Virus record (IMG/VR): IMGVR_UViG_3300025316_001109
Location: 1 to 46,575 of that record
Origin: a virus
DNA: 46,575 nt
Strand: one strand, 5' to 3'
Part shown: piece by piece, positions 1 to 46,575 of the stretch
Position numbering within the stretch: the stretch's first letter is position 1
How the letters are laid out: every line of letters starts with the position of its first letter
Position numbers and translations under genes: made by a program
The notes under the pieces: model-generated
Database searches by the model: none
What the model saw: the letters and a program-made list of their open reading frames with translations, nothing else
What the model was told of the DNA's origin: nothing

Positions 1-1302
1 ATGGCAACGATTAAAGCGTTTATACGTACAACTGTAAAAGGTAAACCGACGAGAATAAGACTAAGAATCTCAGATGGCCGATCAATCACTTTTTACGGCA
101 TAACAGATGTTGAAGTACTACCCGAACACTGGGATGCTGCAAAAGAAGAAATCAAAGGGCGCGTACTGCTTACCGGAGCAGATTCCCGTGAAAGTATCAA
201 CGGTAAAATAGCATCACTCAAAAACCGACTACTGGCAGCTTACAATTCATTAGAGAATAAATCCAGTGTTTCTCCTGATTGGATCAACTCCTACCTTAAA
301 CCCGCAGAACCTGCCTTTAGTGCAACCACTAAAACCCTTTACGACTATTTTAAAATCTACCGCGCTGAAGCTAAGGTATCCGCTGCCCGTAAAAAGACAA
401 CAAAGGTCTTTGGTGAAATGCTCCGCCGGTATGAAGCTATAAATGGCACTCTTACCTTCGACGACTGCACCAGCTCTCTGGTTAGCAGGATCGAGAAGTT
501 TATGCGGGAAGAATATCTTCATCAAGACCTTTACCCCACTCTATACACAAAAGTAAGAGAAATAAAACCGCGGGGGCAAAACACCTTGAATGACAAACTA
601 AAAATACTTAATGCCTTCTTTACGTGGGCTCGTCGAAAAAAACTGCTTAAAACGCTACCTTTCGAAGATTATGAGTTCAGTTCCTACGTGTATGCCGATC
701 CCGTGCCATTGCTGCCCGAAGAGGTTGAATACTTATACACCATCAAAACATTGCCGGACAATTTAAAGGTGTGCCGCGATCTGTTCTGCCTCCAGTGTTA
801 TGTTGGTTGCCGGGTCGGTGACTTTGTAAAACTACGCAAAGGCAATGTGCAGGAAGATATATTAATGTACATACCCTCTAAAACGATAGAAGACACTCCG
901 GTTACAGTATATGTTCCTCTTACCTCGCCGGCTTCGGCTCTTATTGCTAAGTATAACTATCCGGATGGCAAATTAATGCCTTTTTTCAACGTGAACGGTA
1001 AGGACGGTTATAACAAGAAAATAAAGAAACTGTGTACACATGCTAAACTCACCCGCAGCGTAGTTGTGATTAACCCCTTAACCAGACAACCCGAAACAAA
1101 GCAATTGTGTGATGTGGTCTCGAGCCACACGGCTAGAAAGACTTTCATAAACTCCAATTACCTAGAGACCCAAGACCAGGCTCTTATAAGTAAAATGACC
1201 GGACACGCCGAAGGGTCGAAAGCCTTTGCCCGTTACCGGAACATTGACTTTGATATTCTGCGCAAACAAGTTGCTAAGGCGTTTGACAAGAAAACAACTT
1301 AG
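1..1302 (+). CDS. int: Tyrosine recombinase / phage integrase
   Basis: Site-specific recombinase expected to integrate and, with a helper, excise the phage genome. The 433-residue length and layout (SAM-like N-terminal core-binding domain, C-terminal catalytic domain) match Bacteroidetes phage and transposon integrases. The catalytic residues are visible: Arg271 in GCRVGDF, His376 and Arg379 in SSHTARKTF, His402 in GHAEG and the nucleophile Tyr412 in ARYRNID. The ATG is base 1 of the window, so any upstream start, promoter or attachment site is outside view. Its 3' end overlaps by 4 nt the stop of a convergent minus-strand gene. No frameshift or missing catalytic residue is seen, so it should be active. 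Confidence 0.95.
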   Translation: MATIKAFIRTTVKGKPTRIRLRISDGRSITFYGITDVEVLPEHWDAAKEEIKGRVLLTGADSRESINGKIASLKNRLLAAYNSLENKSSVSPDWINSYLKPAEPAFSATTKTLYDYFKIYRAEAKVSAARKKTTKVFGEMLRRYEAINGTLTFDDCTSSLVSRIEKFMREEYLHQDLYPTLYTKVREIKPRGQNTLNDKLKILNAFFTWARRKKLLKTLPFEDYEFSSYVYADPVPLLPEEVEYLYTIKTLPDNLKVCRDLFCLQCYVGCRVGDFVKLRKGNVQEDILMYIPSKTIEDTPVTVYVPLTSPASALIAKYNYPDGKLMPFFNVNGKDGYNKKIKKLCTHAKLTRSVVVINPLTRQPETKQLCDVVSSHTARKTFINSNYLETQDQALISKMTGHAEGSKAFARYRNIDFDILRKQVAKAFDKKTT

Positions 1303-1514
1303 TGATAACAATAACCGCAGGGTTTTCTGCCTGCTTTCTGCGCTTCAGATAAGGATACTTTCTTTATCTCGCCTTTACAGGCTTTCATACCCCGACAGCT
1401 CGTAGTAGCGTGATACGATTTTGCATATTTTCCGGTACAGATATAAACTTGCGTATCTGTTGTCATAGATAGTAGCGGAAAGCAGAGAAGGGCTATTAAA
1501 ATAAGTTTTTTCAT
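1299..1514 (-). CDS. Small secreted cysteine-rich protein of the lysogeny operon
   Basis: A 71-residue protein with an N-terminal signal-like segment (MKKLILIALLCFPLLS) and a short mature part carrying Cys26, His35, Cys40, Cys46 and a C-terminal CGYC pair (Cys66, Cys69). The spacing resembles small Cys/His metal-binding domains of the type 'Y..TG..YH...C....A...G..PC..C', some of which relate to Ada-like zinc modules; that assignment is inference. It is the last gene of a minus-strand operon behind the repressor, and its ATG overlaps the previous stop (ATGA). It should therefore be expressed in the lysogen and exported, which would fit superinfection exclusion or lysogenic conversion. No direct evidence for a function is visible. 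Confidence 0.75.
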   Translation of the reverse strand: MKKLILIALLCFPLLSMTTDTQVYICTGKYAKSYHATTSCRGMKACKGEIKKVSLSEAQKAGRKPCGYCYH

Positions 1515-1720
1515 CGTCTGAAATTTTTACTTTCTGAATTATACTCGTAAACATCTTTAGTGTACTTATCGACCAGTTGCCTGCTGTTGCCATTGATCCC
1601 CTGCACTATCTCATATCGACCTCTTTCATAATAGAAATATCCGGCTATAGATACACAAATAATTGCCGCAACCGATACAGTTATAACGCGCAGGGTTTTG
1701 ATTCTTTCTACATTCTCCAT
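1511..1720 (-). CDS. Small single-pass membrane protein of the lysogeny operon
   Basis: A 69-residue protein with a charged N-terminus, one hydrophobic segment at about residues 12-29 (VITVSVAAIICVSIAGYFYY region) and a polar tail of about 40 residues predicted to lie outside the membrane. I do not recognise the family. It begins 3 nt after the repressor stop and its own stop overlaps the start of the next gene by ATGA, so it is translationally coupled between the repressor and the secreted Cys-rich protein. Expression with the repressor suggests a lysogen function such as superinfection exclusion; this is inferred from position only. Confidence 0.7.
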   Translation of the reverse strand: MENVERIKTLRVITVSVAAIICVSIAGYFYYERGRYEIVQGINGNSRQLVDKYTKDVYEYNSESKNFRR

Positions 1721-1723
1721 TTA

Positions 1724-2398
1724 TTACCATTTATTTATTCGTACAACACTTACAACAAAAGCCCAATCAAATATCTCTTCGACGGGCATATCAAATTCAT
1801 AGAAGTTATCCTCCGTATTAAAAGGAACACATTTTATACAGCCTTCTTTATCAGATGGCACTACTTTCTTTATGGTAAACCCATCCAAAGTAGATAAGGC
1901 ATAAACCTCGCCAAACCTAACGTGCGTTCTTGAATTAACTATCTTACAAGCCACAATATCCCCGCTTAAGATTGACCTCCTTACATCGGTTCGATTTATC
2001 ATGCTATCACCCGTGGCGGTTATAGAGAAGTCATAATCCTTTACAAAAGGGATTGACAGTAGTTCGCAGTCATCCCTCTTTACACACAAGCTAAAGCCAC
2101 CGGGTTTCCCGCATTCGGCATAGGCAGCCTCTATAAAAGGTTTAGCTAGATAGTTACTTTCCTTTACGCTTTTAAAACTATTCTTCTCCTTTTTTCCTAC
2201 TCCCGTTAACAGCCATTCCAAACTGATGTTATACCAGTCAGATATAGCTACAATTGTTGTAATAGAAACATCAGAGTCCCCGTTTATTTGGTTATTAAGA
2301 GTCTTTTGGGGCATCTTTATAAGCGTACTCAGCTTATTTACAGTAACACCTGTCTCATCCAAATGCTCTTTAAGTCGTTGTTTTACAGTAGTTTCCAT
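1724..2398 (-). CDS. Phage repressor, XRE-type HTH plus S24 (LexA/CI-like) peptidase
   Basis: A 224-residue protein expected to bind the divergent control region and hold the phage in lysogeny until self-cleavage. Residues 1-66 form an HTH_3-like domain (INKLSTLIKMPQKTL-type helices followed by LEWLLTG, the usual end of such domains). The C-terminal half is an S24 peptidase: nucleophile Ser132 in ATGDSM and the catalytic Lys in TIKK (177/178), with GDIVACK and GEVYALS strands between. A Cys-Gly pair at 96-97 (YAECGKPGG) lies between the domains and is the likely self-cleavage bond, as in UmuD (LexA uses Ala-Gly). It is the first gene of a minus-strand operon and divergent from the early genes. 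Confidence 0.92.
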   Translation of the reverse strand: METTVKQRLKEHLDETGVTVNKLSTLIKMPQKTLNNQINGDSDVSITTIVAISDWYNISLEWLLTGVGKKEKNSFKSVKESNYLAKPFIEAAYAECGKPGGFSLCVKRDDCELLSIPFVKDYDFSITATGDSMINRTDVRRSILSGDIVACKIVNSRTHVRFGEVYALSTLDGFTIKKVVPSDKEGCIKCVPFNTEDNFYEFDMPVEEIFDWAFVVSVVRINKW

Positions 2399-2422
2399 AA
2401 AAATATAATTTAGAATAATTAT

Positions 2423-2473
2423 AAATAGCTATTTGTGGCTAAAATAAATGCAAAAAATTATCTTAGTTAGCCA
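2423..2473. promoter_or_regulatory. Candidate repressor operators: palindrome and inverted repeat
   Basis: Between the repressor start and the early promoter there is a perfect 12-bp palindrome AAATAGCTATTT at 2423-2434. It is followed by an inverted repeat TGGCTAA (2436-2442) / TTAGCCA (2467-2473). Both lie within 60 bp upstream of the -7 box at 2483 and inside the leader of the repressor gene, where CI-type operators usually sit. The arm sequences differ, so they may be sites for two proteins (repressor and a Cro-like protein). The operator role is inferred. Confidence 0.5.
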
Positions 2474-2482
2474 TATAGTGCT

Positions 2483-2490
2483 TATATTTG
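2483..2490 (+). promoter_or_regulatory. Early promoter, Bacteroidetes-type -7 box TATATTTG
   Basis: TATATTTG is an exact match to the Bacteroides vegetative -7 consensus TAnnTTTG. It points into the early operon, and transcription would begin around 2497-2500. No good -33 TTTG is visible at the expected distance; the region near 2460-2468 (TTAG repeats) is the best candidate. The flanking palindromes make this the probable repressor-controlled early promoter. Confidence 0.6.
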
Positions 2491-2563
2491 CACCGTGTTT
2501 GTAACCAGTGACACAAAACCGAACACAAAAACAAGTAATCTGCAAATATACAAACTATTTTAT

Positions 2564-2782
2564 ATGGAAACTCCTAATAATGAAAAAAAAGTTGTCTACA
2601 CAAAAAAAGTGTCAATAAAAGACACCCTTGGACAATTGGAAATCGGCGAAACGGTTTTCATCCGCTTCACCGACACCAGCCCTAATTCCATTCGCACTAC
2701 CGCGAGAAAACTCCTCCCAAAAAAATTCCAAGTCACCGAAAGGGGGCAAGTAGATAAAACCAAAATAACGAGAATAAAATAA
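2564..2782 (+). CDS. Small basic protein, first early gene (unknown function)
   Basis: A 72-residue lysine-rich protein beginning METPNNEKKVVYTKKVS. An open frame extends upstream to a GTG at 2495, but that start would lie at the predicted transcription start, so the ATG at 2564 is preferred. It has alternating beta-strand-like and basic segments (GETVFIRFTD; TTARKLLPKKFQV), consistent with a small nucleic-acid-binding domain. I do not recognise a named family. Being the first gene behind the early promoter and opposite the repressor, it sits where a Cro-like or antirepressor protein often lies, but it has no visible HTH. Confidence 0.65.
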   Translation: METPNNEKKVVYTKKVSIKDTLGQLEIGETVFIRFTDTSPNSIRTTARKLLPKKFQVTERGQVDKTKITRIK

Positions 2783-2831
2783 ACTGCTAAAAACGACTAT
2801 ATGCTATGACGCCAGTAACACGCACAACGCT

Positions 2832-3122
2832 ATGCTAGACATCACAACCCTATTACAAAACCCTGAACTTGCTAAATCGGTAAAGTTCGAAATTACCGGG
2901 GCGGACTTACTCAGCCTAGCCGGATCATTAATAAAAGCAACAAGGGAATCAACTCTTATCGAAGCACGTACGGGGGAAACCTACCTAACTGCGGAAGAAG
3001 CTTGCGCACAAGTTAGGCGTGATGTATCAACCCTTCACAGATGGCATCATAAAGGAGTTTTAAAACACAACTCTCTTGGACTTTACAAACAATCAGACAT
3101 TACAAAACTACTAAGTAAGTAG
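2832..3122 (+). CDS. Helix-turn-helix DNA-binding protein (HTH_17-like)
   Basis: A 96-residue protein. The C-terminal 45 residues have the MerR/excisionase-like winged HTH pattern common in Bacteroidetes mobile elements: TYLTAEEACAQVRRD, then STLHRWHHKGVL, then a wing ending in LYKQSDITKLL. The N-terminal half (PELAKSVKFEITGADLLSLAGSL) is a short helical extension also found in this group. Such proteins serve as excisionases or early regulators. It lies about 50 nt downstream of the previous gene and just before a 320-nt non-coding stretch. Confidence 0.8.
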   Translation: MLDITTLLQNPELAKSVKFEITGADLLSLAGSLIKATRESTLIEARTGETYLTAEEACAQVRRDVSTLHRWHHKGVLKHNSLGLYKQSDITKLLSK

Positions 3123-3362
3123 GCTCTTAGGGCGGTCAGCTATTGACTTAGCGCGCCCATCAATAAAACAGTAGCTCTTTGACATACTAGCAACTTAGCC
3201 CTAATGGACGGGCAAGGAAATTACAACGAACCGGAGTTGAAAGACCGGGTAAAAACATAGGATAGTAACCTTTGGGGAGATGCCATGAATAACCGGATTT
3301 TATAAAAGCTATTGAAAGAGAAAACATACTTGGTCGCGTGTGGTGAAATGCCCAAAGACTAC
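3123..3362 (+). other. Non-coding, probably structured leader region
   Basis: No convincing ORF lies between the HTH gene and 3442. The stretch has a box TAGCTCTTTGACAT at 3172-3185, which resembles promoter/leader boxes seen upstream of stable RNAs in Bacteroidetes. It also has several short hairpins: GCCC/GGGC near 3198-3213, CCGG/CCGG near 3230-3249, and GCCC/GGGC just before 3367. It leads directly into a tRNA-like element. This suggests a transcribed structured RNA of about 250 nt, but the extent and function are inferred. Confidence 0.4.
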
Positions 3363-3434
3363 GGGGCGATAGTTTAATATTAAAACAATCGGCAGGAAGC
3401 TGATAGATGGAGTTTGAATCCCTTAGCTCCACAC
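3363..3434 (+). tRNA. Degenerate tRNA-like element
   Basis: The segment folds as a near-complete cloverleaf. The acceptor is GGGGCGA (3363-3369) with TAGCTCC (3424-3430), six of seven positions pairing with one G-U, then discriminator A. The D stem is GTTT/AAAC with a 7-nt loop. The anticodon stem is ATCGG/CTGAT with the 7-nt loop CAGGAAG, which would place GGA as anticodon. A weakened T arm surrounds TTTGAATC. It departs from real tRNAs in having A instead of U at position 33, no GG in the D loop, a T stem with a mismatch and ACAC instead of encoded CCA. It may be a decaying tRNA or a tRNA mimic used as an RNase P/Z processing site. Confidence 0.4.
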
Positions 3435-3441
3435 AGTTATT

Positions 3442-4446
3442 ATGAATAAAAACGCTAAAAAGAAAGAAAACATTATGAAAGAAAAAGAATTCACTCCGGA
3501 ACAAATTACCCACTTAGACGAATATGAGATTTTCGTATTTGGTAGCAACTTAAAAGGAGATCATGCAGGTGGAGCTGCTAAGCTTGCTTTAGACTGCTTT
3601 GGGGCTAAAAAAGGAGTTGGAGAAGGTATTCAGGGTAATTCCTACGCCATTCCAACCTTAGACAAGAAAATGAAGAAAGTAACGAGTGAGGCTCTGGCAA
3701 ACAGCCTGACAGCTTTCGCAGACTTCGCTACGCATTACAGTAGCAATAAGTTCTATCTGACTAAGATAGGTTGTGGTATCGCTGGTTTCAACGAGGTTGA
3801 AGTTGCAAAATTGGTTCATGCGGCCAACTTGCCGGAAAATGTGATTATTCCCGAAGACTTTCAAATTACTGAGTCATTCAAAGGATTTGATAAAGACTTG
3901 AAATGTCGTGATTACGCCTACACAATCGGCGGAACTTTCACGCAGGAGCAGCAACCGCGTATCTGTGATAGAGGCTTCCACTCTTGCCAACATCCGCTTG
4001 GCGTGCTTTCATTTTATCCAAATAAAAATGGTGCAAGGTATTGCGAGGTTCTCAATGTTGGGAAGATCGATAAATCACCGGACGGTGACACAAAGATAGC
4101 TTCTAAGACAATTGAGATTACTGGTGAGGTAGGATTACCAGGTCTTCTAAAGGCCTCTGTCAAATATGTTCGCTCCATCATTACTGACGCAACGACTGGG
4201 GACTATGCACACAGCGCAACGACTGGGATCTATGCACACAGCGCAACGACTGGGTACTATGCACACAGCGCAACGACTGGGAACTATGCACACAGCGCAA
4301 CGACTGGGTACAAAGCACACAGCGCAACGACTGGGTACAAAGCACACAGCGCAACGACTGGGGGACGAAGCACACAGCGCAACGACTGGGGACTATGCAC
4401 ACAGCGCAACGACTGGGGACGAAGCACACAGCGCAACGACTGGTGA
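3442..4446 (+). CDS. Macro-like domain protein with nonapeptide repeats, 3' end frameshifted
   Basis: The first ~115 residues match the phage macro-like family (FVFGSNLKGDHAGGAAK, GNSYAIPT, IGCGIAGF), expected to bind ADP-ribose-like nucleotides. The next ~120 residues (RGFHSC, PLGVLSFY, RYCEVLNVGK) resemble the DUF7666-type domain. A run of nine-residue repeats (ATTGxYAHS) follows, likely forming a beta-solenoid. At 4360-4364 one repeat has five G where its sister repeats have three or four. This extra base throws the frame out, so the ORF ends at 4446 with shifted repeats (TQRNDW). The expected C-terminus continues in the neighbouring frame to 4651. The start could also be the ATG at 3475. 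Confidence 0.75.
   Translation: MNKNAKKKENIMKEKEFTPEQITHLDEYEIFVFGSNLKGDHAGGAAKLALDCFGAKKGVGEGIQGNSYAIPTLDKKMKKVTSEALANSLTAFADFATHYSSNKFYLTKIGCGIAGFNEVEVAKLVHAANLPENVIIPEDFQITESFKGFDKDLKCRDYAYTIGGTFTQEQQPRICDRGFHSCQHPLGVLSFYPNKNGARYCEVLNVGKIDKSPDGDTKIASKTIEITGEVGLPGLLKASVKYVRSIITDATTGDYAHSATTGIYAHSATTGYYAHSATTGNYAHSATTGYKAHSATTGYKAHSATTGGRSTQRNDWGLCTQRNDWGRSTQRNDW
4189..4443 (+). repeat. 27-bp coding tandem repeat, about 9 units
   Basis: Ten copies of the core GCAACGACTGG recur every 27 bp (9 codons, S-A-T-T-G-x-Y/E/K-A-H). Variation between units is confined to the two codons after TGG (GACTAT, ATCTAT, TACTAT, AACTAT, TACAAA, GACGAA). One interval is 28 bp because of an extra G at 4360-4364. 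The near-identity indicates recent expansion by slippage or unequal recombination. Confidence 0.9.
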
Positions 4447-4651
4447 GAATTGTATAGCCGCTGGTATTGGATTCCAGAATAAAGCAAAAGCATCTCTTGG
4501 CTCTTGGATAGTATTATCCGAATGGAAAAGAGATAGTAACCTCGGCTGGCAATTAGACCAGGTAAGAACAGCCAAAATAGACGGTGAGATTTTGAAAGCC
4601 GATACCTACTACGTGCTGCAAAACGGAGAATTCATTGGATCAGAAGATTAA
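4365..4651 (+). pseudogene. Detached C-terminal part of the repeat protein (frame +1)
   Basis: In this frame the repeats continue cleanly after the extra G (DEAHSATTG, DYAHSATTG, DEAHSATTG). They then pass into a closing domain (GENCIAAGIGFQNKAK, SWIVLSEW, YYVLQNGEFIG) of the sort that normally ends DUF7666-type repeat proteins. It has no start codon or ribosome site of its own. Removing one G at 4360-4364 joins it in frame to the gene beginning at 3442, giving a protein of about 400 residues. It is therefore the severed 3' end of that gene, whether by real slippage, phase variation or sequencing error. Confidence 0.7.
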
Positions 4652-4670
4652 TCAAATAAAAACAAAACGT

Positions 4671-5342
4671 ATGGAATTTAGTGTAAATGTAAACCTCACA
4701 GCCTCGCCTGAACTGCTTGGGACTGTGAACAGACTGGCCGATGCTATTATGGGCTTTCGACCAAACTTAATTAAGCAAGATCAAACGCTTACCGTGAAAA
4801 TGGTTACCGAGCCCGAAGTTGCTCCCAAAACAAAACCGGTGGAAACCACAGTGTCCGAACCGGAAGTAACAAACGAAGAAGCCGTCCATGCTCCGCAAGA
4901 AGTAGGAGAAACTCCCAAAGAAAACACCCGGGTTGAGGGTGTTGACTATGTCGAAACAGAACTTATGGAGTTCCCGGTTGCTCAACTTACAGAAATCCTG
5001 AAAGGCTACGGTATTAACCCCAAAGATCATGAAGGGCTGAATACTAACCGCAAACTCAGACTATTGGTGCTCGAAGCTCAAAAAGAAGCTAAAGGCACTG
5101 TGAATGAAAAAACGGTTAACGTTGTAGAGGAAGCCACTCCTACTACCCCAGCGATTGAAGAAAAATCTAACAACGAAGCTGTAACACTGGAAACAACAAG
5201 AGCCTTATTCGTTCAGAAAATACAAGCGGGTAAACGTTCGGAGTGTAAAGCTATTCTGGAGAAATACGGATGTGCTAGTGTAACGGAACTGGGTGAGACT
5301 GACCATGTCGAAGCCTTTTACAACGATCTCTTAAAACTTTAA
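4671..5342 (+). CDS. Acidic linker protein with two small C-terminal helical motifs (unknown)
   Basis: The start is placed at ATG 4671 (MEFSVNVNLTASPELL) rather than the in-frame ATG at 4635, which overlaps the preceding frame. The 223-residue product begins with a short beta-helix segment (residues 1-30) of the kind found in phage proteins accompanying DUF2800/DUF2815. A Pro/Glu/Thr/Val-rich linker follows, then two SAP/HeH-like helical modules (FPVAQLTEILKGYGI; CKAILEKYGCASVTELG). Related helical modules bind DNA or act as assembly tags. It ends 3 nt before the DUF2800 gene and probably works with the recombination/replication proteins downstream. Confidence 0.7.
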   Translation: MEFSVNVNLTASPELLGTVNRLADAIMGFRPNLIKQDQTLTVKMVTEPEVAPKTKPVETTVSEPEVTNEEAVHAPQEVGETPKENTRVEGVDYVETELMEFPVAQLTEILKGYGINPKDHEGLNTNRKLRLLVLEAQKEAKGTVNEKTVNVVEEATPTTPAIEEKSNNEAVTLETTRALFVQKIQAGKRSECKAILEKYGCASVTELGETDHVEAFYNDLLKL

Positions 5343-5345
5343 GGA

Positions 5346-6515
5346 ATGTCAGATCACGCAAAACTATCACCATCGGGCGCGTCCCGGTGGTTGATGTGTA
5401 CTCCTTCGGCAGCTTTAGAGGCTCAAATGCCTGACAGTACAAGTGAAGCGGCTGAAGAAGGAACGCTGGCTCACGGACTAGGCGAACTCATGATAAGAGT
5501 TGCATTGGGTAGAGTAAGCAAAGCAGCTTTCGCGGATTGTATGAAAAATATAGCAAAGGATAAATTCTACAACGAGGCTATGCACGAGTATGCGGAACAG
5601 TACTGCACTTTCGTTTTAGAGAAATTTGCTGAGGCTACCAAACGCACTAAGGATGCAGTTATTGAGGTTGAGGCTAAGCTCGACATGACCGACTACATAC
5701 CCGAAGGATTCGGAACGGGGGATGCTGTTATTATTGCGGACGGCACGATGCATATCATTGACCTTAAGTATGGTAAGGGTGTTCCGGTATCATGTGTTGA
5801 GAACAAACAAATGATGCTTTACGCTATCGGGGCTTTGAGGGATGCTGATATGCTTTACGACATTAAAAATGTCGAAATGACTATTTATCAACCTCGCCTT
5901 GACAATATATCAAGCTGGACTATCGGCAAGGCACAACTACTAAACTGGGCGGAGAATTATTTGAAACCACGCGCTGAACTTGCTTTCAATGGCGAGGGTG
6001 AATTTTTACCCGGGGATCACTGCCGGTTCTGTCGTATCAAAAAACGTTGCCGGGCACTAGCCGAGCTAAACCTCGAATTGGCAAAGTACGACTTTCGCGA
6101 TCCGGTTCTTCTCGAAGATGTTGAGATAGCGGACATACTGCTTCGCACTGACGGCTTTGTAAACTGGATAAATGGAGTAAACGCTTACGCCCTTACAGAG
6201 GCTTTGAACGGTAAGAAGTTCGAGGGCTTTAAACTGGTGGAAGGTCGTAGCGTACGATGCTATTCTGATTCTGATGCTATCGCAAAAAAGCTGACAACTA
6301 ACGGCTATCCCGAAGCAGTGATTTACGAAAAGAAACTTCTTGGCATAACGGCAATGGAGAAAACAATCTCTAAGCCGGTATTTAACGAGTTACTATCTGA
6401 CCTGATAATTAAACCCGAGGGTAAACCCACTCTCGTACCAGTGACCGACAAACGAACGGAACTTAATAGTCTTGATCGGGCGGTGGCTGATTTCTCGGAT
6501 ACAGAAATAGAATAA
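5346..6515 (+). CDS. DUF2800 family protein, PD-(D/E)XK (RecB/Cas4-like) nuclease
   Basis: A 389-residue early phage protein. The N-terminus (LSPSGASRWLMCTPSAALE) is the DUF2800 signature. An E-rich HGLGEL helix follows, then the nuclease core GTGDAVIIADGTMHIIDLKYGKG, where the Asp and the D-x-K pair IDLKYGK fit the PD-(D/E)XK active site. The Cys pattern C..C.....C (HCRFCRIKKRC) with the early Cys18 resembles the iron-sulfur cluster ligands of Cas4/AddB-type nucleases. Members sit beside DUF2815 and family-A polymerases, as here, and probably process DNA ends in replication or recombination. The start follows the preceding stop by 3 nt. Confidence 0.88.
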   Translation: MSDHAKLSPSGASRWLMCTPSAALEAQMPDSTSEAAEEGTLAHGLGELMIRVALGRVSKAAFADCMKNIAKDKFYNEAMHEYAEQYCTFVLEKFAEATKRTKDAVIEVEAKLDMTDYIPEGFGTGDAVIIADGTMHIIDLKYGKGVPVSCVENKQMMLYAIGALRDADMLYDIKNVEMTIYQPRLDNISSWTIGKAQLLNWAENYLKPRAELAFNGEGEFLPGDHCRFCRIKKRCRALAELNLELAKYDFRDPVLLEDVEIADILLRTDGFVNWINGVNAYALTEALNGKKFEGFKLVEGRSVRCYSDSDAIAKKLTTNGYPEAVIYEKKLLGITAMEKTISKPVFNELLSDLIIKPEGKPTLVPVTDKRTELNSLDRAVADFSDTEIE

Positions 6516-6522
6516 TAAACAA

Positions 6523-6647
6523 GTCTCTAGTAGTGTAAAAAGGCGCACAATCTGGAATGAAACATATAGTGGACTTGCCCGCGGCTGTCAAACATGTTAG
6601 TAGTTCAATTTAAGGATAGAGCGGGTTCGATTCCCGTGTAGAGACCA
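6523..6647 (+). ncRNA. tRNA-like element with 70-nt insertion-like duplication
   Basis: The ends pair as a perfect 7-bp acceptor, GTCTCTA (6523-6529) with TAGAGAC (6639-6645), followed by CA. A textbook T arm, GCGGG TTCGATT CCCGT, occupies 6621-6637. Immediately 5' is a D-arm-like segment (TAGTTCAA ... GAGC). The span is 125 nt, longer than any normal tRNA, and no convincing anticodon arm is seen. A direct repeat TAGTAGT at 6528-6534 and 6598-6604 brackets exactly 70 nt. Deleting one repeat plus the intervening DNA leaves a 55-nt acceptor/D-arm/T-arm mini-tRNA. It may be a tRNA mimic or a processing signal in the early transcript. Confidence 0.45.
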
Positions 6648-6703
6648 AAGGAATAACCAGCCGCCGACTTAAAGGGTTGGTAAAATTAAATGTAAAACGC
6701 AAA

Positions 6704-7240
6704 ATGGCAAAAGTTGAAGCAAAAAAATTGGTAATTGGTGAAGTGAGATTCAGTTACGCGAATGTGTTTATCCCCACAGCTCCCGCAACAGGTGGGGATG
6801 TGAAGTACAATGTGTCCATTCTTGTTCCTAAAAAGAATAAGGCGTTAGTAGCAAAAATCAAAGATGCTATTGATGAAATGGTTGAAGAGGTAAAAGTGAA
6901 TAACAAAGGTAAACTGCCTCCAAAATTCGCTCTTCCTCTGCGGGATGGTGACACGGAGAAACCGGACGATGAGGCTTACGAGGGTATGTACTACTTATCT
7001 GCTAAATCAGCCCGTAAACCGGGTATTGTTGATGCAAACCTTGACCCTATCATGGATCAGGACGAGTTCTACTCCGGTTGTTATGGTCGTGCCTCTGTAA
7101 ACTTGTTTGTTTACGACACGGTGGGTAATGGTATTGCGGTAGGATTAAACAACCTCCAGAAGTTGAAAGAGGGTGATCGTCTGGCCGGTAGCAGTTCCGC
7201 TGCTTCTGACTTCGGTGATACTGGTGAGGACTTGATGTAA
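6704..7240 (+). CDS. DUF2815 family, single-stranded DNA-binding-like protein
   Basis: A 178-residue protein matching the DUF2815 phage family: VRFSYANVFIP, YNVSILVPK, KDAIDEMVEE, PLRDGD, YEGMYYLSAKS, YSGCYGRASVNLFVYD and GIAVGLNNLQKLKEG. The family is predicted to have an OB-like fold and to act as phage ssDNA-binding protein. It is the near-constant partner of DUF2800 nucleases and phage family-A polymerases, as here. The start is the ATG at 6704 (MAKVEAKKL); an upstream extension overlaps the tail of the tRNA-like element. The acidic C-terminus (DFGDTGEDLM) is the kind used by SSBs to recruit partners. A terminator hairpin follows 12 nt after the stop. Confidence 0.88.
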   Translation: MAKVEAKKLVIGEVRFSYANVFIPTAPATGGDVKYNVSILVPKKNKALVAKIKDAIDEMVEEVKVNNKGKLPPKFALPLRDGDTEKPDDEAYEGMYYLSAKSARKPGIVDANLDPIMDQDEFYSGCYGRASVNLFVYDTVGNGIAVGLNNLQKLKEGDRLAGSSSAASDFGDTGEDLM

Positions 7241-7252
7241 TTGAAAACGAGT

Positions 7253-7285
7253 AAAGGGCTGACAATTTCGTCAGTCCTTTATTTT
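7253..7285 (+). terminator. Rho-independent terminator after DUF2815 gene
   Basis: AAAGGGCTGAC (7253-7263) pairs with GTCAGTCCTTT (7270-7280) around the loop AATTTC, with one internal mismatch, followed by ATTTT. It may partly insulate the abundant SSB-like gene from the genes downstream. Confidence 0.75.
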
Positions 7286-7299
7286 AAAAGCTAAATCAG

Positions 7300-7473
7300 A
7301 TGAACCCTTACCGAAAAACAAGAGGCAAGCTCATTCAGGTTCTGCCTTCCGGTGCAACAATCACTCTGCTTGACAACCAGCCTTGGGCTGCACTTACTAC
7401 TGAGAAACAAAACAAGATCGCTATGCGACCTGATATTTATAATAACGACAATTTAAAAGTAGCTAACTTATGA
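7300..7473 (+). CDS. Small protein (57 aa), unknown function
   Basis: A short gene starting MNPYRKTRGKLIQVLPSG and ending NDNLKVANL. Its ATG comes 20 nt after the terminator hairpin, and its stop overlaps the next start (ATGA at 7470-7473), so it is translationally coupled to that gene. The sequence has two beta-like strands (LIQVLPSGATITLLDNQ), suggesting a small all-beta fold. I do not recognise a family. The coupling and normal composition support it as a real gene. Confidence 0.65.
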   Translation: MNPYRKTRGKLIQVLPSGATITLLDNQPWAALTTEKQNKIAMRPDIYNNDNLKVANL

Positions 7474-7796
7474 TAGTACTAGGTGGGATATACATATACA
7501 AAGATGACACGGCTGAAACAGCAGCCGAATTTGGGCTAGGAATAGGCAGACAGCACATTGCTTATTTCGGCAAAGATGCGGACATATTCGACCTCCACGA
7601 GAACATAGAGTGTGGGCAACCGACCGATATGAAATTATTAGAGGGGTATTCCTTTGGAATAAGCAAGCGCGATAAATCTTGGCACGTTCGGGATACCGGT
7701 TTTAAAAACTGTAAAGACGAAGTGTTTAAAGGTTTCTACAAAACGGACAATTTTGCAAAGCAGGTTGAATCTTTAATAAAAGGAATTAGTGGCTAA
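7470..7796 (+). CDS. Hypothetical early protein (108 aa)
   Basis: Begins MIVLGGIYIYKDDTAE, overlapping the previous stop by ATGA, and its 3' end overlaps the exonuclease gene by 8 nt. It is a mixed alpha/beta small soluble protein with no signal peptide or membrane segment and no motif that I recognise. It lies between the SSB-like and exonuclease genes, so it probably belongs to replication or recombination, but no activity can be read from it. Confidence 0.7.
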   Translation: MIVLGGIYIYKDDTAETAAEFGLGIGRQHIAYFGKDADIFDLHENIECGQPTDMKLLEGYSFGISKRDKSWHVRDTGFKNCKDEVFKGFYKTDNFAKQVESLIKGISG

Positions 7797-8358
7797 AATC
7801 TTATTCTACGACCTCGAAACTACCGGGGTCAAATACTGGAAGAACAGCATACACCAGATTGCGGGGTGCGTGGAGATTGACGGAGAAGTGAAAGAATACT
7901 TTGACTTCAAAGTAGCCCCGCACCCAAAAGCAACCATAGAGCCGGATGCGCTTAAAGTTGGCGGTGTAACGCTGGAACAGATACTTGCTTACCCAGATAT
8001 GGCAACCGTGCACAAGCAATTTACAAACATGCTTGCAAAGTACGTTGACCGCTACAAGAAAACGGATAAGTTCTTTCTGTGCGGGTTCAATAATATGGGC
8101 TTTGATGACAAGTTCCTGCGCCAGTTCTTTGAACTGAATGGCGATACTTACTTCGGCTCATTCTTCTGGGCGAATAGCCTTGATGTGATGTGTCTGGCAA
8201 CCCGCTACCTACTAAAGACCCGCCCAAGCATGGTTGACTTTCGCCTTATGACCGTTGCTAAAACAATGGGGCTGACAATAGACGAGACAAAACTGCATGA
8301 CGGGGCTTACGACATTTATCTAACACGTGAAATTTATAACCTTTTAGAACTACTATAA
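7789..8358 (+). CDS. DnaQ-like 3'-5' exonuclease (DEDD family)
   Basis: A 189-residue RNase T/DnaQ-fold exonuclease. ExoI motif is FYDLETTG (Asp8, Glu10). ExoII lies in GFNNMGFDDKFL, and ExoIII is the LHDGAYDIYLTREI stretch near the C-terminus with the His and Asp of DEDDh enzymes. It starts with GTG at 7789; no ATG fits the full N-terminal motif. It overlaps the previous gene by 8 nt and the next gene by 1 nt. The family-A polymerase downstream has its own exonuclease-like domain, so this enzyme may act in DNA end processing, host DNA scavenging or recombination rather than only proofreading. Confidence 0.88.
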   Translation: MAKILFYDLETTGVKYWKNSIHQIAGCVEIDGEVKEYFDFKVAPHPKATIEPDALKVGGVTLEQILAYPDMATVHKQFTNMLAKYVDRYKKTDKFFLCGFNNMGFDDKFLRQFFELNGDTYFGSFFWANSLDVMCLATRYLLKTRPSMVDFRLMTVAKTMGLTIDETKLHDGAYDIYLTREIYNLLELL

Positions 8359-8825
8359 TGGCTACTACGAAAGAACCTAGTATTGAATTGAAGCTACCAG
8401 ATTATGACGGCGAAGACCGATCAGATAAAGTACTGGAGGCAATTGAGAAAATAGACCCCTCTATATCCGACAAATGGACCCCCGAAGGAAGAGAAGAGAT
8501 TTGTATGGCTATCGAGAAAGCACTCACCTTGCTTGATCCTGAAACGGCAGAGTTCGAAATAAGCGACATAATAAAAGCTGCCGATGAGCAGAATATGGAT
8601 TGGGAGCTAAACCGCGAAGTAGTGGCAACAATTGAAGATGATTTCATTGAGGAAGAGTTCAAAGACCGAGAGCTGGAAAAGCCTCTCCTTTCGACAGATT
8701 TCAACGACTACGAGTTTCGCCGCCAAGTGTGCGACATTTTTGAAGTGGGATACCACACACCCTCAATTGATTTAATCAAATTATTTACCGCAAGAATTGA
8801 CAAAGAATGGCTAATAATATTTTAA
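8358..8825 (+). CDS. Acidic hypothetical early protein (155 aa)
   Basis: A strongly acidic helical protein (MATTKEPSIELKLPDYDGED...; DDFIEEEFKDRELEKP). It starts on the last base of the exonuclease stop and overlaps the next gene by 19 nt. There is no catalytic motif and no membrane segment. Its acidity could suggest a DNA mimic or an interaction partner for the neighbouring DNA enzymes, but that is speculation. I do not recognise a family. Confidence 0.7.
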   Translation: MATTKEPSIELKLPDYDGEDRSDKVLEAIEKIDPSISDKWTPEGREEICMAIEKALTLLDPETAEFEISDIIKAADEQNMDWELNREVVATIEDDFIEEEFKDRELEKPLLSTDFNDYEFRRQVCDIFEVGYHTPSIDLIKLFTARIDKEWLIIF

Positions 8826-9001
8826 AAGTGTACGCACTTTTTCAAACAGATTTGCATAAATCACACAGTTCGAGAGTCTTTTTCGGGATTTTTGACAGCG
8901 AGGTAAAAGCCATCGATAAGGCTAAAGAAGAAGACTTATACACATCGGATAGCGAGGTAGTGATTCTCGAATGCACCATGAACGAATTTTATGAGCAATA
9001 A
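8807..9001 (+). CDS. Small hypothetical protein (64 aa)
   Basis: Begins MANNILKVYALFQTDLHKS and ends SEVVILECTMNEFYEQ. It is a compact beta-alpha-beta-like protein of a kind often encoded in phage early operons (a strand, a FGIFDSEVKAIDKA helix, then VVILE). It overlaps both neighbours, starting inside the previous gene and ending inside the next. No function is recognisable. Confidence 0.65.
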   Translation: MANNILKVYALFQTDLHKSHSSRVFFGIFDSEVKAIDKAKEEDLYTSDSEVVILECTMNEFYEQ

Positions 9002-9473
9002 TACGGATTACGACAAAATAGTAGAATATGCAAAAAGCATGTTCTACCGCAATTTGCAAAGTCTTAGCGGTAATATCCTTTGTGTGAATGCTTTTGTAAA
9101 CAGTGCTTATGCAACGGGGTTTTATAGCCTCGATGAAGCTAAAAAGATTATACGCGACCTTGTACTTACCGAGAAGCGCAGAGTTATCGCCCGAATACAA
9201 AGGATTGACACAACTTTCAGTTTGTACATGAAACAGTGCAAATGCTGCCACTTACCAAAATCAGTATCAGAATTTGCACCTCGGATAGACCGACGAACCA
9301 ATTACAAATACTACGACCCTATTTGCAAAGAGTGCCAATCATCGGACGAGAACAAAGCAAAAAGAAGAACAGCCTACGCCCTATCAAACACAGCAAAACA
9401 ACAGGCACACGACCGCTACGTGCGGTACAAACGAAATCACACAAAGAATGAGAGTACTATCCATAGACATTGA
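8991..9473 (+). CDS. Zinc-ribbon protein, HNH/endonuclease VII-like N-terminal signature
   Basis: A 160-residue protein. The first ~75 residues are helical. Then comes a treble-clef-like zinc site, Cys83-x2-Cys86 (KQCKCCHLPKSVSEF) and Cys112-x2-Cys115 (DPICKECQ), the pattern that opens HNH and recombination endonuclease VII proteins. The rest (ENKAKRRTAYALSNTAKQQ) is basic and helical but lacks the later catalytic HNH histidines, so a DNA-binding rather than cutting role is possible. It overlaps the polymerase gene by 26 nt, so it probably acts in replication or recombination. Confidence 0.7.
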   Translation: MSNNTDYDKIVEYAKSMFYRNLQSLSGNILCVNAFVNSAYATGFYSLDEAKKIIRDLVLTEKRRVIARIQRIDTTFSLYMKQCKCCHLPKSVSEFAPRIDRRTNYKYYDPICKECQSSDENKAKRRTAYALSNTAKQQAHDRYVRYKRNHTKNESTIHRH

Positions 9474-11397
9474 AACTTACAGCGGAACGAATTTAAGAGA
9501 CTCGGGGGTTTACAAATACGTAGAAGACCCCGCTTTCGAGATTCTTCTGTTTGCTTATGCTTACAATGACGAGCCGGTTCAGGTTCTTGACCTCGCAAGC
9601 GCAGACAAGCTGCCGCAAGATGTACTAAAGGCTTTACAGGATTTCAACGTGCTTAAAACCGCTTTCAATGCGAATTTCGAAATCACTTGTATTAGTAAGT
9701 TCTTCGGGATAACGCTGTTCCCTGACCAGTGGGAGTGCACAATGGTACGTTCGGCAGTGGCAGGTTTACCCCTATCACTTAAAGCAGTAGGGCAGGTGCT
9801 TAACCTCGATCAGCAGAAAATGGCTATTGGGAAAGCTCTTGTAACTTATTTCTGTGTACCCTGTAAACCTACACGATCAAACGGACAACGCTTGCGTAAC
9901 CTACCTCAGCATGACGCGGACAAGTGGGAACTCTTCAAAGAGTATTGCTGTCAGGACGTTGTAACCGAACGCGCTATCAGGAACAAACTTTCCTTTATTG
10001 AAATAACGGATAAGGAACGCGACCTGTGGGCACTGGATCAGCAAATAAACGCAAGGGGTATTCTTCTGGATCAACAACTTGTTGAGAATGCTATCAACAT
10101 TGATGCGGACTATAAAGATGAATTGACCCTAGAGGCTTCCGACCTTACAGGACTTACCAACCCCAACAGCGTAGCGCAACTAAAGACGTGGCTTGCCGAA
10201 CAAATGCAGGAGGGTGAAATAAAGTCCCTAAACAAACAGGCTATAAAGGATTTGCTCGAAAGTACAGAGTGTCCGGATGTAACACGATTGCTGCAACTGC
10301 GGCGGGAAATGTCAAAGACTTCTATACGCAAGTACGAGACTATGCGGAAGGCTACCTGTACCGATGGGCGGGTTCACGGATTGCTTCAGTTCTACGGAGC
10401 TAACAGAACCGGGCGTTGGGCGGGGCGATTAGTCCAGGTGCAAAATCTACCAAAAAACCACCTTAAGGATTTAGACCTCGCACGTAATCTGGTCAAAGCG
10501 AACGATGCCGAAACTCTTCGGCTCTGTTTTGGGAATGTACCTAACGTGCTTTCAGAACTCATTCGTACTTCATTCGTGGCTAAAGAGGGTCATACATTTG
10601 TTGTGGCTGACTTCTCTGCTATTGAGGCTCGCGTGATTGCTTGGCTCGCGGACGAATACTGGGTTACTAACGTATTCAAAACGCATGGTAAGATTTACGA
10701 GGCAACAGCGGCTAATATGTTTCACGTTCCCATTGAAGAGGTTACTAAGGGTAGCCCGATGCGTGATCGTGGAAAAGTGGCGGTATTGGCACTCGGCTAT
10801 CAGGGCGGGGTAAATGCCCTGACTGTAATGGATACCGCTAAAAGTATTCCAGAAGATGAAAAGCAGGGTATTGTCAATATGTGGCGTAATGCTAACAAGG
10901 CAATTGTGAGGCTCTGGTACGAGGTTGACAAAGCGGCTCTAAGGGCGGTAAGAGAAGCCACAACGGTAACTATCCGACACGGTGTGACTTTTATCGGTGG
11001 CAGCGGGATGCTATTCATTAAACTGCCTTCGGGTCGTAAACTCTCGTACGTTCGCCCTCGGTTAGTTCCGGGTAAATTCGGAGGGGATAGCTTACAATAC
11101 GAGGGAATGGATCAAACTAAGAAGACTTGGGGCAAAGTTGATACTTACGGGGGAAAACTTACTGAAAATATAGTACAGGCGATTGCTCGTGACTTGCTTG
11201 CTGAAGCAATGCTTAGCCTTTATCTAGCACACTATCGCATTGTTATGCATATCCATGACGAAGTTGTGTTGGAGGTTCCTGAGAATTTAAACGAGCTCGA
11301 TAGCATATGCCGAATAATGGGGCAGGAAGTTAGCTGGGCTAAAGGTTTGCCTCTTAGAGCGGACGGGTATGTAACAAAATACTATTTGAAGGAGTAG
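9448..11397 (+). CDS. polA: Family-A DNA polymerase (PolI-like) with 3'-5' exonuclease domain
   Basis: The phage replicative polymerase, 649 residues. The N-terminal exonuclease domain opens with SIDIETYSG (Asp7, Glu9) and has NANFEITC and a C-terminal DVVTERAI exo motif. The polymerase domain shows the RRE/R motif (FYGANRTGRWAGR), motif A DFSAIEARVIAWLAD (Asp near 387), motif B RDRGKVAVLALGYQGG and motif C HIHDEVVLE. There is no 5'-nuclease domain, as usual for phage enzymes of this length. The start ATG lies inside the previous gene. The gene is followed by a long stem-loop at 11422-11473. Confidence 0.96.
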   Translation: MRVLSIDIETYSGTNLRDSGVYKYVEDPAFEILLFAYAYNDEPVQVLDLASADKLPQDVLKALQDFNVLKTAFNANFEITCISKFFGITLFPDQWECTMVRSAVAGLPLSLKAVGQVLNLDQQKMAIGKALVTYFCVPCKPTRSNGQRLRNLPQHDADKWELFKEYCCQDVVTERAIRNKLSFIEITDKERDLWALDQQINARGILLDQQLVENAINIDADYKDELTLEASDLTGLTNPNSVAQLKTWLAEQMQEGEIKSLNKQAIKDLLESTECPDVTRLLQLRREMSKTSIRKYETMRKATCTDGRVHGLLQFYGANRTGRWAGRLVQVQNLPKNHLKDLDLARNLVKANDAETLRLCFGNVPNVLSELIRTSFVAKEGHTFVVADFSAIEARVIAWLADEYWVTNVFKTHGKIYEATAANMFHVPIEEVTKGSPMRDRGKVAVLALGYQGGVNALTVMDTAKSIPEDEKQGIVNMWRNANKAIVRLWYEVDKAALRAVREATTVTIRHGVTFIGGSGMLFIKLPSGRKLSYVRPRLVPGKFGGDSLQYEGMDQTKKTWGKVDTYGGKLTENIVQAIARDLLAEAMLSLYLAHYRIVMHIHDEVVLEVPENLNELDSICRIMGQEVSWAKGLPLRADGYVTKYYLKE

Positions 11398-11421
11398 TAT
11401 TCTGGGGCCCCTAATGGCAAA

Positions 11422-11473
11422 CGCTATTGTTTAGCCTCTTTGATTTAGTAGGCTTAGAGGCTAAACTATAGCG
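11422..11473 (+). terminator. Long stem-loop after DNA polymerase gene
   Basis: A 17-bp arm at 11422-11438 (CGCTATTGTTTAGCCTC) pairs with 11457-11473 with a single T-T mismatch, loop 18 nt. No T-run follows directly; a weaker T-rich stretch begins 14 nt later. It may be a terminator, an RNA-processing hairpin or a stability element. A perfect GGGGCCCC lies just upstream at 11404-11411. Confidence 0.6.
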
Positions 11474-11515
11474 GATGTTATGGGTAGATTTTTCTTAATT
11501 TTAAAACATAAAATC

Positions 11516-11647
11516 ATGTATCAAGTCTTTAATTCAAAAACTAACAAAATAGAGTTAACAGGAACTCTTGAAGAGTGTAATTATTATTATAGTGAGGCAT
11601 CCCACTATGATTATCTTTCAATCCAAAAACTGCCAAATTATTATTAA
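11516..11647 (+). CDS. Tiny protein (43 aa), unknown function
   Basis: Starts MYQVFNSKTNKIELTG and is rich in Tyr and Asn, ending PNYY. It lies just inside the left arm of the inverted repeat and is followed 13 nt later by the next small gene. Its natural-looking composition and an AT-rich leader (TTTTAAAACATAAAATC) typical of Bacteroidetes starts support it. No family is recognised. Confidence 0.5.
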   Translation: MYQVFNSKTNKIELTGTLEECNYYYSEASHYDYLSIQKLPNYY

Positions 11648-11660
11648 ATTATGGGAACAA

Positions 11661-11870
11661 ATGAAAAACAATACTGCTACGGCAGTAGATATAATTTCAA
11701 AAAAAGGAATGGAACATTGTCCACACTCAAAAGAATGTCCACACTCAAAAAATATGGACGAAGCTATTAATCTGGCTTATAAAGAAACACAGAAAATTCA
11801 ACCTATTTTCTTTTATACAGTAAAAGAGTTTCGTAAGTGTACAAAACACCTTGACTGCGTTCTTTTTTAA
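11661..11870 (+). CDS. Small Cys/His-rich protein (69 aa), unknown function
   Basis: Begins MKNNTATAVDIISKKG and contains a duplicated Cys/His element, EHCPHSKECPHSKN, from a direct repeat of the 15-mer TGTCCACACTCAAAA. Cys and His recur near the C-terminus (KCTKHLDC), so it may bind a metal. The frame stays open further upstream, but those codons lie inside the previous gene, so the ATG at 11661 is preferred. It sits in the cassette bounded by inverted repeats. A competing ATG at 11651 opens another short frame. Function unknown. Confidence 0.5.
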   Translation: MKNNTATAVDIISKKGMEHCPHSKECPHSKNMDEAINLAYKETQKIQPIFFYTVKEFRKCTKHLDCVLF

Positions 11871-11884
11871 ATTTACCCATAACA

Positions 11885-12059
11885 AACAAGGCTATGGGTA
11901 GTAGCCGTATGCGGGAGATGTCGCTTCCCTAAATGCGACAAAGATTCACTACCTACTGCGATAAGCGAGTTTAACAAATTCTGTGAGGAATCAAAATCTT
12001 CTATAAACGTAAATAGTCTTGTTTCTTAAACTTGCACACTTGCGCAAAACTCTAATAAT
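11885..12059. other. Non-coding structured stretch
   Basis: No credible ORF is present. Several nested inverted repeats are visible: GGCTA/TAGCC at 11890-11906, TGTCGC/GCGACA at 11919-11940, and an outer GGTAGT (11897-11902) / ACTACC (11948-11953). The first and the outer pairings are mutually exclusive, which leaves room for a regulatory switch before the HTH gene at 12060. The function is inferred. Confidence 0.4.
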
Positions 12060-12269
12060 ATGGCACTTACAGAGCTTCAAAAACAAAATATCCGCAAACT
12101 CAGCATCGAGGATAAAATAGAAATCTTGCACGAATGCGCGGATGAGTTTATGACTGCTGAAGAATATCACGAAGTCACCGGAATACCAAAGCGCACTATC
12201 TATGATAAGTTTGGGACTGAAGAAGTGAAAGGCTTTGATTTTTGCGGGCATAAACTATTCTATCTCTGA
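12060..12269 (+). CDS. Small helix-turn-helix protein (69 aa)
   Basis: Begins MALTELQKQNIRKLSIEDK. Its centre, MTAEEYHEVTGIPKRTIYDKF, has the geometry of an HTH_17/excisionase-type motif, with a short wing at the end (FDFCGHKLFYL). It is a second, more divergent relative of the HTH protein at 2832. It stands alone between a structured non-coding stretch and a terminator-like hairpin, so it is a candidate middle/late regulator, though no target can be shown. Confidence 0.7.
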   Translation: MALTELQKQNIRKLSIEDKIEILHECADEFMTAEEYHEVTGIPKRTIYDKFGTEEVKGFDFCGHKLFYL

Positions 12270-12295
12270 AACAAACTAATGAAGCTGTTTTTGAT

Positions 12296-12342
12296 AAGCA
12301 ACTACTTTTATCTGTAGCTGCTTTCTTTTGCTTTCTTTTTAT
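12296..12342 (+). terminator. Terminator-like hairpin with T-rich tail
   Basis: AAGCAACTAC (12296-12305) pairs with GTAGCTGCTT (12314-12323) with one mismatch, followed by an interrupted T-rich run (TTCTTTTGCTTTCTTTTT). The position just downstream of the small HTH gene fits intrinsic termination. Confidence 0.55.
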
Positions 12343-12370
12343 TACCTCTTTAAAAATAACGGATACTGAA

Positions 12371-12649
12371 ATGAATGAAAATGAAAACTACACCTGCGGC
12401 ATAGTCGCCGTTGTGATCTACGCGGCAATAGCCCTGCTTTTTATTATTAACGAAATTAGTCGTAAGCGTATGAAAACACTGGGAGCCTCGGCTACGGTCG
12501 AAGATATTGAGAAATTAATTAACGAGTACTTCTACCCGGCTACTTACAAAGTAGACAGGGAAACTCTTGCCGTGTCTAACTCCACCGGAGAACGCTCCGA
12601 CCTTCTTGTCGAGGAGCGTAATGGCCGGTATTATTTTAGAAGGAAATGA
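12371..12649 (+). CDS. Small membrane-anchored protein (92 aa)
   Basis: Starts MNENENYTCGIVAVVIYAA. It has one hydrophobic segment at residues ~9-28 (GIVAVVIYAAIALLFIIN), then a basic stop-transfer NEISRKRMK and a soluble C-terminal domain of about 55 residues (ATVEDIEKLINEYFYPATYKV ...). The topology would leave the domain in the cytoplasm. The stop overlaps the next ATG by ATGA. The function is unknown; the context of two membrane proteins next to a phosphatase gives no pathway. Confidence 0.7.
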   Translation: MNENENYTCGIVAVVIYAAIALLFIINEISRKRMKTLGASATVEDIEKLINEYFYPATYKVDRETLAVSNSTGERSDLLVEERNGRYYFRRK

Positions 12650-12804
12650 GAACTATCCTACTAAAAAAGATACGGAAGCACTGCCTGTTTAATAAGGAGT
12701 ATGGCGTGTGGCTGATAAAAGATGGGGTGAGCCTCTTAGCATTGATTTTTGTAATGAACGTAGTAAATCGTCTTAATTTAAAATTATGGCAGCGAAGAAA
12801 ATAG
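12646..12804 (+). CDS. Tiny basic membrane protein (52 aa)
   Basis: Begins MRTILLKKIRKHCLFNK, with one hydrophobic segment near residues 29-40 (SLLALIFVMNVV) and a basic tail ending QRRK. The ATG overlaps the stop of the previous gene (ATGA), and its 3' end overlaps the HAD gene by 19 nt, so it is translationally coupled on both sides. It has no recognised family; pairs of tiny membrane proteins in phage operons are often exclusion or lysis accessories, which is only a guess here. Confidence 0.55.
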   Translation: MRTILLKKIRKHCLFNKEYGVWLIKDGVSLLALIFVMNVVNRLNLKLWQRRK

Positions 12805-13235
12805 TGATAGTAGATATTGATGGCACAATAGCAAAGCCGGGAGCCAGACTCCAACACCTGCGTTCAGAACCTAAGAACTGGGATGCGTTTTACGCTGATT
12901 GCTTCGATGATGAGCCGATCACAGAGAACATCGAGTTAGTGAAGCACCTATCGCGCAAGTACGAGATTGTGTATTGCACGGGCAGGCGCGAGTCCTGTCG
13001 GGCAAAAACAACCGGCTGGTTCGACAAATACGAACTGCCATATGACAACAAAAAACTGCTTATGCGCGCTAACGGGGATAAGAGGCACGACACTGTTGCT
13101 AAACCTATATTAGTGCAGCAAGCGGGAATCGGGTTAGAGCAGATAGCTTTCGTGCTGGAGGATCGTAACAGCATGGTCGGTAAATGGAGAGAGCTAGGAG
13201 TTCCTTGCTTTCAAGTAGCGGAGGGGGATTTCTGA
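12786..13235 (+). CDS. HAD-superfamily phosphatase, polynucleotide kinase 3'-phosphatase-like
   Basis: A 149-residue protein matching the stand-alone Pnkp-type phosphatase domain of phages. Motif I is IVDIDGTIAKP (nucleophile Asp10, Asp12), motif II CTGRRE (Thr65-Arg67), then a lysine-containing segment, and the acidic motif III/IV LEDRNSMV (Glu125, Asp126), typical of the T4 Pnkp phosphatase relatives (DDRxxVV). It should remove 3'-phosphates from DNA or RNA ends or act on nucleotides. No kinase P-loop is attached. It is coupled to the following primase-helicase by a TGATG overlap, suggesting a role at DNA ends in replication or repair. Confidence 0.85.
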   Translation: MAAKKIVIVDIDGTIAKPGARLQHLRSEPKNWDAFYADCFDDEPITENIELVKHLSRKYEIVYCTGRRESCRAKTTGWFDKYELPYDNKKLLMRANGDKRHDTVAKPILVQQAGIGLEQIAFVLEDRNSMVGKWRELGVPCFQVAEGDF

Positions 13236-15685
13236 TGTTGGGTACTAAACACGATGGCACTCTGTGCATTGCAACAGGAAAGAGCCGAAAAGAGACACAC
13301 TGGAAGAACACGACAACCACGTGGTCGGAACTGATTAAAAAGCTAAGTGAAACGCACCGGACGCATGAGACCGTTGCGGAGTACACCAAAGCTACCAAGG
13401 CACGACAAGCAGAGATTAAAGATGTTGGGGGCTTTGTTGCCGGTTATGTGAATAATGGAAGACGCAAGTCTGAGAATATCACCAACCGCTCAGCCCTTAC
13501 GCTGGATTTGGACTTTGCCAAACCTGACTTCTGGGAAGTGTTCACAATGTGTTACGACTGCGCAGCTTTGATTTACTCGACACACAAACATACACCCAAC
13601 AGCCCACGTCTTCGCCTTATCATTCCGCTTGATCGCGAGGTGTTCAGCGATGAGTATGTGGCTATTGCTAGGCGTATTGCCGGAACACTGGGTATAAATG
13701 ATTTTGACGATACCACGTTCGACCCTTCGCGCCTTATGTACTGGCCCTCTACTTCTACTGATGGCGAATACGTGTTCGAAGTGCAGGATGGCAAATGGCT
13801 GGATGCAAATGCGACCCTTAAGACCTACACACACTGGCAGAACGCAAGTGAGTGGCCGTGTTCGGACAGGGTTGATGAAGCAATCAACCGCGACATTAAA
13901 AAGCAGGGCGATCCACTTGAAAAGACGGGTATCATTGGTGCTTGGTGCAGGGAGTATGATATACACACGGCTATCGAGTGCTTTTTGACGGACGTATATG
14001 AACAGGTAGCTAACGAAGACAACCGATACACGTATGTTCACGGCTCGACGACGGGAGGCTTGGTGGTGTATGAAGATAAATATGCCTTCAGCCATCACGG
14101 AACAGACCCGTGCAGCGGTAAGTTAGTGAATGCTTTCGACCTGGTAAGGCTACACCTTTACGGGTTGCAGGATGAAGATGCTAAAGAAGGAACACCTCCT
14201 AGTAAGATGCCTTCTTTTATCGCAATGGAGGATTTCGCAACTAAAGACAAGAATACCCGCAAAAGAATAGGGGTAGAGCGACTTGAGAGCGTCAAGGCTG
14301 ATTTTTCTAGCGCAACAGTGCAGGATGAAGACGTACAGACGAACCTCAGCGAGTCTGAGGCGGATTTAGACTGGTTAGGGGAACTTGACACCAATAAAAA
14401 AGGTGAATGCAACGCTACTATTTCGAATGTTCTGACAATACTTCGAAATGATCCGAATCTAAAAGGGCTTTTCGCTCTGAATAAATTTGACCTACGAGAG
14501 GTCGCAACCCGGCACTTGCCGTGGCGTAAGATATGTGTCAATACTAAATACCTGAAAGACTCGGACGATGCCGGGCTTAGACAGTATCTGGAAGAGCGTT
14601 ACCAACTGGTAAGTCGTCAATGCATTCAGGATGCGATGGTGCTTATAGTAGAAGAGAACTCGTTCCACCCTATTAAAGACTTCTTGGCCCCGCTTAAATG
14701 GGATGGCGTAGAAAGACTGGACACGCTTCTTATTGACTTTCTCGGGGCGGATGATAATGCCTACCCCCGGGCGATCATGCGTAAGTTCTGCGTGGCAGCA
14801 GTGGCTCGTATTTATTCACCCGGGTGCAAGTTCGATAACGTGCTGACCCTAGTGGGTGCGCAGGGTGTGGGTAAATCTACCTTCTTTAGCAGGCTGGGTA
14901 TGAAGTGGTATTCTGACTCCTTTGGTACAATACAGGGCAAAGAGGCTTATGAAAGTCTTCAGGGTGCTTGGCTTATGGAGATGGGGGAATTAGCCGGACT
15001 GAAGAAAGCTGAGGTGGATGCCGTAAAGCATTTTATATCTAAGGCGGAAGATCGTTACCGGGTTGCTTACGGACGTAGAACAGAGAATTTCCCCAGACAA
15101 TGCGTATTTGGAGGGACGACTAATTTGAAACAACCGCTTCAAGATAGCACCGGGAATCGCCGCTGGTGGGTTGTTGATACGATGGATCAAGAGCCTACCC
15201 TCAATGTGTGGGACGATATGACCCCTAAATATGTATCGGCAGTATGGGCAGAAGCAAAATACCGATACGAGCAAGAAGAACCTTTATTCCTTAATAAAGA
15301 ACTTGAGCAAAAAGCAACAGCCGTTCAGGAGGATCACACGGAAAGAGACGAGCGGGAGGCATTAGTAAGGGAATATCTGGCTAAGCCTATACACAAAGAT
15401 TGGGCTATGATGGACATCAACGCGCGGCGTGAATTCTTGGATGGCGGAGAATTTGCCAAAAAGGATGGTGCAATAAAGAGGAACAAGGTGACCATTTTAG
15501 AGATTTGGACTGAGTGTTATGGCAAAGTCGGGTCTGAGATGGATGCTTATAAATCCAAAGAAATACGTCGGATTATGGCCTCTTTTAAAGATTGGGAACC
15601 GCGAGTTATTAAGATACGAGGGGTCGCAAACAGAGGCTACCGGTTACTTGATGTTACAGAAAGGGTAAAATTACAAAAGCTGTAA
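13235..15685 (+). CDS. Primase-helicase: AEP-like primase N-terminus with VirE P-loop ATPase
   Basis: An 816-residue protein whose start is taken as ATG 13235, overlapping the HAD stop (TGATG); an earlier in-frame ATG lies inside that gene. Residues ~80-180 carry primase-like features (ALTLDLDFAKPDF, NSPRLRLIIPLDRE). The C-terminal half is a virulence-associated-E (VirE) type P-loop ATPase: WDGVERLDTLL, Walker A GAQGVGKST (Lys547), Walker B LMEMGELAG, then KHFISKAEDRYRVAYGRR and GNRRWWVV. Such proteins prime and unwind phage replication origins. An array of GTTACA repeats lies just downstream and could be their site of action. Confidence 0.92.
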   Translation: MLGTKHDGTLCIATGKSRKETHWKNTTTTWSELIKKLSETHRTHETVAEYTKATKARQAEIKDVGGFVAGYVNNGRRKSENITNRSALTLDLDFAKPDFWEVFTMCYDCAALIYSTHKHTPNSPRLRLIIPLDREVFSDEYVAIARRIAGTLGINDFDDTTFDPSRLMYWPSTSTDGEYVFEVQDGKWLDANATLKTYTHWQNASEWPCSDRVDEAINRDIKKQGDPLEKTGIIGAWCREYDIHTAIECFLTDVYEQVANEDNRYTYVHGSTTGGLVVYEDKYAFSHHGTDPCSGKLVNAFDLVRLHLYGLQDEDAKEGTPPSKMPSFIAMEDFATKDKNTRKRIGVERLESVKADFSSATVQDEDVQTNLSESEADLDWLGELDTNKKGECNATISNVLTILRNDPNLKGLFALNKFDLREVATRHLPWRKICVNTKYLKDSDDAGLRQYLEERYQLVSRQCIQDAMVLIVEENSFHPIKDFLAPLKWDGVERLDTLLIDFLGADDNAYPRAIMRKFCVAAVARIYSPGCKFDNVLTLVGAQGVGKSTFFSRLGMKWYSDSFGTIQGKEAYESLQGAWLMEMGELAGLKKAEVDAVKHFISKAEDRYRVAYGRRTENFPRQCVFGGTTNLKQPLQDSTGNRRWWVVDTMDQEPTLNVWDDMTPKYVSAVWAEAKYRYEQEEPLFLNKELEQKATAVQEDHTERDEREALVREYLAKPIHKDWAMMDINARREFLDGGEFAKKDGAIKRNKVTILEIWTECYGKVGSEMDAYKSKEIRRIMASFKDWEPRVIKIRGVANRGYRLLDVTERVKLQKL

Positions 15686-15687
15686 AA

Positions 15688-15905
15688 GGTTACAAGTTAC
15701 AAACGGTTACACTTTTTTTGTAACCCCTGAAACCTCGATATACAAAGGGTTTGAGGGCATAGGTTACAAAGTTACAAAAAATAGTTCCTTTAGATAATAT
15801 AATAGATAATAGGCTTTATTTAACATAACACACGTATAAAAATTAACCTACACGCGTAATATACTATTATAGAAAAAACGACTGTAACCTGTAACCTTTG
15901 TAACC
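15688..15905. repeat. Array of GTTACA/TGTAAC repeats (candidate origin or control iterons)
   Basis: Nine copies of (G)GTTACA(A) lie in a 240-nt gene-free gap. Forward copies are at 15688, 15696, 15705, 15762 and 15771; reverse copies (TTGTAACC/TGTAACC) are at 15718, 15883, 15890 and 15898. Many are 7-9 bp apart. The centre (15780-15880) is very AT-rich. Clustered repeats flanking an AT-rich core between primase-helicase and nuclease/helicase genes look like an iteron-type origin, or else an operator array. Confidence 0.55.
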
Positions 15906-15925
15906 GTTAAAAAAATAAAGCAAAA

Positions 15926-16207
15926 ATGACAGAAAAACAATTGGAGGCAAAACTCCGGGATAAAATAAAACAGTTAGGCGGCTTAGCTTTGAAACTGGTA
16001 TGCCCCTCATTCACCGGAGTGCCGGACAGGATGATACTCCTGCCGAAAGGTCGGATTTGGTTTGTTGAGATGAAAGCACGGGGAAAGATACCAACCCCGA
16101 GGCAGGAAGCGGTACATACAATTCTTCGTAAGCTAGGATTCGATGTATGGGTGATTGATAGTAATGAGGCATTGTCTCAATTTTTATTTGCAGTTGAGGT
16201 ATGTTAG
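15926..16207 (+). CDS. VRR-NUC domain nuclease
   Basis: A 93-residue stand-alone VRR-NUC protein of the PD-(D/E)XK superfamily. Active-site residues are visible: Asp34 in GVPDRMIL and Glu48-x-Lys50 in FVEMKARGK, with the preceding Gln/Glu-rich helix and the HTILRKLGFDVWVIDS tail typical of the family. It overlaps the SNF2 helicase gene by 7 nt. This VRR-NUC plus SNF2 pairing recurs in phage replication modules, where the nuclease is thought to resolve or process branched DNA. Confidence 0.92.
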   Translation: MTEKQLEAKLRDKIKQLGGLALKLVCPSFTGVPDRMILLPKGRIWFVEMKARGKIPTPRQEAVHTILRKLGFDVWVIDSNEALSQFLFAVEVC

Positions 16208-17574
16208 CAAACTATACACCCCGCCCTTATCAGGGATATACAACTTCACGAATTATTGACACACCCTTTGTTGGTCCGTTTCTGGATATGGGATTAGGCA
16301 AGACGGCTTCTTCGCTTGATGCGATCTGTCAACTTCTTTTCGACTTCGCAGAGTTTGATAAAGTTCTGGTGATAGCCCCAAAGAAAGTAGCGGAGCACAC
16401 ATGGCCGAGTGAGGTCAAGAAGTGGAAGCAGTTCAGTCAGCTTCGTGTGTCGGTTTGTATCGGAACAGAGAAGCAGCGCAAGATGGCTTTAATGGCCAAA
16501 GCAGATGTGTACACGATCAACAGGGAGAACGTGGCTTGGTTAGTTGGAATGTGCGGCACAGCGTGGCCGTTCAAAATGGTGGTGATTGATGAGTCTTCAT
16601 CCTTCAAGTCGCACGATTCCCAGCGGTTCAAAGCACTACGAAGGGTACGACCGCTGATTGATCGCGTGGTTTGTTTGACAGGAACACCAACAGGCAACAA
16701 GGGTTTACTTGATTTATGGCCCCAGCTGTACCTTTTGGACAAAGGAGAAAGGCTTGGAACTTCGATCACAAAGTACAGGGAGAAGTTCTTTAATGTGGGT
16801 AGAACTAACGGGCAGGTTGTCTTTGATTACAAGCTGAAAGAGGGTAGTAAAGAGGCTATCTACAAGTCAATTGAGGATCTTTGCTTTACAATGAAGTCGG
16901 AGGACTATATCAATTTACCTGAGAGGATTGACAACGATGTATCAGTGTTCTTCAGCGAGGAATTGAAAAAGAGATATGAAGACTTTGAGCGCAATCTGTT
17001 TATGTCGCTTCCTGACGCTGATATATCGCCTGTGAATGCGGCTGCCTTATCTACCAAGCTCAGGCAATTTGCCGCAGGAGCAGTGTATGATGGGGAAAAG
17101 AATGTACACGAAATACATAAGTTAAAGATTGAAGCACTAGAGGAGCTGTTAGATACTTCTGCCGGACAGCCCGTAATGGTAGTTTACTACTATCAGCACG
17201 ACCGTGATAGGATTATGAAGTACCTCAAAAAGTATAATCCTCGCTTGCTAAAGACGCCCAAGGATATTGACGACTGGAATAGCGGGGAAGTTCCACTTAT
17301 GCTGATCCATCCGGACAGTGCCGGGCACGGATTGAATTTACAAGATGGCGGACACCTTCTGGTGTGGTATTCCCTCACCTGGTCACTGGAAACATACCAA
17401 CAGGTAAACAAGCGACTGCATAGACCGGGGCAAGACCACGCTGTAATCATCAACCGGTTGATCCTACAAGGGTCAATTGATGAAGATATAGTGAAGTCAC
17501 TAGCCAACAACGAAGACGAGCAACAGGCTCTTATGAATGCAATTAAAGTTAGACAACTAAAATACAAGCCATGA
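16201..17574 (+). CDS. SNF2-family DEAD/DEAH-box helicase
   Basis: A 457-residue superfamily-2 ATPase. Motif I is MGLGKTASS (Lys34), motif Ia VIAPKKVAEHTWP, motif II VVIDESSSFK (Asp130, Glu131), motif III CLTGTPTGNK, and the C-terminal motifs are HPDSAGHGLNLQ and YQQVNKRLHRPGQ (arginine finger in motif VI). The compact length is typical for phage SNF2-like translocases that accompany VRR-NUC proteins. The start overlaps the VRR-NUC end and the stop overlaps the next gene (ATGA). It probably remodels DNA during replication or recombination. Confidence 0.95.
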   Translation: MLANYTPRPYQGYTTSRIIDTPFVGPFLDMGLGKTASSLDAICQLLFDFAEFDKVLVIAPKKVAEHTWPSEVKKWKQFSQLRVSVCIGTEKQRKMALMAKADVYTINRENVAWLVGMCGTAWPFKMVVIDESSSFKSHDSQRFKALRRVRPLIDRVVCLTGTPTGNKGLLDLWPQLYLLDKGERLGTSITKYREKFFNVGRTNGQVVFDYKLKEGSKEAIYKSIEDLCFTMKSEDYINLPERIDNDVSVFFSEELKKRYEDFERNLFMSLPDADISPVNAAALSTKLRQFAAGAVYDGEKNVHEIHKLKIEALEELLDTSAGQPVMVVYYYQHDRDRIMKYLKKYNPRLLKTPKDIDDWNSGEVPLMLIHPDSAGHGLNLQDGGHLLVWYSLTWSLETYQQVNKRLHRPGQDHAVIINRLILQGSIDEDIVKSLANNEDEQQALMNAIKVRQLKYKP

Positions 17575-17882
17575 ATGAATCAGTACTGAAATACTGCAAG
17601 GCAAAAGGGATTGAGCCTTGCGAGATAATAAACAAGTGTCGAAGAGATGATGTCCTCATCAGACGTAATGCTTTCATTTACCTCGCCTGGGAGAACCGCA
17701 AGCAGACCGTGGGGTTTGATAACCCTAAATCCAAAGTTCTTACTGAGCTGGGTGCAGAGTTCAACCTGAGCCGCGTGAACGTCCACGAGCGCATCGTTCA
17801 GTTCGAGAGTGAGCTGTTGATCTATCGAGGGCATAAAAAGCTTTTAGAAGAGATAAAGGAGGTTGTGAATGCAGAAGTATAG
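17571..17882 (+). CDS. Helix-turn-helix protein, possibly DnaA domain IV-like
   Basis: A 103-residue protein. A helix RRNAFIYLAWENRKQT is followed by LTELGAEFNLSRVNVHERI and a long helix FESELLIYRGHKKLLEEI. This order resembles the C-terminal DNA-binding domain of DnaA (helix, pause, ELGxxFxxSxxxVxxxI), although the diagnostic DHSTV box is replaced by LSRVNV. It may bind the replication origin or act as a regulator of later genes. It overlaps both the helicase stop (ATGA) and the methylase start (14 nt). Confidence 0.6.
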   Translation: MNESVLKYCKAKGIEPCEIINKCRRDDVLIRRNAFIYLAWENRKQTVGFDNPKSKVLTELGAEFNLSRVNVHERIVQFESELLIYRGHKKLLEEIKEVVNAEV

Positions 17883-18345
17883 CATAATCTATGCTGATCC
17901 CGCTTGGAGTTTCGATAACAAGAATACCGGGGGTAGTTTGAAGAGCGGAGCAGCTTCCCACTACCCCGTAATGAGTGTTGAGAATATGGGCAAACTCCCA
18001 GTAGCCCGGATCGCGGCGGATAACTGCGTTCTGTTCATGTGGTGGGTCGGGTCTCAACCAAAGGAGGCTATTAAACTTGCAGAAAGTTGGGGTTTTGAAA
18101 TTAAGACAATGACGGGTTTTGTTTGGATCAAGCGCACAAAATTCTGGAAGCTATTCTTTGGTATGGGTTTTTGGACACGGCAAGGTTGTGAGAACTGCCT
18201 TATTGCGGTTAAAGGTAAACCTAGGAGGGTCAACGCTGGAATCCGGTCGGTGGTTGAGGCCGAAATAGGAAGACACTCAGAGAAACCCGCTATAATCAGA
18301 GATTTGATAGTTGACCTTATGGGGGGGGGGATTTACCGAAAATAG
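17869..18345 (+). CDS. MT-A70-type adenine methyltransferase, truncated at a G10 tract
   Basis: An N6-adenine DNA methyltransferase of the MT-A70 family. It shows YSIIYADPAWSF (catalytic DPAW at 10-13, the usual DPPW), then HYPVMSVENM, VLFMWWVGSQ, ETMTGFVWIK-like sequence and ENCLIAVKG. In the frame as given it ends abruptly after a run of ten G (18321-18330) with LMGGGIYRK, giving 158 residues. Family members normally finish with a conserved 'LPRIELFAR..GWDVWGNE' tail, and exactly that tail lies in another frame downstream. The gene is therefore frameshifted by one or two G. Its product would protect phage DNA or mark it. Last gene of the early operon. Confidence 0.85.
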   Translation: MQKYSIIYADPAWSFDNKNTGGSLKSGAASHYPVMSVENMGKLPVARIAADNCVLFMWWVGSQPKEAIKLAESWGFEIKTMTGFVWIKRTKFWKLFFGMGFWTRQGCENCLIAVKGKPRRVNAGIRSVVEAEIGRHSEKPAIIRDLIVDLMGGGIYRK

Positions 18346-18440
18346 AATTATTTGCAAGAGAGGCTATAATCGGCTGGGATGTGTGGGGTAATGAGGTTGA
18401 GAGCAGCGTTCCTTTAGAACTCGGAGAATGTACTAAATAA
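18321..18440 (+). pseudogene. Out-of-frame C-terminal tail of the MT-A70 methylase
   Basis: Read in the frame that begins with the last G of the tract, the DNA encodes DLPKIELFAREAIIGWDVWG followed by NEVE and about a dozen residues, with a stop at 18438-18440. This is the canonical C-terminus of MT-A70 enzymes. Eight or eleven G would restore one ORF of about 190 residues from 17869; ten G does not. It has no start codon of its own. Confidence 0.8.
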
Positions 18441-18442
18441 AA

Positions 18443-18477
18443 ACCCGCTTCTACATTCTCTCGAACTGGAAGCGGGT
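18443..18477 (-). terminator. Terminator between convergent early and terminase-small genes
   Basis: ACCCGCTTC (18443-18451) pairs with GAAGCGGGT (18469-18477) around a 17-nt loop. On the minus strand the hairpin is followed by TTTTATTTA, fitting intrinsic termination of the gene at 18514-19023. On the plus strand there is no T-run, so it may act mainly in the minus direction. Confidence 0.7.
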
Positions 18478-18513
18478 ATCGGCTAAATCTAATACTATGA
18501 AAGAAAAAAAGTT

Positions 18514-19023
18514 TTAGGTTACCTCGGTGCTTTCAACATCCTCAATCTCGAGGCTGTTTAGTTTGGCCAGCTTCTCCATGGTTGATTTAATAGAGCTCAC
18601 TGTTTTATTTCCCCCTTCACCCTCGTTCAAAGCGTTGGTGATGGGGGTTATTGCTCTGATGAAGTTGCTTATCTTATCCAGATTGGTTTCTTCGTCCAGA
18701 AGTTCATCCGCCCTATTGAGTGCTTTTTTTACAAGATCAGTAGCCTGTGTTACCAAATTGATGGATGCAACCGCAACGGTAGCTTCTATTTTGGCTAAGT
18801 GGCCATCCTGATACTTGTTGTTGAACGCTTCCGGGTACTTCTCCTTCCACTTTTTCAACGTCACTACGCTCACGGCGGTATCCTGTTCGGTCTTCGTGTA
18901 ATTGAACATGTTCATTTGGAGTATCTTCAAGGCTTTGTACTTTTGGTCAATTGAATACTGGCGGTACTCGTTCTTAGTACCCTTCGATATACTTCTGCGG
19001 CTGTTTTCGTTCTCGTTTCCCAT
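18514..19023 (-). CDS. Terminase small subunit-like HTH protein
   Basis: The start at 19023 gives MGNENENSRRSISKGTKN and 169 residues; the frame is open further up to 19083, but that extension runs into the late-promoter repeat. Residues ~25-60 hold an HTH-like DNA-binding segment (YSIDQKYKALKILQMNMF, then TKTEQDTAVSVVTLKKWKEK). A helical core follows (EATVAVASINLVTQATDLVKKALNRADELL) and an acidic end (SLEIEDVESTEVT). That layout of HTH plus oligomerising helices fits small terminase subunits, which select the packaging site. The lone minus orientation just upstream of the late genes supports this. No homology can be checked here. Confidence 0.5.
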   Translation of the reverse strand: MGNENENSRRSISKGTKNEYRQYSIDQKYKALKILQMNMFNYTKTEQDTAVSVVTLKKWKEKYPEAFNNKYQDGHLAKIEATVAVASINLVTQATDLVKKALNRADELLDEETNLDKISNFIRAITPITNALNEGEGGNKTVSSIKSTMEKLAKLNSLEIEDVESTEVT

Positions 19024-19066
19024 GAGGTAGAGTGCTTTTAAAGGGTGCAAAGTACTCTCAAAAAAC

Positions 19067-19131
19067 TTATTAAATAGCGACAAAATCTTAAAACATAGCG
19101 ATTTTGTCGGTAACTTATTACTTTCCTTTGT
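19067..19131 (+). promoter_or_regulatory. Late promoter copy 1 (tandem 21-bp units)
   Basis: Two direct 21-bp units occupy 19067-19087 and 19088-19108, sharing the core AAATAGCGAC / ACATAGCGAT. The second ends in TTTGTC and runs into GGTAACTTATTACTTTCC then TTTG (to 19130). The TTTG-20 nt-TTTG layout resembles a Bacteroidetes promoter with a good -33 box and a poor -7 box, as expected if an activator bound to the units is required. Gene start at 19153. Confidence 0.75.
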
Positions 19132-19152
19132 GCTTTACAAAACTATGAGGTT

Positions 19153-19788
19153 ATGATTGAAGCTATTTTAAACATACTTTTCGGCGCTGGAGTAGCCGCC
19201 GCCTTTGACCCTCTGACCCTTGCTTCCCTTGCGCTGAGTTTAGGTGGCGGGGTTGCTTCCATGATTGGATCAGCCGGAGCGAACGCCAAAAGACAAGCAG
19301 CACTGGACGCACAAAAGGCTGAAAGTGACTCGTTTTTCAACAAAGAGTACTACACAGACGAGTTAAACCGCACGGAGAACCAATCCATGCTTCGTGAATT
19401 GACCAACCGGCTCAAAGACCAGAACAAGCAGAACCAAGCCACCGCAGCAATAACCGGAGCTACTCCCGAGGTAGCCGTAGCACAACAGGGCAACCTGAAC
19501 AAAGCTTATGCAGGGGTTGTGAATCAAATGGCAGGTAGAGCATCACAGCGCAAGGACATGGCCCTGCGAGGATGGAGAGCCGACAAACGCCAACTATTCG
19601 GAATGCAGGACGCGCTGGATCAGGGCGAAGCCAGCACTTGGCAAAATCTAGGCACGAACGCCGCCGGACTCGGGGCTAGTGCCATAGGGATAATGGGGGC
19701 GGATGCACCCTACGACCCTCTGAAAGATAAATCGCTAATGAGCGCAATCGAGTTTAAACCGGGTACTTTCAACCCACCATCACTATAA
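19153..19788 (+). CDS. Probable internal virion (ejection) protein, 211 aa
   Basis: Starts 22 nt downstream of the late promoter block. The N-terminus holds hydrophobic, glycine/alanine-rich segments (ILNILFGAGVAAAF; LASLALSLGGGVASMIGSAG), then a long Gln/Asn/Ala-rich helical region (NRLKDQNKQNQATAAITGAT), then GTNAAGLGASAIGIMG. Amphipathic glycine-zipper segments plus helices at this length resemble T7 gp14-type core proteins that insert into the outer membrane during ejection. It precedes another probable core protein and the giant polyvalent protein, an order expected for an ejection cassette. No sequence family is recognised with certainty. Confidence 0.6.
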   Translation: MIEAILNILFGAGVAAAFDPLTLASLALSLGGGVASMIGSAGANAKRQAALDAQKAESDSFFNKEYYTDELNRTENQSMLRELTNRLKDQNKQNQATAAITGATPEVAVAQQGNLNKAYAGVVNQMAGRASQRKDMALRGWRADKRQLFGMQDALDQGEASTWQNLGTNAAGLGASAIGIMGADAPYDPLKDKSLMSAIEFKPGTFNPPSL

Positions 19789-19793
19789 AAGCA

Positions 19794-20948
19794 ATGGCAC
19801 TCATAACTTTAGACGATCTTAAGCAAGCACCCGTGTCAGCCATTGACACACAACCGGCTGTTGTCAACGCGAACGTAGCGGATCAAACGACACAGGCCGT
19901 TATCCCGGATGTGAAACAAACTACCCCTGCACCGGTTGTTCCCGCGATCCAGCAAAAACAGATGACTGGAGGCATTGATAACGAGGCTACCAATACCAAA
20001 GTTACCTCCACTGATACATCGGGCGTTCAAGACCAGACTCTTCAAATGCTCAAAGCAATGAAAGATCAGGGGCTAACTTACAGTCAGGCGTTTGATAAAT
20101 ACTACCCCAAACCAACAGCTAACACTGCAAGCGAGGATTTAATTCGTAAACAGCAGAAAACAGCTTTGTTTGCCGATGCCCTTCGTTTGGTGACTGACAC
20201 GGTAGGTGCAGCCAAAGGAGCTACTGTTTACCAACGCGACCAGACAAAACCCTATGCAGCCTTACAAAACAGGCTTATGCAGGAACACGCCCTCTTTGCT
20301 AATAACATGGCAGACTGGCAAAGTAAAGGCGTTGACTCTGCAATGAAGGGCGTGTCACTCAGCAATGACCTCTACAAAGCTAACTTGCAGAATGCCCCTA
20401 AAACCACTATAGAGAATAACCAGTGGAACCGCAAGAAGTTTGAGCAGGAACAACAAGCCCTGAAAGACAAGCAGGCCAACGACAACAAGCAGAAAGAACT
20501 GGACCGTAAGAACCACATTACAACAGCCAACATAGCGCATGCAGGTAGCGGAGCCAACGATCCTAAAGTTACCCAGCTTGTCTTTGCTGACAATAACGGG
20601 GTTGCAGTAGTTCCCAACCATAAGTATGAGGGGCTAATGTCCGCAGCTTATCAGGCTATGTTGACCGACCCTAATTACAAGGGTAAGATAGACAGCCGGG
20701 AGATTGAAGCTATCACAAACGACTATTCCTTTGAGGGCAAGAAAGCGAAAGTACGTGAATACGTGCAACAACACGCGCACGAAAGCCCCGCAGCACAAGA
20801 GATTATAAAGGGTAACTCGGACAGATACACCCGTAATAACGTGGCAGCTCCAGCCCAAACAAACAATTGGGATAGTAGCCCCTTGAACGCCTTGAAAACC
20901 ATCCCCGGGTTTAGCGGCGGACACAAAAAGAAAGTAGAAGGATTTTAA
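19794..20948 (+). CDS. Probable internal virion protein, 384 aa
   Basis: Begins MALITLDDLKQAPVSA. A low-complexity Thr/Val/Gln-rich first quarter is followed by a helical middle (LQMLKAMKDQGLTYSQAFDKYY; KFEQEQQALKDKQANDN). The C-terminal part is compact (VAVVPNHKYEGLMSAAYQAM). It has no membrane segment. It sits 5 nt after the 211-aa protein and 11 nt before the giant gene, so the three are co-transcribed from the same late promoter. Composition and position fit an inner-core or scaffold-like virion protein; this is inference. Confidence 0.6.
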   Translation: MALITLDDLKQAPVSAIDTQPAVVNANVADQTTQAVIPDVKQTTPAPVVPAIQQKQMTGGIDNEATNTKVTSTDTSGVQDQTLQMLKAMKDQGLTYSQAFDKYYPKPTANTASEDLIRKQQKTALFADALRLVTDTVGAAKGATVYQRDQTKPYAALQNRLMQEHALFANNMADWQSKGVDSAMKGVSLSNDLYKANLQNAPKTTIENNQWNRKKFEQEQQALKDKQANDNKQKELDRKNHITTANIAHAGSGANDPKVTQLVFADNNGVAVVPNHKYEGLMSAAYQAMLTDPNYKGKIDSREIEAITNDYSFEGKKAKVREYVQQHAHESPAAQEIIKGNSDRYTRNNVAAPAQTNNWDSSPLNALKTIPGFSGGHKKKVEGF

Positions 20949-20959
20949 AACATAGGCCA

Positions 20960-23900
20960 ATGGCAGAACCATTATCTCAAACCCTTTATAACACCCTTAC
21001 AAAGGATGGTTATGATTTGGGGGACTACAATAGTTTCAGCGAAAAAGTAAGTAACCCGGCAAAGGCGAAAGTTCTTTATGACAGCATTACCAAAGACGGT
21101 TATGACGTTGGGGACTTCAATACCTTTCATTCCAAGGTAGCTACTCCTATGGCACGACCATCGGAGACAGCGGAAGTTAACCCATTCTTTACACCCGAGA
21201 TTGAACAGGGCGCAAAACAACCCGCTTCAATTGCAGTAACACCTACTACCAATATCCCAAGACAGGGACAGCTCGACTCAACCAGTAGCAATGCGCCGGT
21301 TACTGAGATACCCGCTAGTGAATTACCAGGGGATGAAGCAAATACTAACCGCATTAAAATACCAGATCTTAACTATGGAGTAACCCCTTTACAGAATGAT
21401 GCCATTCAGACAAGCGATAACTACCCTTCTATTAAACTAGACAATGCAAAGCAGAACATTATCCAGAATAGCCCGGCTGTAACTGTTGATAAACCACACG
21501 TTACCAAAGAAAAGAAATTCGACGAACGGGTGTTTGATAGTGCCGTTAGTTCAGTCAATGCCCTTGGTGGGGCAGTAGAGGGAGCTGTGGGCGACTACTT
21601 CAAAAAAATGAACGGTATATGGGGTGCTAAATGGATGGATGATCTGGGTGGTTGGTTTACCAAGCAGTCAGATGCTGTACAGGAAACAACCGAAAAGAAC
21701 GCACCCATAAAGTCAGGACTTCCTGAAATGGTAGGAAGTCTTTTACCGATAGCCGCCGCCACGGTAGCTGATGTCTACTCCGGTGGATTATTAACTCCTG
21801 CTATCATGAGTACCTTTGGTGCAAGTGGATACGGAGATGGTATAAGGGCTTATGATGACATAAAAAAGCAAACAGGAGGAGAAAGCAACGAGTACGCAAG
21901 AACCGGTGCGGGGCTGGCCTACTCGGTTATTATGCTTGGAACTATGAATGCTTTGGGTAAATTCGGGGTAAAAGGAGTTCAACAATTATCAAAGAGCCCA
22001 ATAATAACCAGAGCCATAGAATCAGTCTTTAAATCAAACCCTACCGCTTTTGAGGGTGGTGCGAGCGAACTAATGCAAGCGTATGCCAAAGCACAACCCA
22101 CATTTGCAAAACAATTACTCACGAATGGAATACACAGCGTAGCTACTATGGAGGGTATGGAACTCTCTAAAATGGGGGTTAATGCTGCCATCGGGCAACA
22201 TCAAACGTTACAGGACTGGACTAACACGGCCACGAGTGCAGCTGTTACGGGCGTATTGTTCACCATGGTTGCACCTTTCTCGATCAAATACGCTGATGCG
22301 GCCAACGTGTCTCGACGTAACGCGCAGGGCGAGGTCACAATCGGAATGAAGGGCGATATCCCCGTTGAGATAATTGATACTAAAGAGGGTAACAAAGGAC
22401 TCACGCCAGATAATAAACTGGTTGATATAGATCAAAATACTATTCAGAACTCTTTTACAATGACCACAAAGCATTTTAATCAAGTACTGGATAACCTAAA
22501 ACAAACAAAAACCATTGAACCAAACCTCGAGCGCAATGCTTTCGGTAATAGAGTAGCTCAGACCCTTACGAAACTACAATCATCTCCCGGAGTAATCACA
22601 ACCGCTGTTGATGCGCAGGGTAATAAAGCCTACGTGTCCGGAAAAGATAAGGACGGAAACTTAGTCGGCTTTGATGCTAATGGACAAATACAAGTCATTG
22701 ACCCTAACGCCAAACTTGAATCAGCACCAATCGGTTCAGTTCATGATGCTATTATGGGCAAATGGGATGAAGTAAATGGGAATGCAGCACCCAAACCAGA
22801 CTTAACCCCAAGAATAGAACAGGTAAAAGCAGATATTCAACAGCAACAGCAAGCCGCTACCCAGCAAATAACTGACATCGCTAACCGCGATACAGGGGCT
22901 GTGCAGACGGTGAAACTAGCGGACGGACGGGAAGTAAATCTAACCGGGGGAAATATAGCTCTTACTGAAGAAGGAAAGATTGATTTCTCCAACACGGACA
23001 AAGTGCTTTACTACCTTGATGAGAATGGTACAAAGCAAATGATTAGTTCGGATCAGGTGAATAGCCTGGTATCGCACACCCCCGTTGATCAAGCCATCGC
23101 ACAATCGCACGAACAGATCGCAAATGCAACCCTTGGTAAAGCAAATTATCAACGGGGAATGGCGGTAGTGCTACTTAACCCTGATGGCTCTCCACAACTG
23201 GGAGACACCGGCAAACCCGTATCAACCAAGTTGACAAACGTAACAGACAACGGTGTTGAGTTCACAACCGCTGATGGTCAACCTATGCAGCTTACCTTTG
23301 ACGAGGCTTACAAGATGCTGGGCCATGCTACTGACCACATGGACTACAAACCCGGACAGGCTTTTGACGTGGACGGGGTTACGCATGTTATCCAGCACCC
23401 TAACGCAGATGGCACTTACAAAGTAACGGCATTCCCGCAGGGTGCAGAGCCTTACGATGTGGACGTACCGGCGGAAGAAATAGACAAATTCGTACAGCCT
23501 TTGACAAATTCTGTCAAGACAGATGTTGTCAACTCCCAGCCACAAAAACAATTCCCACTTGACAAGGATGGTCAAATTGATTTCAATGCCATAACCGATC
23601 CTACCAACTTAGCAGATGCCTACACGCAAGAGTTCGGAGACCAAAGTAAGGGCATTATCGAGAAGTCAATTGAATACGTGCAAGGGCTTGTTGCAAAAGC
23701 GCAAGCTATCGAAGAGCCGGTAAAACAGTTACGGGAGCTAAAGAAAGCGCAGGGTAAACTTGATTTACTAAATGCAGCCAAAGGATTACTGGGCAGCGAC
23801 ACAATGCCTACTGAAGTATGGGCCGCCGAAGAAAACACCCCGGTGGAAACACCAATTCAAAACAATTCATTATCTTTGCCTGATAGATTTGACAACGCAA

Positions 23901-26900
23901 CTACCCTCGAAGAAAAGCACGCAGCGGCGGCAGAGATCGCGGATAAACTAGAGGGCTTATTCCCGGTTGCTAAAACAGCGGCTTTGTGTTCAACGCGTCA
24001 GGATTTCAAGAACGTGCTGGCAGAAAATAAGTCTAGTAAATTGTCAAAGGCGATTGACAAGGGTCTGGTGCAGGGTTGTTTCTGGAAGAATAAAGTATTT
24101 TTAAACTTGCAGGACATATCCAACACAGCCGAACTAGTGGTTACGTGGGCACACGAACAGGCTCATGCAATCGTGGATCGTACGTTTACAAAACAGGAGC
24201 TGGAGGATTTATATGCAAGCACGGACAAAGCGGTCATAATCGATCTGCTTCCCGATGCAGACCTAACAAATAGCCCGGATGTACAAGCCAATGAGGCTAT
24301 TGCATACGCAATAGAACGTATATTCGGTACAAGTGAACCCGAGGCGTTAGCCACTGGTTCGGTGCAAGTGCCTGAGGCAATAGCCGGACAAAAGGATTTA
24401 TCGGAAAAAGTAATTAAGGTTTTACAAATACTAACTAACAATACAAACCATGGTACGAATATCAGCGACGGAAGCGGGCAAGCACTTCACGATGCAAATA
24501 ACCCAGAAACAGAGCGACCGGTTGACGGAACTGCTGAGCAAGGAGCCTCAACCAATATCGGAGGACAGGCGGATGGACTTGATCCTGCAAGCAGCGGACG
24601 AGTTCCCGGAACCGGAGGAATAAAACCCGCCCATGCAATTGGTGAGGAAGTAGTTTACCAAGGGGGGAATTATAAAGTAAACGCCGTTGGCCACGATGTA
24701 AGTACGGGTGAGGTGATTTATGATCTGGACACACTGGATGGTAAAGTAGCACACGAAGATGTACCGCAGGGAGAGCTAAACAAAGATGAGGCGGTAACCG
24801 TTACCCCGGTAACGGAACCATCGCTCACCCAGCAACGGGATGAACTGCAAGCTAAGTCTGATGCACTTCGTGCGCAGGCTTCAACAGCGGACAAGGCTGA
24901 AAGTGCTAAACTGTATGGACAAGCGGGAGCGTTGAATAAACGTATCAAAGCCCTTAATGAACAAATTGCAGCGGAAGAGTCCGCTAAGATTGCCACAAGT
25001 ATTGCCGAGCAAGAACCTAACCTAAGCCCAACAGAGGCACAACAGCTCGCGGGTAATTACAAAAAGGCTCATATTACCGTGCAGGGCATGGATGTCACCG
25101 TGGAGAACCCTAAAGGCTCTACACGATCAGGCGTTGATGAAGATGGCAAGGAGTGGGAGCATGTTATGAACTCCCATTACGGTTACTTCAAACGTACCGA
25201 GGGCAAAGACGGAGATCACATCGATGTATTTGTAGGCGATAACCCTATAAGTGAAAAAATCTTTGTTGTAGATCAGACCAAGAAAGGCACGGGTGTATTC
25301 CCCGCCTTTGACGAGTCTAAAGTTATGCTGGGTTATAATTCACCCGAGGAAGCCAAAGCGGCTTACATGGAGAATTATGACAAAGACTGGGACGGCTTCT
25401 ATGCCATCACAGAAGTAGGAGTTGAGGATTTCAAGAAATGGTTATATGATGGTGCAAAGCAGCATAAACCTTTCCACGAGTATAAAGAAACGCCTGCACC
25501 AGTTGAAAAGGTTGATCCCCAGAAACAAACAGAACTTGATTTTGTAAAGGGAGCACCTTTAGATAGTTTTACAGTTAGACACTCGGCTAACAATCTGGAT
25601 CAAACTTTTATTCTGACTGATAAAAAGGTACAGCGTGATCGTGAAACAGGGATAAGTAACCCTTTCCAGATATATACCTTCTCAAAATATGATAGCGGGG
25701 AAACCTTTTTAAACCGGTATAACTCCTTTGAAACACTTGAAGATGCTAAACGCATGATGGAGTGGTACAAAAAAGAGGGCACAGTGGATAGCGGGCTACA
25801 ACCTATAAGGCGTTATGAGGGTAAGAACTCCGATGGAGTTGCCGAAAGCACGGTAAAAATAGCAGTAAAAAAAGGCGAACTCGATAAAGCTTACGACTGG
25901 ACATGGAAACCGTACCCATCAACAAGAGCAGGTAAAGGCTATGCTATTGGAAGATTGATAGAAGAGGCAGTAGAACTTTGGAAAACCCCCTACGAGAAAG
26001 CATCAGATAAAGACGGGCACGAAGAGGCTATAAGAGAAGCTCTCAAAGCAGGAAGGCTGGACGTCGAGACCTACAACAGGCTTCATGGCATAGATTACGG
26101 AATGTATGGAGGGCAGGGGTTTGTTAGAAATTTCAGCGAAGCATTGAAACCTGCTATTGACTATACCAGTGCTAGAAATAACTTTATAAAAAAGTCTGTA
26201 TCGCCGGCAACGAAAAAGATACTGGATACCCTTGAAAAGCAATTAGATGGAACACTTAAAACAAAAGCACGAAGCATAGAAGAGTTAGCAAACAGAGGTA
26301 TCTTTGCAAACGAAAAAACAGAACTTGTAGCTAAACGGGCAAAATCATCGGACGAGAATGCCATATGGTCGTCAACTGGATACTATATTAATTCAGAGGA
26401 AACAAAATTTACCCTCAACGGGTATTATGTATCAAAAACAGAATACGAGTACTCGAAATACTTAAAAAGCATAGTCAAACAAGAAACGGAAAAACTCGCT
26501 GTCGTTTATACCGATGGCAGAACACCAGAGGGTAAAAAAGCTCTTATCGATGCCATCAAAGCTAAATTTGAGGCTAACAAGAAAGATGAACCGAGATTTA
26601 GACAACAAATAAAAGAGGTAGAACGTTTTAATAAAATAACAGCACCCAATGGAACCATCTTACAAGATAATGAACACGCGAACGAACATTCTAGACGAAA
26701 GTCTCAAGGAAGAGTATCATCTGACCAAACCGAAGGGCAAAGTGCCGAAGAGTGGGAAAAAGAAAACTGGGAGCGTTTCGCAGAAACCGCCAAAGGCTAC
26801 GTAAATCAAGTATCGAAGGGCTATCTAAGTCCTGAAGACCTATATGACCTATTTTCTATTTTCAAATCATTGCGCAAATACGCCTATGACACAGCGGATT

Positions 26901-29900
26901 TTTCCGTAGAGGATATGGATGATATTGCTGCAGTACTAAGCCACGAGGGGTATATAAACTGGGATGATGAGGGGACTAGAGACTATTTTGAAAACATATA
27001 CCAAGGGTTAAAAGAACAGGGTAGAAACACGCCTCGTTTCCACCAAAAATCTGAACTTGATAAAAATATACTTGTTGATGGCTACCAGCTGTCAGCCTAC
27101 ATACTTGATGAGGGTAATGTGGCTTTCCCTGATTATGCTAACCAGATGGTTGACGCTATCGGGCAGGATATTATACCCTATCTTAAAACGATGTACGTTG
27201 GCTCTATGTGGTTTCCCGGTATGGAGAAGTTCCGCAGTCAGATGTCAAGTGTTGACGAGGTAGATACTTTCGATTTAACCAAAAATTTAACGCAAATACA
27301 GAACAACGTAACGGATAACTCCGTATCTTTGGGTACTAAAACTAATGACCATGAGAGCAATACAGAGCAGCTGGGCGGAAATAGCCCTTTGGAAAATGGC
27401 GGAGAACTGGCGGGATCAGCTCCTTCAAATGGCGCAGAACGAACCACAACACCTCCTAAAACAGATAGAAGAAACAGTACTGGCAGCGATAAGCTGGCAG
27501 GAGACAGCTCTAGCGAACGGAGGGGACAAGGGGGAAGTGAAGGAAATAGCGGAGGATATGCTGAACCCATCACAGAGGGCGGAGTATCCAGCGGAGAAAC
27601 AGATAAGCAACAGCAAGATGGCGGAAATTTACCGCAGTCTGAAACAGTTGGCCAAACAAGAAACACCCGAAACTATGTAATTCCCCGCGGTACTGATGTT
27701 GCTCCAAGAGGTGACGTTGCTAAAATTACCGCAAATATTGCCGCTATCAAACTAGCTAAGAAGCTAAATGAGAGCGGTGCAATTGCCACGCCCGAACAAA
27801 AAGATGTACTCGCTAAGTACACAGGCTGGGGCGGACTAGCGGCAGTATTCAAACCGGATAATGCCCGTTATCAAACCCTTAAAGATGCCCTAACTACCGA
27901 CCAGTACGACTCGGCACGTGCTTCAACTACCACTGCCTTCTTTACGCCCCCTGCTGAAATATCAGCAACATGGGATATGATACAGAAACTAGGGTTTAAC
28001 GGAGGTGAAATCCTTGAACCATCGGGCGGTATTGGTCACTTCTTTGGACTCATGCCTCGAAGCATATCAGAAAACTCCAACCTGAGGGGGGTTGAACTTG
28101 ATACTGTATCAGGTTTAATCTTCAAAGCGTTGTATCCGGATGCCAAAATAAATATATCCGGCTTCGAGGAGCAACGTATTGCGAACAATAGCCTTGACCT
28201 GGTTGTGTCTAACGTTCCTTTTGGAGCTTTCAAAGTGCACGATAAGGTTGATAAAGACCTCTCCAACAAATTTGATATACACGACTTCTTTATTGCCAAG
28301 AGTGTACGTAAACTTAAACCAGGTGGTTTAGGGGTGTTTATCACAACCAGTTCAACCCTTGATAAGAGTACAGCTTTGCGCAACTGGATCATCAATGAGG
28401 GTAATGCTGATTTCATTGATTCGGTACGCCTCAACTCTGACACCTTTAAACAGGCAGCCGGAACGGAAGCAACCGCTGATATTATCATTATCCGCAAACG
28501 AGATGCCAACGGTAAGTCGGAGTTTGCAAAGAACCTGCAGGATGTGGTTGCGCAGCGTGAAACGCCTTACACACAAGACAAGAAAACCAGTTGGGGGTCG
28601 ATCTACGGTACAGAAGAGAAAACCGCTACCATGCGGATAAATAAATACTTTGCTGATAATCCCGAAAAGATGGCAGGTGAAATGAAGTTCGGCTTTGAGG
28701 GAGGTAACGACATCCGCCCAACCGAACAACGCCTTGCACCAGTGAAAGGAATTAGTCAGGAACAAGTGTTATCTAATTTCGTAGGAAGTTTACCAACAAA
28801 CATATTCGGAGCTGAACCAATAAGCACAGAGCGCAAGAGCGTTGAGTCAGATGGCACAAAAGAAGGTGGGTTAACCGTTATTGATGGTGTTCCCCACATG
28901 ATCGAATACGGTAGGGCTGTTCCTATGGACTGGAACGACAACAAAGTGTCCGGTCGTACCAAATCACAAGTTGTGGAAGACTACAACGCTATTAAAACAG
29001 CGGTAACGACTTTGCTGGAGGCAGAGAATAACGACTCACCCAACATCGAAACCCTTCGTAAGAACCTGAACAAGGTGTACGATTCGTTCGTGAAACAGTA
29101 TGGCTACTTATCGAAGAACGCTAAGATACCGTTTTTACGTGATGATGTGGACTTCCCAGCTATATCCGCCATTGAAAACGTGAACGATGTAACCCGACCA
29201 CTGGCAAATAAAAAAGAATTTGATATAACCAAGTCGGACGTATTCAGTAAACGGGTTATTGACAAACAACAAACCCTTAAAGCGGACAATGTTACGGACG
29301 CGGTAAAAGTAAGCATGTACCAATCGGGTCGTGTGGATATTCCGTACATAGCCACCCTTACCGGTGTGAGTGAGGAAAAGGCTAAGGCTGAAATCCTAGA
29401 CAAACGGATAGGTTTTGTAAACCCCTCAACGGGATTGGTAGATGAACGCAGTAATTACTTGTCGGGTAATGTTCGCCAAAAGCTAGCTATCGCAGAACAA
29501 GCGAACGAGGCGGGAGAATACAACACTAATATCGAAGAGTTATCAAAAGTAATTCCTTCGGATATACCTATGCACCTTATCAAGGTATCGCTAGGCAGCA
29601 CGTGGATTCCGACAAAGGCTTATGATAAGTTCTTTGAAGAAACTTTCGGAGTTACCTCCAACATACAAAAAACTTCTGGTGATAAGTTCATGGGCAACTT
29701 CCAATCTCAGAGAAACATGAAAGATGCACAAGCGGGTGTAATGGGTGCAACAGGCAGCCAAATAGCCCTCAATGGTATGAACAATACTGGTACGACAATC
29801 TACCGATGGGAATACGTGGACGGTCAACGCAAGAGCGTGAAAGATGTTGTAGCAACCGCACAGGCAGCCGCCAAGCAAGCAGAATTAAACGAGCAGTTTG

Positions 29901-32900
29901 ATGCGTGGGCCAAGTCAGGGGCAAACCCTTATGCCGAAGAGATGGCAAACTACTACAACACAACTTTCAACGCTGTTGTACCTAAGACAGTAGATGCTTC
30001 TTCTTTCGAGAGTTTCCCCGGTGCTTCCAGAGTGAAGATACCACGCGAACACCAAAAAGAAGGTACACTGCGTACCCTTGAAGCTGCAACCCTTTTAGCG
30101 CATGAGGTAGGAACGGGTAAAACCATCACCCTTATTTCGTCCGCTATGGAGATGCGCCGCCTTGGTATTGCCAAAAAGCCTTGTATTGTGGTGCAACGTT
30201 CAACCTACGACCAATTTGTAAAAGAGATTAAAGAACTTTACCCACAGGCGAAAGTACTTGTACCCTCAGCAAAAGACCTAACGGCAGCACAGCGCGAACA
30301 GTTATTTGCTAAAATAGCTTACAATGACTGGGATATAGTAGTGCTTTATCACGGTTATCTTGACAGTATTCCGGATGATCCAGATAGGGTTAACCAGTAC
30401 ATTGATGAACACATTCAGGAGAAAATCGACCTGATGAACGAGGTAAGAGCTAGCAGCGACCCTAACGCAAAACGTATGGCCAGCGGTATTGAGAAAGAAA
30501 TTAAAGGACTTGAAGAGCGCAAAACTCCATCGGTTAAGCAGGAAGAAAAGACCAAAGCCAAAGCAAGCGCAAAGGCGGAGAAATTACTTGACCGCCGCAC
30601 TGACAACGGTATGACTTTTGAACAGCTGGGCATTGACGCTTTACTTGTTGACGAGGCACACGCCTATAAAAAGCTAGGATTCTCCACTTCATTAAAAGGA
30701 GTTAAAGGGATTGACGTAGGAGCTTCGCAACGTGCCCAGAGTTTGAGACTTAAGAGTTCATATATCCTAGAAAATAATAACGGCAAGAATGTAGTTTTTG
30801 CAACGGGCACACCTATCTCCAACACGATGGCAGAGATGTGGACGTTCCTGCGTTATTTGCTTCCTAAGTCGGAACTTGACCGGCTACAAATGACTAACTT
30901 CGATTCCTTTGTGAATAACTTTGGAACAATTGAGGAGTCGTCCGAATTTTCAACTAGTGGCAAATTCAAAGTAACTAACCGCTTCTCCAGTTTCTCCAAC
31001 GTGCCTGAACTTATTCAGGCGTGGAAACAGATAGCGCATACTGTGCTGACTGAAGAAGTGGCTACCCTTAAAGAAGGGGTAGGAACACCCCGCGTTGAGT
31101 CCGGCAAACCTATTGATAATATGCTTAAACAGACATTGCCCCTTAAAATGGTAATGAAAAGCATTAAACAGCGGTTACAGGACTTCGAGAATATGACGGG
31201 TAAGGAGAAAAAAGAAAACTCGCATATACCTCTTGTTATGTTCGGGCTTGCCAAACGTGCCGCTATTGACGTTCGCCTTGTTGATCCTAACTTACCCGAC
31301 GACCCGAACAGCAAATTGAATGAAACGGTAAAAGCCGTTTTAAGTGACCTTAAAGACACGAAAGATTATAAAGGTACTGTTGCTGTATTCTGCGATTCCT
31401 ATCAAAGCAGCGATAAAGGATTCAATGTATTTGAGGATATTAAACAGAAACTTATTGACGAGGGTATTCCAGCCGAGCAAATAGCCATCGTGAACGACTA
31501 TACCACTGATGAAAAGAAAAGCGTATTGTGGACAAAAGTAAATGCAGGAGATGTAAGGGTCGTAATGGGTACAACCGAGAAACTCGGTGTTGGGGTAAAC
31601 ATACAACAACGCCTTCACACGCTTATACACATGGATGCGCCGGTCCGCCCAAGCGATTACCAGCAACGTAACGGACGTATTATGCGCCAAGGTAACGATC
31701 ATTTACCAATGGATAAAACCATCAAAATACTTCGTATCGGTGTAGAGCAGACCCTTGATGTAACCGGCTATCAACGACTTGAAATTAAAAAGAAGTTTAT
31801 TGACCAGATTATGAAGGGCGATGTTTCTCACCGTAGCCTTGATGAGGCAGAGGTGGAAGGCAGCGACTCGAACAACTTCTCTCAAATGATGGCCTCTTTA
31901 TCAGGATCACAGGCCGCGCTTGCATACTCTATCGAGCAAAACAAACTTCGCAAGCTGCAAAATGCCAGTGAGTACCACGACAAGAACCAAATATTTATGT
32001 CGTCCGAGGTCAAAAGGAACGAAAACATAATAAAAACTACCGGCGGGATAATTGACGGTTTACAAAAGCAGCGTGCAGAAGTGAAGGCTATCTTCCCTGA
32101 TGGGCGCGTGTTGTCAGTTACTATCGGTAATACCGAGGTTAAAACCACGGAAGAGATTGACGGACTTATAGCTAAAACCCTAACAAAACGCATTGACAAA
32201 GAGGTTGAGGATTTGCGGGTGGACATGGAGCGTGAAACAGCGGAGATTAAAACATCAATGCTTATTAATGGTAAGAAGTTCAATCTGACCGTAAATATCA
32301 AACGTGATTACGATGTGGTCAATCACAAAACACGTGTATCCAGACAAATAGATTACCAAAGCGCGGACTACGCTGACCTGAATGGGAGTGCCGGAGCAAA
32401 GGTGGAAAATCTGATTGGTATAGTGAATGACTTTATATCGTTACGCGGATTCGATGAAGACATTCGTAAACGCGGTATAGGGGTTGAAAAAGCTATCCGG
32501 GAAAATGAAGCGTATAAACCTCAGATCGGACAGCCGTTCCCTAAACAAAAAGAAATTGAGGCGGCTGAGAAACGTGCGGAGGAACTCGATGCGCAAATGC
32601 GCAAGGAACTAGCAGAGATTGAAGCTAAAGAAGCCGCTGAAAATGTGCAGGCGGTAGATATCAGTGCAGGACTAGAGGAAGAAGAACCCCGCTTTAGACA
32701 AGTAACTCTGCCCGTAAAACCAAAATTTGAAGGTGACTTGAAAGCCTATTCACAGGCTATGAAAGAATACCAGGATAAGGCAAGCGAGGTATTACCGGAA
32801 CTAGCGCAAGAACTCGATACGGCTTTTAGCAATGCCAAAGATGAGTTCTTACGCAAACGCCAAGATGCTGACCGGTTTATTAAACTACAACAACGCTTTG

Positions 32901-35752
32901 TAGAAGAACAAGGGGGCAGGGTAACAGATGCTGAGGATGCTTACAATGATAAGAACCGCAGCATAGGACGGTCAACGTATGAAAGCCAAGAATTTGAACG
33001 CAACGAAATGGGGGTTACCCGCGATGCTTACAAGGCTATTATTAAAAGCAAAGCACTTGACACCCTAGCGGATGTACCGCTATCTCCTGATACAACGCAG
33101 AACATGCGTAAAATTGGACTGTACTTGCAAGCCAAGGATATACAAGAAGCAATTGAACTGGGTTTAGTTGACCGTGGAGAGCTGGGATTCTTTGAAGAGA
33201 TAGGGACGTTTCACACGGATTACATAAAAGAGTTTGAAGCGGCTGTTTCTCCTGCCTTCCGTAAGGACTTATGGGCAGCAGTGAATAACGCCACCCGGTA
33301 CGGGTTGGATCAAGAGTTGAAAGCAGGGTTAATGACCACTGAAGACTACGACAAACACGCAGCACGGTTGTTCTATGTTCCTCAAAGAGGCTGGGATGAA
33401 CGCGATGTTGCTAACATAGACACCCACTACAATAAAGGAGGCGGGTCAATGTACGGAGACCCTTACAACGCGGTACTTATTAAAGCCAAAGGTCGCCAGA
33501 GTTTAGGGTCAGACCCTTTGCACTTTATTCAGAGCATGGGGCACAGTGCCCTATTGACCGCTGAGAAAAACCTATACAAACAAAAAGCCCTGAACATGGT
33601 TCGGGTTAATATCGAAATAGGTCGTCAAAGCGGGGCTTTCAACTTTAAACAGGTTTGGTATCTGAATACAGGAACTAAAGATACCAGTGGCGCAATAATA
33701 TACGATGAGATATTTGAACGCCCGGATCAAAAATTCTTTGAAGAGGATAAAGCTACCCGTGAGGAAATAAAAGGACTCAAAAGCCAGATTTCCGAAGCTA
33801 TAAAAGAGGGAGACCATGACAAAGCGGACGATATTAAACTGCTTGTGGACGAAGCCATCGACCGGATAAACATACAACACGATGTCAATGACGCGTACAA
33901 ACGTACCCGGACTTCCGGCGAAGCCATACAACACGAAGTGCAGGTTTATGATAGGGGTGAGAAATTTATTATCTGGTTTAAGGATGAAAGAGTGGCTAAT
34001 GCTTTGAATAATGCTACTGACGGACAGGTTACACCGTATCTACAAAATGTGATTGGCAGGTCAACCCGTTGGTACTCGTCAATCATGACACAGTATAACC
34101 CTGCTTTTGCAGCGTGGAACTTCATGCGTGATATTGAGCTGGCAAACATAGCCCTGCCAATGGAAGAGGGGCTGGTATTTACAGCAAACTTCAATAAGAA
34201 CGTATTTAACCCCCAAGTATCTGCCGCAATTGTAAGGCATCTGACAGGGAAAGAAAAACGTAGTATTGCAGCCGACAAAATATTGGATAACTTTTTTGCT
34301 GATGGGGCTGCAACAGGGTTTACTTACTTGAAAGATCTAGACCAGATTAAGAAAGATTTGCGCAAAGCCATAGAACCTACCTTGCTGGAAAGTACTTTAG
34401 GCAGCCAGTTGAACTTACTTAATGCAAAAGCACTAGGAAAAGCATTCTCGGCTCTTACTGAGTATAGTGAGTTGGTAACTCGTTCCGCTGCCTATAAAAC
34501 AGCTATTGAGATGGGTTACAGTCGGGAGAAAGCGGCTACACTTGCCAAAGAACTAACGGTAAATTTCAACCGCAAAGGGTCTGACACGAAGGTATTCAGT
34601 TCAATGTTTGCCTTCTTCAATGCCTCGGTACAGGGAACAGTGAGAGCCTCAAGACTTGCAAAATACGGAAAAACGTTTGCAAGCATAGTAGCCGGATTAG
34701 CTGTGCTAGGATTCATTAACACTCTTTTCAACCCTAACGATCCTGATGATGAAAAGAACTGGAGTGAATTTGGCCGAATGCAAAACGTGATACTATTTGG
34801 TGTTAAGTTACCGGTTACTCATTTTTTCCGTGCATTTTGGGCAACGGGTGTACAAGCGGCTTTAGCTTATCAGGGTCAAAAGACAATCAGCAACGCGCTG
34901 TTTGATTCATTTAAGAATTTTTCAAACGAGGTATTACCTGGCGGGATCAACCCGATTAATGCTTTTACTTTCGATACGGAGTCTAATTTTGTGAAGTATG
35001 ACGGACTTAGGGACTTTGTGCCATCAACAGCGCAGCCAATAGCCGACGTATTGAACAATCGCACATTTACAGGTGCAACGGTACACCGTGAAGCATTCAC
35101 AAACAAGGATAAAGTGCCTCAAGCATTTTTGGGGAAACGTGATGTAAGTCCGGCAGCGCAAGCCTTCTCTGATTTTCTACTAGAGTTCGGCGGTGGAGAC
35201 AAGAATATAAAAGACACCTACAATGCTAGAGGCGAAAAGATACCTTTTATATTCGATGTGAACCCTTCGGATGCGGAATACCTTGTAACTGGTTATACGG
35301 GCGGGGTTGGTAAATTTGTCATGGATATTTACAAAGCGACCAGCGGACTTATTGAAACAGGAGAGGTTGATCCTTCCAAACTACCGGTTATAAACAGAGC
35401 CGTTAAACCCTATAACGAAGATAAGGTATTTTTCGGTAAGTACTATGAGTTGATGAACAGGATTAAAACCTACGAGAACTCTACCAGTGTTCGCAAAAAG
35501 TCATTTGTGCAAGAGGGCGCAGTTTACAGACCAGCAATCAACGACTTTGTAGGTATGATGTCTTCTCCACAGGGCAGATTGATATACCGGGCTAAAGGAG
35601 TTCAGGCGCAAGTTGAAAAAATGCAAGACCTGATTGATAAATCCCACAAGTCTGGGAACCAAGAAAAGGCGAAAGAGTATCAAACTAAAATGAACGGATA
35701 CATGAAACAGATAGATGAGTTACTTGATGAGTGGAAAAGTACTAAGAACTAA
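20960..35752 (+). CDS. Giant polyvalent protein (4930 aa): protease, InPase-like, methylase and helicase domains
   Basis: Two ~29-residue repeats with GYDxGDxNxF lie at 1-58, and hydrophobic segments at about 258-295, 316-340 and 423-447. A zincin-like site HEQAH is at 1065-1069. An inorganic-pyrophosphatase-like domain (NPKGSTRSGVD, DHIDVFVG) spans about 1370-1490. A DarB-like N6-methylase (YTGWGGLAAVF near 2288, NVPFG near 2417) and an SF2 helicase follow: AHEVGTGKT near 3050, VDEAHAYKK near 3230, ATGTPISNT near 3282, QRNGRIMRQG near 3568. The C-terminal 550 residues resemble LPD38, with a membrane helix near 4573-4592. Such proteins are packaged and injected with the DNA, protecting it from restriction and other defences. 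At about 550 kDa it is exceptionally large and has no internal stop. Confidence 0.93.
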   Translation: MAEPLSQTLYNTLTKDGYDLGDYNSFSEKVSNPAKAKVLYDSITKDGYDVGDFNTFHSKVATPMARPSETAEVNPFFTPEIEQGAKQPASIAVTPTTNIPRQGQLDSTSSNAPVTEIPASELPGDEANTNRIKIPDLNYGVTPLQNDAIQTSDNYPSIKLDNAKQNIIQNSPAVTVDKPHVTKEKKFDERVFDSAVSSVNALGGAVEGAVGDYFKKMNGIWGAKWMDDLGGWFTKQSDAVQETTEKNAPIKSGLPEMVGSLLPIAAATVADVYSGGLLTPAIMSTFGASGYGDGIRAYDDIKKQTGGESNEYARTGAGLAYSVIMLGTMNALGKFGVKGVQQLSKSPIITRAIESVFKSNPTAFEGGASELMQAYAKAQPTFAKQLLTNGIHSVATMEGMELSKMGVNAAIGQHQTLQDWTNTATSAAVTGVLFTMVAPFSIKYADAANVSRRNAQGEVTIGMKGDIPVEIIDTKEGNKGLTPDNKLVDIDQNTIQNSFTMTTKHFNQVLDNLKQTKTIEPNLERNAFGNRVAQTLTKLQSSPGVITTAVDAQGNKAYVSGKDKDGNLVGFDANGQIQVIDPNAKLESAPIGSVHDAIMGKWDEVNGNAAPKPDLTPRIEQVKADIQQQQQAATQQITDIANRDTGAVQTVKLADGREVNLTGGNIALTEEGKIDFSNTDKVLYYLDENGTKQMISSDQVNSLVSHTPVDQAIAQSHEQIANATLGKANYQRGMAVVLLNPDGSPQLGDTGKPVSTKLTNVTDNGVEFTTADGQPMQLTFDEAYKMLGHATDHMDYKPGQAFDVDGVTHVIQHPNADGTYKVTAFPQGAEPYDVDVPAEEIDKFVQPLTNSVKTDVVNSQPQKQFPLDKDGQIDFNAITDPTNLADAYTQEFGDQSKGIIEKSIEYVQGLVAKAQAIEEPVKQLRELKKAQGKLDLLNAAKGLLGSDTMPTEVWAAEENTPVETPIQNNSLSLPDRFDNATTLEEKHAAAAEIADKLEGLFPVAKTAALCSTRQDFKNVLAENKSSKLSKAIDKGLVQGCFWKNKVFLNLQDISNTAELVVTWAHEQAHAIVDRTFTKQELEDLYASTDKAVIIDLLPDADLTNSPDVQANEAIAYAIERIFGTSEPEALATGSVQVPEAIAGQKDLSEKVIKVLQILTNNTNHGTNISDGSGQALHDANNPETERPVDGTAEQGASTNIGGQADGLDPASSGRVPGTGGIKPAHAIGEEVVYQGGNYKVNAVGHDVSTGEVIYDLDTLDGKVAHEDVPQGELNKDEAVTVTPVTEPSLTQQRDELQAKSDALRAQASTADKAESAKLYGQAGALNKRIKALNEQIAAEESAKIATSIAEQEPNLSPTEAQQLAGNYKKAHITVQGMDVTVENPKGSTRSGVDEDGKEWEHVMNSHYGYFKRTEGKDGDHIDVFVGDNPISEKIFVVDQTKKGTGVFPAFDESKVMLGYNSPEEAKAAYMENYDKDWDGFYAITEVGVEDFKKWLYDGAKQHKPFHEYKETPAPVEKVDPQKQTELDFVKGAPLDSFTVRHSANNLDQTFILTDKKVQRDRETGISNPFQIYTFSKYDSGETFLNRYNSFETLEDAKRMMEWYKKEGTVDSGLQPIRRYEGKNSDGVAESTVKIAVKKGELDKAYDWTWKPYPSTRAGKGYAIGRLIEEAVELWKTPYEKASDKDGHEEAIREALKAGRLDVETYNRLHGIDYGMYGGQGFVRNFSEALKPAIDYTSARNNFIKKSVSPATKKILDTLEKQLDGTLKTKARSIEELANRGIFANEKTELVAKRAKSSDENAIWSSTGYYINSEETKFTLNGYYVSKTEYEYSKYLKSIVKQETEKLAVVYTDGRTPEGKKALIDAIKAKFEANKKDEPRFRQQIKEVERFNKITAPNGTILQDNEHANEHSRRKSQGRVSSDQTEGQSAEEWEKENWERFAETAKGYVNQVSKGYLSPEDLYDLFSIFKSLRKYAYDTADFSVEDMDDIAAVLSHEGYINWDDEGTRDYFENIYQGLKEQGRNTPRFHQKSELDKNILVDGYQLSAYILDEGNVAFPDYANQMVDAIGQDIIPYLKTMYVGSMWFPGMEKFRSQMSSVDEVDTFDLTKNLTQIQNNVTDNSVSLGTKTNDHESNTEQLGGNSPLENGGELAGSAPSNGAERTTTPPKTDRRNSTGSDKLAGDSSSERRGQGGSEGNSGGYAEPITEGGVSSGETDKQQQDGGNLPQSETVGQTRNTRNYVIPRGTDVAPRGDVAKITANIAAIKLAKKLNESGAIATPEQKDVLAKYTGWGGLAAVFKPDNARYQTLKDALTTDQYDSARASTTTAFFTPPAEISATWDMIQKLGFNGGEILEPSGGIGHFFGLMPRSISENSNLRGVELDTVSGLIFKALYPDAKINISGFEEQRIANNSLDLVVSNVPFGAFKVHDKVDKDLSNKFDIHDFFIAKSVRKLKPGGLGVFITTSSTLDKSTALRNWIINEGNADFIDSVRLNSDTFKQAAGTEATADIIIIRKRDANGKSEFAKNLQDVVAQRETPYTQDKKTSWGSIYGTEEKTATMRINKYFADNPEKMAGEMKFGFEGGNDIRPTEQRLAPVKGISQEQVLSNFVGSLPTNIFGAEPISTERKSVESDGTKEGGLTVIDGVPHMIEYGRAVPMDWNDNKVSGRTKSQVVEDYNAIKTAVTTLLEAENNDSPNIETLRKNLNKVYDSFVKQYGYLSKNAKIPFLRDDVDFPAISAIENVNDVTRPLANKKEFDITKSDVFSKRVIDKQQTLKADNVTDAVKVSMYQSGRVDIPYIATLTGVSEEKAKAEILDKRIGFVNPSTGLVDERSNYLSGNVRQKLAIAEQANEAGEYNTNIEELSKVIPSDIPMHLIKVSLGSTWIPTKAYDKFFEETFGVTSNIQKTSGDKFMGNFQSQRNMKDAQAGVMGATGSQIALNGMNNTGTTIYRWEYVDGQRKSVKDVVATAQAAAKQAELNEQFDAWAKSGANPYAEEMANYYNTTFNAVVPKTVDASSFESFPGASRVKIPREHQKEGTLRTLEAATLLAHEVGTGKTITLISSAMEMRRLGIAKKPCIVVQRSTYDQFVKEIKELYPQAKVLVPSAKDLTAAQREQLFAKIAYNDWDIVVLYHGYLDSIPDDPDRVNQYIDEHIQEKIDLMNEVRASSDPNAKRMASGIEKEIKGLEERKTPSVKQEEKTKAKASAKAEKLLDRRTDNGMTFEQLGIDALLVDEAHAYKKLGFSTSLKGVKGIDVGASQRAQSLRLKSSYILENNNGKNVVFATGTPISNTMAEMWTFLRYLLPKSELDRLQMTNFDSFVNNFGTIEESSEFSTSGKFKVTNRFSSFSNVPELIQAWKQIAHTVLTEEVATLKEGVGTPRVESGKPIDNMLKQTLPLKMVMKSIKQRLQDFENMTGKEKKENSHIPLVMFGLAKRAAIDVRLVDPNLPDDPNSKLNETVKAVLSDLKDTKDYKGTVAVFCDSYQSSDKGFNVFEDIKQKLIDEGIPAEQIAIVNDYTTDEKKSVLWTKVNAGDVRVVMGTTEKLGVGVNIQQRLHTLIHMDAPVRPSDYQQRNGRIMRQGNDHLPMDKTIKILRIGVEQTLDVTGYQRLEIKKKFIDQIMKGDVSHRSLDEAEVEGSDSNNFSQMMASLSGSQAALAYSIEQNKLRKLQNASEYHDKNQIFMSSEVKRNENIIKTTGGIIDGLQKQRAEVKAIFPDGRVLSVTIGNTEVKTTEEIDGLIAKTLTKRIDKEVEDLRVDMERETAEIKTSMLINGKKFNLTVNIKRDYDVVNHKTRVSRQIDYQSADYADLNGSAGAKVENLIGIVNDFISLRGFDEDIRKRGIGVEKAIRENEAYKPQIGQPFPKQKEIEAAEKRAEELDAQMRKELAEIEAKEAAENVQAVDISAGLEEEEPRFRQVTLPVKPKFEGDLKAYSQAMKEYQDKASEVLPELAQELDTAFSNAKDEFLRKRQDADRFIKLQQRFVEEQGGRVTDAEDAYNDKNRSIGRSTYESQEFERNEMGVTRDAYKAIIKSKALDTLADVPLSPDTTQNMRKIGLYLQAKDIQEAIELGLVDRGELGFFEEIGTFHTDYIKEFEAAVSPAFRKDLWAAVNNATRYGLDQELKAGLMTTEDYDKHAARLFYVPQRGWDERDVANIDTHYNKGGGSMYGDPYNAVLIKAKGRQSLGSDPLHFIQSMGHSALLTAEKNLYKQKALNMVRVNIEIGRQSGAFNFKQVWYLNTGTKDTSGAIIYDEIFERPDQKFFEEDKATREEIKGLKSQISEAIKEGDHDKADDIKLLVDEAIDRINIQHDVNDAYKRTRTSGEAIQHEVQVYDRGEKFIIWFKDERVANALNNATDGQVTPYLQNVIGRSTRWYSSIMTQYNPAFAAWNFMRDIELANIALPMEEGLVFTANFNKNVFNPQVSAAIVRHLTGKEKRSIAADKILDNFFADGAATGFTYLKDLDQIKKDLRKAIEPTLLESTLGSQLNLLNAKALGKAFSALTEYSELVTRSAAYKTAIEMGYSREKAATLAKELTVNFNRKGSDTKVFSSMFAFFNASVQGTVRASRLAKYGKTFASIVAGLAVLGFINTLFNPNDPDDEKNWSEFGRMQNVILFGVKLPVTHFFRAFWATGVQAALAYQGQKTISNALFDSFKNFSNEVLPGGINPINAFTFDTESNFVKYDGLRDFVPSTAQPIADVLNNRTFTGATVHREAFTNKDKVPQAFLGKRDVSPAAQAFSDFLLEFGGGDKNIKDTYNARGEKIPFIFDVNPSDAEYLVTGYTGGVGKFVMDIYKATSGLIETGEVDPSKLPVINRAVKPYNEDKVFFGKYYELMNRIKTYENSTSVRKKSFVQEGAVYRPAINDFVGMMSSPQGRLIYRAKGVQAQVEKMQDLIDKSHKSGNQEKAKEYQTKMNGYMKQIDELLDEWKSTKN
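24450..24623 (+). CDS. Overprinted small ORF in the giant gene (57 aa, frame +1)
   Basis: An ATG-initiated frame, MVRISATEAGKHFTMQITQK and onward to ADEFPEPEE, with protein-like composition and two amphipathic helices. It coincides with a stretch where the main frame is low-complexity (Gly/Ser/Asp-rich) between the zincin region and the next beta domain. It is offset +1 from the main frame, as are two further ORFs of the same kind. It may be an expressed nested gene or the fossil of a gene absorbed by fusion. Confidence 0.3.
   Translation: MVRISATEAGKHFTMQITQKQSDRLTELLSKEPQPISEDRRMDLILQAADEFPEPEE
26649..26804 (+). CDS. Overprinted small ORF in the giant gene (51 aa, frame +1)
   Basis: An ATG-started frame (MEPSYKIMNTRTNILDESL, then KEEYHLTKPKGK and a basic tail) overlapping a Ser/Arg/Gln-rich linker of the main frame. 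The first 25 residues look protein-like and the tail is low complexity. It uses the same +1 offset as the ORFs at 24450 and 27345. The case is weaker than for those two. Confidence 0.2.
   Translation: MEPSYKIMNTRTNILDESLKEEYHLTKPKGKVPKSGKKKTGSVSQKPPKAT
27345..27680 (+). CDS. Overprinted ORF in the giant gene (111 aa, frame +1)
   Basis: Reads MTMRAIQSSWAEIALWKMAE and onward, with NWRDQLLQMAQNEPQHLL, EETVLAAISWQETALANGG and LNPSQRAEYP: balanced, Trp-containing and helical, like a genuine conserved small protein. In the same interval the main frame is a Gly/Ser/Thr-rich linker (GGSEGNSGGYAEPITEGG) just before the methylase domain. The contrast suggests the +1 frame was, or still is, the coding frame here. 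An internal ATG (MAENWRDQ) is an alternative start. No ribosome site is evident. Confidence 0.4.
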   Translation: MTMRAIQSSWAEIALWKMAENWRDQLLQMAQNEPQHLLKQIEETVLAAISWQETALANGGDKGEVKEIAEDMLNPSQRAEYPAEKQISNSKMAEIYRSLKQLAKQETPETM

Positions 35753-35755
35753 ACG

Positions 35756-35790
35756 AAAGAAAACCCTGCATTACGTAGGGTTTTCTTTTT
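35756..35790 (+). terminator. Bidirectional terminator after the giant gene
   Basis: AAAGAAAACCCT (35756-35767) pairs perfectly over 12 bp with AGGGTTTTCTTT (35777-35788), with a 9-nt loop and a trailing TT. The A-rich 5' side makes it usable from the opposite strand too, where the lipoprotein gene converges. Confidence 0.85.
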
Positions 35791-35793
35791 ACC

Positions 35794-36198
35794 CTACTGT
35801 TTCTTTACAAGGTATCTCCCTTTCCTTATCACACTTATCTCTTTGTATAGTTTTACCCCTTTGGAGTAATAGTAGACCACAATAACAGCATTCTGTGAGT
35901 CATAATAGGTCGTACCCATAGCGGGAAAATCCACAGACAATGTTCCGTTCCCACTTCCTGACAATGGAGAAACACTTAACCCCGGTACCCTGCCGGATGC
36001 CCCTGCGTTATTCATGTACACAGTCCAAGTAGTGTTTGACTTAATACTCACTGGCAAGGGTCCGCTGGAACTACCGAGAGATAAAGAGCCGGGGCTTACA
36101 ACAAGGGATGTTGTTGTATCCGTTCCATTTAAAGCCGGTTCGTTGCTTGTACAGCTAAATAAGAGGAATACAATTAATAAGAGTATTAGTTTTTTCAT
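35794..36198 (-). CDS. BACON-like lipoprotein (probable lysogenic-conversion gene)
   Basis: A 134-residue protein with a lipoprotein signal (MKKLILLLIVFLLFSC, lipobox Cys16). The mature part matches the BACON/immunoglobulin-like pattern of Bacteroidetes surface proteins: LVVSPGSLSLGSSSGPLPVS, NTTWTVYM, LSVSPLSGSGNGTLSVDFPA and VIVVYYYSKG. It would be exported and anchored in the outer membrane or on the surface. It is minus-strand between two plus-strand late operons and has its own host-type -7 box at 36225-36218, so it can be expressed in the lysogen. Possible roles are superinfection exclusion by masking a receptor, or glycan binding; neither is demonstrated. Confidence 0.85.
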   Translation of the reverse strand: MKKLILLLIVFLLFSCTSNEPALNGTDTTTSLVVSPGSLSLGSSSGPLPVSIKSNTTWTVYMNNAGASGRVPGLSVSPLSGSGNGTLSVDFPAMGTTYYDSQNAVIVVYYYSKGVKLYKEISVIRKGRYLVKKQ

Positions 36199-36217
36199 AT
36201 TTTATAAATTTAGTTTG

Positions 36218-36225
36218 CAAATATA
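36218..36225 (-). promoter_or_regulatory. Host-type promoter for the BACON lipoprotein gene
   Basis: On the minus strand the sequence reads TATATTTG, an exact Bacteroidetes -7 box, 20 nt before the lipoprotein ATG. No clear -33 TTTG is visible. It lies back to back with late promoter copy 2 (units from 36240), so expression from the two directions may compete. Confidence 0.6.
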
Positions 36226-36239
36226 ACACAATTTCTTTA

Positions 36240-36306
36240 TTAAAACATAGCAACAAAATCTTAAAACATAGCGACTTTGTCGGTAACTTATTAATTTCCT
36301 TTGTGC
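36240..36306 (+). promoter_or_regulatory. Late promoter copy 2 (tandem 21-bp units)
   Basis: Units at 36240-36260 and 36261-36281, both beginning TTAAAACATAGC and differing only in the second half (AACAAAATC versus GACTTTGTC). They are followed by GGTAACTTATTAATTTCC and TTTG at 36299-36302. This is the best-conserved of the three copies and precedes the portal gene start by 44 nt. Confidence 0.78.
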
Positions 36307-36324
36307 AGACATACCTATACCATC

Positions 36325-38322
36325 ATGGCTGCACCAGTAAACTATAAGAAATTCAATAAGAAGGCAGTAATGCCTCAGGCAAAACCTAAAGAACCCGTAC
36401 GTTTTGAACAGGGGTTCAACTCACTCGAGAAGTGGGATAATATGGGCCGACTGCTGAAGTACAAAGATATGTACGATAAGCTGTACAATTTCCGCAAGAA
36501 CCGCCAACGTAACATTGACTATGCCTCGGGTAACCAGTGGGGTGACCTAATGGAAGACCCGGACAGCCCTTACGCAGGGAAAGCCATTACCGAAGAGATG
36601 TATATCAAAAGGCAGGGGAAAGTTCCGCTAAAGAATAACCTTATCATGCCGCTTATTAAGTCGGTTATAGGTACATTCAGGGGAAACAAAACTGAGCCGG
36701 TAGCCATTGCCCGGGATAGGGACGAGCAGAAAGTGGGCGAAATGATGAGTATTGCTATGCAGTACGCCTACCAGCTCAACGATGTGTGGGAGCTTGACGC
36801 GGAGGCGTTAACCGAGTATGTAATGTCAGGGTTTTGTGTACAAAAAGTATCACGCAAATGGTTTAAAGACCGCCGGATATACGATGCTTATGTGGAGTGT
36901 GTGAACCCTTCCGTGTGTTTCTTCAACTCTGACATGGTGGACGTTCGAGGGGATGATTTAAAAACGTTTGGCATACTCAAAGACCTTAGCATGGCTGAGA
37001 TACTCAGCGTGTATGCAAAGACGAAGGAGGATGCTATCCGAATCCGCTCACTCTATGTGAACATGGATGAGAAACTACCGGCCCAATACGATGCTTTCTC
37101 CAGCAAACGCTTTCAGAATATGGACTTCTTTATTCCTTCGGAACAAAGTATGTGCCGGGTTGTTGAAGCGTGGGAGCTGGAATACAAAGAACGACTACGC
37201 ATACATGATACATTAATAGGCGAGCCGGATGTTATTGAGCTAAACCAACGCGCTGAACTTGTGGACAAGGTAAATGCACAGCGCATAGCGGATGCAGTAG
37301 CGCAGGGAGTAGCCGCGGAAGATGTACCACTGATTGAAGCCGAGTGGTTTATTGACCAGTTTTGGTATGTTCGCATATTGACCCCAACGGGTGAGGCATT
37401 GTGGGAGGGTGAAACACCTTTTGAACATCTCAGTCAACCTTTCTGTCACAAAGCATCGCTTATCAACGGCAAAATACAATCTTTCGTAGAGGACGTGATC
37501 GACCAACAGCGGTATATCAACCGACTGGTAACTATGATTGACTTCATTATGGGGGCCAGTGCCAAAGGGGTACTTATATTCCCTGATGATGGTACGCTTA
37601 CCGAGAATGATAAATCTGAAATTCTGGAAGAGTGGGTAAAATATAACGGGGTAATCTTTGCCAAACTCAAACCAGGTGCAACAATGCCACAACAGGTAAG
37701 TACCAACGCTACGAACGTGGGGGCTTATGAGCTGCTTAATATCCAGCTTAAACTGATGAATGACATATCAGGAGTACACGGAGCTATGCAGGGGCAAGCA
37801 CCGCAAGCGGGAACGCCAGCGGCCATGTATGCACAAGAGAGCCAGAACTCAGCAACGAATTTAGCTGACCTGTACGAACGGTTTAACTCGTTCCGCAGAC
37901 AAAGGGACTACATGCTGATGAAACTGATACAGCAGTACTACGATTCACCGAGATATATCAATATAGCGGGTAAGGATTACAGCGAAGAAAGCAAATTCTA
38001 TACGCCTGACAAGGTAAGGGATTGCGAGTTTGATGTGGTGGTAGCTGAAAGCCCGAGTACTCCGGCTTACCGTACGATCATGAACGGCTTCTTATTGCAG
38101 CTATTCCAACAACAAGCCATTGACGTGAAGACTTTACTTGAGAACTCGGCTTATCCGTTCGCTGATCGGGTGCTAAACTCCATACAGCGCAAAGAGGATG
38201 AAATGAAACAAGCACAGGGGGGAGCAGTACCGCAGGGCGGAGGTGCACCGATAGAAGTACCGCCGGAAGTACAACAAGGCGTGAACCCTCTAGTGGGTCA
38301 AATGCTAAAAGGGGCTGCTTAG
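36325..38322 (+). CDS. Portal protein
   Basis: A 665-residue portal of the P22/podovirus-like type, forming the dodecameric DNA entry ring at the capsid vertex. The start is ATG 36325 (MAAPVNYKKFNKK); upstream in-frame codons overlap the late promoter. Typical features are RNIDYASGNQWGD near the start, MPLIKSVIGTFRGNK, the stem region around EGETPFEHLSQPF, DVIDQQRYINRLVTMIDFI, SGVHGAMQGQ and the C-terminal Gly/Pro/Gln-rich tail. It is alone in its transcription unit between the late promoter and a terminator that overlaps the stop. Confidence 0.9.
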   Translation: MAAPVNYKKFNKKAVMPQAKPKEPVRFEQGFNSLEKWDNMGRLLKYKDMYDKLYNFRKNRQRNIDYASGNQWGDLMEDPDSPYAGKAITEEMYIKRQGKVPLKNNLIMPLIKSVIGTFRGNKTEPVAIARDRDEQKVGEMMSIAMQYAYQLNDVWELDAEALTEYVMSGFCVQKVSRKWFKDRRIYDAYVECVNPSVCFFNSDMVDVRGDDLKTFGILKDLSMAEILSVYAKTKEDAIRIRSLYVNMDEKLPAQYDAFSSKRFQNMDFFIPSEQSMCRVVEAWELEYKERLRIHDTLIGEPDVIELNQRAELVDKVNAQRIADAVAQGVAAEDVPLIEAEWFIDQFWYVRILTPTGEALWEGETPFEHLSQPFCHKASLINGKIQSFVEDVIDQQRYINRLVTMIDFIMGASAKGVLIFPDDGTLTENDKSEILEEWVKYNGVIFAKLKPGATMPQQVSTNATNVGAYELLNIQLKLMNDISGVHGAMQGQAPQAGTPAAMYAQESQNSATNLADLYERFNSFRRQRDYMLMKLIQQYYDSPRYINIAGKDYSEESKFYTPDKVRDCEFDVVVAESPSTPAYRTIMNGFLLQLFQQQAIDVKTLLENSAYPFADRVLNSIQRKEDEMKQAQGGAVPQGGGAPIEVPPEVQQGVNPLVGQMLKGAA

Positions 38323-38332
38323 CCCCTTTTTG
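38307..38332 (+). terminator. Rho-independent terminator overlapping the portal stop codon
   Basis: AAAAGGGGCT (38307-38316) pairs with AGCCCCTTTT (38321-38330) around loop GCTT, followed by TG. The portal stop TAG (38320-38322) lies inside it. It separates the portal unit from the convergent minus-strand packaging cluster. Confidence 0.88.
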
Positions 38333-38407
38333 TTGTGAATACTTAGCGGAATATCCGCAGAAGTCGCCACCTGGAAAGTCGCAACCTCCTACTATGTTTT
38401 CTGACTA

Positions 38408-38512
38408 TCATAATGGTAACAACCCTATAACAAAGTTTCCAATGATAGAAATAACTATCAGTATAATACTGGCTATCAATAGCCATTTATTAGGAATTTC
38501 TTCTTTAGTCAT
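38408..38512 (-). CDS. Tiny single-pass membrane protein (34 aa)
   Basis: Reads MTKEEIPNKWLLIASIILIV and continues ISIIGNFVIG: a short polar start and one strong hydrophobic helix of about 22 residues. Its ATG overlaps the stop of the upstream minus gene by four bases (ATGA at 38512-38509), the same coupling used throughout this phage, which supports it as a real gene. It is the last gene of the packaging cluster. The size and topology would suit a pinholin-like or lysis-accessory role, but that is only an inference. Confidence 0.6.
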   Translation of the reverse strand: MTKEEIPNKWLLIASIILIVISIIGNFVIGLLPL

Positions 38513-38994
38513 AACTTTTTCTTCCCCCTTCTTGTTTTCTCCATATACCAGAGCCAAGCAGCCGCTTTGGCTTCTCTCTCTATAGGAGTGAGGCCACCCG
38601 TGTTATTAAGTTTTGCGGGGGTGTAATAAAAACACTCTTTCATAATATCCAAATGACCGGCTTTAGGACTCATGTTGTAAATCTTCTCTACTTTTAAACC
38701 GCCTTTGACGTATTTCTTTTTGATCGAGCCGTCTTTCATCTTCTTTTCAAAGTAGTGACCTTTCTCAAAATACTTGCGCCTAATTGGCTTTTTGAGCTGA
38801 TCCATTTCATCCGGACACAGTACTTGCAGCTTATCGGCAAAATCAACCATAACAAAATACTGCTTGTTGTGAGCACGTTGCTTACTGTCTGCTATGTAGA
38901 CAGCAAGTTTTAAACGATAGCCATCGTACTTAAGACGGGCTAAAAGCAAGGTAGTTGCCCAAGAGTTGAGCAGGAAGCTTTTAATTTGTTTCAT
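38509..38994 (-). CDS. Hypothetical basic protein of the packaging cluster (161 aa)
   Basis: Begins MKQIKSFLLNSWATTLLLARLKYDGYRLKL. The first ~70 residues alternate beta strands with a helix (KQYFVMVDFADKLQVL). A very basic middle follows (KKPIRRKYFEKGHYFEKKMK), and then HLDIMKECFYYTPAKLNNTG with a basic end GKKKL. I recall proteins of this style next to terminases in Bacteroidales phages but cannot name the family. It is coupled to the 34-aa membrane protein downstream and lies 4 nt after the 86-aa gene. A structural or packaging accessory role is likely. Confidence 0.65.
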   Translation of the reverse strand: MKQIKSFLLNSWATTLLLARLKYDGYRLKLAVYIADSKQRAHNKQYFVMVDFADKLQVLCPDEMDQLKKPIRRKYFEKGHYFEKKMKDGSIKKKYVKGGLKVEKIYNMSPKAGHLDIMKECFYYTPAKLNNTGGLTPIEREAKAAAWLWYMEKTRRGKKKL

Positions 38995-38998
38995 GGGG

Positions 38999-39259
38999 TT
39001 AATCTATTTTAATTTCAGACATTTGCTTTTCTATTTTTTCTATCTCTACCCTGTTTAAAAGTATCATCGCCTCGGAAATAGCCAACCAGTCTTCAAAAGG
39101 TATTTGAGTTGTGACACCATCGCCATCGGTAACGGGGCAATAGTAGAGGTCATTCTCTTTGTAGAACTTCATTGCCGCTTCTGTTCCTTGAATAACATCT
39201 TTGAGAGCTTCAATCTTTAGTTGCAAGGCGTAAGCCTGTTGATACTTTTTTACATTCAT
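38999..39259 (-). CDS. Small coiled-coil protein (86 aa), packaging cluster
   Basis: Begins MNVKKYQQAYALQLKIEALKD. Two helices with heptad-like spacing (residues 1-35 and 60-84: AMILLNRVEIEKIEKQMSEI) flank a short beta-like middle (DLYYCPVTDGDGVTTQIPFE). It directly follows the terminase large subunit gene (6 nt apart). It may be a terminase accessory or assembly chaperone; no family is recognised. Confidence 0.65.
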   Translation of the reverse strand: MNVKKYQQAYALQLKIEALKDVIQGTEAAMKFYKENDLYYCPVTDGDGVTTQIPFEDWLAISEAMILLNRVEIEKIEKQMSEIKID

Positions 39260-39265
39260 AGTTTT

Positions 39266-41257
39266 TTATATTGTGGCTTCCCCTACTATTTTGCGGGAAT
39301 AGCCGGTTGATTTAGTTGTTTCAATAAGTTGAGGAGCGGGGAGATACTGGTAACACACCCACACCCCGATAGCACGTGTTATGTGCCTGTCATCACGGCA
39401 ACCCTCGACAGCACCCAATGACCCGTTTTCTTTTACTTCCAGTGTGTCATGTTCATCACATGCCGCAATACTGTTTTCAATGTAAAGGTCTTCACGCAAA
39501 GCCTTCTTGTGGTGGTCACAAACCATCTGTTTACTGCTTCGGTTAGTATGAAATCCCCATCGAGCCGGGACACCCTCCCTTATTTTATCTGCCGGAGTCC
39601 GCGAGAATAAGTTTGGGTAAGCGTCTGCTATCTCATCCAGAATATATTCAAAGTGATCACCCTCTGTTTCTTCTGTTTCCAGCGTGTTGGACTCAATAAC
39701 AAGTAGAGAGTTATGGTAGAACTTCGCTATTTGTGCTGCTTTCCACGCCAGTAAATCGTGATCGATATGTCCGCACCACTCAGCCACTACTTCAGGAACT
39801 CCACCCTGTGCCATCCACATACGATCAATAACCGTGATACAACTATTATCAGCTGCCTCACTCCTACCCCCAATATCCACGACGGTAACGTAACGCTGGG
39901 TGTATCGCTCTGCACCCGGTTTAGCCCACACCAACATATTTCCTTCTGCTTCCTCGCGGAATGCCAAGCCTTGTAACGACTCTTTGCCGTTTACACTCTT
40001 ACCGTAAACCTCACCTACAAAAAGAGGCTTCATGCAGCCCTTGCGTAATCTGTCCACGTCCCCGATAGGGTAGAACCTACGACCCGTTGACTGGAAAGCC
40101 TCCACATCATTTGACGGCATTTCGGAAATGAACCGCCACTCGTCACTGTACGCTTTGCGTTGTTCGCGATACCAGTTAATACCTTCGAGGGTTGCACCAT
40201 CTGAAAACATCCGATGCTCTTTCTCGCTCATGCTGTCAATGAACTTCTTGTAGTTGTCTATACTTGACTGGTAGAGTTCAATGTCGAACCACGCCACAAA
40301 CACCGGATCAAAGCCGCTTTCGCCTTTCTTAGCTCTCAGCCATTCACGGTGAAAGAAATTACCCACCCCTTTGGCTGTACTCTCATACACAATCATAGAG
40401 TCGGGCATATTACCAATACCGGAAACAATAGACTGTACAAGGTCTTCGGGTTTTTTCCCTGCTGTTGCAGCCCAGAGTCCGACCTCTGATAAGTGAGCCA
40501 TTGCCGTATCATCACCACGAACACCATCGGGTTTCTCGGCAGAGCCTATTGTTATGCGACAAGCACGTTCTTTTACTTGCCGTGTTTTCTGTGAGTTCTC
40601 AAAGGGGACCAGGTTAAGGGGCTTTATTGTATCCTCATCAAGTAACCAAGTGGGGTAACTCTTTAGTAACTTGCTGTACATTCCCCTGATTACCTTTGCC
40701 GTGTTCTCAACGTGGGCACAAATAACACTGTGCCATTGGCGGCGGCGTACGAGTTGTATCCAGATCATAAAGAGCTGTACAAGGGTTGAACCGCCCCACT
40801 GGCGTGCTTTCAGTAATATAATTCGTATTGGCTTGCCCTCAAGCCACGCCTTGTATAATCTTTTGAGTAGCTTGCGTTGCCCCCGATTAAGGTAAAAGGG
40901 TATGTCTTCTGAGGAGTTCTTTTTCTTTATTACCGCAAATTCATACGCCCAGTACTCAAAATCGAAAGCAATACGCAGTTTTATAAATTGTCGCCATACT
41001 TCCTCTTTTGCCGCCTCGGTTGGCTCTTCCTTTAGCAGGATAAGAAGCCTTTTAATTGTACCCGCTTTGACCAGAGCTTTAACAAGCGGCGTTGCCAGCA
41101 TACCTTCGGGAAGATACATTTTAGCAATTGGCGCATCCGGTAGTTCGACCAGAACCCGTTGACAACTTTCGCACCCCTCACCCGTTAGCGGGTTATAGAC
41201 GGCACGGTTGGCTTTTAATCGCCGCTTGTTCTCTGCTATGATCTCAATATAGGTCAT
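39266..41257 (-). CDS. terL: Terminase large subunit
   Basis: The DNA-packaging motor, 663 residues. The ATPase domain has the adenine-binding-like NRGQRKLLKRL, a Walker A variant KARQWGGSTLVQ near residue 150, and motif-II/III-like DSMIVYESTAKGVGNFFH. The RNase H-like nuclease domain has TVVDIGGRSEAADNS (first Asp), LLVIESNTLE (Glu) and DRHITRAIGVW (last Asp). An N-terminal extension carries a CESC pair. It lies on the minus strand in a cluster with a rhomboid protease, opposite in direction to portal and capsid genes, an unusual order for a phage. Confidence 0.93.
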   Translation of the reverse strand: MTYIEIIAENKRRLKANRAVYNPLTGEGCESCQRVLVELPDAPIAKMYLPEGMLATPLVKALVKAGTIKRLLILLKEEPTEAAKEEVWRQFIKLRIAFDFEYWAYEFAVIKKKNSSEDIPFYLNRGQRKLLKRLYKAWLEGKPIRIILLKARQWGGSTLVQLFMIWIQLVRRRQWHSVICAHVENTAKVIRGMYSKLLKSYPTWLLDEDTIKPLNLVPFENSQKTRQVKERACRITIGSAEKPDGVRGDDTAMAHLSEVGLWAATAGKKPEDLVQSIVSGIGNMPDSMIVYESTAKGVGNFFHREWLRAKKGESGFDPVFVAWFDIELYQSSIDNYKKFIDSMSEKEHRMFSDGATLEGINWYREQRKAYSDEWRFISEMPSNDVEAFQSTGRRFYPIGDVDRLRKGCMKPLFVGEVYGKSVNGKESLQGLAFREEAEGNMLVWAKPGAERYTQRYVTVVDIGGRSEAADNSCITVIDRMWMAQGGVPEVVAEWCGHIDHDLLAWKAAQIAKFYHNSLLVIESNTLETEETEGDHFEYILDEIADAYPNLFSRTPADKIREGVPARWGFHTNRSSKQMVCDHHKKALREDLYIENSIAACDEHDTLEVKENGSLGAVEGCRDDRHITRAIGVWVCYQYLPAPQLIETTKSTGYSRKIVGEATI

Positions 41258-41455
41258 TCTTGTTTCTTTAAAAATACGGGGGATGTAGCTCTCCCGCGGG
41301 CTCGTTATACAGCCATTCTTAGCGACTGGTTAAACATTGGAATTGTTTTGCCTGTTATCGGCTACTAAGCTCTCCGTTAGACATAATCATCTGCTGTCAA
41401 AACCAAACAAACAAACAAACAAACTTTACTTAAAACATCAACGAACTAAGTTTCT
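41258..41455 (-). other. Gap upstream of terL: hairpin and (TTTG)5 microsatellite
   Basis: This 198-nt gap within the minus-strand cluster has no ORF. It holds a 6-bp hairpin near 41278-41295 (GGGGGA/TCTCCC), an adjacent CCCGCGGG palindrome, and five tandem CAAA units at 41404-41423, read on the terL strand as TTTGTTTG... repeats, each a potential -33 box. A promoter or slippage-controlled switch for terL is possible; neither is proven. Confidence 0.4.
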
Positions 41456-41719
41456 TTAATTTTGATTTGCAATCAAACAGTTTACCGCCTGTAACTCTGC
41501 TTCGTATGATTCTTTCAGTAGAGGGATTATTTGTTCTGAGGTGAAAGGGTTAAGCATAAACAGGTCATCGACCAGTCCGCCAAGTTTAACCATGGGTACA
41601 CCTTCTTCCCCCTGAATATCGTTGTTTAGCTCCGCAAGAAGCTCCACGCGTTCCTTTATCACCTCCAGCTTAATTTTAAGCTCCTTCATTTCCTGTTTTT
41701 GCTCTTTTGTCTTTTTCAT
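41456..41719 (-). CDS. Coiled-coil small protein (87 aa), packaging cluster
   Basis: Begins MKKTKEQKQEMKELKIKLEV. The first 35 residues are a highly charged coiled coil, followed by a short turn (QGEEGVPMVKLGG) and two helices (FTSEQIIPLLKESYEAELQAV). Its start overlaps the rhomboid gene 3' end by 44 nt, unusually long here; an internal ATG (MKELKIKL) would shorten the overlap to 14 nt. Unknown function. Confidence 0.65.
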   Translation of the reverse strand: MKKTKEQKQEMKELKIKLEVIKERVELLAELNNDIQGEEGVPMVKLGGLVDDLFMLNPFTSEQIIPLLKESYEAELQAVNCLIANQN

Positions 41720-42188
41720 AAAATCGGTATATTAGCATGAATAAAATTCCGTACAACATGGAGAAAGCGTGAATAAATATATTTGTGTGAGCAAAGTAGT
41801 AAGTGAGTAAGTTGACCGCTACAAAGACAGCCAAGTATATCAGTAAATTCCGGCTGGGGTAAAGAACCACGTAGCATCCGAATAGGAACAGTACGACCCC
41901 CGATGCACCAATAGTGGGTTGTGGCATCTCTGCCCCGAAAGTGGCGAGGTATGCGCCCAGTATCATCACAAAAAAAAGTAGTTTAGAGTTGACCGACCGT
42001 TGCATAGTAGTAAAAAGGAAATGGAACGAAAGCATATTCATGAATAAGTGGAAAAAGGCTATGTGTGTAAACATATAAGTGAGTCTTGTGTAGAGTTCTG
42101 TGTGTGCCGTAAAGCCCAGCACTTTCACATCCGCCCCGAAAGAGATCAGATACACGCAAAAGCAAATTAGTATAAAGAGATTTTTCAT
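41676..42188 (-). CDS. Rhomboid-family intramembrane serine protease
   Basis: A 170-residue polytopic membrane protein with six hydrophobic segments. The rhomboid signatures are in order: YMFTHIAFFHLFMNM in TM2 (His47 and Asn51, the oxyanion-hole pair), PTIGASGVV in TM4 (GxSG nucleophile Ser96) and FIHAFSMLYG in TM6 (catalytic His140). The length is that of the minimal bacterial rhomboid core. The enzyme should cleave transmembrane helices in the inner membrane. It is encoded between unknown small genes and terL on the same strand, so it is likely expressed in the lytic phase. Its substrate is unknown. Rhomboids are rare in phages. Confidence 0.85.
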   Translation of the reverse strand: MKNLFILICFCVYLISFGADVKVLGFTAHTELYTRLTYMFTHIAFFHLFMNMLSFHFLFTTMQRSVNSKLLFFVMILGAYLATFGAEMPQPTIGASGVVLFLFGCYVVLYPSRNLLIYLAVFVAVNLLTYYFAHTNIFIHAFSMLYGILFMLIYRFYEKDKRAKTGNEGA

Positions 42189-42194
42189 ATTGTT

Positions 42195-42605
42195 TTACAT
42201 TGTTTTATTACATTTTTTCTTACCACTACTCAATTTCCAGAAAAGTACACAGGCACTCGACAGCTCCATGTAAAAGCATTCAGCGGGTTGCTTGACTACT
42301 TCTTCAATCACGTCCATCTTAGACACCCCCTTCAACTCCTCTTTGAGAACTATGTATTTGCGGTATATTGCCTCATACTGCCTCTGCTTCATCCGGTGCT
42401 TACTTCCGGTTGTGCCCCTGCGCTCAATATGGTTAATGTGTTCCGCCGCTTCTTCGGGGGTTGTGTAATATCGAGGTGCTTGTGAATTGATAGCTAAATC
42501 AACCAACGACTCACGTGTCATTTGACAAGCTCTTGCCCCAAGTTGTTTTATAACATTGCGGTAGGCTGTCAGTAAGTCCTGATCGCGTTCCTGTCGTAGC
42601 TCCAT
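42195..42605 (-). CDS. Hypothetical protein (136 aa), head of the packaging cluster
   Basis: Begins MELRQERDQDLLTAYRNVIK. The N-terminal half is helical with an HTH-like stretch (CQMTRESLVDLAINSQAPRYYTTPEEAAEHINHI). A basic segment follows (GSKHRMKQRQYEAIYRKYIVL), and the C-terminus is hydrophobic (CFYMELSSACVLFWKL). It is first in the minus-strand cluster and divergent from late promoter copy 3; on its own strand only an imperfect -7 box (TTATTTTG) is seen just upstream. It might be a DNA-binding packaging accessory. I do not recognise it. Confidence 0.65.
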   Translation of the reverse strand: MELRQERDQDLLTAYRNVIKQLGARACQMTRESLVDLAINSQAPRYYTTPEEAAEHINHIERRGTTGSKHRMKQRQYEAIYRKYIVLKEELKGVSKMDVIEEVVKQPAECFYMELSSACVLFWKLSSGKKKCNKTM

Positions 42606-42647
42606 AAGTAACCGTTTCGATTTGACAACAAAATAACCTACACTTTC

Positions 42648-42710
42648 TTAAAACTTAGCGACATTTCATTAAAACATAGCGACTTTGTCGGTAACTTCTT
42701 TCCGTACTTT
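42648..42710 (+). promoter_or_regulatory. Late promoter copy 3 (tandem 21-bp units)
   Basis: Units at 42648-42668 (TTAAAACTTAGCGACATTTCA) and 42669-42689 (TTAAAACATAGCGACTTTGTC), again exactly 21 bp apart, followed by GGTAACTTCTTTCCG and TACTTTG. The second unit is identical to that of copy 2. It drives scaffold and capsid genes; the scaffold ATG is 60 nt downstream. Confidence 0.75.
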
Positions 42711-42749
42711 GCTTTCACTTTGAATACCCAAAATATAACCAGACTTAAA

Positions 42750-43580
42750 ATGGAAGGACTAGACGAAAACGCGGTACCGGAAACCACCGAAACTGCACAG
42801 CCTAAATCAGCTAACGAGCTTTTTGCAGAGCGAATTAAAGCCAAATACCCTGAACGGGATTACTCGAACCCTGACGAAGTTCACAACGCTTCGATGGAGG
42901 GCTACGATGCTGAACACGAACGTTTGAAAAAAGTGATCGAAAGCAACAAAGCGATTGCGGATCGTATGATGGCAGACCCAAAAGCAGCTGCTGCCTTATC
43001 GGAATTTATGAGCGGTAAACCGCTGCCTGCAGCTTTGAAAAAATACTTTACCGATGATGAGCTATCAATGAATGAGGGGGAAGATGGCTATGCTGAGTAT
43101 TTGGCAGCACAACAAGAGCGCGCGCTTAAAGATGCAGAGAGCAAACAAGCTCAGCAAGAGTTCGCAGATAACTTCGAGAAGAGCCATGAGGAGATCGCTG
43201 CCTATGCCGAAGAAACCGGACGGACAGAAGAGGAAATGACACAGTTTCTGGACGATGTTCAAAAAACTTTCTTCGACCCTTTATTAAAAGGGCAGTGGGG
43301 TAAAGCCTTTTTAGTTATGTGCGATAAAGCTATGAGTCATGACAAAGATGTAGAGGTGGCACAGGAAGTAGGGCGCGTTTCAGGTAAAAACGAAAAGATC
43401 GTTGACCGCAAAAAAGAACGTACAGCTGGGGGCTTACCCGATGCAGGGGCTGGCGGCGGGGCTGCAAATGCAGCGATAGCAGCTAAACCGACTGAGACCG
43501 GGCAGTTCTTCAATAAACTGGCGGATGCCGGGGCTGAAAAAGACATTTGGAAACGCGGCGGTTACGGAAAGAAAGCCTAA
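42750..43580 (+). CDS. Scaffolding protein (probable)
   Basis: The start is ATG 42750 (MEGLDENAVPETTETAQ); a TTG 30 nt earlier is less likely. The 276-residue product is acidic and almost entirely helical (ANELFAERIKAKYPERDYS, ADRMMADPKAAAALSEFMSG, QQEFADNFEKSHEEIAAYAEE). It has a Gly/Ala-rich hinge near 240 (GGLPDAGAGGGAANAA) and a short basic C-terminal hook (DIWKRGGYGKKA). Acidic helix-rich body, flexible hinge, basic tail and a position immediately before the major capsid gene are the hallmarks of podovirus scaffolds. Confidence 0.8.
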   Translation: MEGLDENAVPETTETAQPKSANELFAERIKAKYPERDYSNPDEVHNASMEGYDAEHERLKKVIESNKAIADRMMADPKAAAALSEFMSGKPLPAALKKYFTDDELSMNEGEDGYAEYLAAQQERALKDAESKQAQQEFADNFEKSHEEIAAYAEETGRTEEEMTQFLDDVQKTFFDPLLKGQWGKAFLVMCDKAMSHDKDVEVAQEVGRVSGKNEKIVDRKKERTAGGLPDAGAGGGAANAAIAAKPTETGQFFNKLADAGAEKDIWKRGGYGKKA

Positions 43581-43614
43581 ATCAAACTAAAGTTTAATTA
43601 TAAAAATAACAAAA

Positions 43615-44979
43615 ATGAAAAAGCAAAAATTCTCTTGGTTGGGCATAGTCATAATGCTCGTATGTGCCTTAGTGGGCATTGTTGATGGCTCCTCTATGGG
43701 GGTTCATATGGCGGAAGCATCCGTTTTAGAAGGCGGTAACGCCGGTGTGTTTATTACCCGTGAAGGTTTAACTACTGATGTTACACGTGTAGAAAGCCCA
43801 GAATTAATTCGTGACACGGTCGATCAGCGCATTACTAAAATGCGACCCGCATCAACCCCGTTGGATCAGATCATGCGACACGCTACAAGTAAAACTACTA
43901 AAACGATGGAGTTTGGTTACTACTCTACTGACATTCGCCCGGTTAAAGCTACCTTAGCAGTTGCACACGTTGCTGTAACAACTACGGATAGTGCAGATTT
44001 GACAATGGATAACGGTAACTTATTTGATGTATCGGATACTATTTATGTACCATCAGTTAAAGGTTATAACGCTGCCGGAGTTCAGGTAAATAGTCCATTA
44101 GTGCTGTATGTTCGCGCGGTGGGTGCAAGTAACGCGATTACTGTGCAAGCGGTTAACGGTGCTTTACTTACTAACGAGATTGAAGGAATGTATGTTCCTG
44201 CTATCGCCGCTAACGCTAAATTCTATCGTATGGGTAGAGCAGCTGCTGAGGGTGATGTTCAGACTTCTCCTTACAGTGCCTTGCCTACCAAACAAAAGAA
44301 TTTCTGTCAGATATTCAAATGCCAGGTTGCAGAGACTTCTATACAGGCTTTGTCTTTATCGGCTGCTGAAGTTCCATGGACTCCGTCAGATATTGAAGAA
44401 CAGGCAGTATACGAATGGAGATTGGGCATGGAAGCCTCTTATCTGTTCGGCGCAAAACAATATTTCTACGATAATGCTAAGAAGCGTTGGGTATACACCA
44501 CCGGGGGTATTGTAAACAACATCACTAAAGTTATTGACTATCCGACTACAATTACCGATGACGTATTGGTAGATATTACCAAAGACGTATTTACCGGTAA
44601 CAGTGGAAGTAAACGTCGCTTGCTATTTTCCGGATCAGGACTGGTATCTAAGCTAAGTAAGGTGGGTACTATCACTAAACAATTGGAAGCTGGTAACACG
44701 GTGGTCGTTTGGGGTATCGAGTGGAAAGAAATCAAAACTAACTTCGGCTCGTTGCTATTGTTACAACACGATTTGCTTGACCTTTACGGTTGGGAAGATA
44801 AGGGCTTAATTATCGACCCTGCTTGCTTGGATAAATACTCTTTCGCTGGAGTTGAGCGTTTCTCGCTGGACTTGAAAAAAGCGGGTACTTATGACGGTAA
44901 CGTTGCGGTAATAACAGAAATAGCAGGTTTGGCACTGAAATACCCTTCGGTTCACGCTGTACTCCAACCAACAGCCTAA
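43615..44979 (+). CDS. Major capsid protein (HK97 fold, probable) with hydrophobic N-terminal leader
   Basis: 454 residues. The capsid-like features are the N-arm (SPELIRDTVDQRITKMRPASTPL), the two-stranded middle (KTMEFGYYSTDIRPVK), the later helix (PWTPSDIEEQAVYEWRLGME) and the C-terminal strands (KYPSVHAVLQ), between scaffold and adaptor genes. Unusually, the ORF opens with MKKQKFSWLGIVIMLVCALV, a signal-peptide-like helix. The AT-rich leader and the ATGAAAAAG start favour this start, but ATGs at 43696 and 43708 would give an ordinary capsid N-terminus. Downstream of it lies a strong terminator, typical for separating capsid from lower-level genes. Confidence 0.82.
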   Translation: MKKQKFSWLGIVIMLVCALVGIVDGSSMGVHMAEASVLEGGNAGVFITREGLTTDVTRVESPELIRDTVDQRITKMRPASTPLDQIMRHATSKTTKTMEFGYYSTDIRPVKATLAVAHVAVTTTDSADLTMDNGNLFDVSDTIYVPSVKGYNAAGVQVNSPLVLYVRAVGASNAITVQAVNGALLTNEIEGMYVPAIAANAKFYRMGRAAAEGDVQTSPYSALPTKQKNFCQIFKCQVAETSIQALSLSAAEVPWTPSDIEEQAVYEWRLGMEASYLFGAKQYFYDNAKKRWVYTTGGIVNNITKVIDYPTTITDDVLVDITKDVFTGNSGSKRRLLFSGSGLVSKLSKVGTITKQLEAGNTVVVWGIEWKEIKTNFGSLLLLQHDLLDLYGWEDKGLIIDPACLDKYSFAGVERFSLDLKKAGTYDGNVAVITEIAGLALKYPSVHAVLQPTA

Positions 44980-45001
44980 TTGATCCTAAAAAATAAATCC
45001 T

Positions 45002-45038
45002 AAAAGGGCAGACAGTAATACGCTGCCTGCCCTTTTCA
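45002..45038 (+). terminator. Terminator after the major capsid gene
   Basis: AAAAGGGCAG (45002-45011) pairs with CTGCCCTTTT (45027-45036), extended by an inner CAG/CTG. Late genes continue downstream without a visible new promoter, so it probably works as a partial terminator reducing expression of downstream genes relative to capsid. Confidence 0.85.
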
Positions 45039-45051
45039 ATAACTAAAGATT

Positions 45052-45561
45052 ATGTCTACAAAAACCTATCACTCTATTTTTGCCAGTTATTCAACCTATT
45101 TCAAAGTAGGAGATAAACAATTACGGGTTGTATTTAATGGCAGCACGAATACTTCAAAAGGTATCTTTACGACTCCCGATGAAGCCCTGCAAGCCTCTAT
45201 TGAAGAAAGCCCTATGTACGGCGAGACTATCCATCTGTTACGCTCCTACGGGGAAGCAGCACCTGCAAAATCTCAGAAACAAGAGTATAAAAGCGAGCCG
45301 GCTACTCCCGCAGAGGAAGTAAACCCTACTGAGGAAGTAAACCCTACTGAGGAAGTAAACCCTACTGAGGAAGTAAACCCTACTGAGGAAGTAAACCCTA
45401 CTGAGGAAGTAAAGAAAGACTACCCTGAGATTAATCAGGTGCAGAAGGCAGCACGTGTTCTTATCTCTGACTTTGGTGTATCCGCTAACAGCGTTAGCAA
45501 CAAAAAGAAAGTATTGGCAAAAGCCGAAGAGCTTGGAGTAACATTCCCCGGACTAGCATAA
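45052..45561 (+). CDS. Virion-associated protein with NPTEEV repeats (unknown)
   Basis: 169 residues. The N-terminal ~65 residues are a compact beta-rich domain (YSTYFKVGDKQLRVVFNG, GIFTTPDEALQASIEES), which reads like a minor head-protein fold. Five perfect copies of the hexapeptide EEVNPT follow as a rigid acidic linker. The C-terminal 45 residues (VQKAARVLISDFGVSANSV, KKVLAKAEELGVTFP) resemble a small HeH/LEM-like helical module. It lies between capsid and adaptor and could be a head decoration or fibre-anchoring protein. No name can be given with confidence. Confidence 0.7.
   Translation: MSTKTYHSIFASYSTYFKVGDKQLRVVFNGSTNTSKGIFTTPDEALQASIEESPMYGETIHLLRSYGEAAPAKSQKQEYKSEPATPAEEVNPTEEVNPTEEVNPTEEVNPTEEVNPTEEVKKDYPEINQVQKAARVLISDFGVSANSVSNKKKVLAKAEELGVTFPGLA
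45313..45413 (+). repeat. 18-bp coding tandem repeat, 5 perfect units
   Basis: GAGGAAGTAAACCCTACT is repeated five times without a single mismatch (45313-45402), with a sixth partial unit ending in GAGGAAGTAAA. Identity at third codon positions indicates very recent expansion, so copy number probably varies between isolates while always preserving the frame. Confidence 0.95.
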
Positions 45562-45562
45562 A

Positions 45563-46186
45563 ATGACACGAGCCCAACTCATATCAGCCGTAAAAGTAAA
45601 GCTGGAGGAACTAACCCCTTTTGCAGAGGGGTTAGTCGTGCTTGCTTCTGAAAGCGATGTGAAACCTATTACATCCTATATTGATGTGACCCTAGACGAG
45701 GCATCGGACGAGATGCTTATGCTGCTGCCTTTGCATTTATTGACCCCTACCATTATCCCCGCTGCAATGGCGGGGGCTGCTGGTATCGGCTATCTAGTAT
45801 TGCCCGCGGATTACCTTAGGCTGTACGCTTTGAAGGTAGACACGTGGGCAAGAGAGGTAAATCGTCCTATCAGTACGGATAATCCTGAATACAAGCTGCA
45901 AAGCAACCCGCATACACGTGGGAAATCACAAAAGCCAATTGTGGCCATCAACTACACAGCAGGGGCAGGCAGGCGCTTGGAATGCTACTCTGTTGAGGCA
46001 GGTACGCCCGTGGTTGAGAAAAAGCTGTATATTAAAAAAATAGTAGCCGAAGACAATCCTGAAAATCTTGCGATCTACCTCATCTACCTGTGCGCAATCA
46101 AGGTATATGGTATTATTGAAAGAGCCGATATGGCAAAAGTATTGGCCGAGGAATTATCAAATCTTATTAAAATACAAACGCTATGA
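45563..46186 (+). CDS. Head-tail adaptor-like protein (207 aa)
   Basis: Begins MTRAQLISAVKVKLEELTPF immediately (1 nt) after the previous stop. N-terminal helices are followed by DVTLDEASDEMLMLLPLHLL, a beta segment (GYLVLPADYLRLYALKVDTW), a loop (NRPISTDNPEY), and strands (KPIVAINYTAGAGRRLECYSV). It ends in helices (NLAIYLIYLCAIKVYGIIER). The helix bundle with an inserted beta loop and the 'L.LP.DYLRL....W' phrase are common in phage adaptor/connector proteins and in structural proteins of Bacteroidales podoviruses. Its stop overlaps the next ATG by ATGA. Confidence 0.7.
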   Translation: MTRAQLISAVKVKLEELTPFAEGLVVLASESDVKPITSYIDVTLDEASDEMLMLLPLHLLTPTIIPAAMAGAAGIGYLVLPADYLRLYALKVDTWAREVNRPISTDNPEYKLQSNPHTRGKSQKPIVAINYTAGAGRRLECYSVEAGTPVVEKKLYIKKIVAEDNPENLAIYLIYLCAIKVYGIIERADMAKVLAEELSNLIKIQTL

Positions 46187-46575
46187 CCGTTGAAGATTTA
46201 CAGGGGGTACTGCTAGAATACATCGCTGTCAAAGTAGCAGAGATGAAAGCTAATATATTTGAAACACCCGATGCGCTGGCTGCCGTTTGTTTTGAGGAGT
46301 TCGAACGCCTTAAGATGGCTAATTACTCGGGTATCAAAGCTATCGACCATACCACCTTCAGAGAGTTACTTCGTGAACTGACAAAGAAAGGGGTTATAAA
46401 CATTACTGACCTTGTGGCTACGACCCCGCAAACCCTCACCGACCAACAAAAGTTACAAGCCAGGTTGAATATAGGTGCTGAACAAGACTTATCTGTTTAT
46501 GCAACTATAGTATCAACGGATAAAAAACTTACCTATAAAGCGGGTGTGATGAATCTCACATCCATCACCACCGCA
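46183..46575 (+). CDS. Tail fibre/appendage protein, N-terminal part (runs off the window)
   Basis: The frame opens at an ATGA overlap and stays open for 131 codons to the end of the window. The first ~80 residues form a helical anchoring domain (VEDLQGVLLEYIAVKVAEM, SGIKAIDHTTFRELLRELT). They are followed by VATTPQTLTDQQKLQARLNI, a close variant of the 'T..QK.QAR.NIGA' phrase repeatedly found in phage tail fibres where the anchor meets the shaft. The receptor-binding end is outside the window. Confidence 0.75.
   Translation, partial: MTVEDLQGVLLEYIAVKVAEMKANIFETPDALAAVCFEEFERLKMANYSGIKAIDHTTFRELLRELTKKGVINITDLVATTPQTLTDQQKLQARLNIGAEQDLSVYATIVSTDKKLTYKAGVMNLTSITTA

Follow-up and report, generated by a model that had tools for sequence, protein, structure and literature searches.

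Replacement of part of a host promoter by the binding site of a phage factor is exemplified by the middle promoters of T4, in which a MotA box near -30 takes the place of the missing -35 box and the host -10 box is kept. In P2/P4 and Mu, a phage activator (Ogr and C, respectively) binds ahead of several late promoters in the same genome; the Ogr sites, dyads near -55, are recognized by a zinc-finger protein. Firmicutes phages have late regulators of the RinA/ArpU type, small helix-turn-helix (HTH) proteins whose genes lie shortly ahead of the small terminase gene. The primary promoters of Bacteroides, read with sigma-ABfr, carry TTTG near -33 and TAnnTTTG near -7 (PMC7366714). A late-gene activation system for Bacteroides phages was not found in the literature searched, and when placed against that literature the elements analyzed here form a new class of promoter, though its general kind is known.

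As in T4 middle promoters, a predicted phage-factor site stands in for the missing box and the host -7/-10 box is kept; unlike in T4, the site would lie near -42 beside a Bacteroidota -7 box, and no MotA or AsiA homologue was seen. With P2/P4 Ogr and Mu C the elements share an upstream site at several late promoters of one genome, whereas the family element described below is asymmetric and placed elsewhere than Ogr sites. The TGT-N12-ACA dyad found near -55 for P2 Ogr does not occur in the aligned sites, where the dyad is instead GAC-N3-GTC over the second of two repeated units. The -7 box is that of the sigma-ABfr promoters (PMC7366714), from which the elements differ by a phage-specific element in place of the -33 TTTG.

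Tandem elements between divergent genes

The window, meaning the whole stretch of DNA analyzed, is a 46,575-base IMG/VR record of a temperate phage with genes for an integrase, a CI-like repressor, DNA polymerase A, a DarB-like giant protein, a P22-like portal, terminase, and capsid. A preliminary description had placed three tandem 21-bp copies here and read them as a phage-specific late promoter with two stacked activator sites. Direct reading and a repeat search bear out the copies themselves, with two 21-bp units head to tail at 19067-19108, 36240-36281, and 42648-42689 (Table 1). At three or fewer mismatches, TTAAAACATAGCGAC has six matches in the window, all on the plus strand and all of them tandem units, with no further copy anywhere, the early/CI region included; over 100 shuffles the mean was 1.9 matches, and six was never reached. 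Unit 2 is nearer to the consensus than unit 1 in all three copies and is followed by GTCGGTAACTT, and the distance from the G of GTCG to TTTG is exactly 21 nt each time. The missing or displaced TA of the -7 box was also correctly described, being absent in copies 1 and 2 (TTCCTTTG) and shifted by one in copy 3 (GTACTTTG). The plus-strand ATGs of the virion genes (19153, 36325, and 42750) follow the end of unit 2 by 44, 43, and 60 nt. Unit 2 makes up the left side of the dyad TAGCGACTtNGTCGsTA, which is imperfect in copy 1 and perfect in a relative, G001.

All three copies sit between two divergent genes, a point absent from the preliminary description. The minus-strand ATGs (19023, 36198, and 42605) lie 42 to 44 nt from unit 1, each with a -7 box of its own. 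Copies 1 and 2 share a 67-nt match that breaks off at the -7 box. In G001 and in L006 the portal gene directly follows the giant gene, and the window has a lipoprotein gene and a promoter inserted there. Given this gapless place in relatives and the 67-nt likeness to copy 1, copy 2 appears to be a promoter that was duplicated along with, or into, the inserted cargo gene.

Table 1. Units, promoter boxes, and neighboring genes of the three tandem elements in the window
Feature	Positions	Strand	Basis or remark
Copy 1, unit 1 (21 bp)	19067..19087	+	Direct reading, repeat search, mismatch scan
Copy 1, unit 2 (21 bp)	19088..19108	+	Repeat search; in register with family element
Copy 1, imperfect dyad TAGCGATTTTGTCGGTA over unit 2	19096..19112	no strand	Perfect in G001
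Copy 1, plus -7 box TTCCTTTG	19123..19130	+	TTTG 21 nt after GTCG
Copy 1, minus -7 box CAAAGTAC	19048..19055	-	Minus-strand reading TACTTTG; CAAA at -58 in five of six sites
Copy 2, unit 1	36240..36260	+	Direct reading, mismatch scan
Copy 2, unit 2	36261..36281	+	Direct reading, mismatch scan
Copy 2, plus -7 box TTCCTTTG	36296..36303	+	Aligned clade sites
Copy 2, minus -7 box CAAATATA = TATATTTG, consensus	36218..36225	-	Aligned clade sites
Copy 3, unit 1	42648..42668	+	Direct reading, mismatch scan
Copy 3, unit 2	42669..42689	+	Direct reading, mismatch scan
Copy 3, plus -7 box GTACTTTG	42704..42711	+	Aligned clade sites
Copy 3, minus -7 box CAAAATAA	42629..42636	-	Aligned clade sites
Candidate activator, 103-aa helical HTH protein	17571..17882	+	Near end of early operon
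Divergent gene, probable small terminase	18514..19023	-	Named by position; HTH-like N-terminus; G001 counterpart 48% identical
First gene of gp1 / 19794 / DarB-like (4930 aa) operon	19153..19788	+	Conserved late gene
Divergent lipoprotein, between DarB-like and portal genes	35794..36198	-	Weak viral BACON match
P22-like portal protein	36325..38322	+	PF16510, E 2.7e-39
Large terminase	39266-41257		Named from its relatives
Rhomboid	41676-42188		
Divergent conserved gene ahead of rhomboid and large terminase	42195..42605	-	
Scaffold-like gene, then major capsid gene 43615-44979	42750..43580	+	

The window clade

Additional insight is gained from two relatives, the IMG/VR records 3300028549_001432 (G001), whose portal is 67-68% identical to that of the window, and 3300020045_013439 (L019). 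The tandem-type element occurs in G001 at 30830 and 56620, the two homologous places, and in L019 ahead of its scaffold gene, so that the clade comprises six promoters with the three of the window. Both relatives keep the tandem and the dyad, AGCGAyTTnGTCGsTAA is conserved across the six promoters, and the 21 nt from GTCG to TTTG are invariant in all of them. On the other side, CAAA (TTTG on the minus strand) stands 58 nt before GTCG in five of the six sites and 61 nt before it in the sixth. Two units 21 bp apart are present in five of six sites; the site at G001 30830 has one recognizable unit, without unit 1, yet keeps the 76-nt architecture. An exact 22-mer scan of IMG/VR found nothing, and a degenerate 17-mer scan gave 35 matches, 3 of them in promoter context (two in G001 and one in L019). 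Among 393 genomes of the order Bacteroidales, none has the window-type pattern.

A single-element family in Bacteroidales prophages

Capsid alignment led to 72 viral and 30 genome loci, and about 60 Bacteroidales prophage loci carry a single element in the equivalent place. In nearly every aligned locus, GTWAAWAGWTAAA is followed by 23 nt and then by TAnnTTTG. The element is asymmetric, 13 bp long, and A+T-rich, with near-invariant G positions, and in most loci it stands alone between a minus gene, rhomboid, and large terminase reading one way and scaffold and capsid reading the other. The minus box is exact in 33 of 44 family loci and lies 8 to 12 nt from the element, most often 11.

The spacing to the plus box is strict. 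In ten genomes, 44 element/box pairs have a spacing of 23 (32 with a perfect box), about ten of which are not independent because the scaffold promoters used to train the position weight matrix (PWM) include the ones in scanned genomes; every other spacing from 10 to 39 gives 0 to 3 pairs, and Markov-shuffled genomes give 0. Each genome has three to six sites, ahead of TerS/gp57, portal, scaffold-MCP, lysis, and tail operons. Every assignable family site precedes a late operon and none stands before early genes. A blind scan of IMG/VR with a strict form of the pattern returned 68 places. Contigs of this phage group account for 55, about 50 of them shortly before a late gene, and for most of the remainder no gene follows. 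The family pattern is confined to prophages in five host genomes, with a reversed-pattern control of 0.

The family is varied in its details. Opposite late promoters are interleaved near the small terminase gene in G005, G017, G010, BKO1-TP3, and BS-TP4; at L128 15377-15429 (G005), two opposed promoters driving TerS-like and gp57 genes have boxes about 20 bp apart, with each element beyond the -7 box of the other. In the L131-L137 clade (G006 and G009) the corresponding late promoters carry another element, ACGATAAAAAATG or a similar sequence, which lies close to the -7 box or past it and is inverted at the capsid promoter; regulation consequently varies within the family. Bacteroides phage BF1-TP2 (L011 16960-17060, record 39149-39184) has an 18-bp tandem (GATAACGATACAAGCCCC / CATAACGATAAATCTTAC) at its homologue of the divergent promoter, perhaps an independent duplication.

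Relation of the tandem to the single element

In unit 2 of the window, 23 nt lie between the end of TTAAAACATAGC and the -7 octamer, as in the family, and this spacing is fixed in six of six clade sites. The best local match to the family PWM is in register in all three window copies, with scores of 1.3 to 3.5 against a training minimum of 7.9. Unit 2 is accordingly placed as the family element is and is predicted to work like it, without being a member of the family by sequence. About 11 nt separate unit 1 from the minus box, and the boxes, mostly 55 nt apart in the family, are 75 to 76 nt apart in the window clade, one 21-bp unit more. The tandem (about 76 = 55 + 21 bp between opposed boxes) most likely arose by a duplication of two helical turns. 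It can be envisaged that the ancestral site was duplicated by exactly this length in the window clade, after which unit 2 would have kept the ancestral 23 nt to the plus box and unit 1 the ancestral 11 nt to the minus box. Unit 1, being still at the ancestral distance from the opposite promoter, may serve that one.

These relations bear on the earlier proposal that two activator sites, centered at about -42 and -63 on the same DNA face, both touch polymerase at the plus promoter, with the minus genes as bystanders. The 21-bp phase in five of six clade sites is consistent with it, as are centers that fit a class II plus a class I position and a unit 2 that is always nearer to the consensus. However, the relatives use a single site, G001 30830 holds the 76-nt architecture without a recognizable unit 1, and unit 1 stands at the family distance (11) from the minus box; we regard the stacked arrangement as possible but doubtful.

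Two further kinds of element were considered and set aside. The dyad could fold into a hairpin (3-nt loop), as in an N4-like promoter for a virion RNA polymerase, but relatives are without it, and a search of the 4930-aa protein (DarB-like, helicase, methylase, LPD38) showed no RNA polymerase domain. Terminator and replication iteron readings were dropped because the positions of the element are tied to opposed -7 boxes.

Late promoters predicted to depend on a phage activator

The -33-region TTTG is practically absent in 46 family sites and the host -7 box is kept, and the promoters should consequently be weak alone. The element differs less within a genome than between genomes (2.61 versus 3.61 differences, p=0.0005), as exemplified by GTAAGAA in all G013 sites and GTTAAyrGATAACG in all G012 sites; such coherence was not seen in the spacer (p=0.06) or in the upstream flank (p=0.18). 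Within-genome coherence of this kind has the look of coevolution with a phage-specific binding protein and points to a phage-encoded factor. It would not be expected of an UP element for host polymerase. An UP-like element, or a site for a host regulator used by phages sharing hosts, would accord with the A+T-rich composition and the proximal UP position, but it is highly improbable considering this phage-specific coherence, the near-invariant G positions, the confinement to prophages in the five host genomes, and the lack of the window type in the order-wide survey.

We consider it likely, from position, spacing, and conservation, that the window and family elements are activator-dependent phage late promoters with a site near -42. 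With the host-type -7 box kept and the -33 box lost or weakened, they would be poorly used by host polymerase alone, and a phage-encoded activator bound just upstream would replace the -33 box. If the start is a few bases after the box, as we infer, the family site would be centered near -42, which is the position of a class II activator. The reading as a phage-specific late promoter with an activator site, as first proposed, has good support in the wider family from the fixed 23-nt spacing, the missing -33 box, the restriction to late genes, and the within-genome coherence, together with the confinement to prophages in the five host genomes and the lack of the window type in the 393 Bacteroidales genomes.

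An operator is also conceivable, at which a repressor such as the CI-like protein encoded at 1724-2398 would silence late genes in the lysogen. The phage does encode such an S24 repressor, and the dyad overlaps the -33 region; yet promoters lacking a -33 box would have little need of silencing, operators do not usually keep so strict a spacing (23 nt), and the early/CI region is without a copy, which together make this reading improbable.

For an activator, the divergent arrangement could have a further consequence. At the capsid promoter the same site overlaps the -33 region of the divergent promoter as well, and one bound factor could therefore influence both directions. It could be speculated that a single-site phage factor between back-to-back promoters acts as a late directional switch, turning the capsid operon on and covering the -33 region in front of the opposed packaging operon, and that the exact two-turn duplication in the window clade split both jobs onto two sites; we put this forward tentatively.

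Candidate activators

Two HTH proteins of the window, at 2832-3122 and 17571-17882, are common to the clade with G001. The first is 79% identical in G001, lies near the repressor, and is HTH_17/excisionase-like. The protein at 17571-17882 is the leading candidate activator: its G001 homologue, about 40% identical, is at the same place, close to the small terminase gene, which is the usual place of late regulators. It was one of two HTH proteins put forward in the preliminary description; the other, at 12060, looks Cox/excisionase-like and has no match in G001. The leading candidate resembles RinA/ArpU in being a small HTH protein whose gene lies shortly ahead of a small terminase gene, and differs in that no sequence match to those families was found in Pfam, PHROGs, and NCBIfam. 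The model, built from a two-sequence alignment, is a helical HTH with a mean pLDDT of 79; Foldseek gave no PDB match below E 1, and VIA-align gave weak matches to sigma region 4, Spo0A, and DnaA-type domains, with Z scores of 4.3 to 6.4 that lie below the range carrying much weight for helical proteins. Searches for relatives of this protein and of the terminase-like protein gave only G001.

No candidate activator conserved in both the window clade and the wider group was found. Bac_DnaA_C is scattered across 22 records and missing from type-B genomes, and no single regulator family consequently explains all. A 78-aa conserved family (FLFGRKYYANIV...ETVSFRSR), encoded in the type-B Bacteroides phage BKO1-TP3 (L017) at 15971-16207 just before the tail late promoter, is present by phylogenetic profile in nine of nine type-B genomes covering the place and in no other type tested. 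Its product has no recognizable DNA-binding domain and no known domain; by presence and position the gene fits as a candidate for the wider group.

A promoter class recognizable solely by its pattern could aid late-gene annotation and the tracking of induction across a large group of Bacteroidales prophages, and it might be a source of inducible promoters for use in gut Bacteroides. Finding the activator becomes a defined problem, and the common divergent architecture offers a natural series for the evolution of promoter spacing in whole helical turns.

Other repeats in the window

Two repeat arrays lie inside open reading frames (ORFs). At 4171-4470, nine 27-nt repeats (HSATTG.YA) occur in ORF 3442-4446. 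A single 28-nt interval among them changes the reading frame within the array, so that the ORF ends; the gene may be phase-variable or broken, or the assembly may have slipped. At 45295-45431, six 18-nt repeats (EEVNPT) occur in ORF 45052-45561.

What the first reader, a model, noticed from the sequence alone, without database searches (positions are those of the whole stretch)
41676..42188. Phage-encoded rhomboid intramembrane protease in the packaging cluster
The complete rhomboid catalytic set (His47/Asn51, GASG Ser96, His140) is present in a minimal 170-aa protein next to terL. Rhomboids are widespread in cells but rare in phages and have no standard phage function. Lytic-phase expression suggests a membrane substrate: a lysis protein, a host receptor, or one of this phage's own leader-bearing proteins.
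Basis: partly seen in the sequence, partly recalled or inferred. Interest (0 to 1): 0.75.

Follow-up and report, generated by a model that had tools for sequence, protein, structure and literature searches.

The report
Phage rhomboid protease paired with capsid
This gut-bacterial virus carries an apparently active membrane-embedded protease inside its packaging genes, and nearly all related viruses that carry it also make a capsid protein with a greasy membrane-anchoring leader, which suggests that the protease cuts the capsid protein loose from the membrane.

Summary
ORF 41676-42188(-) is a complete six-helix rhomboid protease: Pfam PF01694 E 1.8e-11, AlphaFold pLDDT 95.5, GlpG fold, and H47/N51/G94/S96/H140 invariant in 95 of 95 distinct phage homologues. 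It is a fixed part of one Bacteroidales phage lineage, not a stray gene. In 132 of 137 loci with it, it lies directly upstream of terL; in 132 of 137 it directly follows a small conserved gene. New here: the major capsid protein (HK97 fold, 43615-44979) begins with a hydrophobic leader (residues ~6-33). Among 145 dereplicated relatives, rhomboid and leader go together (61 both, 47 neither, 36 leader only, 1 rhomboid only). My best explanation is that the rhomboid removes this leader, acting as an unusual membrane-bound head-maturation protease. Against it: both traits are clustered by clade (sign test not significant), 36 lineages have a leader without rhomboid, one has a rhomboid without leader, and signal peptidase also fits the site. 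No cleavage has been shown. Capsid signal peptides are already in print for P. gingivalis phages; my searches found no paper linking a rhomboid to a phage capsid.

The parts
41676..42188 (-). rhomboid intramembrane serine protease, 170 aa; S96/H140 dyad, H42, H47 and N51 in helix 2
   Evidence: PF01694 E 1.8e-11; GlpG fold; catalytic set invariant in 95 of 95
43615..44979 (+). major capsid protein, 454 aa, HK97 fold; proposed substrate
   Evidence: PF17236 SU10_MCP E 7e-33; structure matches to phage VP1, phicrAss001, SU10 and HK97 capsids
43615..43713 (+). leader of the capsid protein, codons 1-33; proposed cut after A33 (P4 V30, P1 A33, P2' A35)
   Evidence: strongest single N-terminal hydrophobic segment among the virion genes of the window; isolated helix 8-22 then low-confidence linker in the model; G29 and A33 invariant in the five-sequence alignment; the cut itself is inferred
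42720..43580 (+). scaffold-like protein before the capsid gene (start codon uncertain)
   Evidence: phrog_22323; role inferred from position
42195..42605 (-). small conserved gene directly upstream of the rhomboid, in the position of a small terminase gene
   Evidence: phrog_27246; directly precedes the rhomboid in 132 of 137 loci; no PDB relative, so terS is inference
41456..41719 (-). 87-aa ORF between rhomboid and terL, overlapping the rhomboid 3' end by 44 bases
   Evidence: a homologous ORF in L002
39266..41257 (-). large terminase subunit (terL)
   Evidence: phrog_2 E 9.5e-15
36301..38322 (+). portal protein
   Evidence: PF16510 E 2.7e-39
35794..36198 (-). small lipoprotein-like protein; alternative candidate substrate
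   Evidence: N-terminal hydrophobic segment ending in a cysteine; role unknown
12371..12649 (+). 92-aa protein with one hydrophobic segment; alternative candidate substrate
   Evidence: role unknown

Best explanation
The gene encodes an active rhomboid intramembrane serine protease that belongs to the head module of a lineage of Bacteroidales phages. I propose that its main substrate is the phage's own major capsid protein. The capsid protein is made as a precursor whose N-terminal leader (basic start, about 12-17 hydrophobic residues, then a small-residue stretch ending in G-V-x-M-A) inserts in the inner membrane, while a flexible linker lets the HK97-fold body stay in the cytoplasm. The rhomboid clips the leader near V-x-M-A / (D,E,A)-A and frees the subunit for assembly, doing the work of a prohead protease. 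Shown: the rhomboid fold, the conserved catalytic set, the gene order, the leader, and its co-occurrence with the rhomboid. Inferred: membrane insertion, topology, the cut and its timing.
For: Catalytic set invariant in 95 of 95 homologues at about 21% median identity. Fixed place by the capsid block: directly upstream of terL in 132 of 137 loci; in the other five (three lineages) terL lies elsewhere but small gene plus rhomboid stay about 1.4-1.5 kb from the capsid gene. Co-occurrence with the capsid leader: 145 representatives, 61 both, 36 leader only, 47 neither, 1 rhomboid only, Fisher p 4e-14. Leaderless capsid proteins begin about where leadered ones have M-A-(D/E). L088, inside the rhomboid clade, lacks both. 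G-V-x-M-A box in 49 of 60 rhomboid-bearing against 6 of 24 rhomboid-less leaders (post hoc). V, A and A sit on P4, P1 and P2' of the published rhomboid rule in 39 of 58 (rule: PMC2941825, passages). No known prohead protease among the 30 window proteins scanned with Pfam or PHROGs.
Against: Both traits are clustered by clade: on capsid-core trees independent pairs never go the opposite way, but the sign tests are p 0.25-0.5. 36 of 145 representatives have a leader and no rhomboid found. L290/L297/L320 (one cluster) have an intact rhomboid and a leaderless capsid protein. The leader junction also fits signal peptidase A-x-A in 50 of 58. The general P4-P1-P2' motif is in 58 of 60 and 23 of 24 leaders alike, so it does not discriminate. 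The basic N-terminus predicts N-in/C-out insertion, opposite to the N-out substrates screened in PMC2941825. Cleavage was not observed.
Confidence: 0.5

Rival explanations
1. The rhomboid is active but its target is a host membrane protein (receptor masking, superinfection exclusion, or membrane quality control during infection); its place by the head genes is only a convenient late operon.
For: [quoted passage not shown] L290/L297/L320 keep an intact rhomboid without a capsid leader.
Against: Place by the capsid block is fixed over a lineage whose rhomboids share about 20% identity; a host-directed gene would be expected to move and to be patchy. Does not explain the co-occurrence with the leader.
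Confidence: 0.22
2. The capsid leader is a signal-peptide-like segment removed by host signal peptidase I (or kept), and the rhomboid acts on another phage membrane protein, for example the lipoprotein-like 35794-36198 or the 92-aa protein 12371-12649.
For: A-x-A site in 50 of 58. 36 of 145 lineages have a leader and no phage rhomboid. Other membrane proteins exist in the window. Capsid signal peptides are described in P. gingivalis phages, there ascribed to prohead proteases (PMC10367356, passage).
Against: 0 of 58 junctions expose Q after either cut, against the Bacteroidetes Q rule for signal peptidase substrates. Export by signal peptidase would send the capsid to the periplasm. Rhomboid without leader is seen in 1 of 62 rhomboid-bearing representatives only.
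Confidence: 0.2
3. The protein works without proteolysis, as a membrane anchor or chaperone for the capsid protein, like inactive rhomboid relatives.
For: Position in the head module; inactive rhomboid relatives with non-proteolytic roles are known (PMC12615303, passage).
Against: Ser and His are invariant in 95 of 95 homologues; a non-proteolytic role would not hold them.
Confidence: 0.05

Closest known systems
GlpG of E. coli and H. influenzae (rhomboid family, Pfam PF01694)
   Same: Six-helix rhomboid core, GxSG serine, helix-6 histidine, H-x4-H-x3-N in helix 2
   Different: Phage-encoded in the head and packaging cluster; no cytoplasmic domain (170 aa); the L1 arginine R35 is kept in only 65 of 92; about 14-19% identical in the structure alignments
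AarA/TatA of Providencia stuartii (rhomboid trimming the N-terminus of a membrane-inserted protein)
   Same: Proposed mode: an N-terminal piece next to a membrane segment is removed to activate the protein; TatA-like P4/P1/P2' rule (PMC2941825, passages; PMC3712462, abstract start in a listing)
   Different: TatA is N-out and stays a membrane protein; here the leader is basic (N-in predicted) and the product would be a soluble capsid subunit
Prohead (head-maturation) proteases of tailed phages such as HK97 gp4 and T4 gp21 (recalled)
   Same: Proposed role: removes an N-terminal segment of the capsid protein before or during head formation; gene in the head module
   Different: Those are soluble serine proteases; this is an integral-membrane protease of another fold. 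Role analogous, not a member
Other phage rhomboids: Stenotrophomonas phages DLP3/DLP5; BFVD entries of Podoviridae sp. ctsfx1 and ctzXp5
   Same: Rhomboid genes in phages; BFVD matches at TM-score 0.75-0.78 by query length
   Different: DLP3 gp93 is listed beside sugar-modification genes (PMC7326821, passages); the surroundings of the BFVD entries were not looked at
Capsid proteins with signal peptides in P. gingivalis phages ('Nixviridae')
   Same: Major capsid proteins with a signal-peptide-like N-terminus in Bacteroidales phages (PMC10367356, passage)
   Different: There the authors expect prohead proteases to remove it; the passages read mention no rhomboid; sequences not compared

Membership tests
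Rhomboid intramembrane serine protease | Match to the rhomboid domain profile above its curated cut-off | tested here: met
   44.8 bits against 22.6
Rhomboid intramembrane serine protease | Catalytic serine in GxSG/GxS and histidine in the last core helix | tested here: met
   S96 and H140 in 95 of 95; aligned with GlpG
Rhomboid intramembrane serine protease | Oxyanion-hole His/Asn motif in helix 2 (H150/N154 of GlpG, numbers recalled) | tested here: met
   H47 and N51 in 95 of 95
Rhomboid intramembrane serine protease | Six-helix GlpG fold | tested here: met
   Model pLDDT 95.5; all 27 PDB matches at E up to 0.001 are GlpG; six hydrophobic segments
Rhomboid intramembrane serine protease | WR motif of loop 1 | tested here: inconclusive
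   R35 in 65 of 92; the Trp was not examined
Rhomboid intramembrane serine protease | Proteolytic activity on a membrane protein | not testable with these tools
   needs an assay
Prohead protease (functional class) | Membership in a known prohead protease family | tested here: not met
   Only the rhomboid profile matches above cut-off; no PHROG match
Prohead protease (functional class) | Cleaves the capsid protein of its phage | not testable with these tools
   co-occurrence only
Rhomboid substrate (capsid leader) | P4 large hydrophobic, P1 small, P2' hydrophobic next to a membrane segment | tested here: inconclusive
   39 of 58 at the box, but the loose motif occurs in 58 of 60 and 23 of 24 leaders of both groups
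Signal peptidase I substrate (capsid leader) | A-x-A junction, and in Bacteroidetes an exposed N-terminal Q | tested here: inconclusive
   A-x-A in 50 of 58, Q in 0 of 58

The most novel reading that the evidence does not exclude
A large lineage of Bacteroidales tailed phages builds its heads from a membrane-tethered capsid precursor and uses its own rhomboid as the head-maturation protease: capsid assembly licensed by intramembrane proteolysis.
Probability: 0.45. Interest if true: 0.88.

Novelty: new variant of a known kind. Interest (0 to 1): 0.74.

Why it matters
I found no proposed substrate for a phage rhomboid in the papers searched. If the capsid leader is the substrate, this gives an enzyme and substrate pair within one gene cluster, directly testable in cultured Bacteroides phages (BF1-TP2, BS-TP4 and BKO1-TP3 carry both). 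It would also mean that an HK97-fold capsid protein passes through a membrane-bound stage before assembly, and raises the question where these gut phages build their heads.

Tried and rejected
Considered and rejected: (a) Pseudoprotease: the catalytic set is invariant. (b) TAG recoding hiding a rhomboid and a leader in L088: reading TAG as a residue gave no rhomboid, and the weak PF01694 hit there lies antisense in the capsid gene. (c) Another membrane protein replacing the rhomboid between the small gene and terL in the leadered, rhomboid-less Bacteroidaceae clade: in the loci inspected the roughly 1 kb there holds two soluble-looking proteins of about 158-175 aa (14 loci looked at, of which L217 has no such insert and L026/L027 hold one 209-aa protein; the earlier list of multi-pass ORFs was partly cut off in the output). 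(d) A rule without exception: true in the first survey, broken by L290/L297/L320 in the enlarged one. (e) The small upstream gene as a proven terS: no useful PDB match.

Led nowhere: a scan of viral contigs with the rhomboid alignment (not conserved enough to search with); a paper on phage BF1-TP2 (none held); fold comparison with libraries of cellular proteins (not on hand).

Rows dropped before counts: one search dropped L104, L147, L056 and L049; one search dropped 13 loci (8 without terL, 4 with a short stretch upstream of terL, 1 without capsid N-terminus). The leader threshold was moved from 1.3 to 1.45 after seeing L288 at 1.33 with a plainly leaderless start; this moved one lineage from leader-only to neither. 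L001, L241, L242 and L245 (copies) and L006, L007 and L008 (unannotated contigs of other origin) were left out of the rhomboid counts. Many loci are the same contig fetched by two searches, so raw counts are inflated; the 145 (earlier 99) representatives at 90% capsid-core identity are the fair counts. Absence of a rhomboid was judged on the flank held for most loci; whole records were searched for 35 virus records only.

Full report
What is there. The window is one whole virus record of 46,575 bases with an integrase and a CI/S24-type repressor at its left end, so probably a temperate phage. The right part carries a portal (36301-38322, PF16510), terL (39266-41257, minus), an 87-aa ORF, the rhomboid (41676-42188, minus), a 136-aa gene (42195-42605, minus, phrog_27246) and, on the other strand, a scaffold-like gene and the major capsid protein (43615-44979, PF17236).

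The rhomboid is real. Pfam E 1.8e-11. Weak single-sequence similarity to GlpG (E 0.006) becomes E 5e-13 with a profile of 61 phage homologues, aligning the helix-2 H/H/N, the GxSG and the helix-6 histidine. The AlphaFold model has mean pLDDT 95.5, and all 27 PDB matches at E up to 0.001 are GlpG. In 95 distinct homologues of at least 140 aa, H47, N51, G94, S96 and H140 are invariant, while median identity to the window protein was 21% in the first 92. That pattern indicates selection for catalysis.

It belongs to a lineage. Searches with a terL alignment and a capsid alignment gave 80 and 72 viral loci and 80 loci in bacterial genomes; the two terL lists were cut at the best 80. Three cultured Bacteroides phages, BF1-TP2, BS-TP4 and BKO1-TP3, have the same cluster. 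With two further capsid scans there are 137 loci with a rhomboid. In 132 of 137 it is directly upstream of terL on the same strand, and in 132 of 137 it directly follows the phrog_27246-like gene; of those last five exceptions three are contig ends and two are one contig, L002/L089, with a gene inserted. In the five records where terL lies elsewhere (L290/L297/L320, one capsid cluster; L354; L243), small gene and rhomboid stay about 1.4-1.5 kb from the capsid gene. So the steady neighbours are the capsid block and the small gene rather than terL.

The capsid leader. The window capsid protein begins with a basic stretch, a strongly hydrophobic segment and a small-residue stretch ending at A33. 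Its model gives an isolated helix 8-22, a low-confidence linker, then a body that matches phage VP1, phicrAss001, SU10 and HK97 capsids, so its identity as a capsid protein is firm. Relatives split into leadered and leaderless forms. In the first survey hydrophobicity was 1.01 or less, or 1.59 or more; in the enlarged set the leaderless values reach 1.21, and L288 at 1.33 falls between. Leaderless proteins often begin M-A-E or alike, about where leadered ones have M-A-D/E.

Co-occurrence. First survey: 99 representatives, 60 leader and rhomboid, 24 leader only, 15 neither, 0 rhomboid only. Enlarged survey: 145 representatives, 61, 36, 47 and 1 (Fisher p 4e-14). Fisher's test ignores descent. 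On capsid-core trees the rhomboid needs 6-7 changes and the leader 4; independent pairs never go the opposite way but are too few for significance (p 0.25-0.5). Searches of 35 whole virus records without a rhomboid beside terL found one above the cut-off, in G012, which also has a leader and keeps the rhomboid by the capsid gene; a sub-threshold hit in G034 is a chance antisense match. L088, inside the rhomboid clade, lacks both leader and rhomboid, but its record is a 16.7-kb fragment. The exception is L290/L297/L320: an intact rhomboid beside a leaderless capsid protein, nested in the leaderless clade.

The junction. In the 58 of 60 rhomboid-bearing leaders that could be aligned on the terminal Ala, G is at -4 in 46, V at -3 in 42, M at -1 in 42 and A at +2 in 39. 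A G-V-x-M-A-like box is in 49 of 60 rhomboid-bearing and 6 of 24 rhomboid-less leaders (post hoc). V, A and A fall on P4, P1 and P2' of the rule of Strisovsky and colleagues (PMC2941825, passages read); all three are satisfied in 39 of 58. The same junction fits signal peptidase A-x-A in 50 of 58. No Q follows either cut in 58 of 58, which speaks against the Bacteroidetes Q rule as described in PMC10367356 (passage). A permissive rhomboid motif is found in nearly all leaders of both groups and is uninformative.

Mechanism proposed. The leader's basic end predicts N-in insertion (mean net charge about +3 before the core). I infer a loop insertion with the cut site near the periplasmic side and a flexible linker leading back to a capsid body that folds in the cytoplasm; the rhomboid then frees the subunit. 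This orientation is not that of the N-out substrates screened in PMC2941825, and it is the weakest step. In leadered lineages without a phage rhomboid, a host rhomboid (one of 14 control genomes with a match is a Bacteroides) or signal peptidase could do the cut; the exception L290 could be a recent capsid swap or a sign of another substrate.

Prior art. The 2025 rhomboid review PMC12615303 has no word beginning with 'phage' or 'virus' in its main text. Paper searches for rhomboid with phage and major capsid protein, with bacteriophage and intramembrane protease, with prophage and Bacteroides, and with terminase and capsid listed no paper that by title or abstract start proposes a phage substrate; I read passages of DLP3 (PMC7326821), whose rhomboid is listed as a domain hit. 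Capsid signal peptides in P. gingivalis phages are in print (PMC10367356, passage). Two of the three Bacteroides phage records name the product a rhomboid, and BFVD holds viral rhomboid models. So the gene is annotated but, as far as these searches show, not studied.

Verdict. Rhomboid protease: about 0.95. Part of head formation: about 0.7. Capsid leader as its substrate: about 0.5.

Noticed in passing
Genome-contig loci without rhomboid, L181-L221 and others; flanks in L176, L184, L201, L207, L209: A head and packaging block with one gene order recurs in about 27-31 of 64 such loci, mostly Bacteroidaceae MAGs, and in five of them terL lies within about 4 kb of the same host-like genes (one MurB-like, name recalled). 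This looks vertically inherited, domesticated or gene-transfer-agent-like.
   Followed up: partly
L188, L199, L204, L205, L211, L213, L214: In seven Barnesiella loci a terL relative stands between the same host genes, with no capsid gene in the 8 kb held on each side.
   Followed up: partly
window 20960-35752 (+): A 4930-aa ORF, about a third of the genome; the neighbour of the portal in BKO1-TP3 is a similarly giant gene named DarB-like antirestriction. Not analysed.
   Followed up: no
L002 4093-4674 (+): A 193-aa gene, by eye methyltransferase-like, is inserted between the small gene and the rhomboid.
   Followed up: no
L003 8419-10446, L004 8476-10572, L005 7920-8438 and 8431-10545: Public records of three Bacteroides phages name the terL homologue 'tail spike protein', and one names the rhomboid 'glycoside hydrolase': likely misannotations.
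   Followed up: partly
L290 6122-6607 and 7965-9479 (also L297, L320): Intact rhomboid beside a leaderless capsid gene, with terL moved away: the one exception to the pairing.
   Followed up: partly
L008 4896-5456 (record LR745206.1, 634,780 bases): A weak rhomboid match in a huge uncultured phage genome, unrelated context.
   Followed up: no
window 35794-36198 (-): A small lipoprotein-like gene on the opposite strand between the giant gene and the portal.
   Followed up: no
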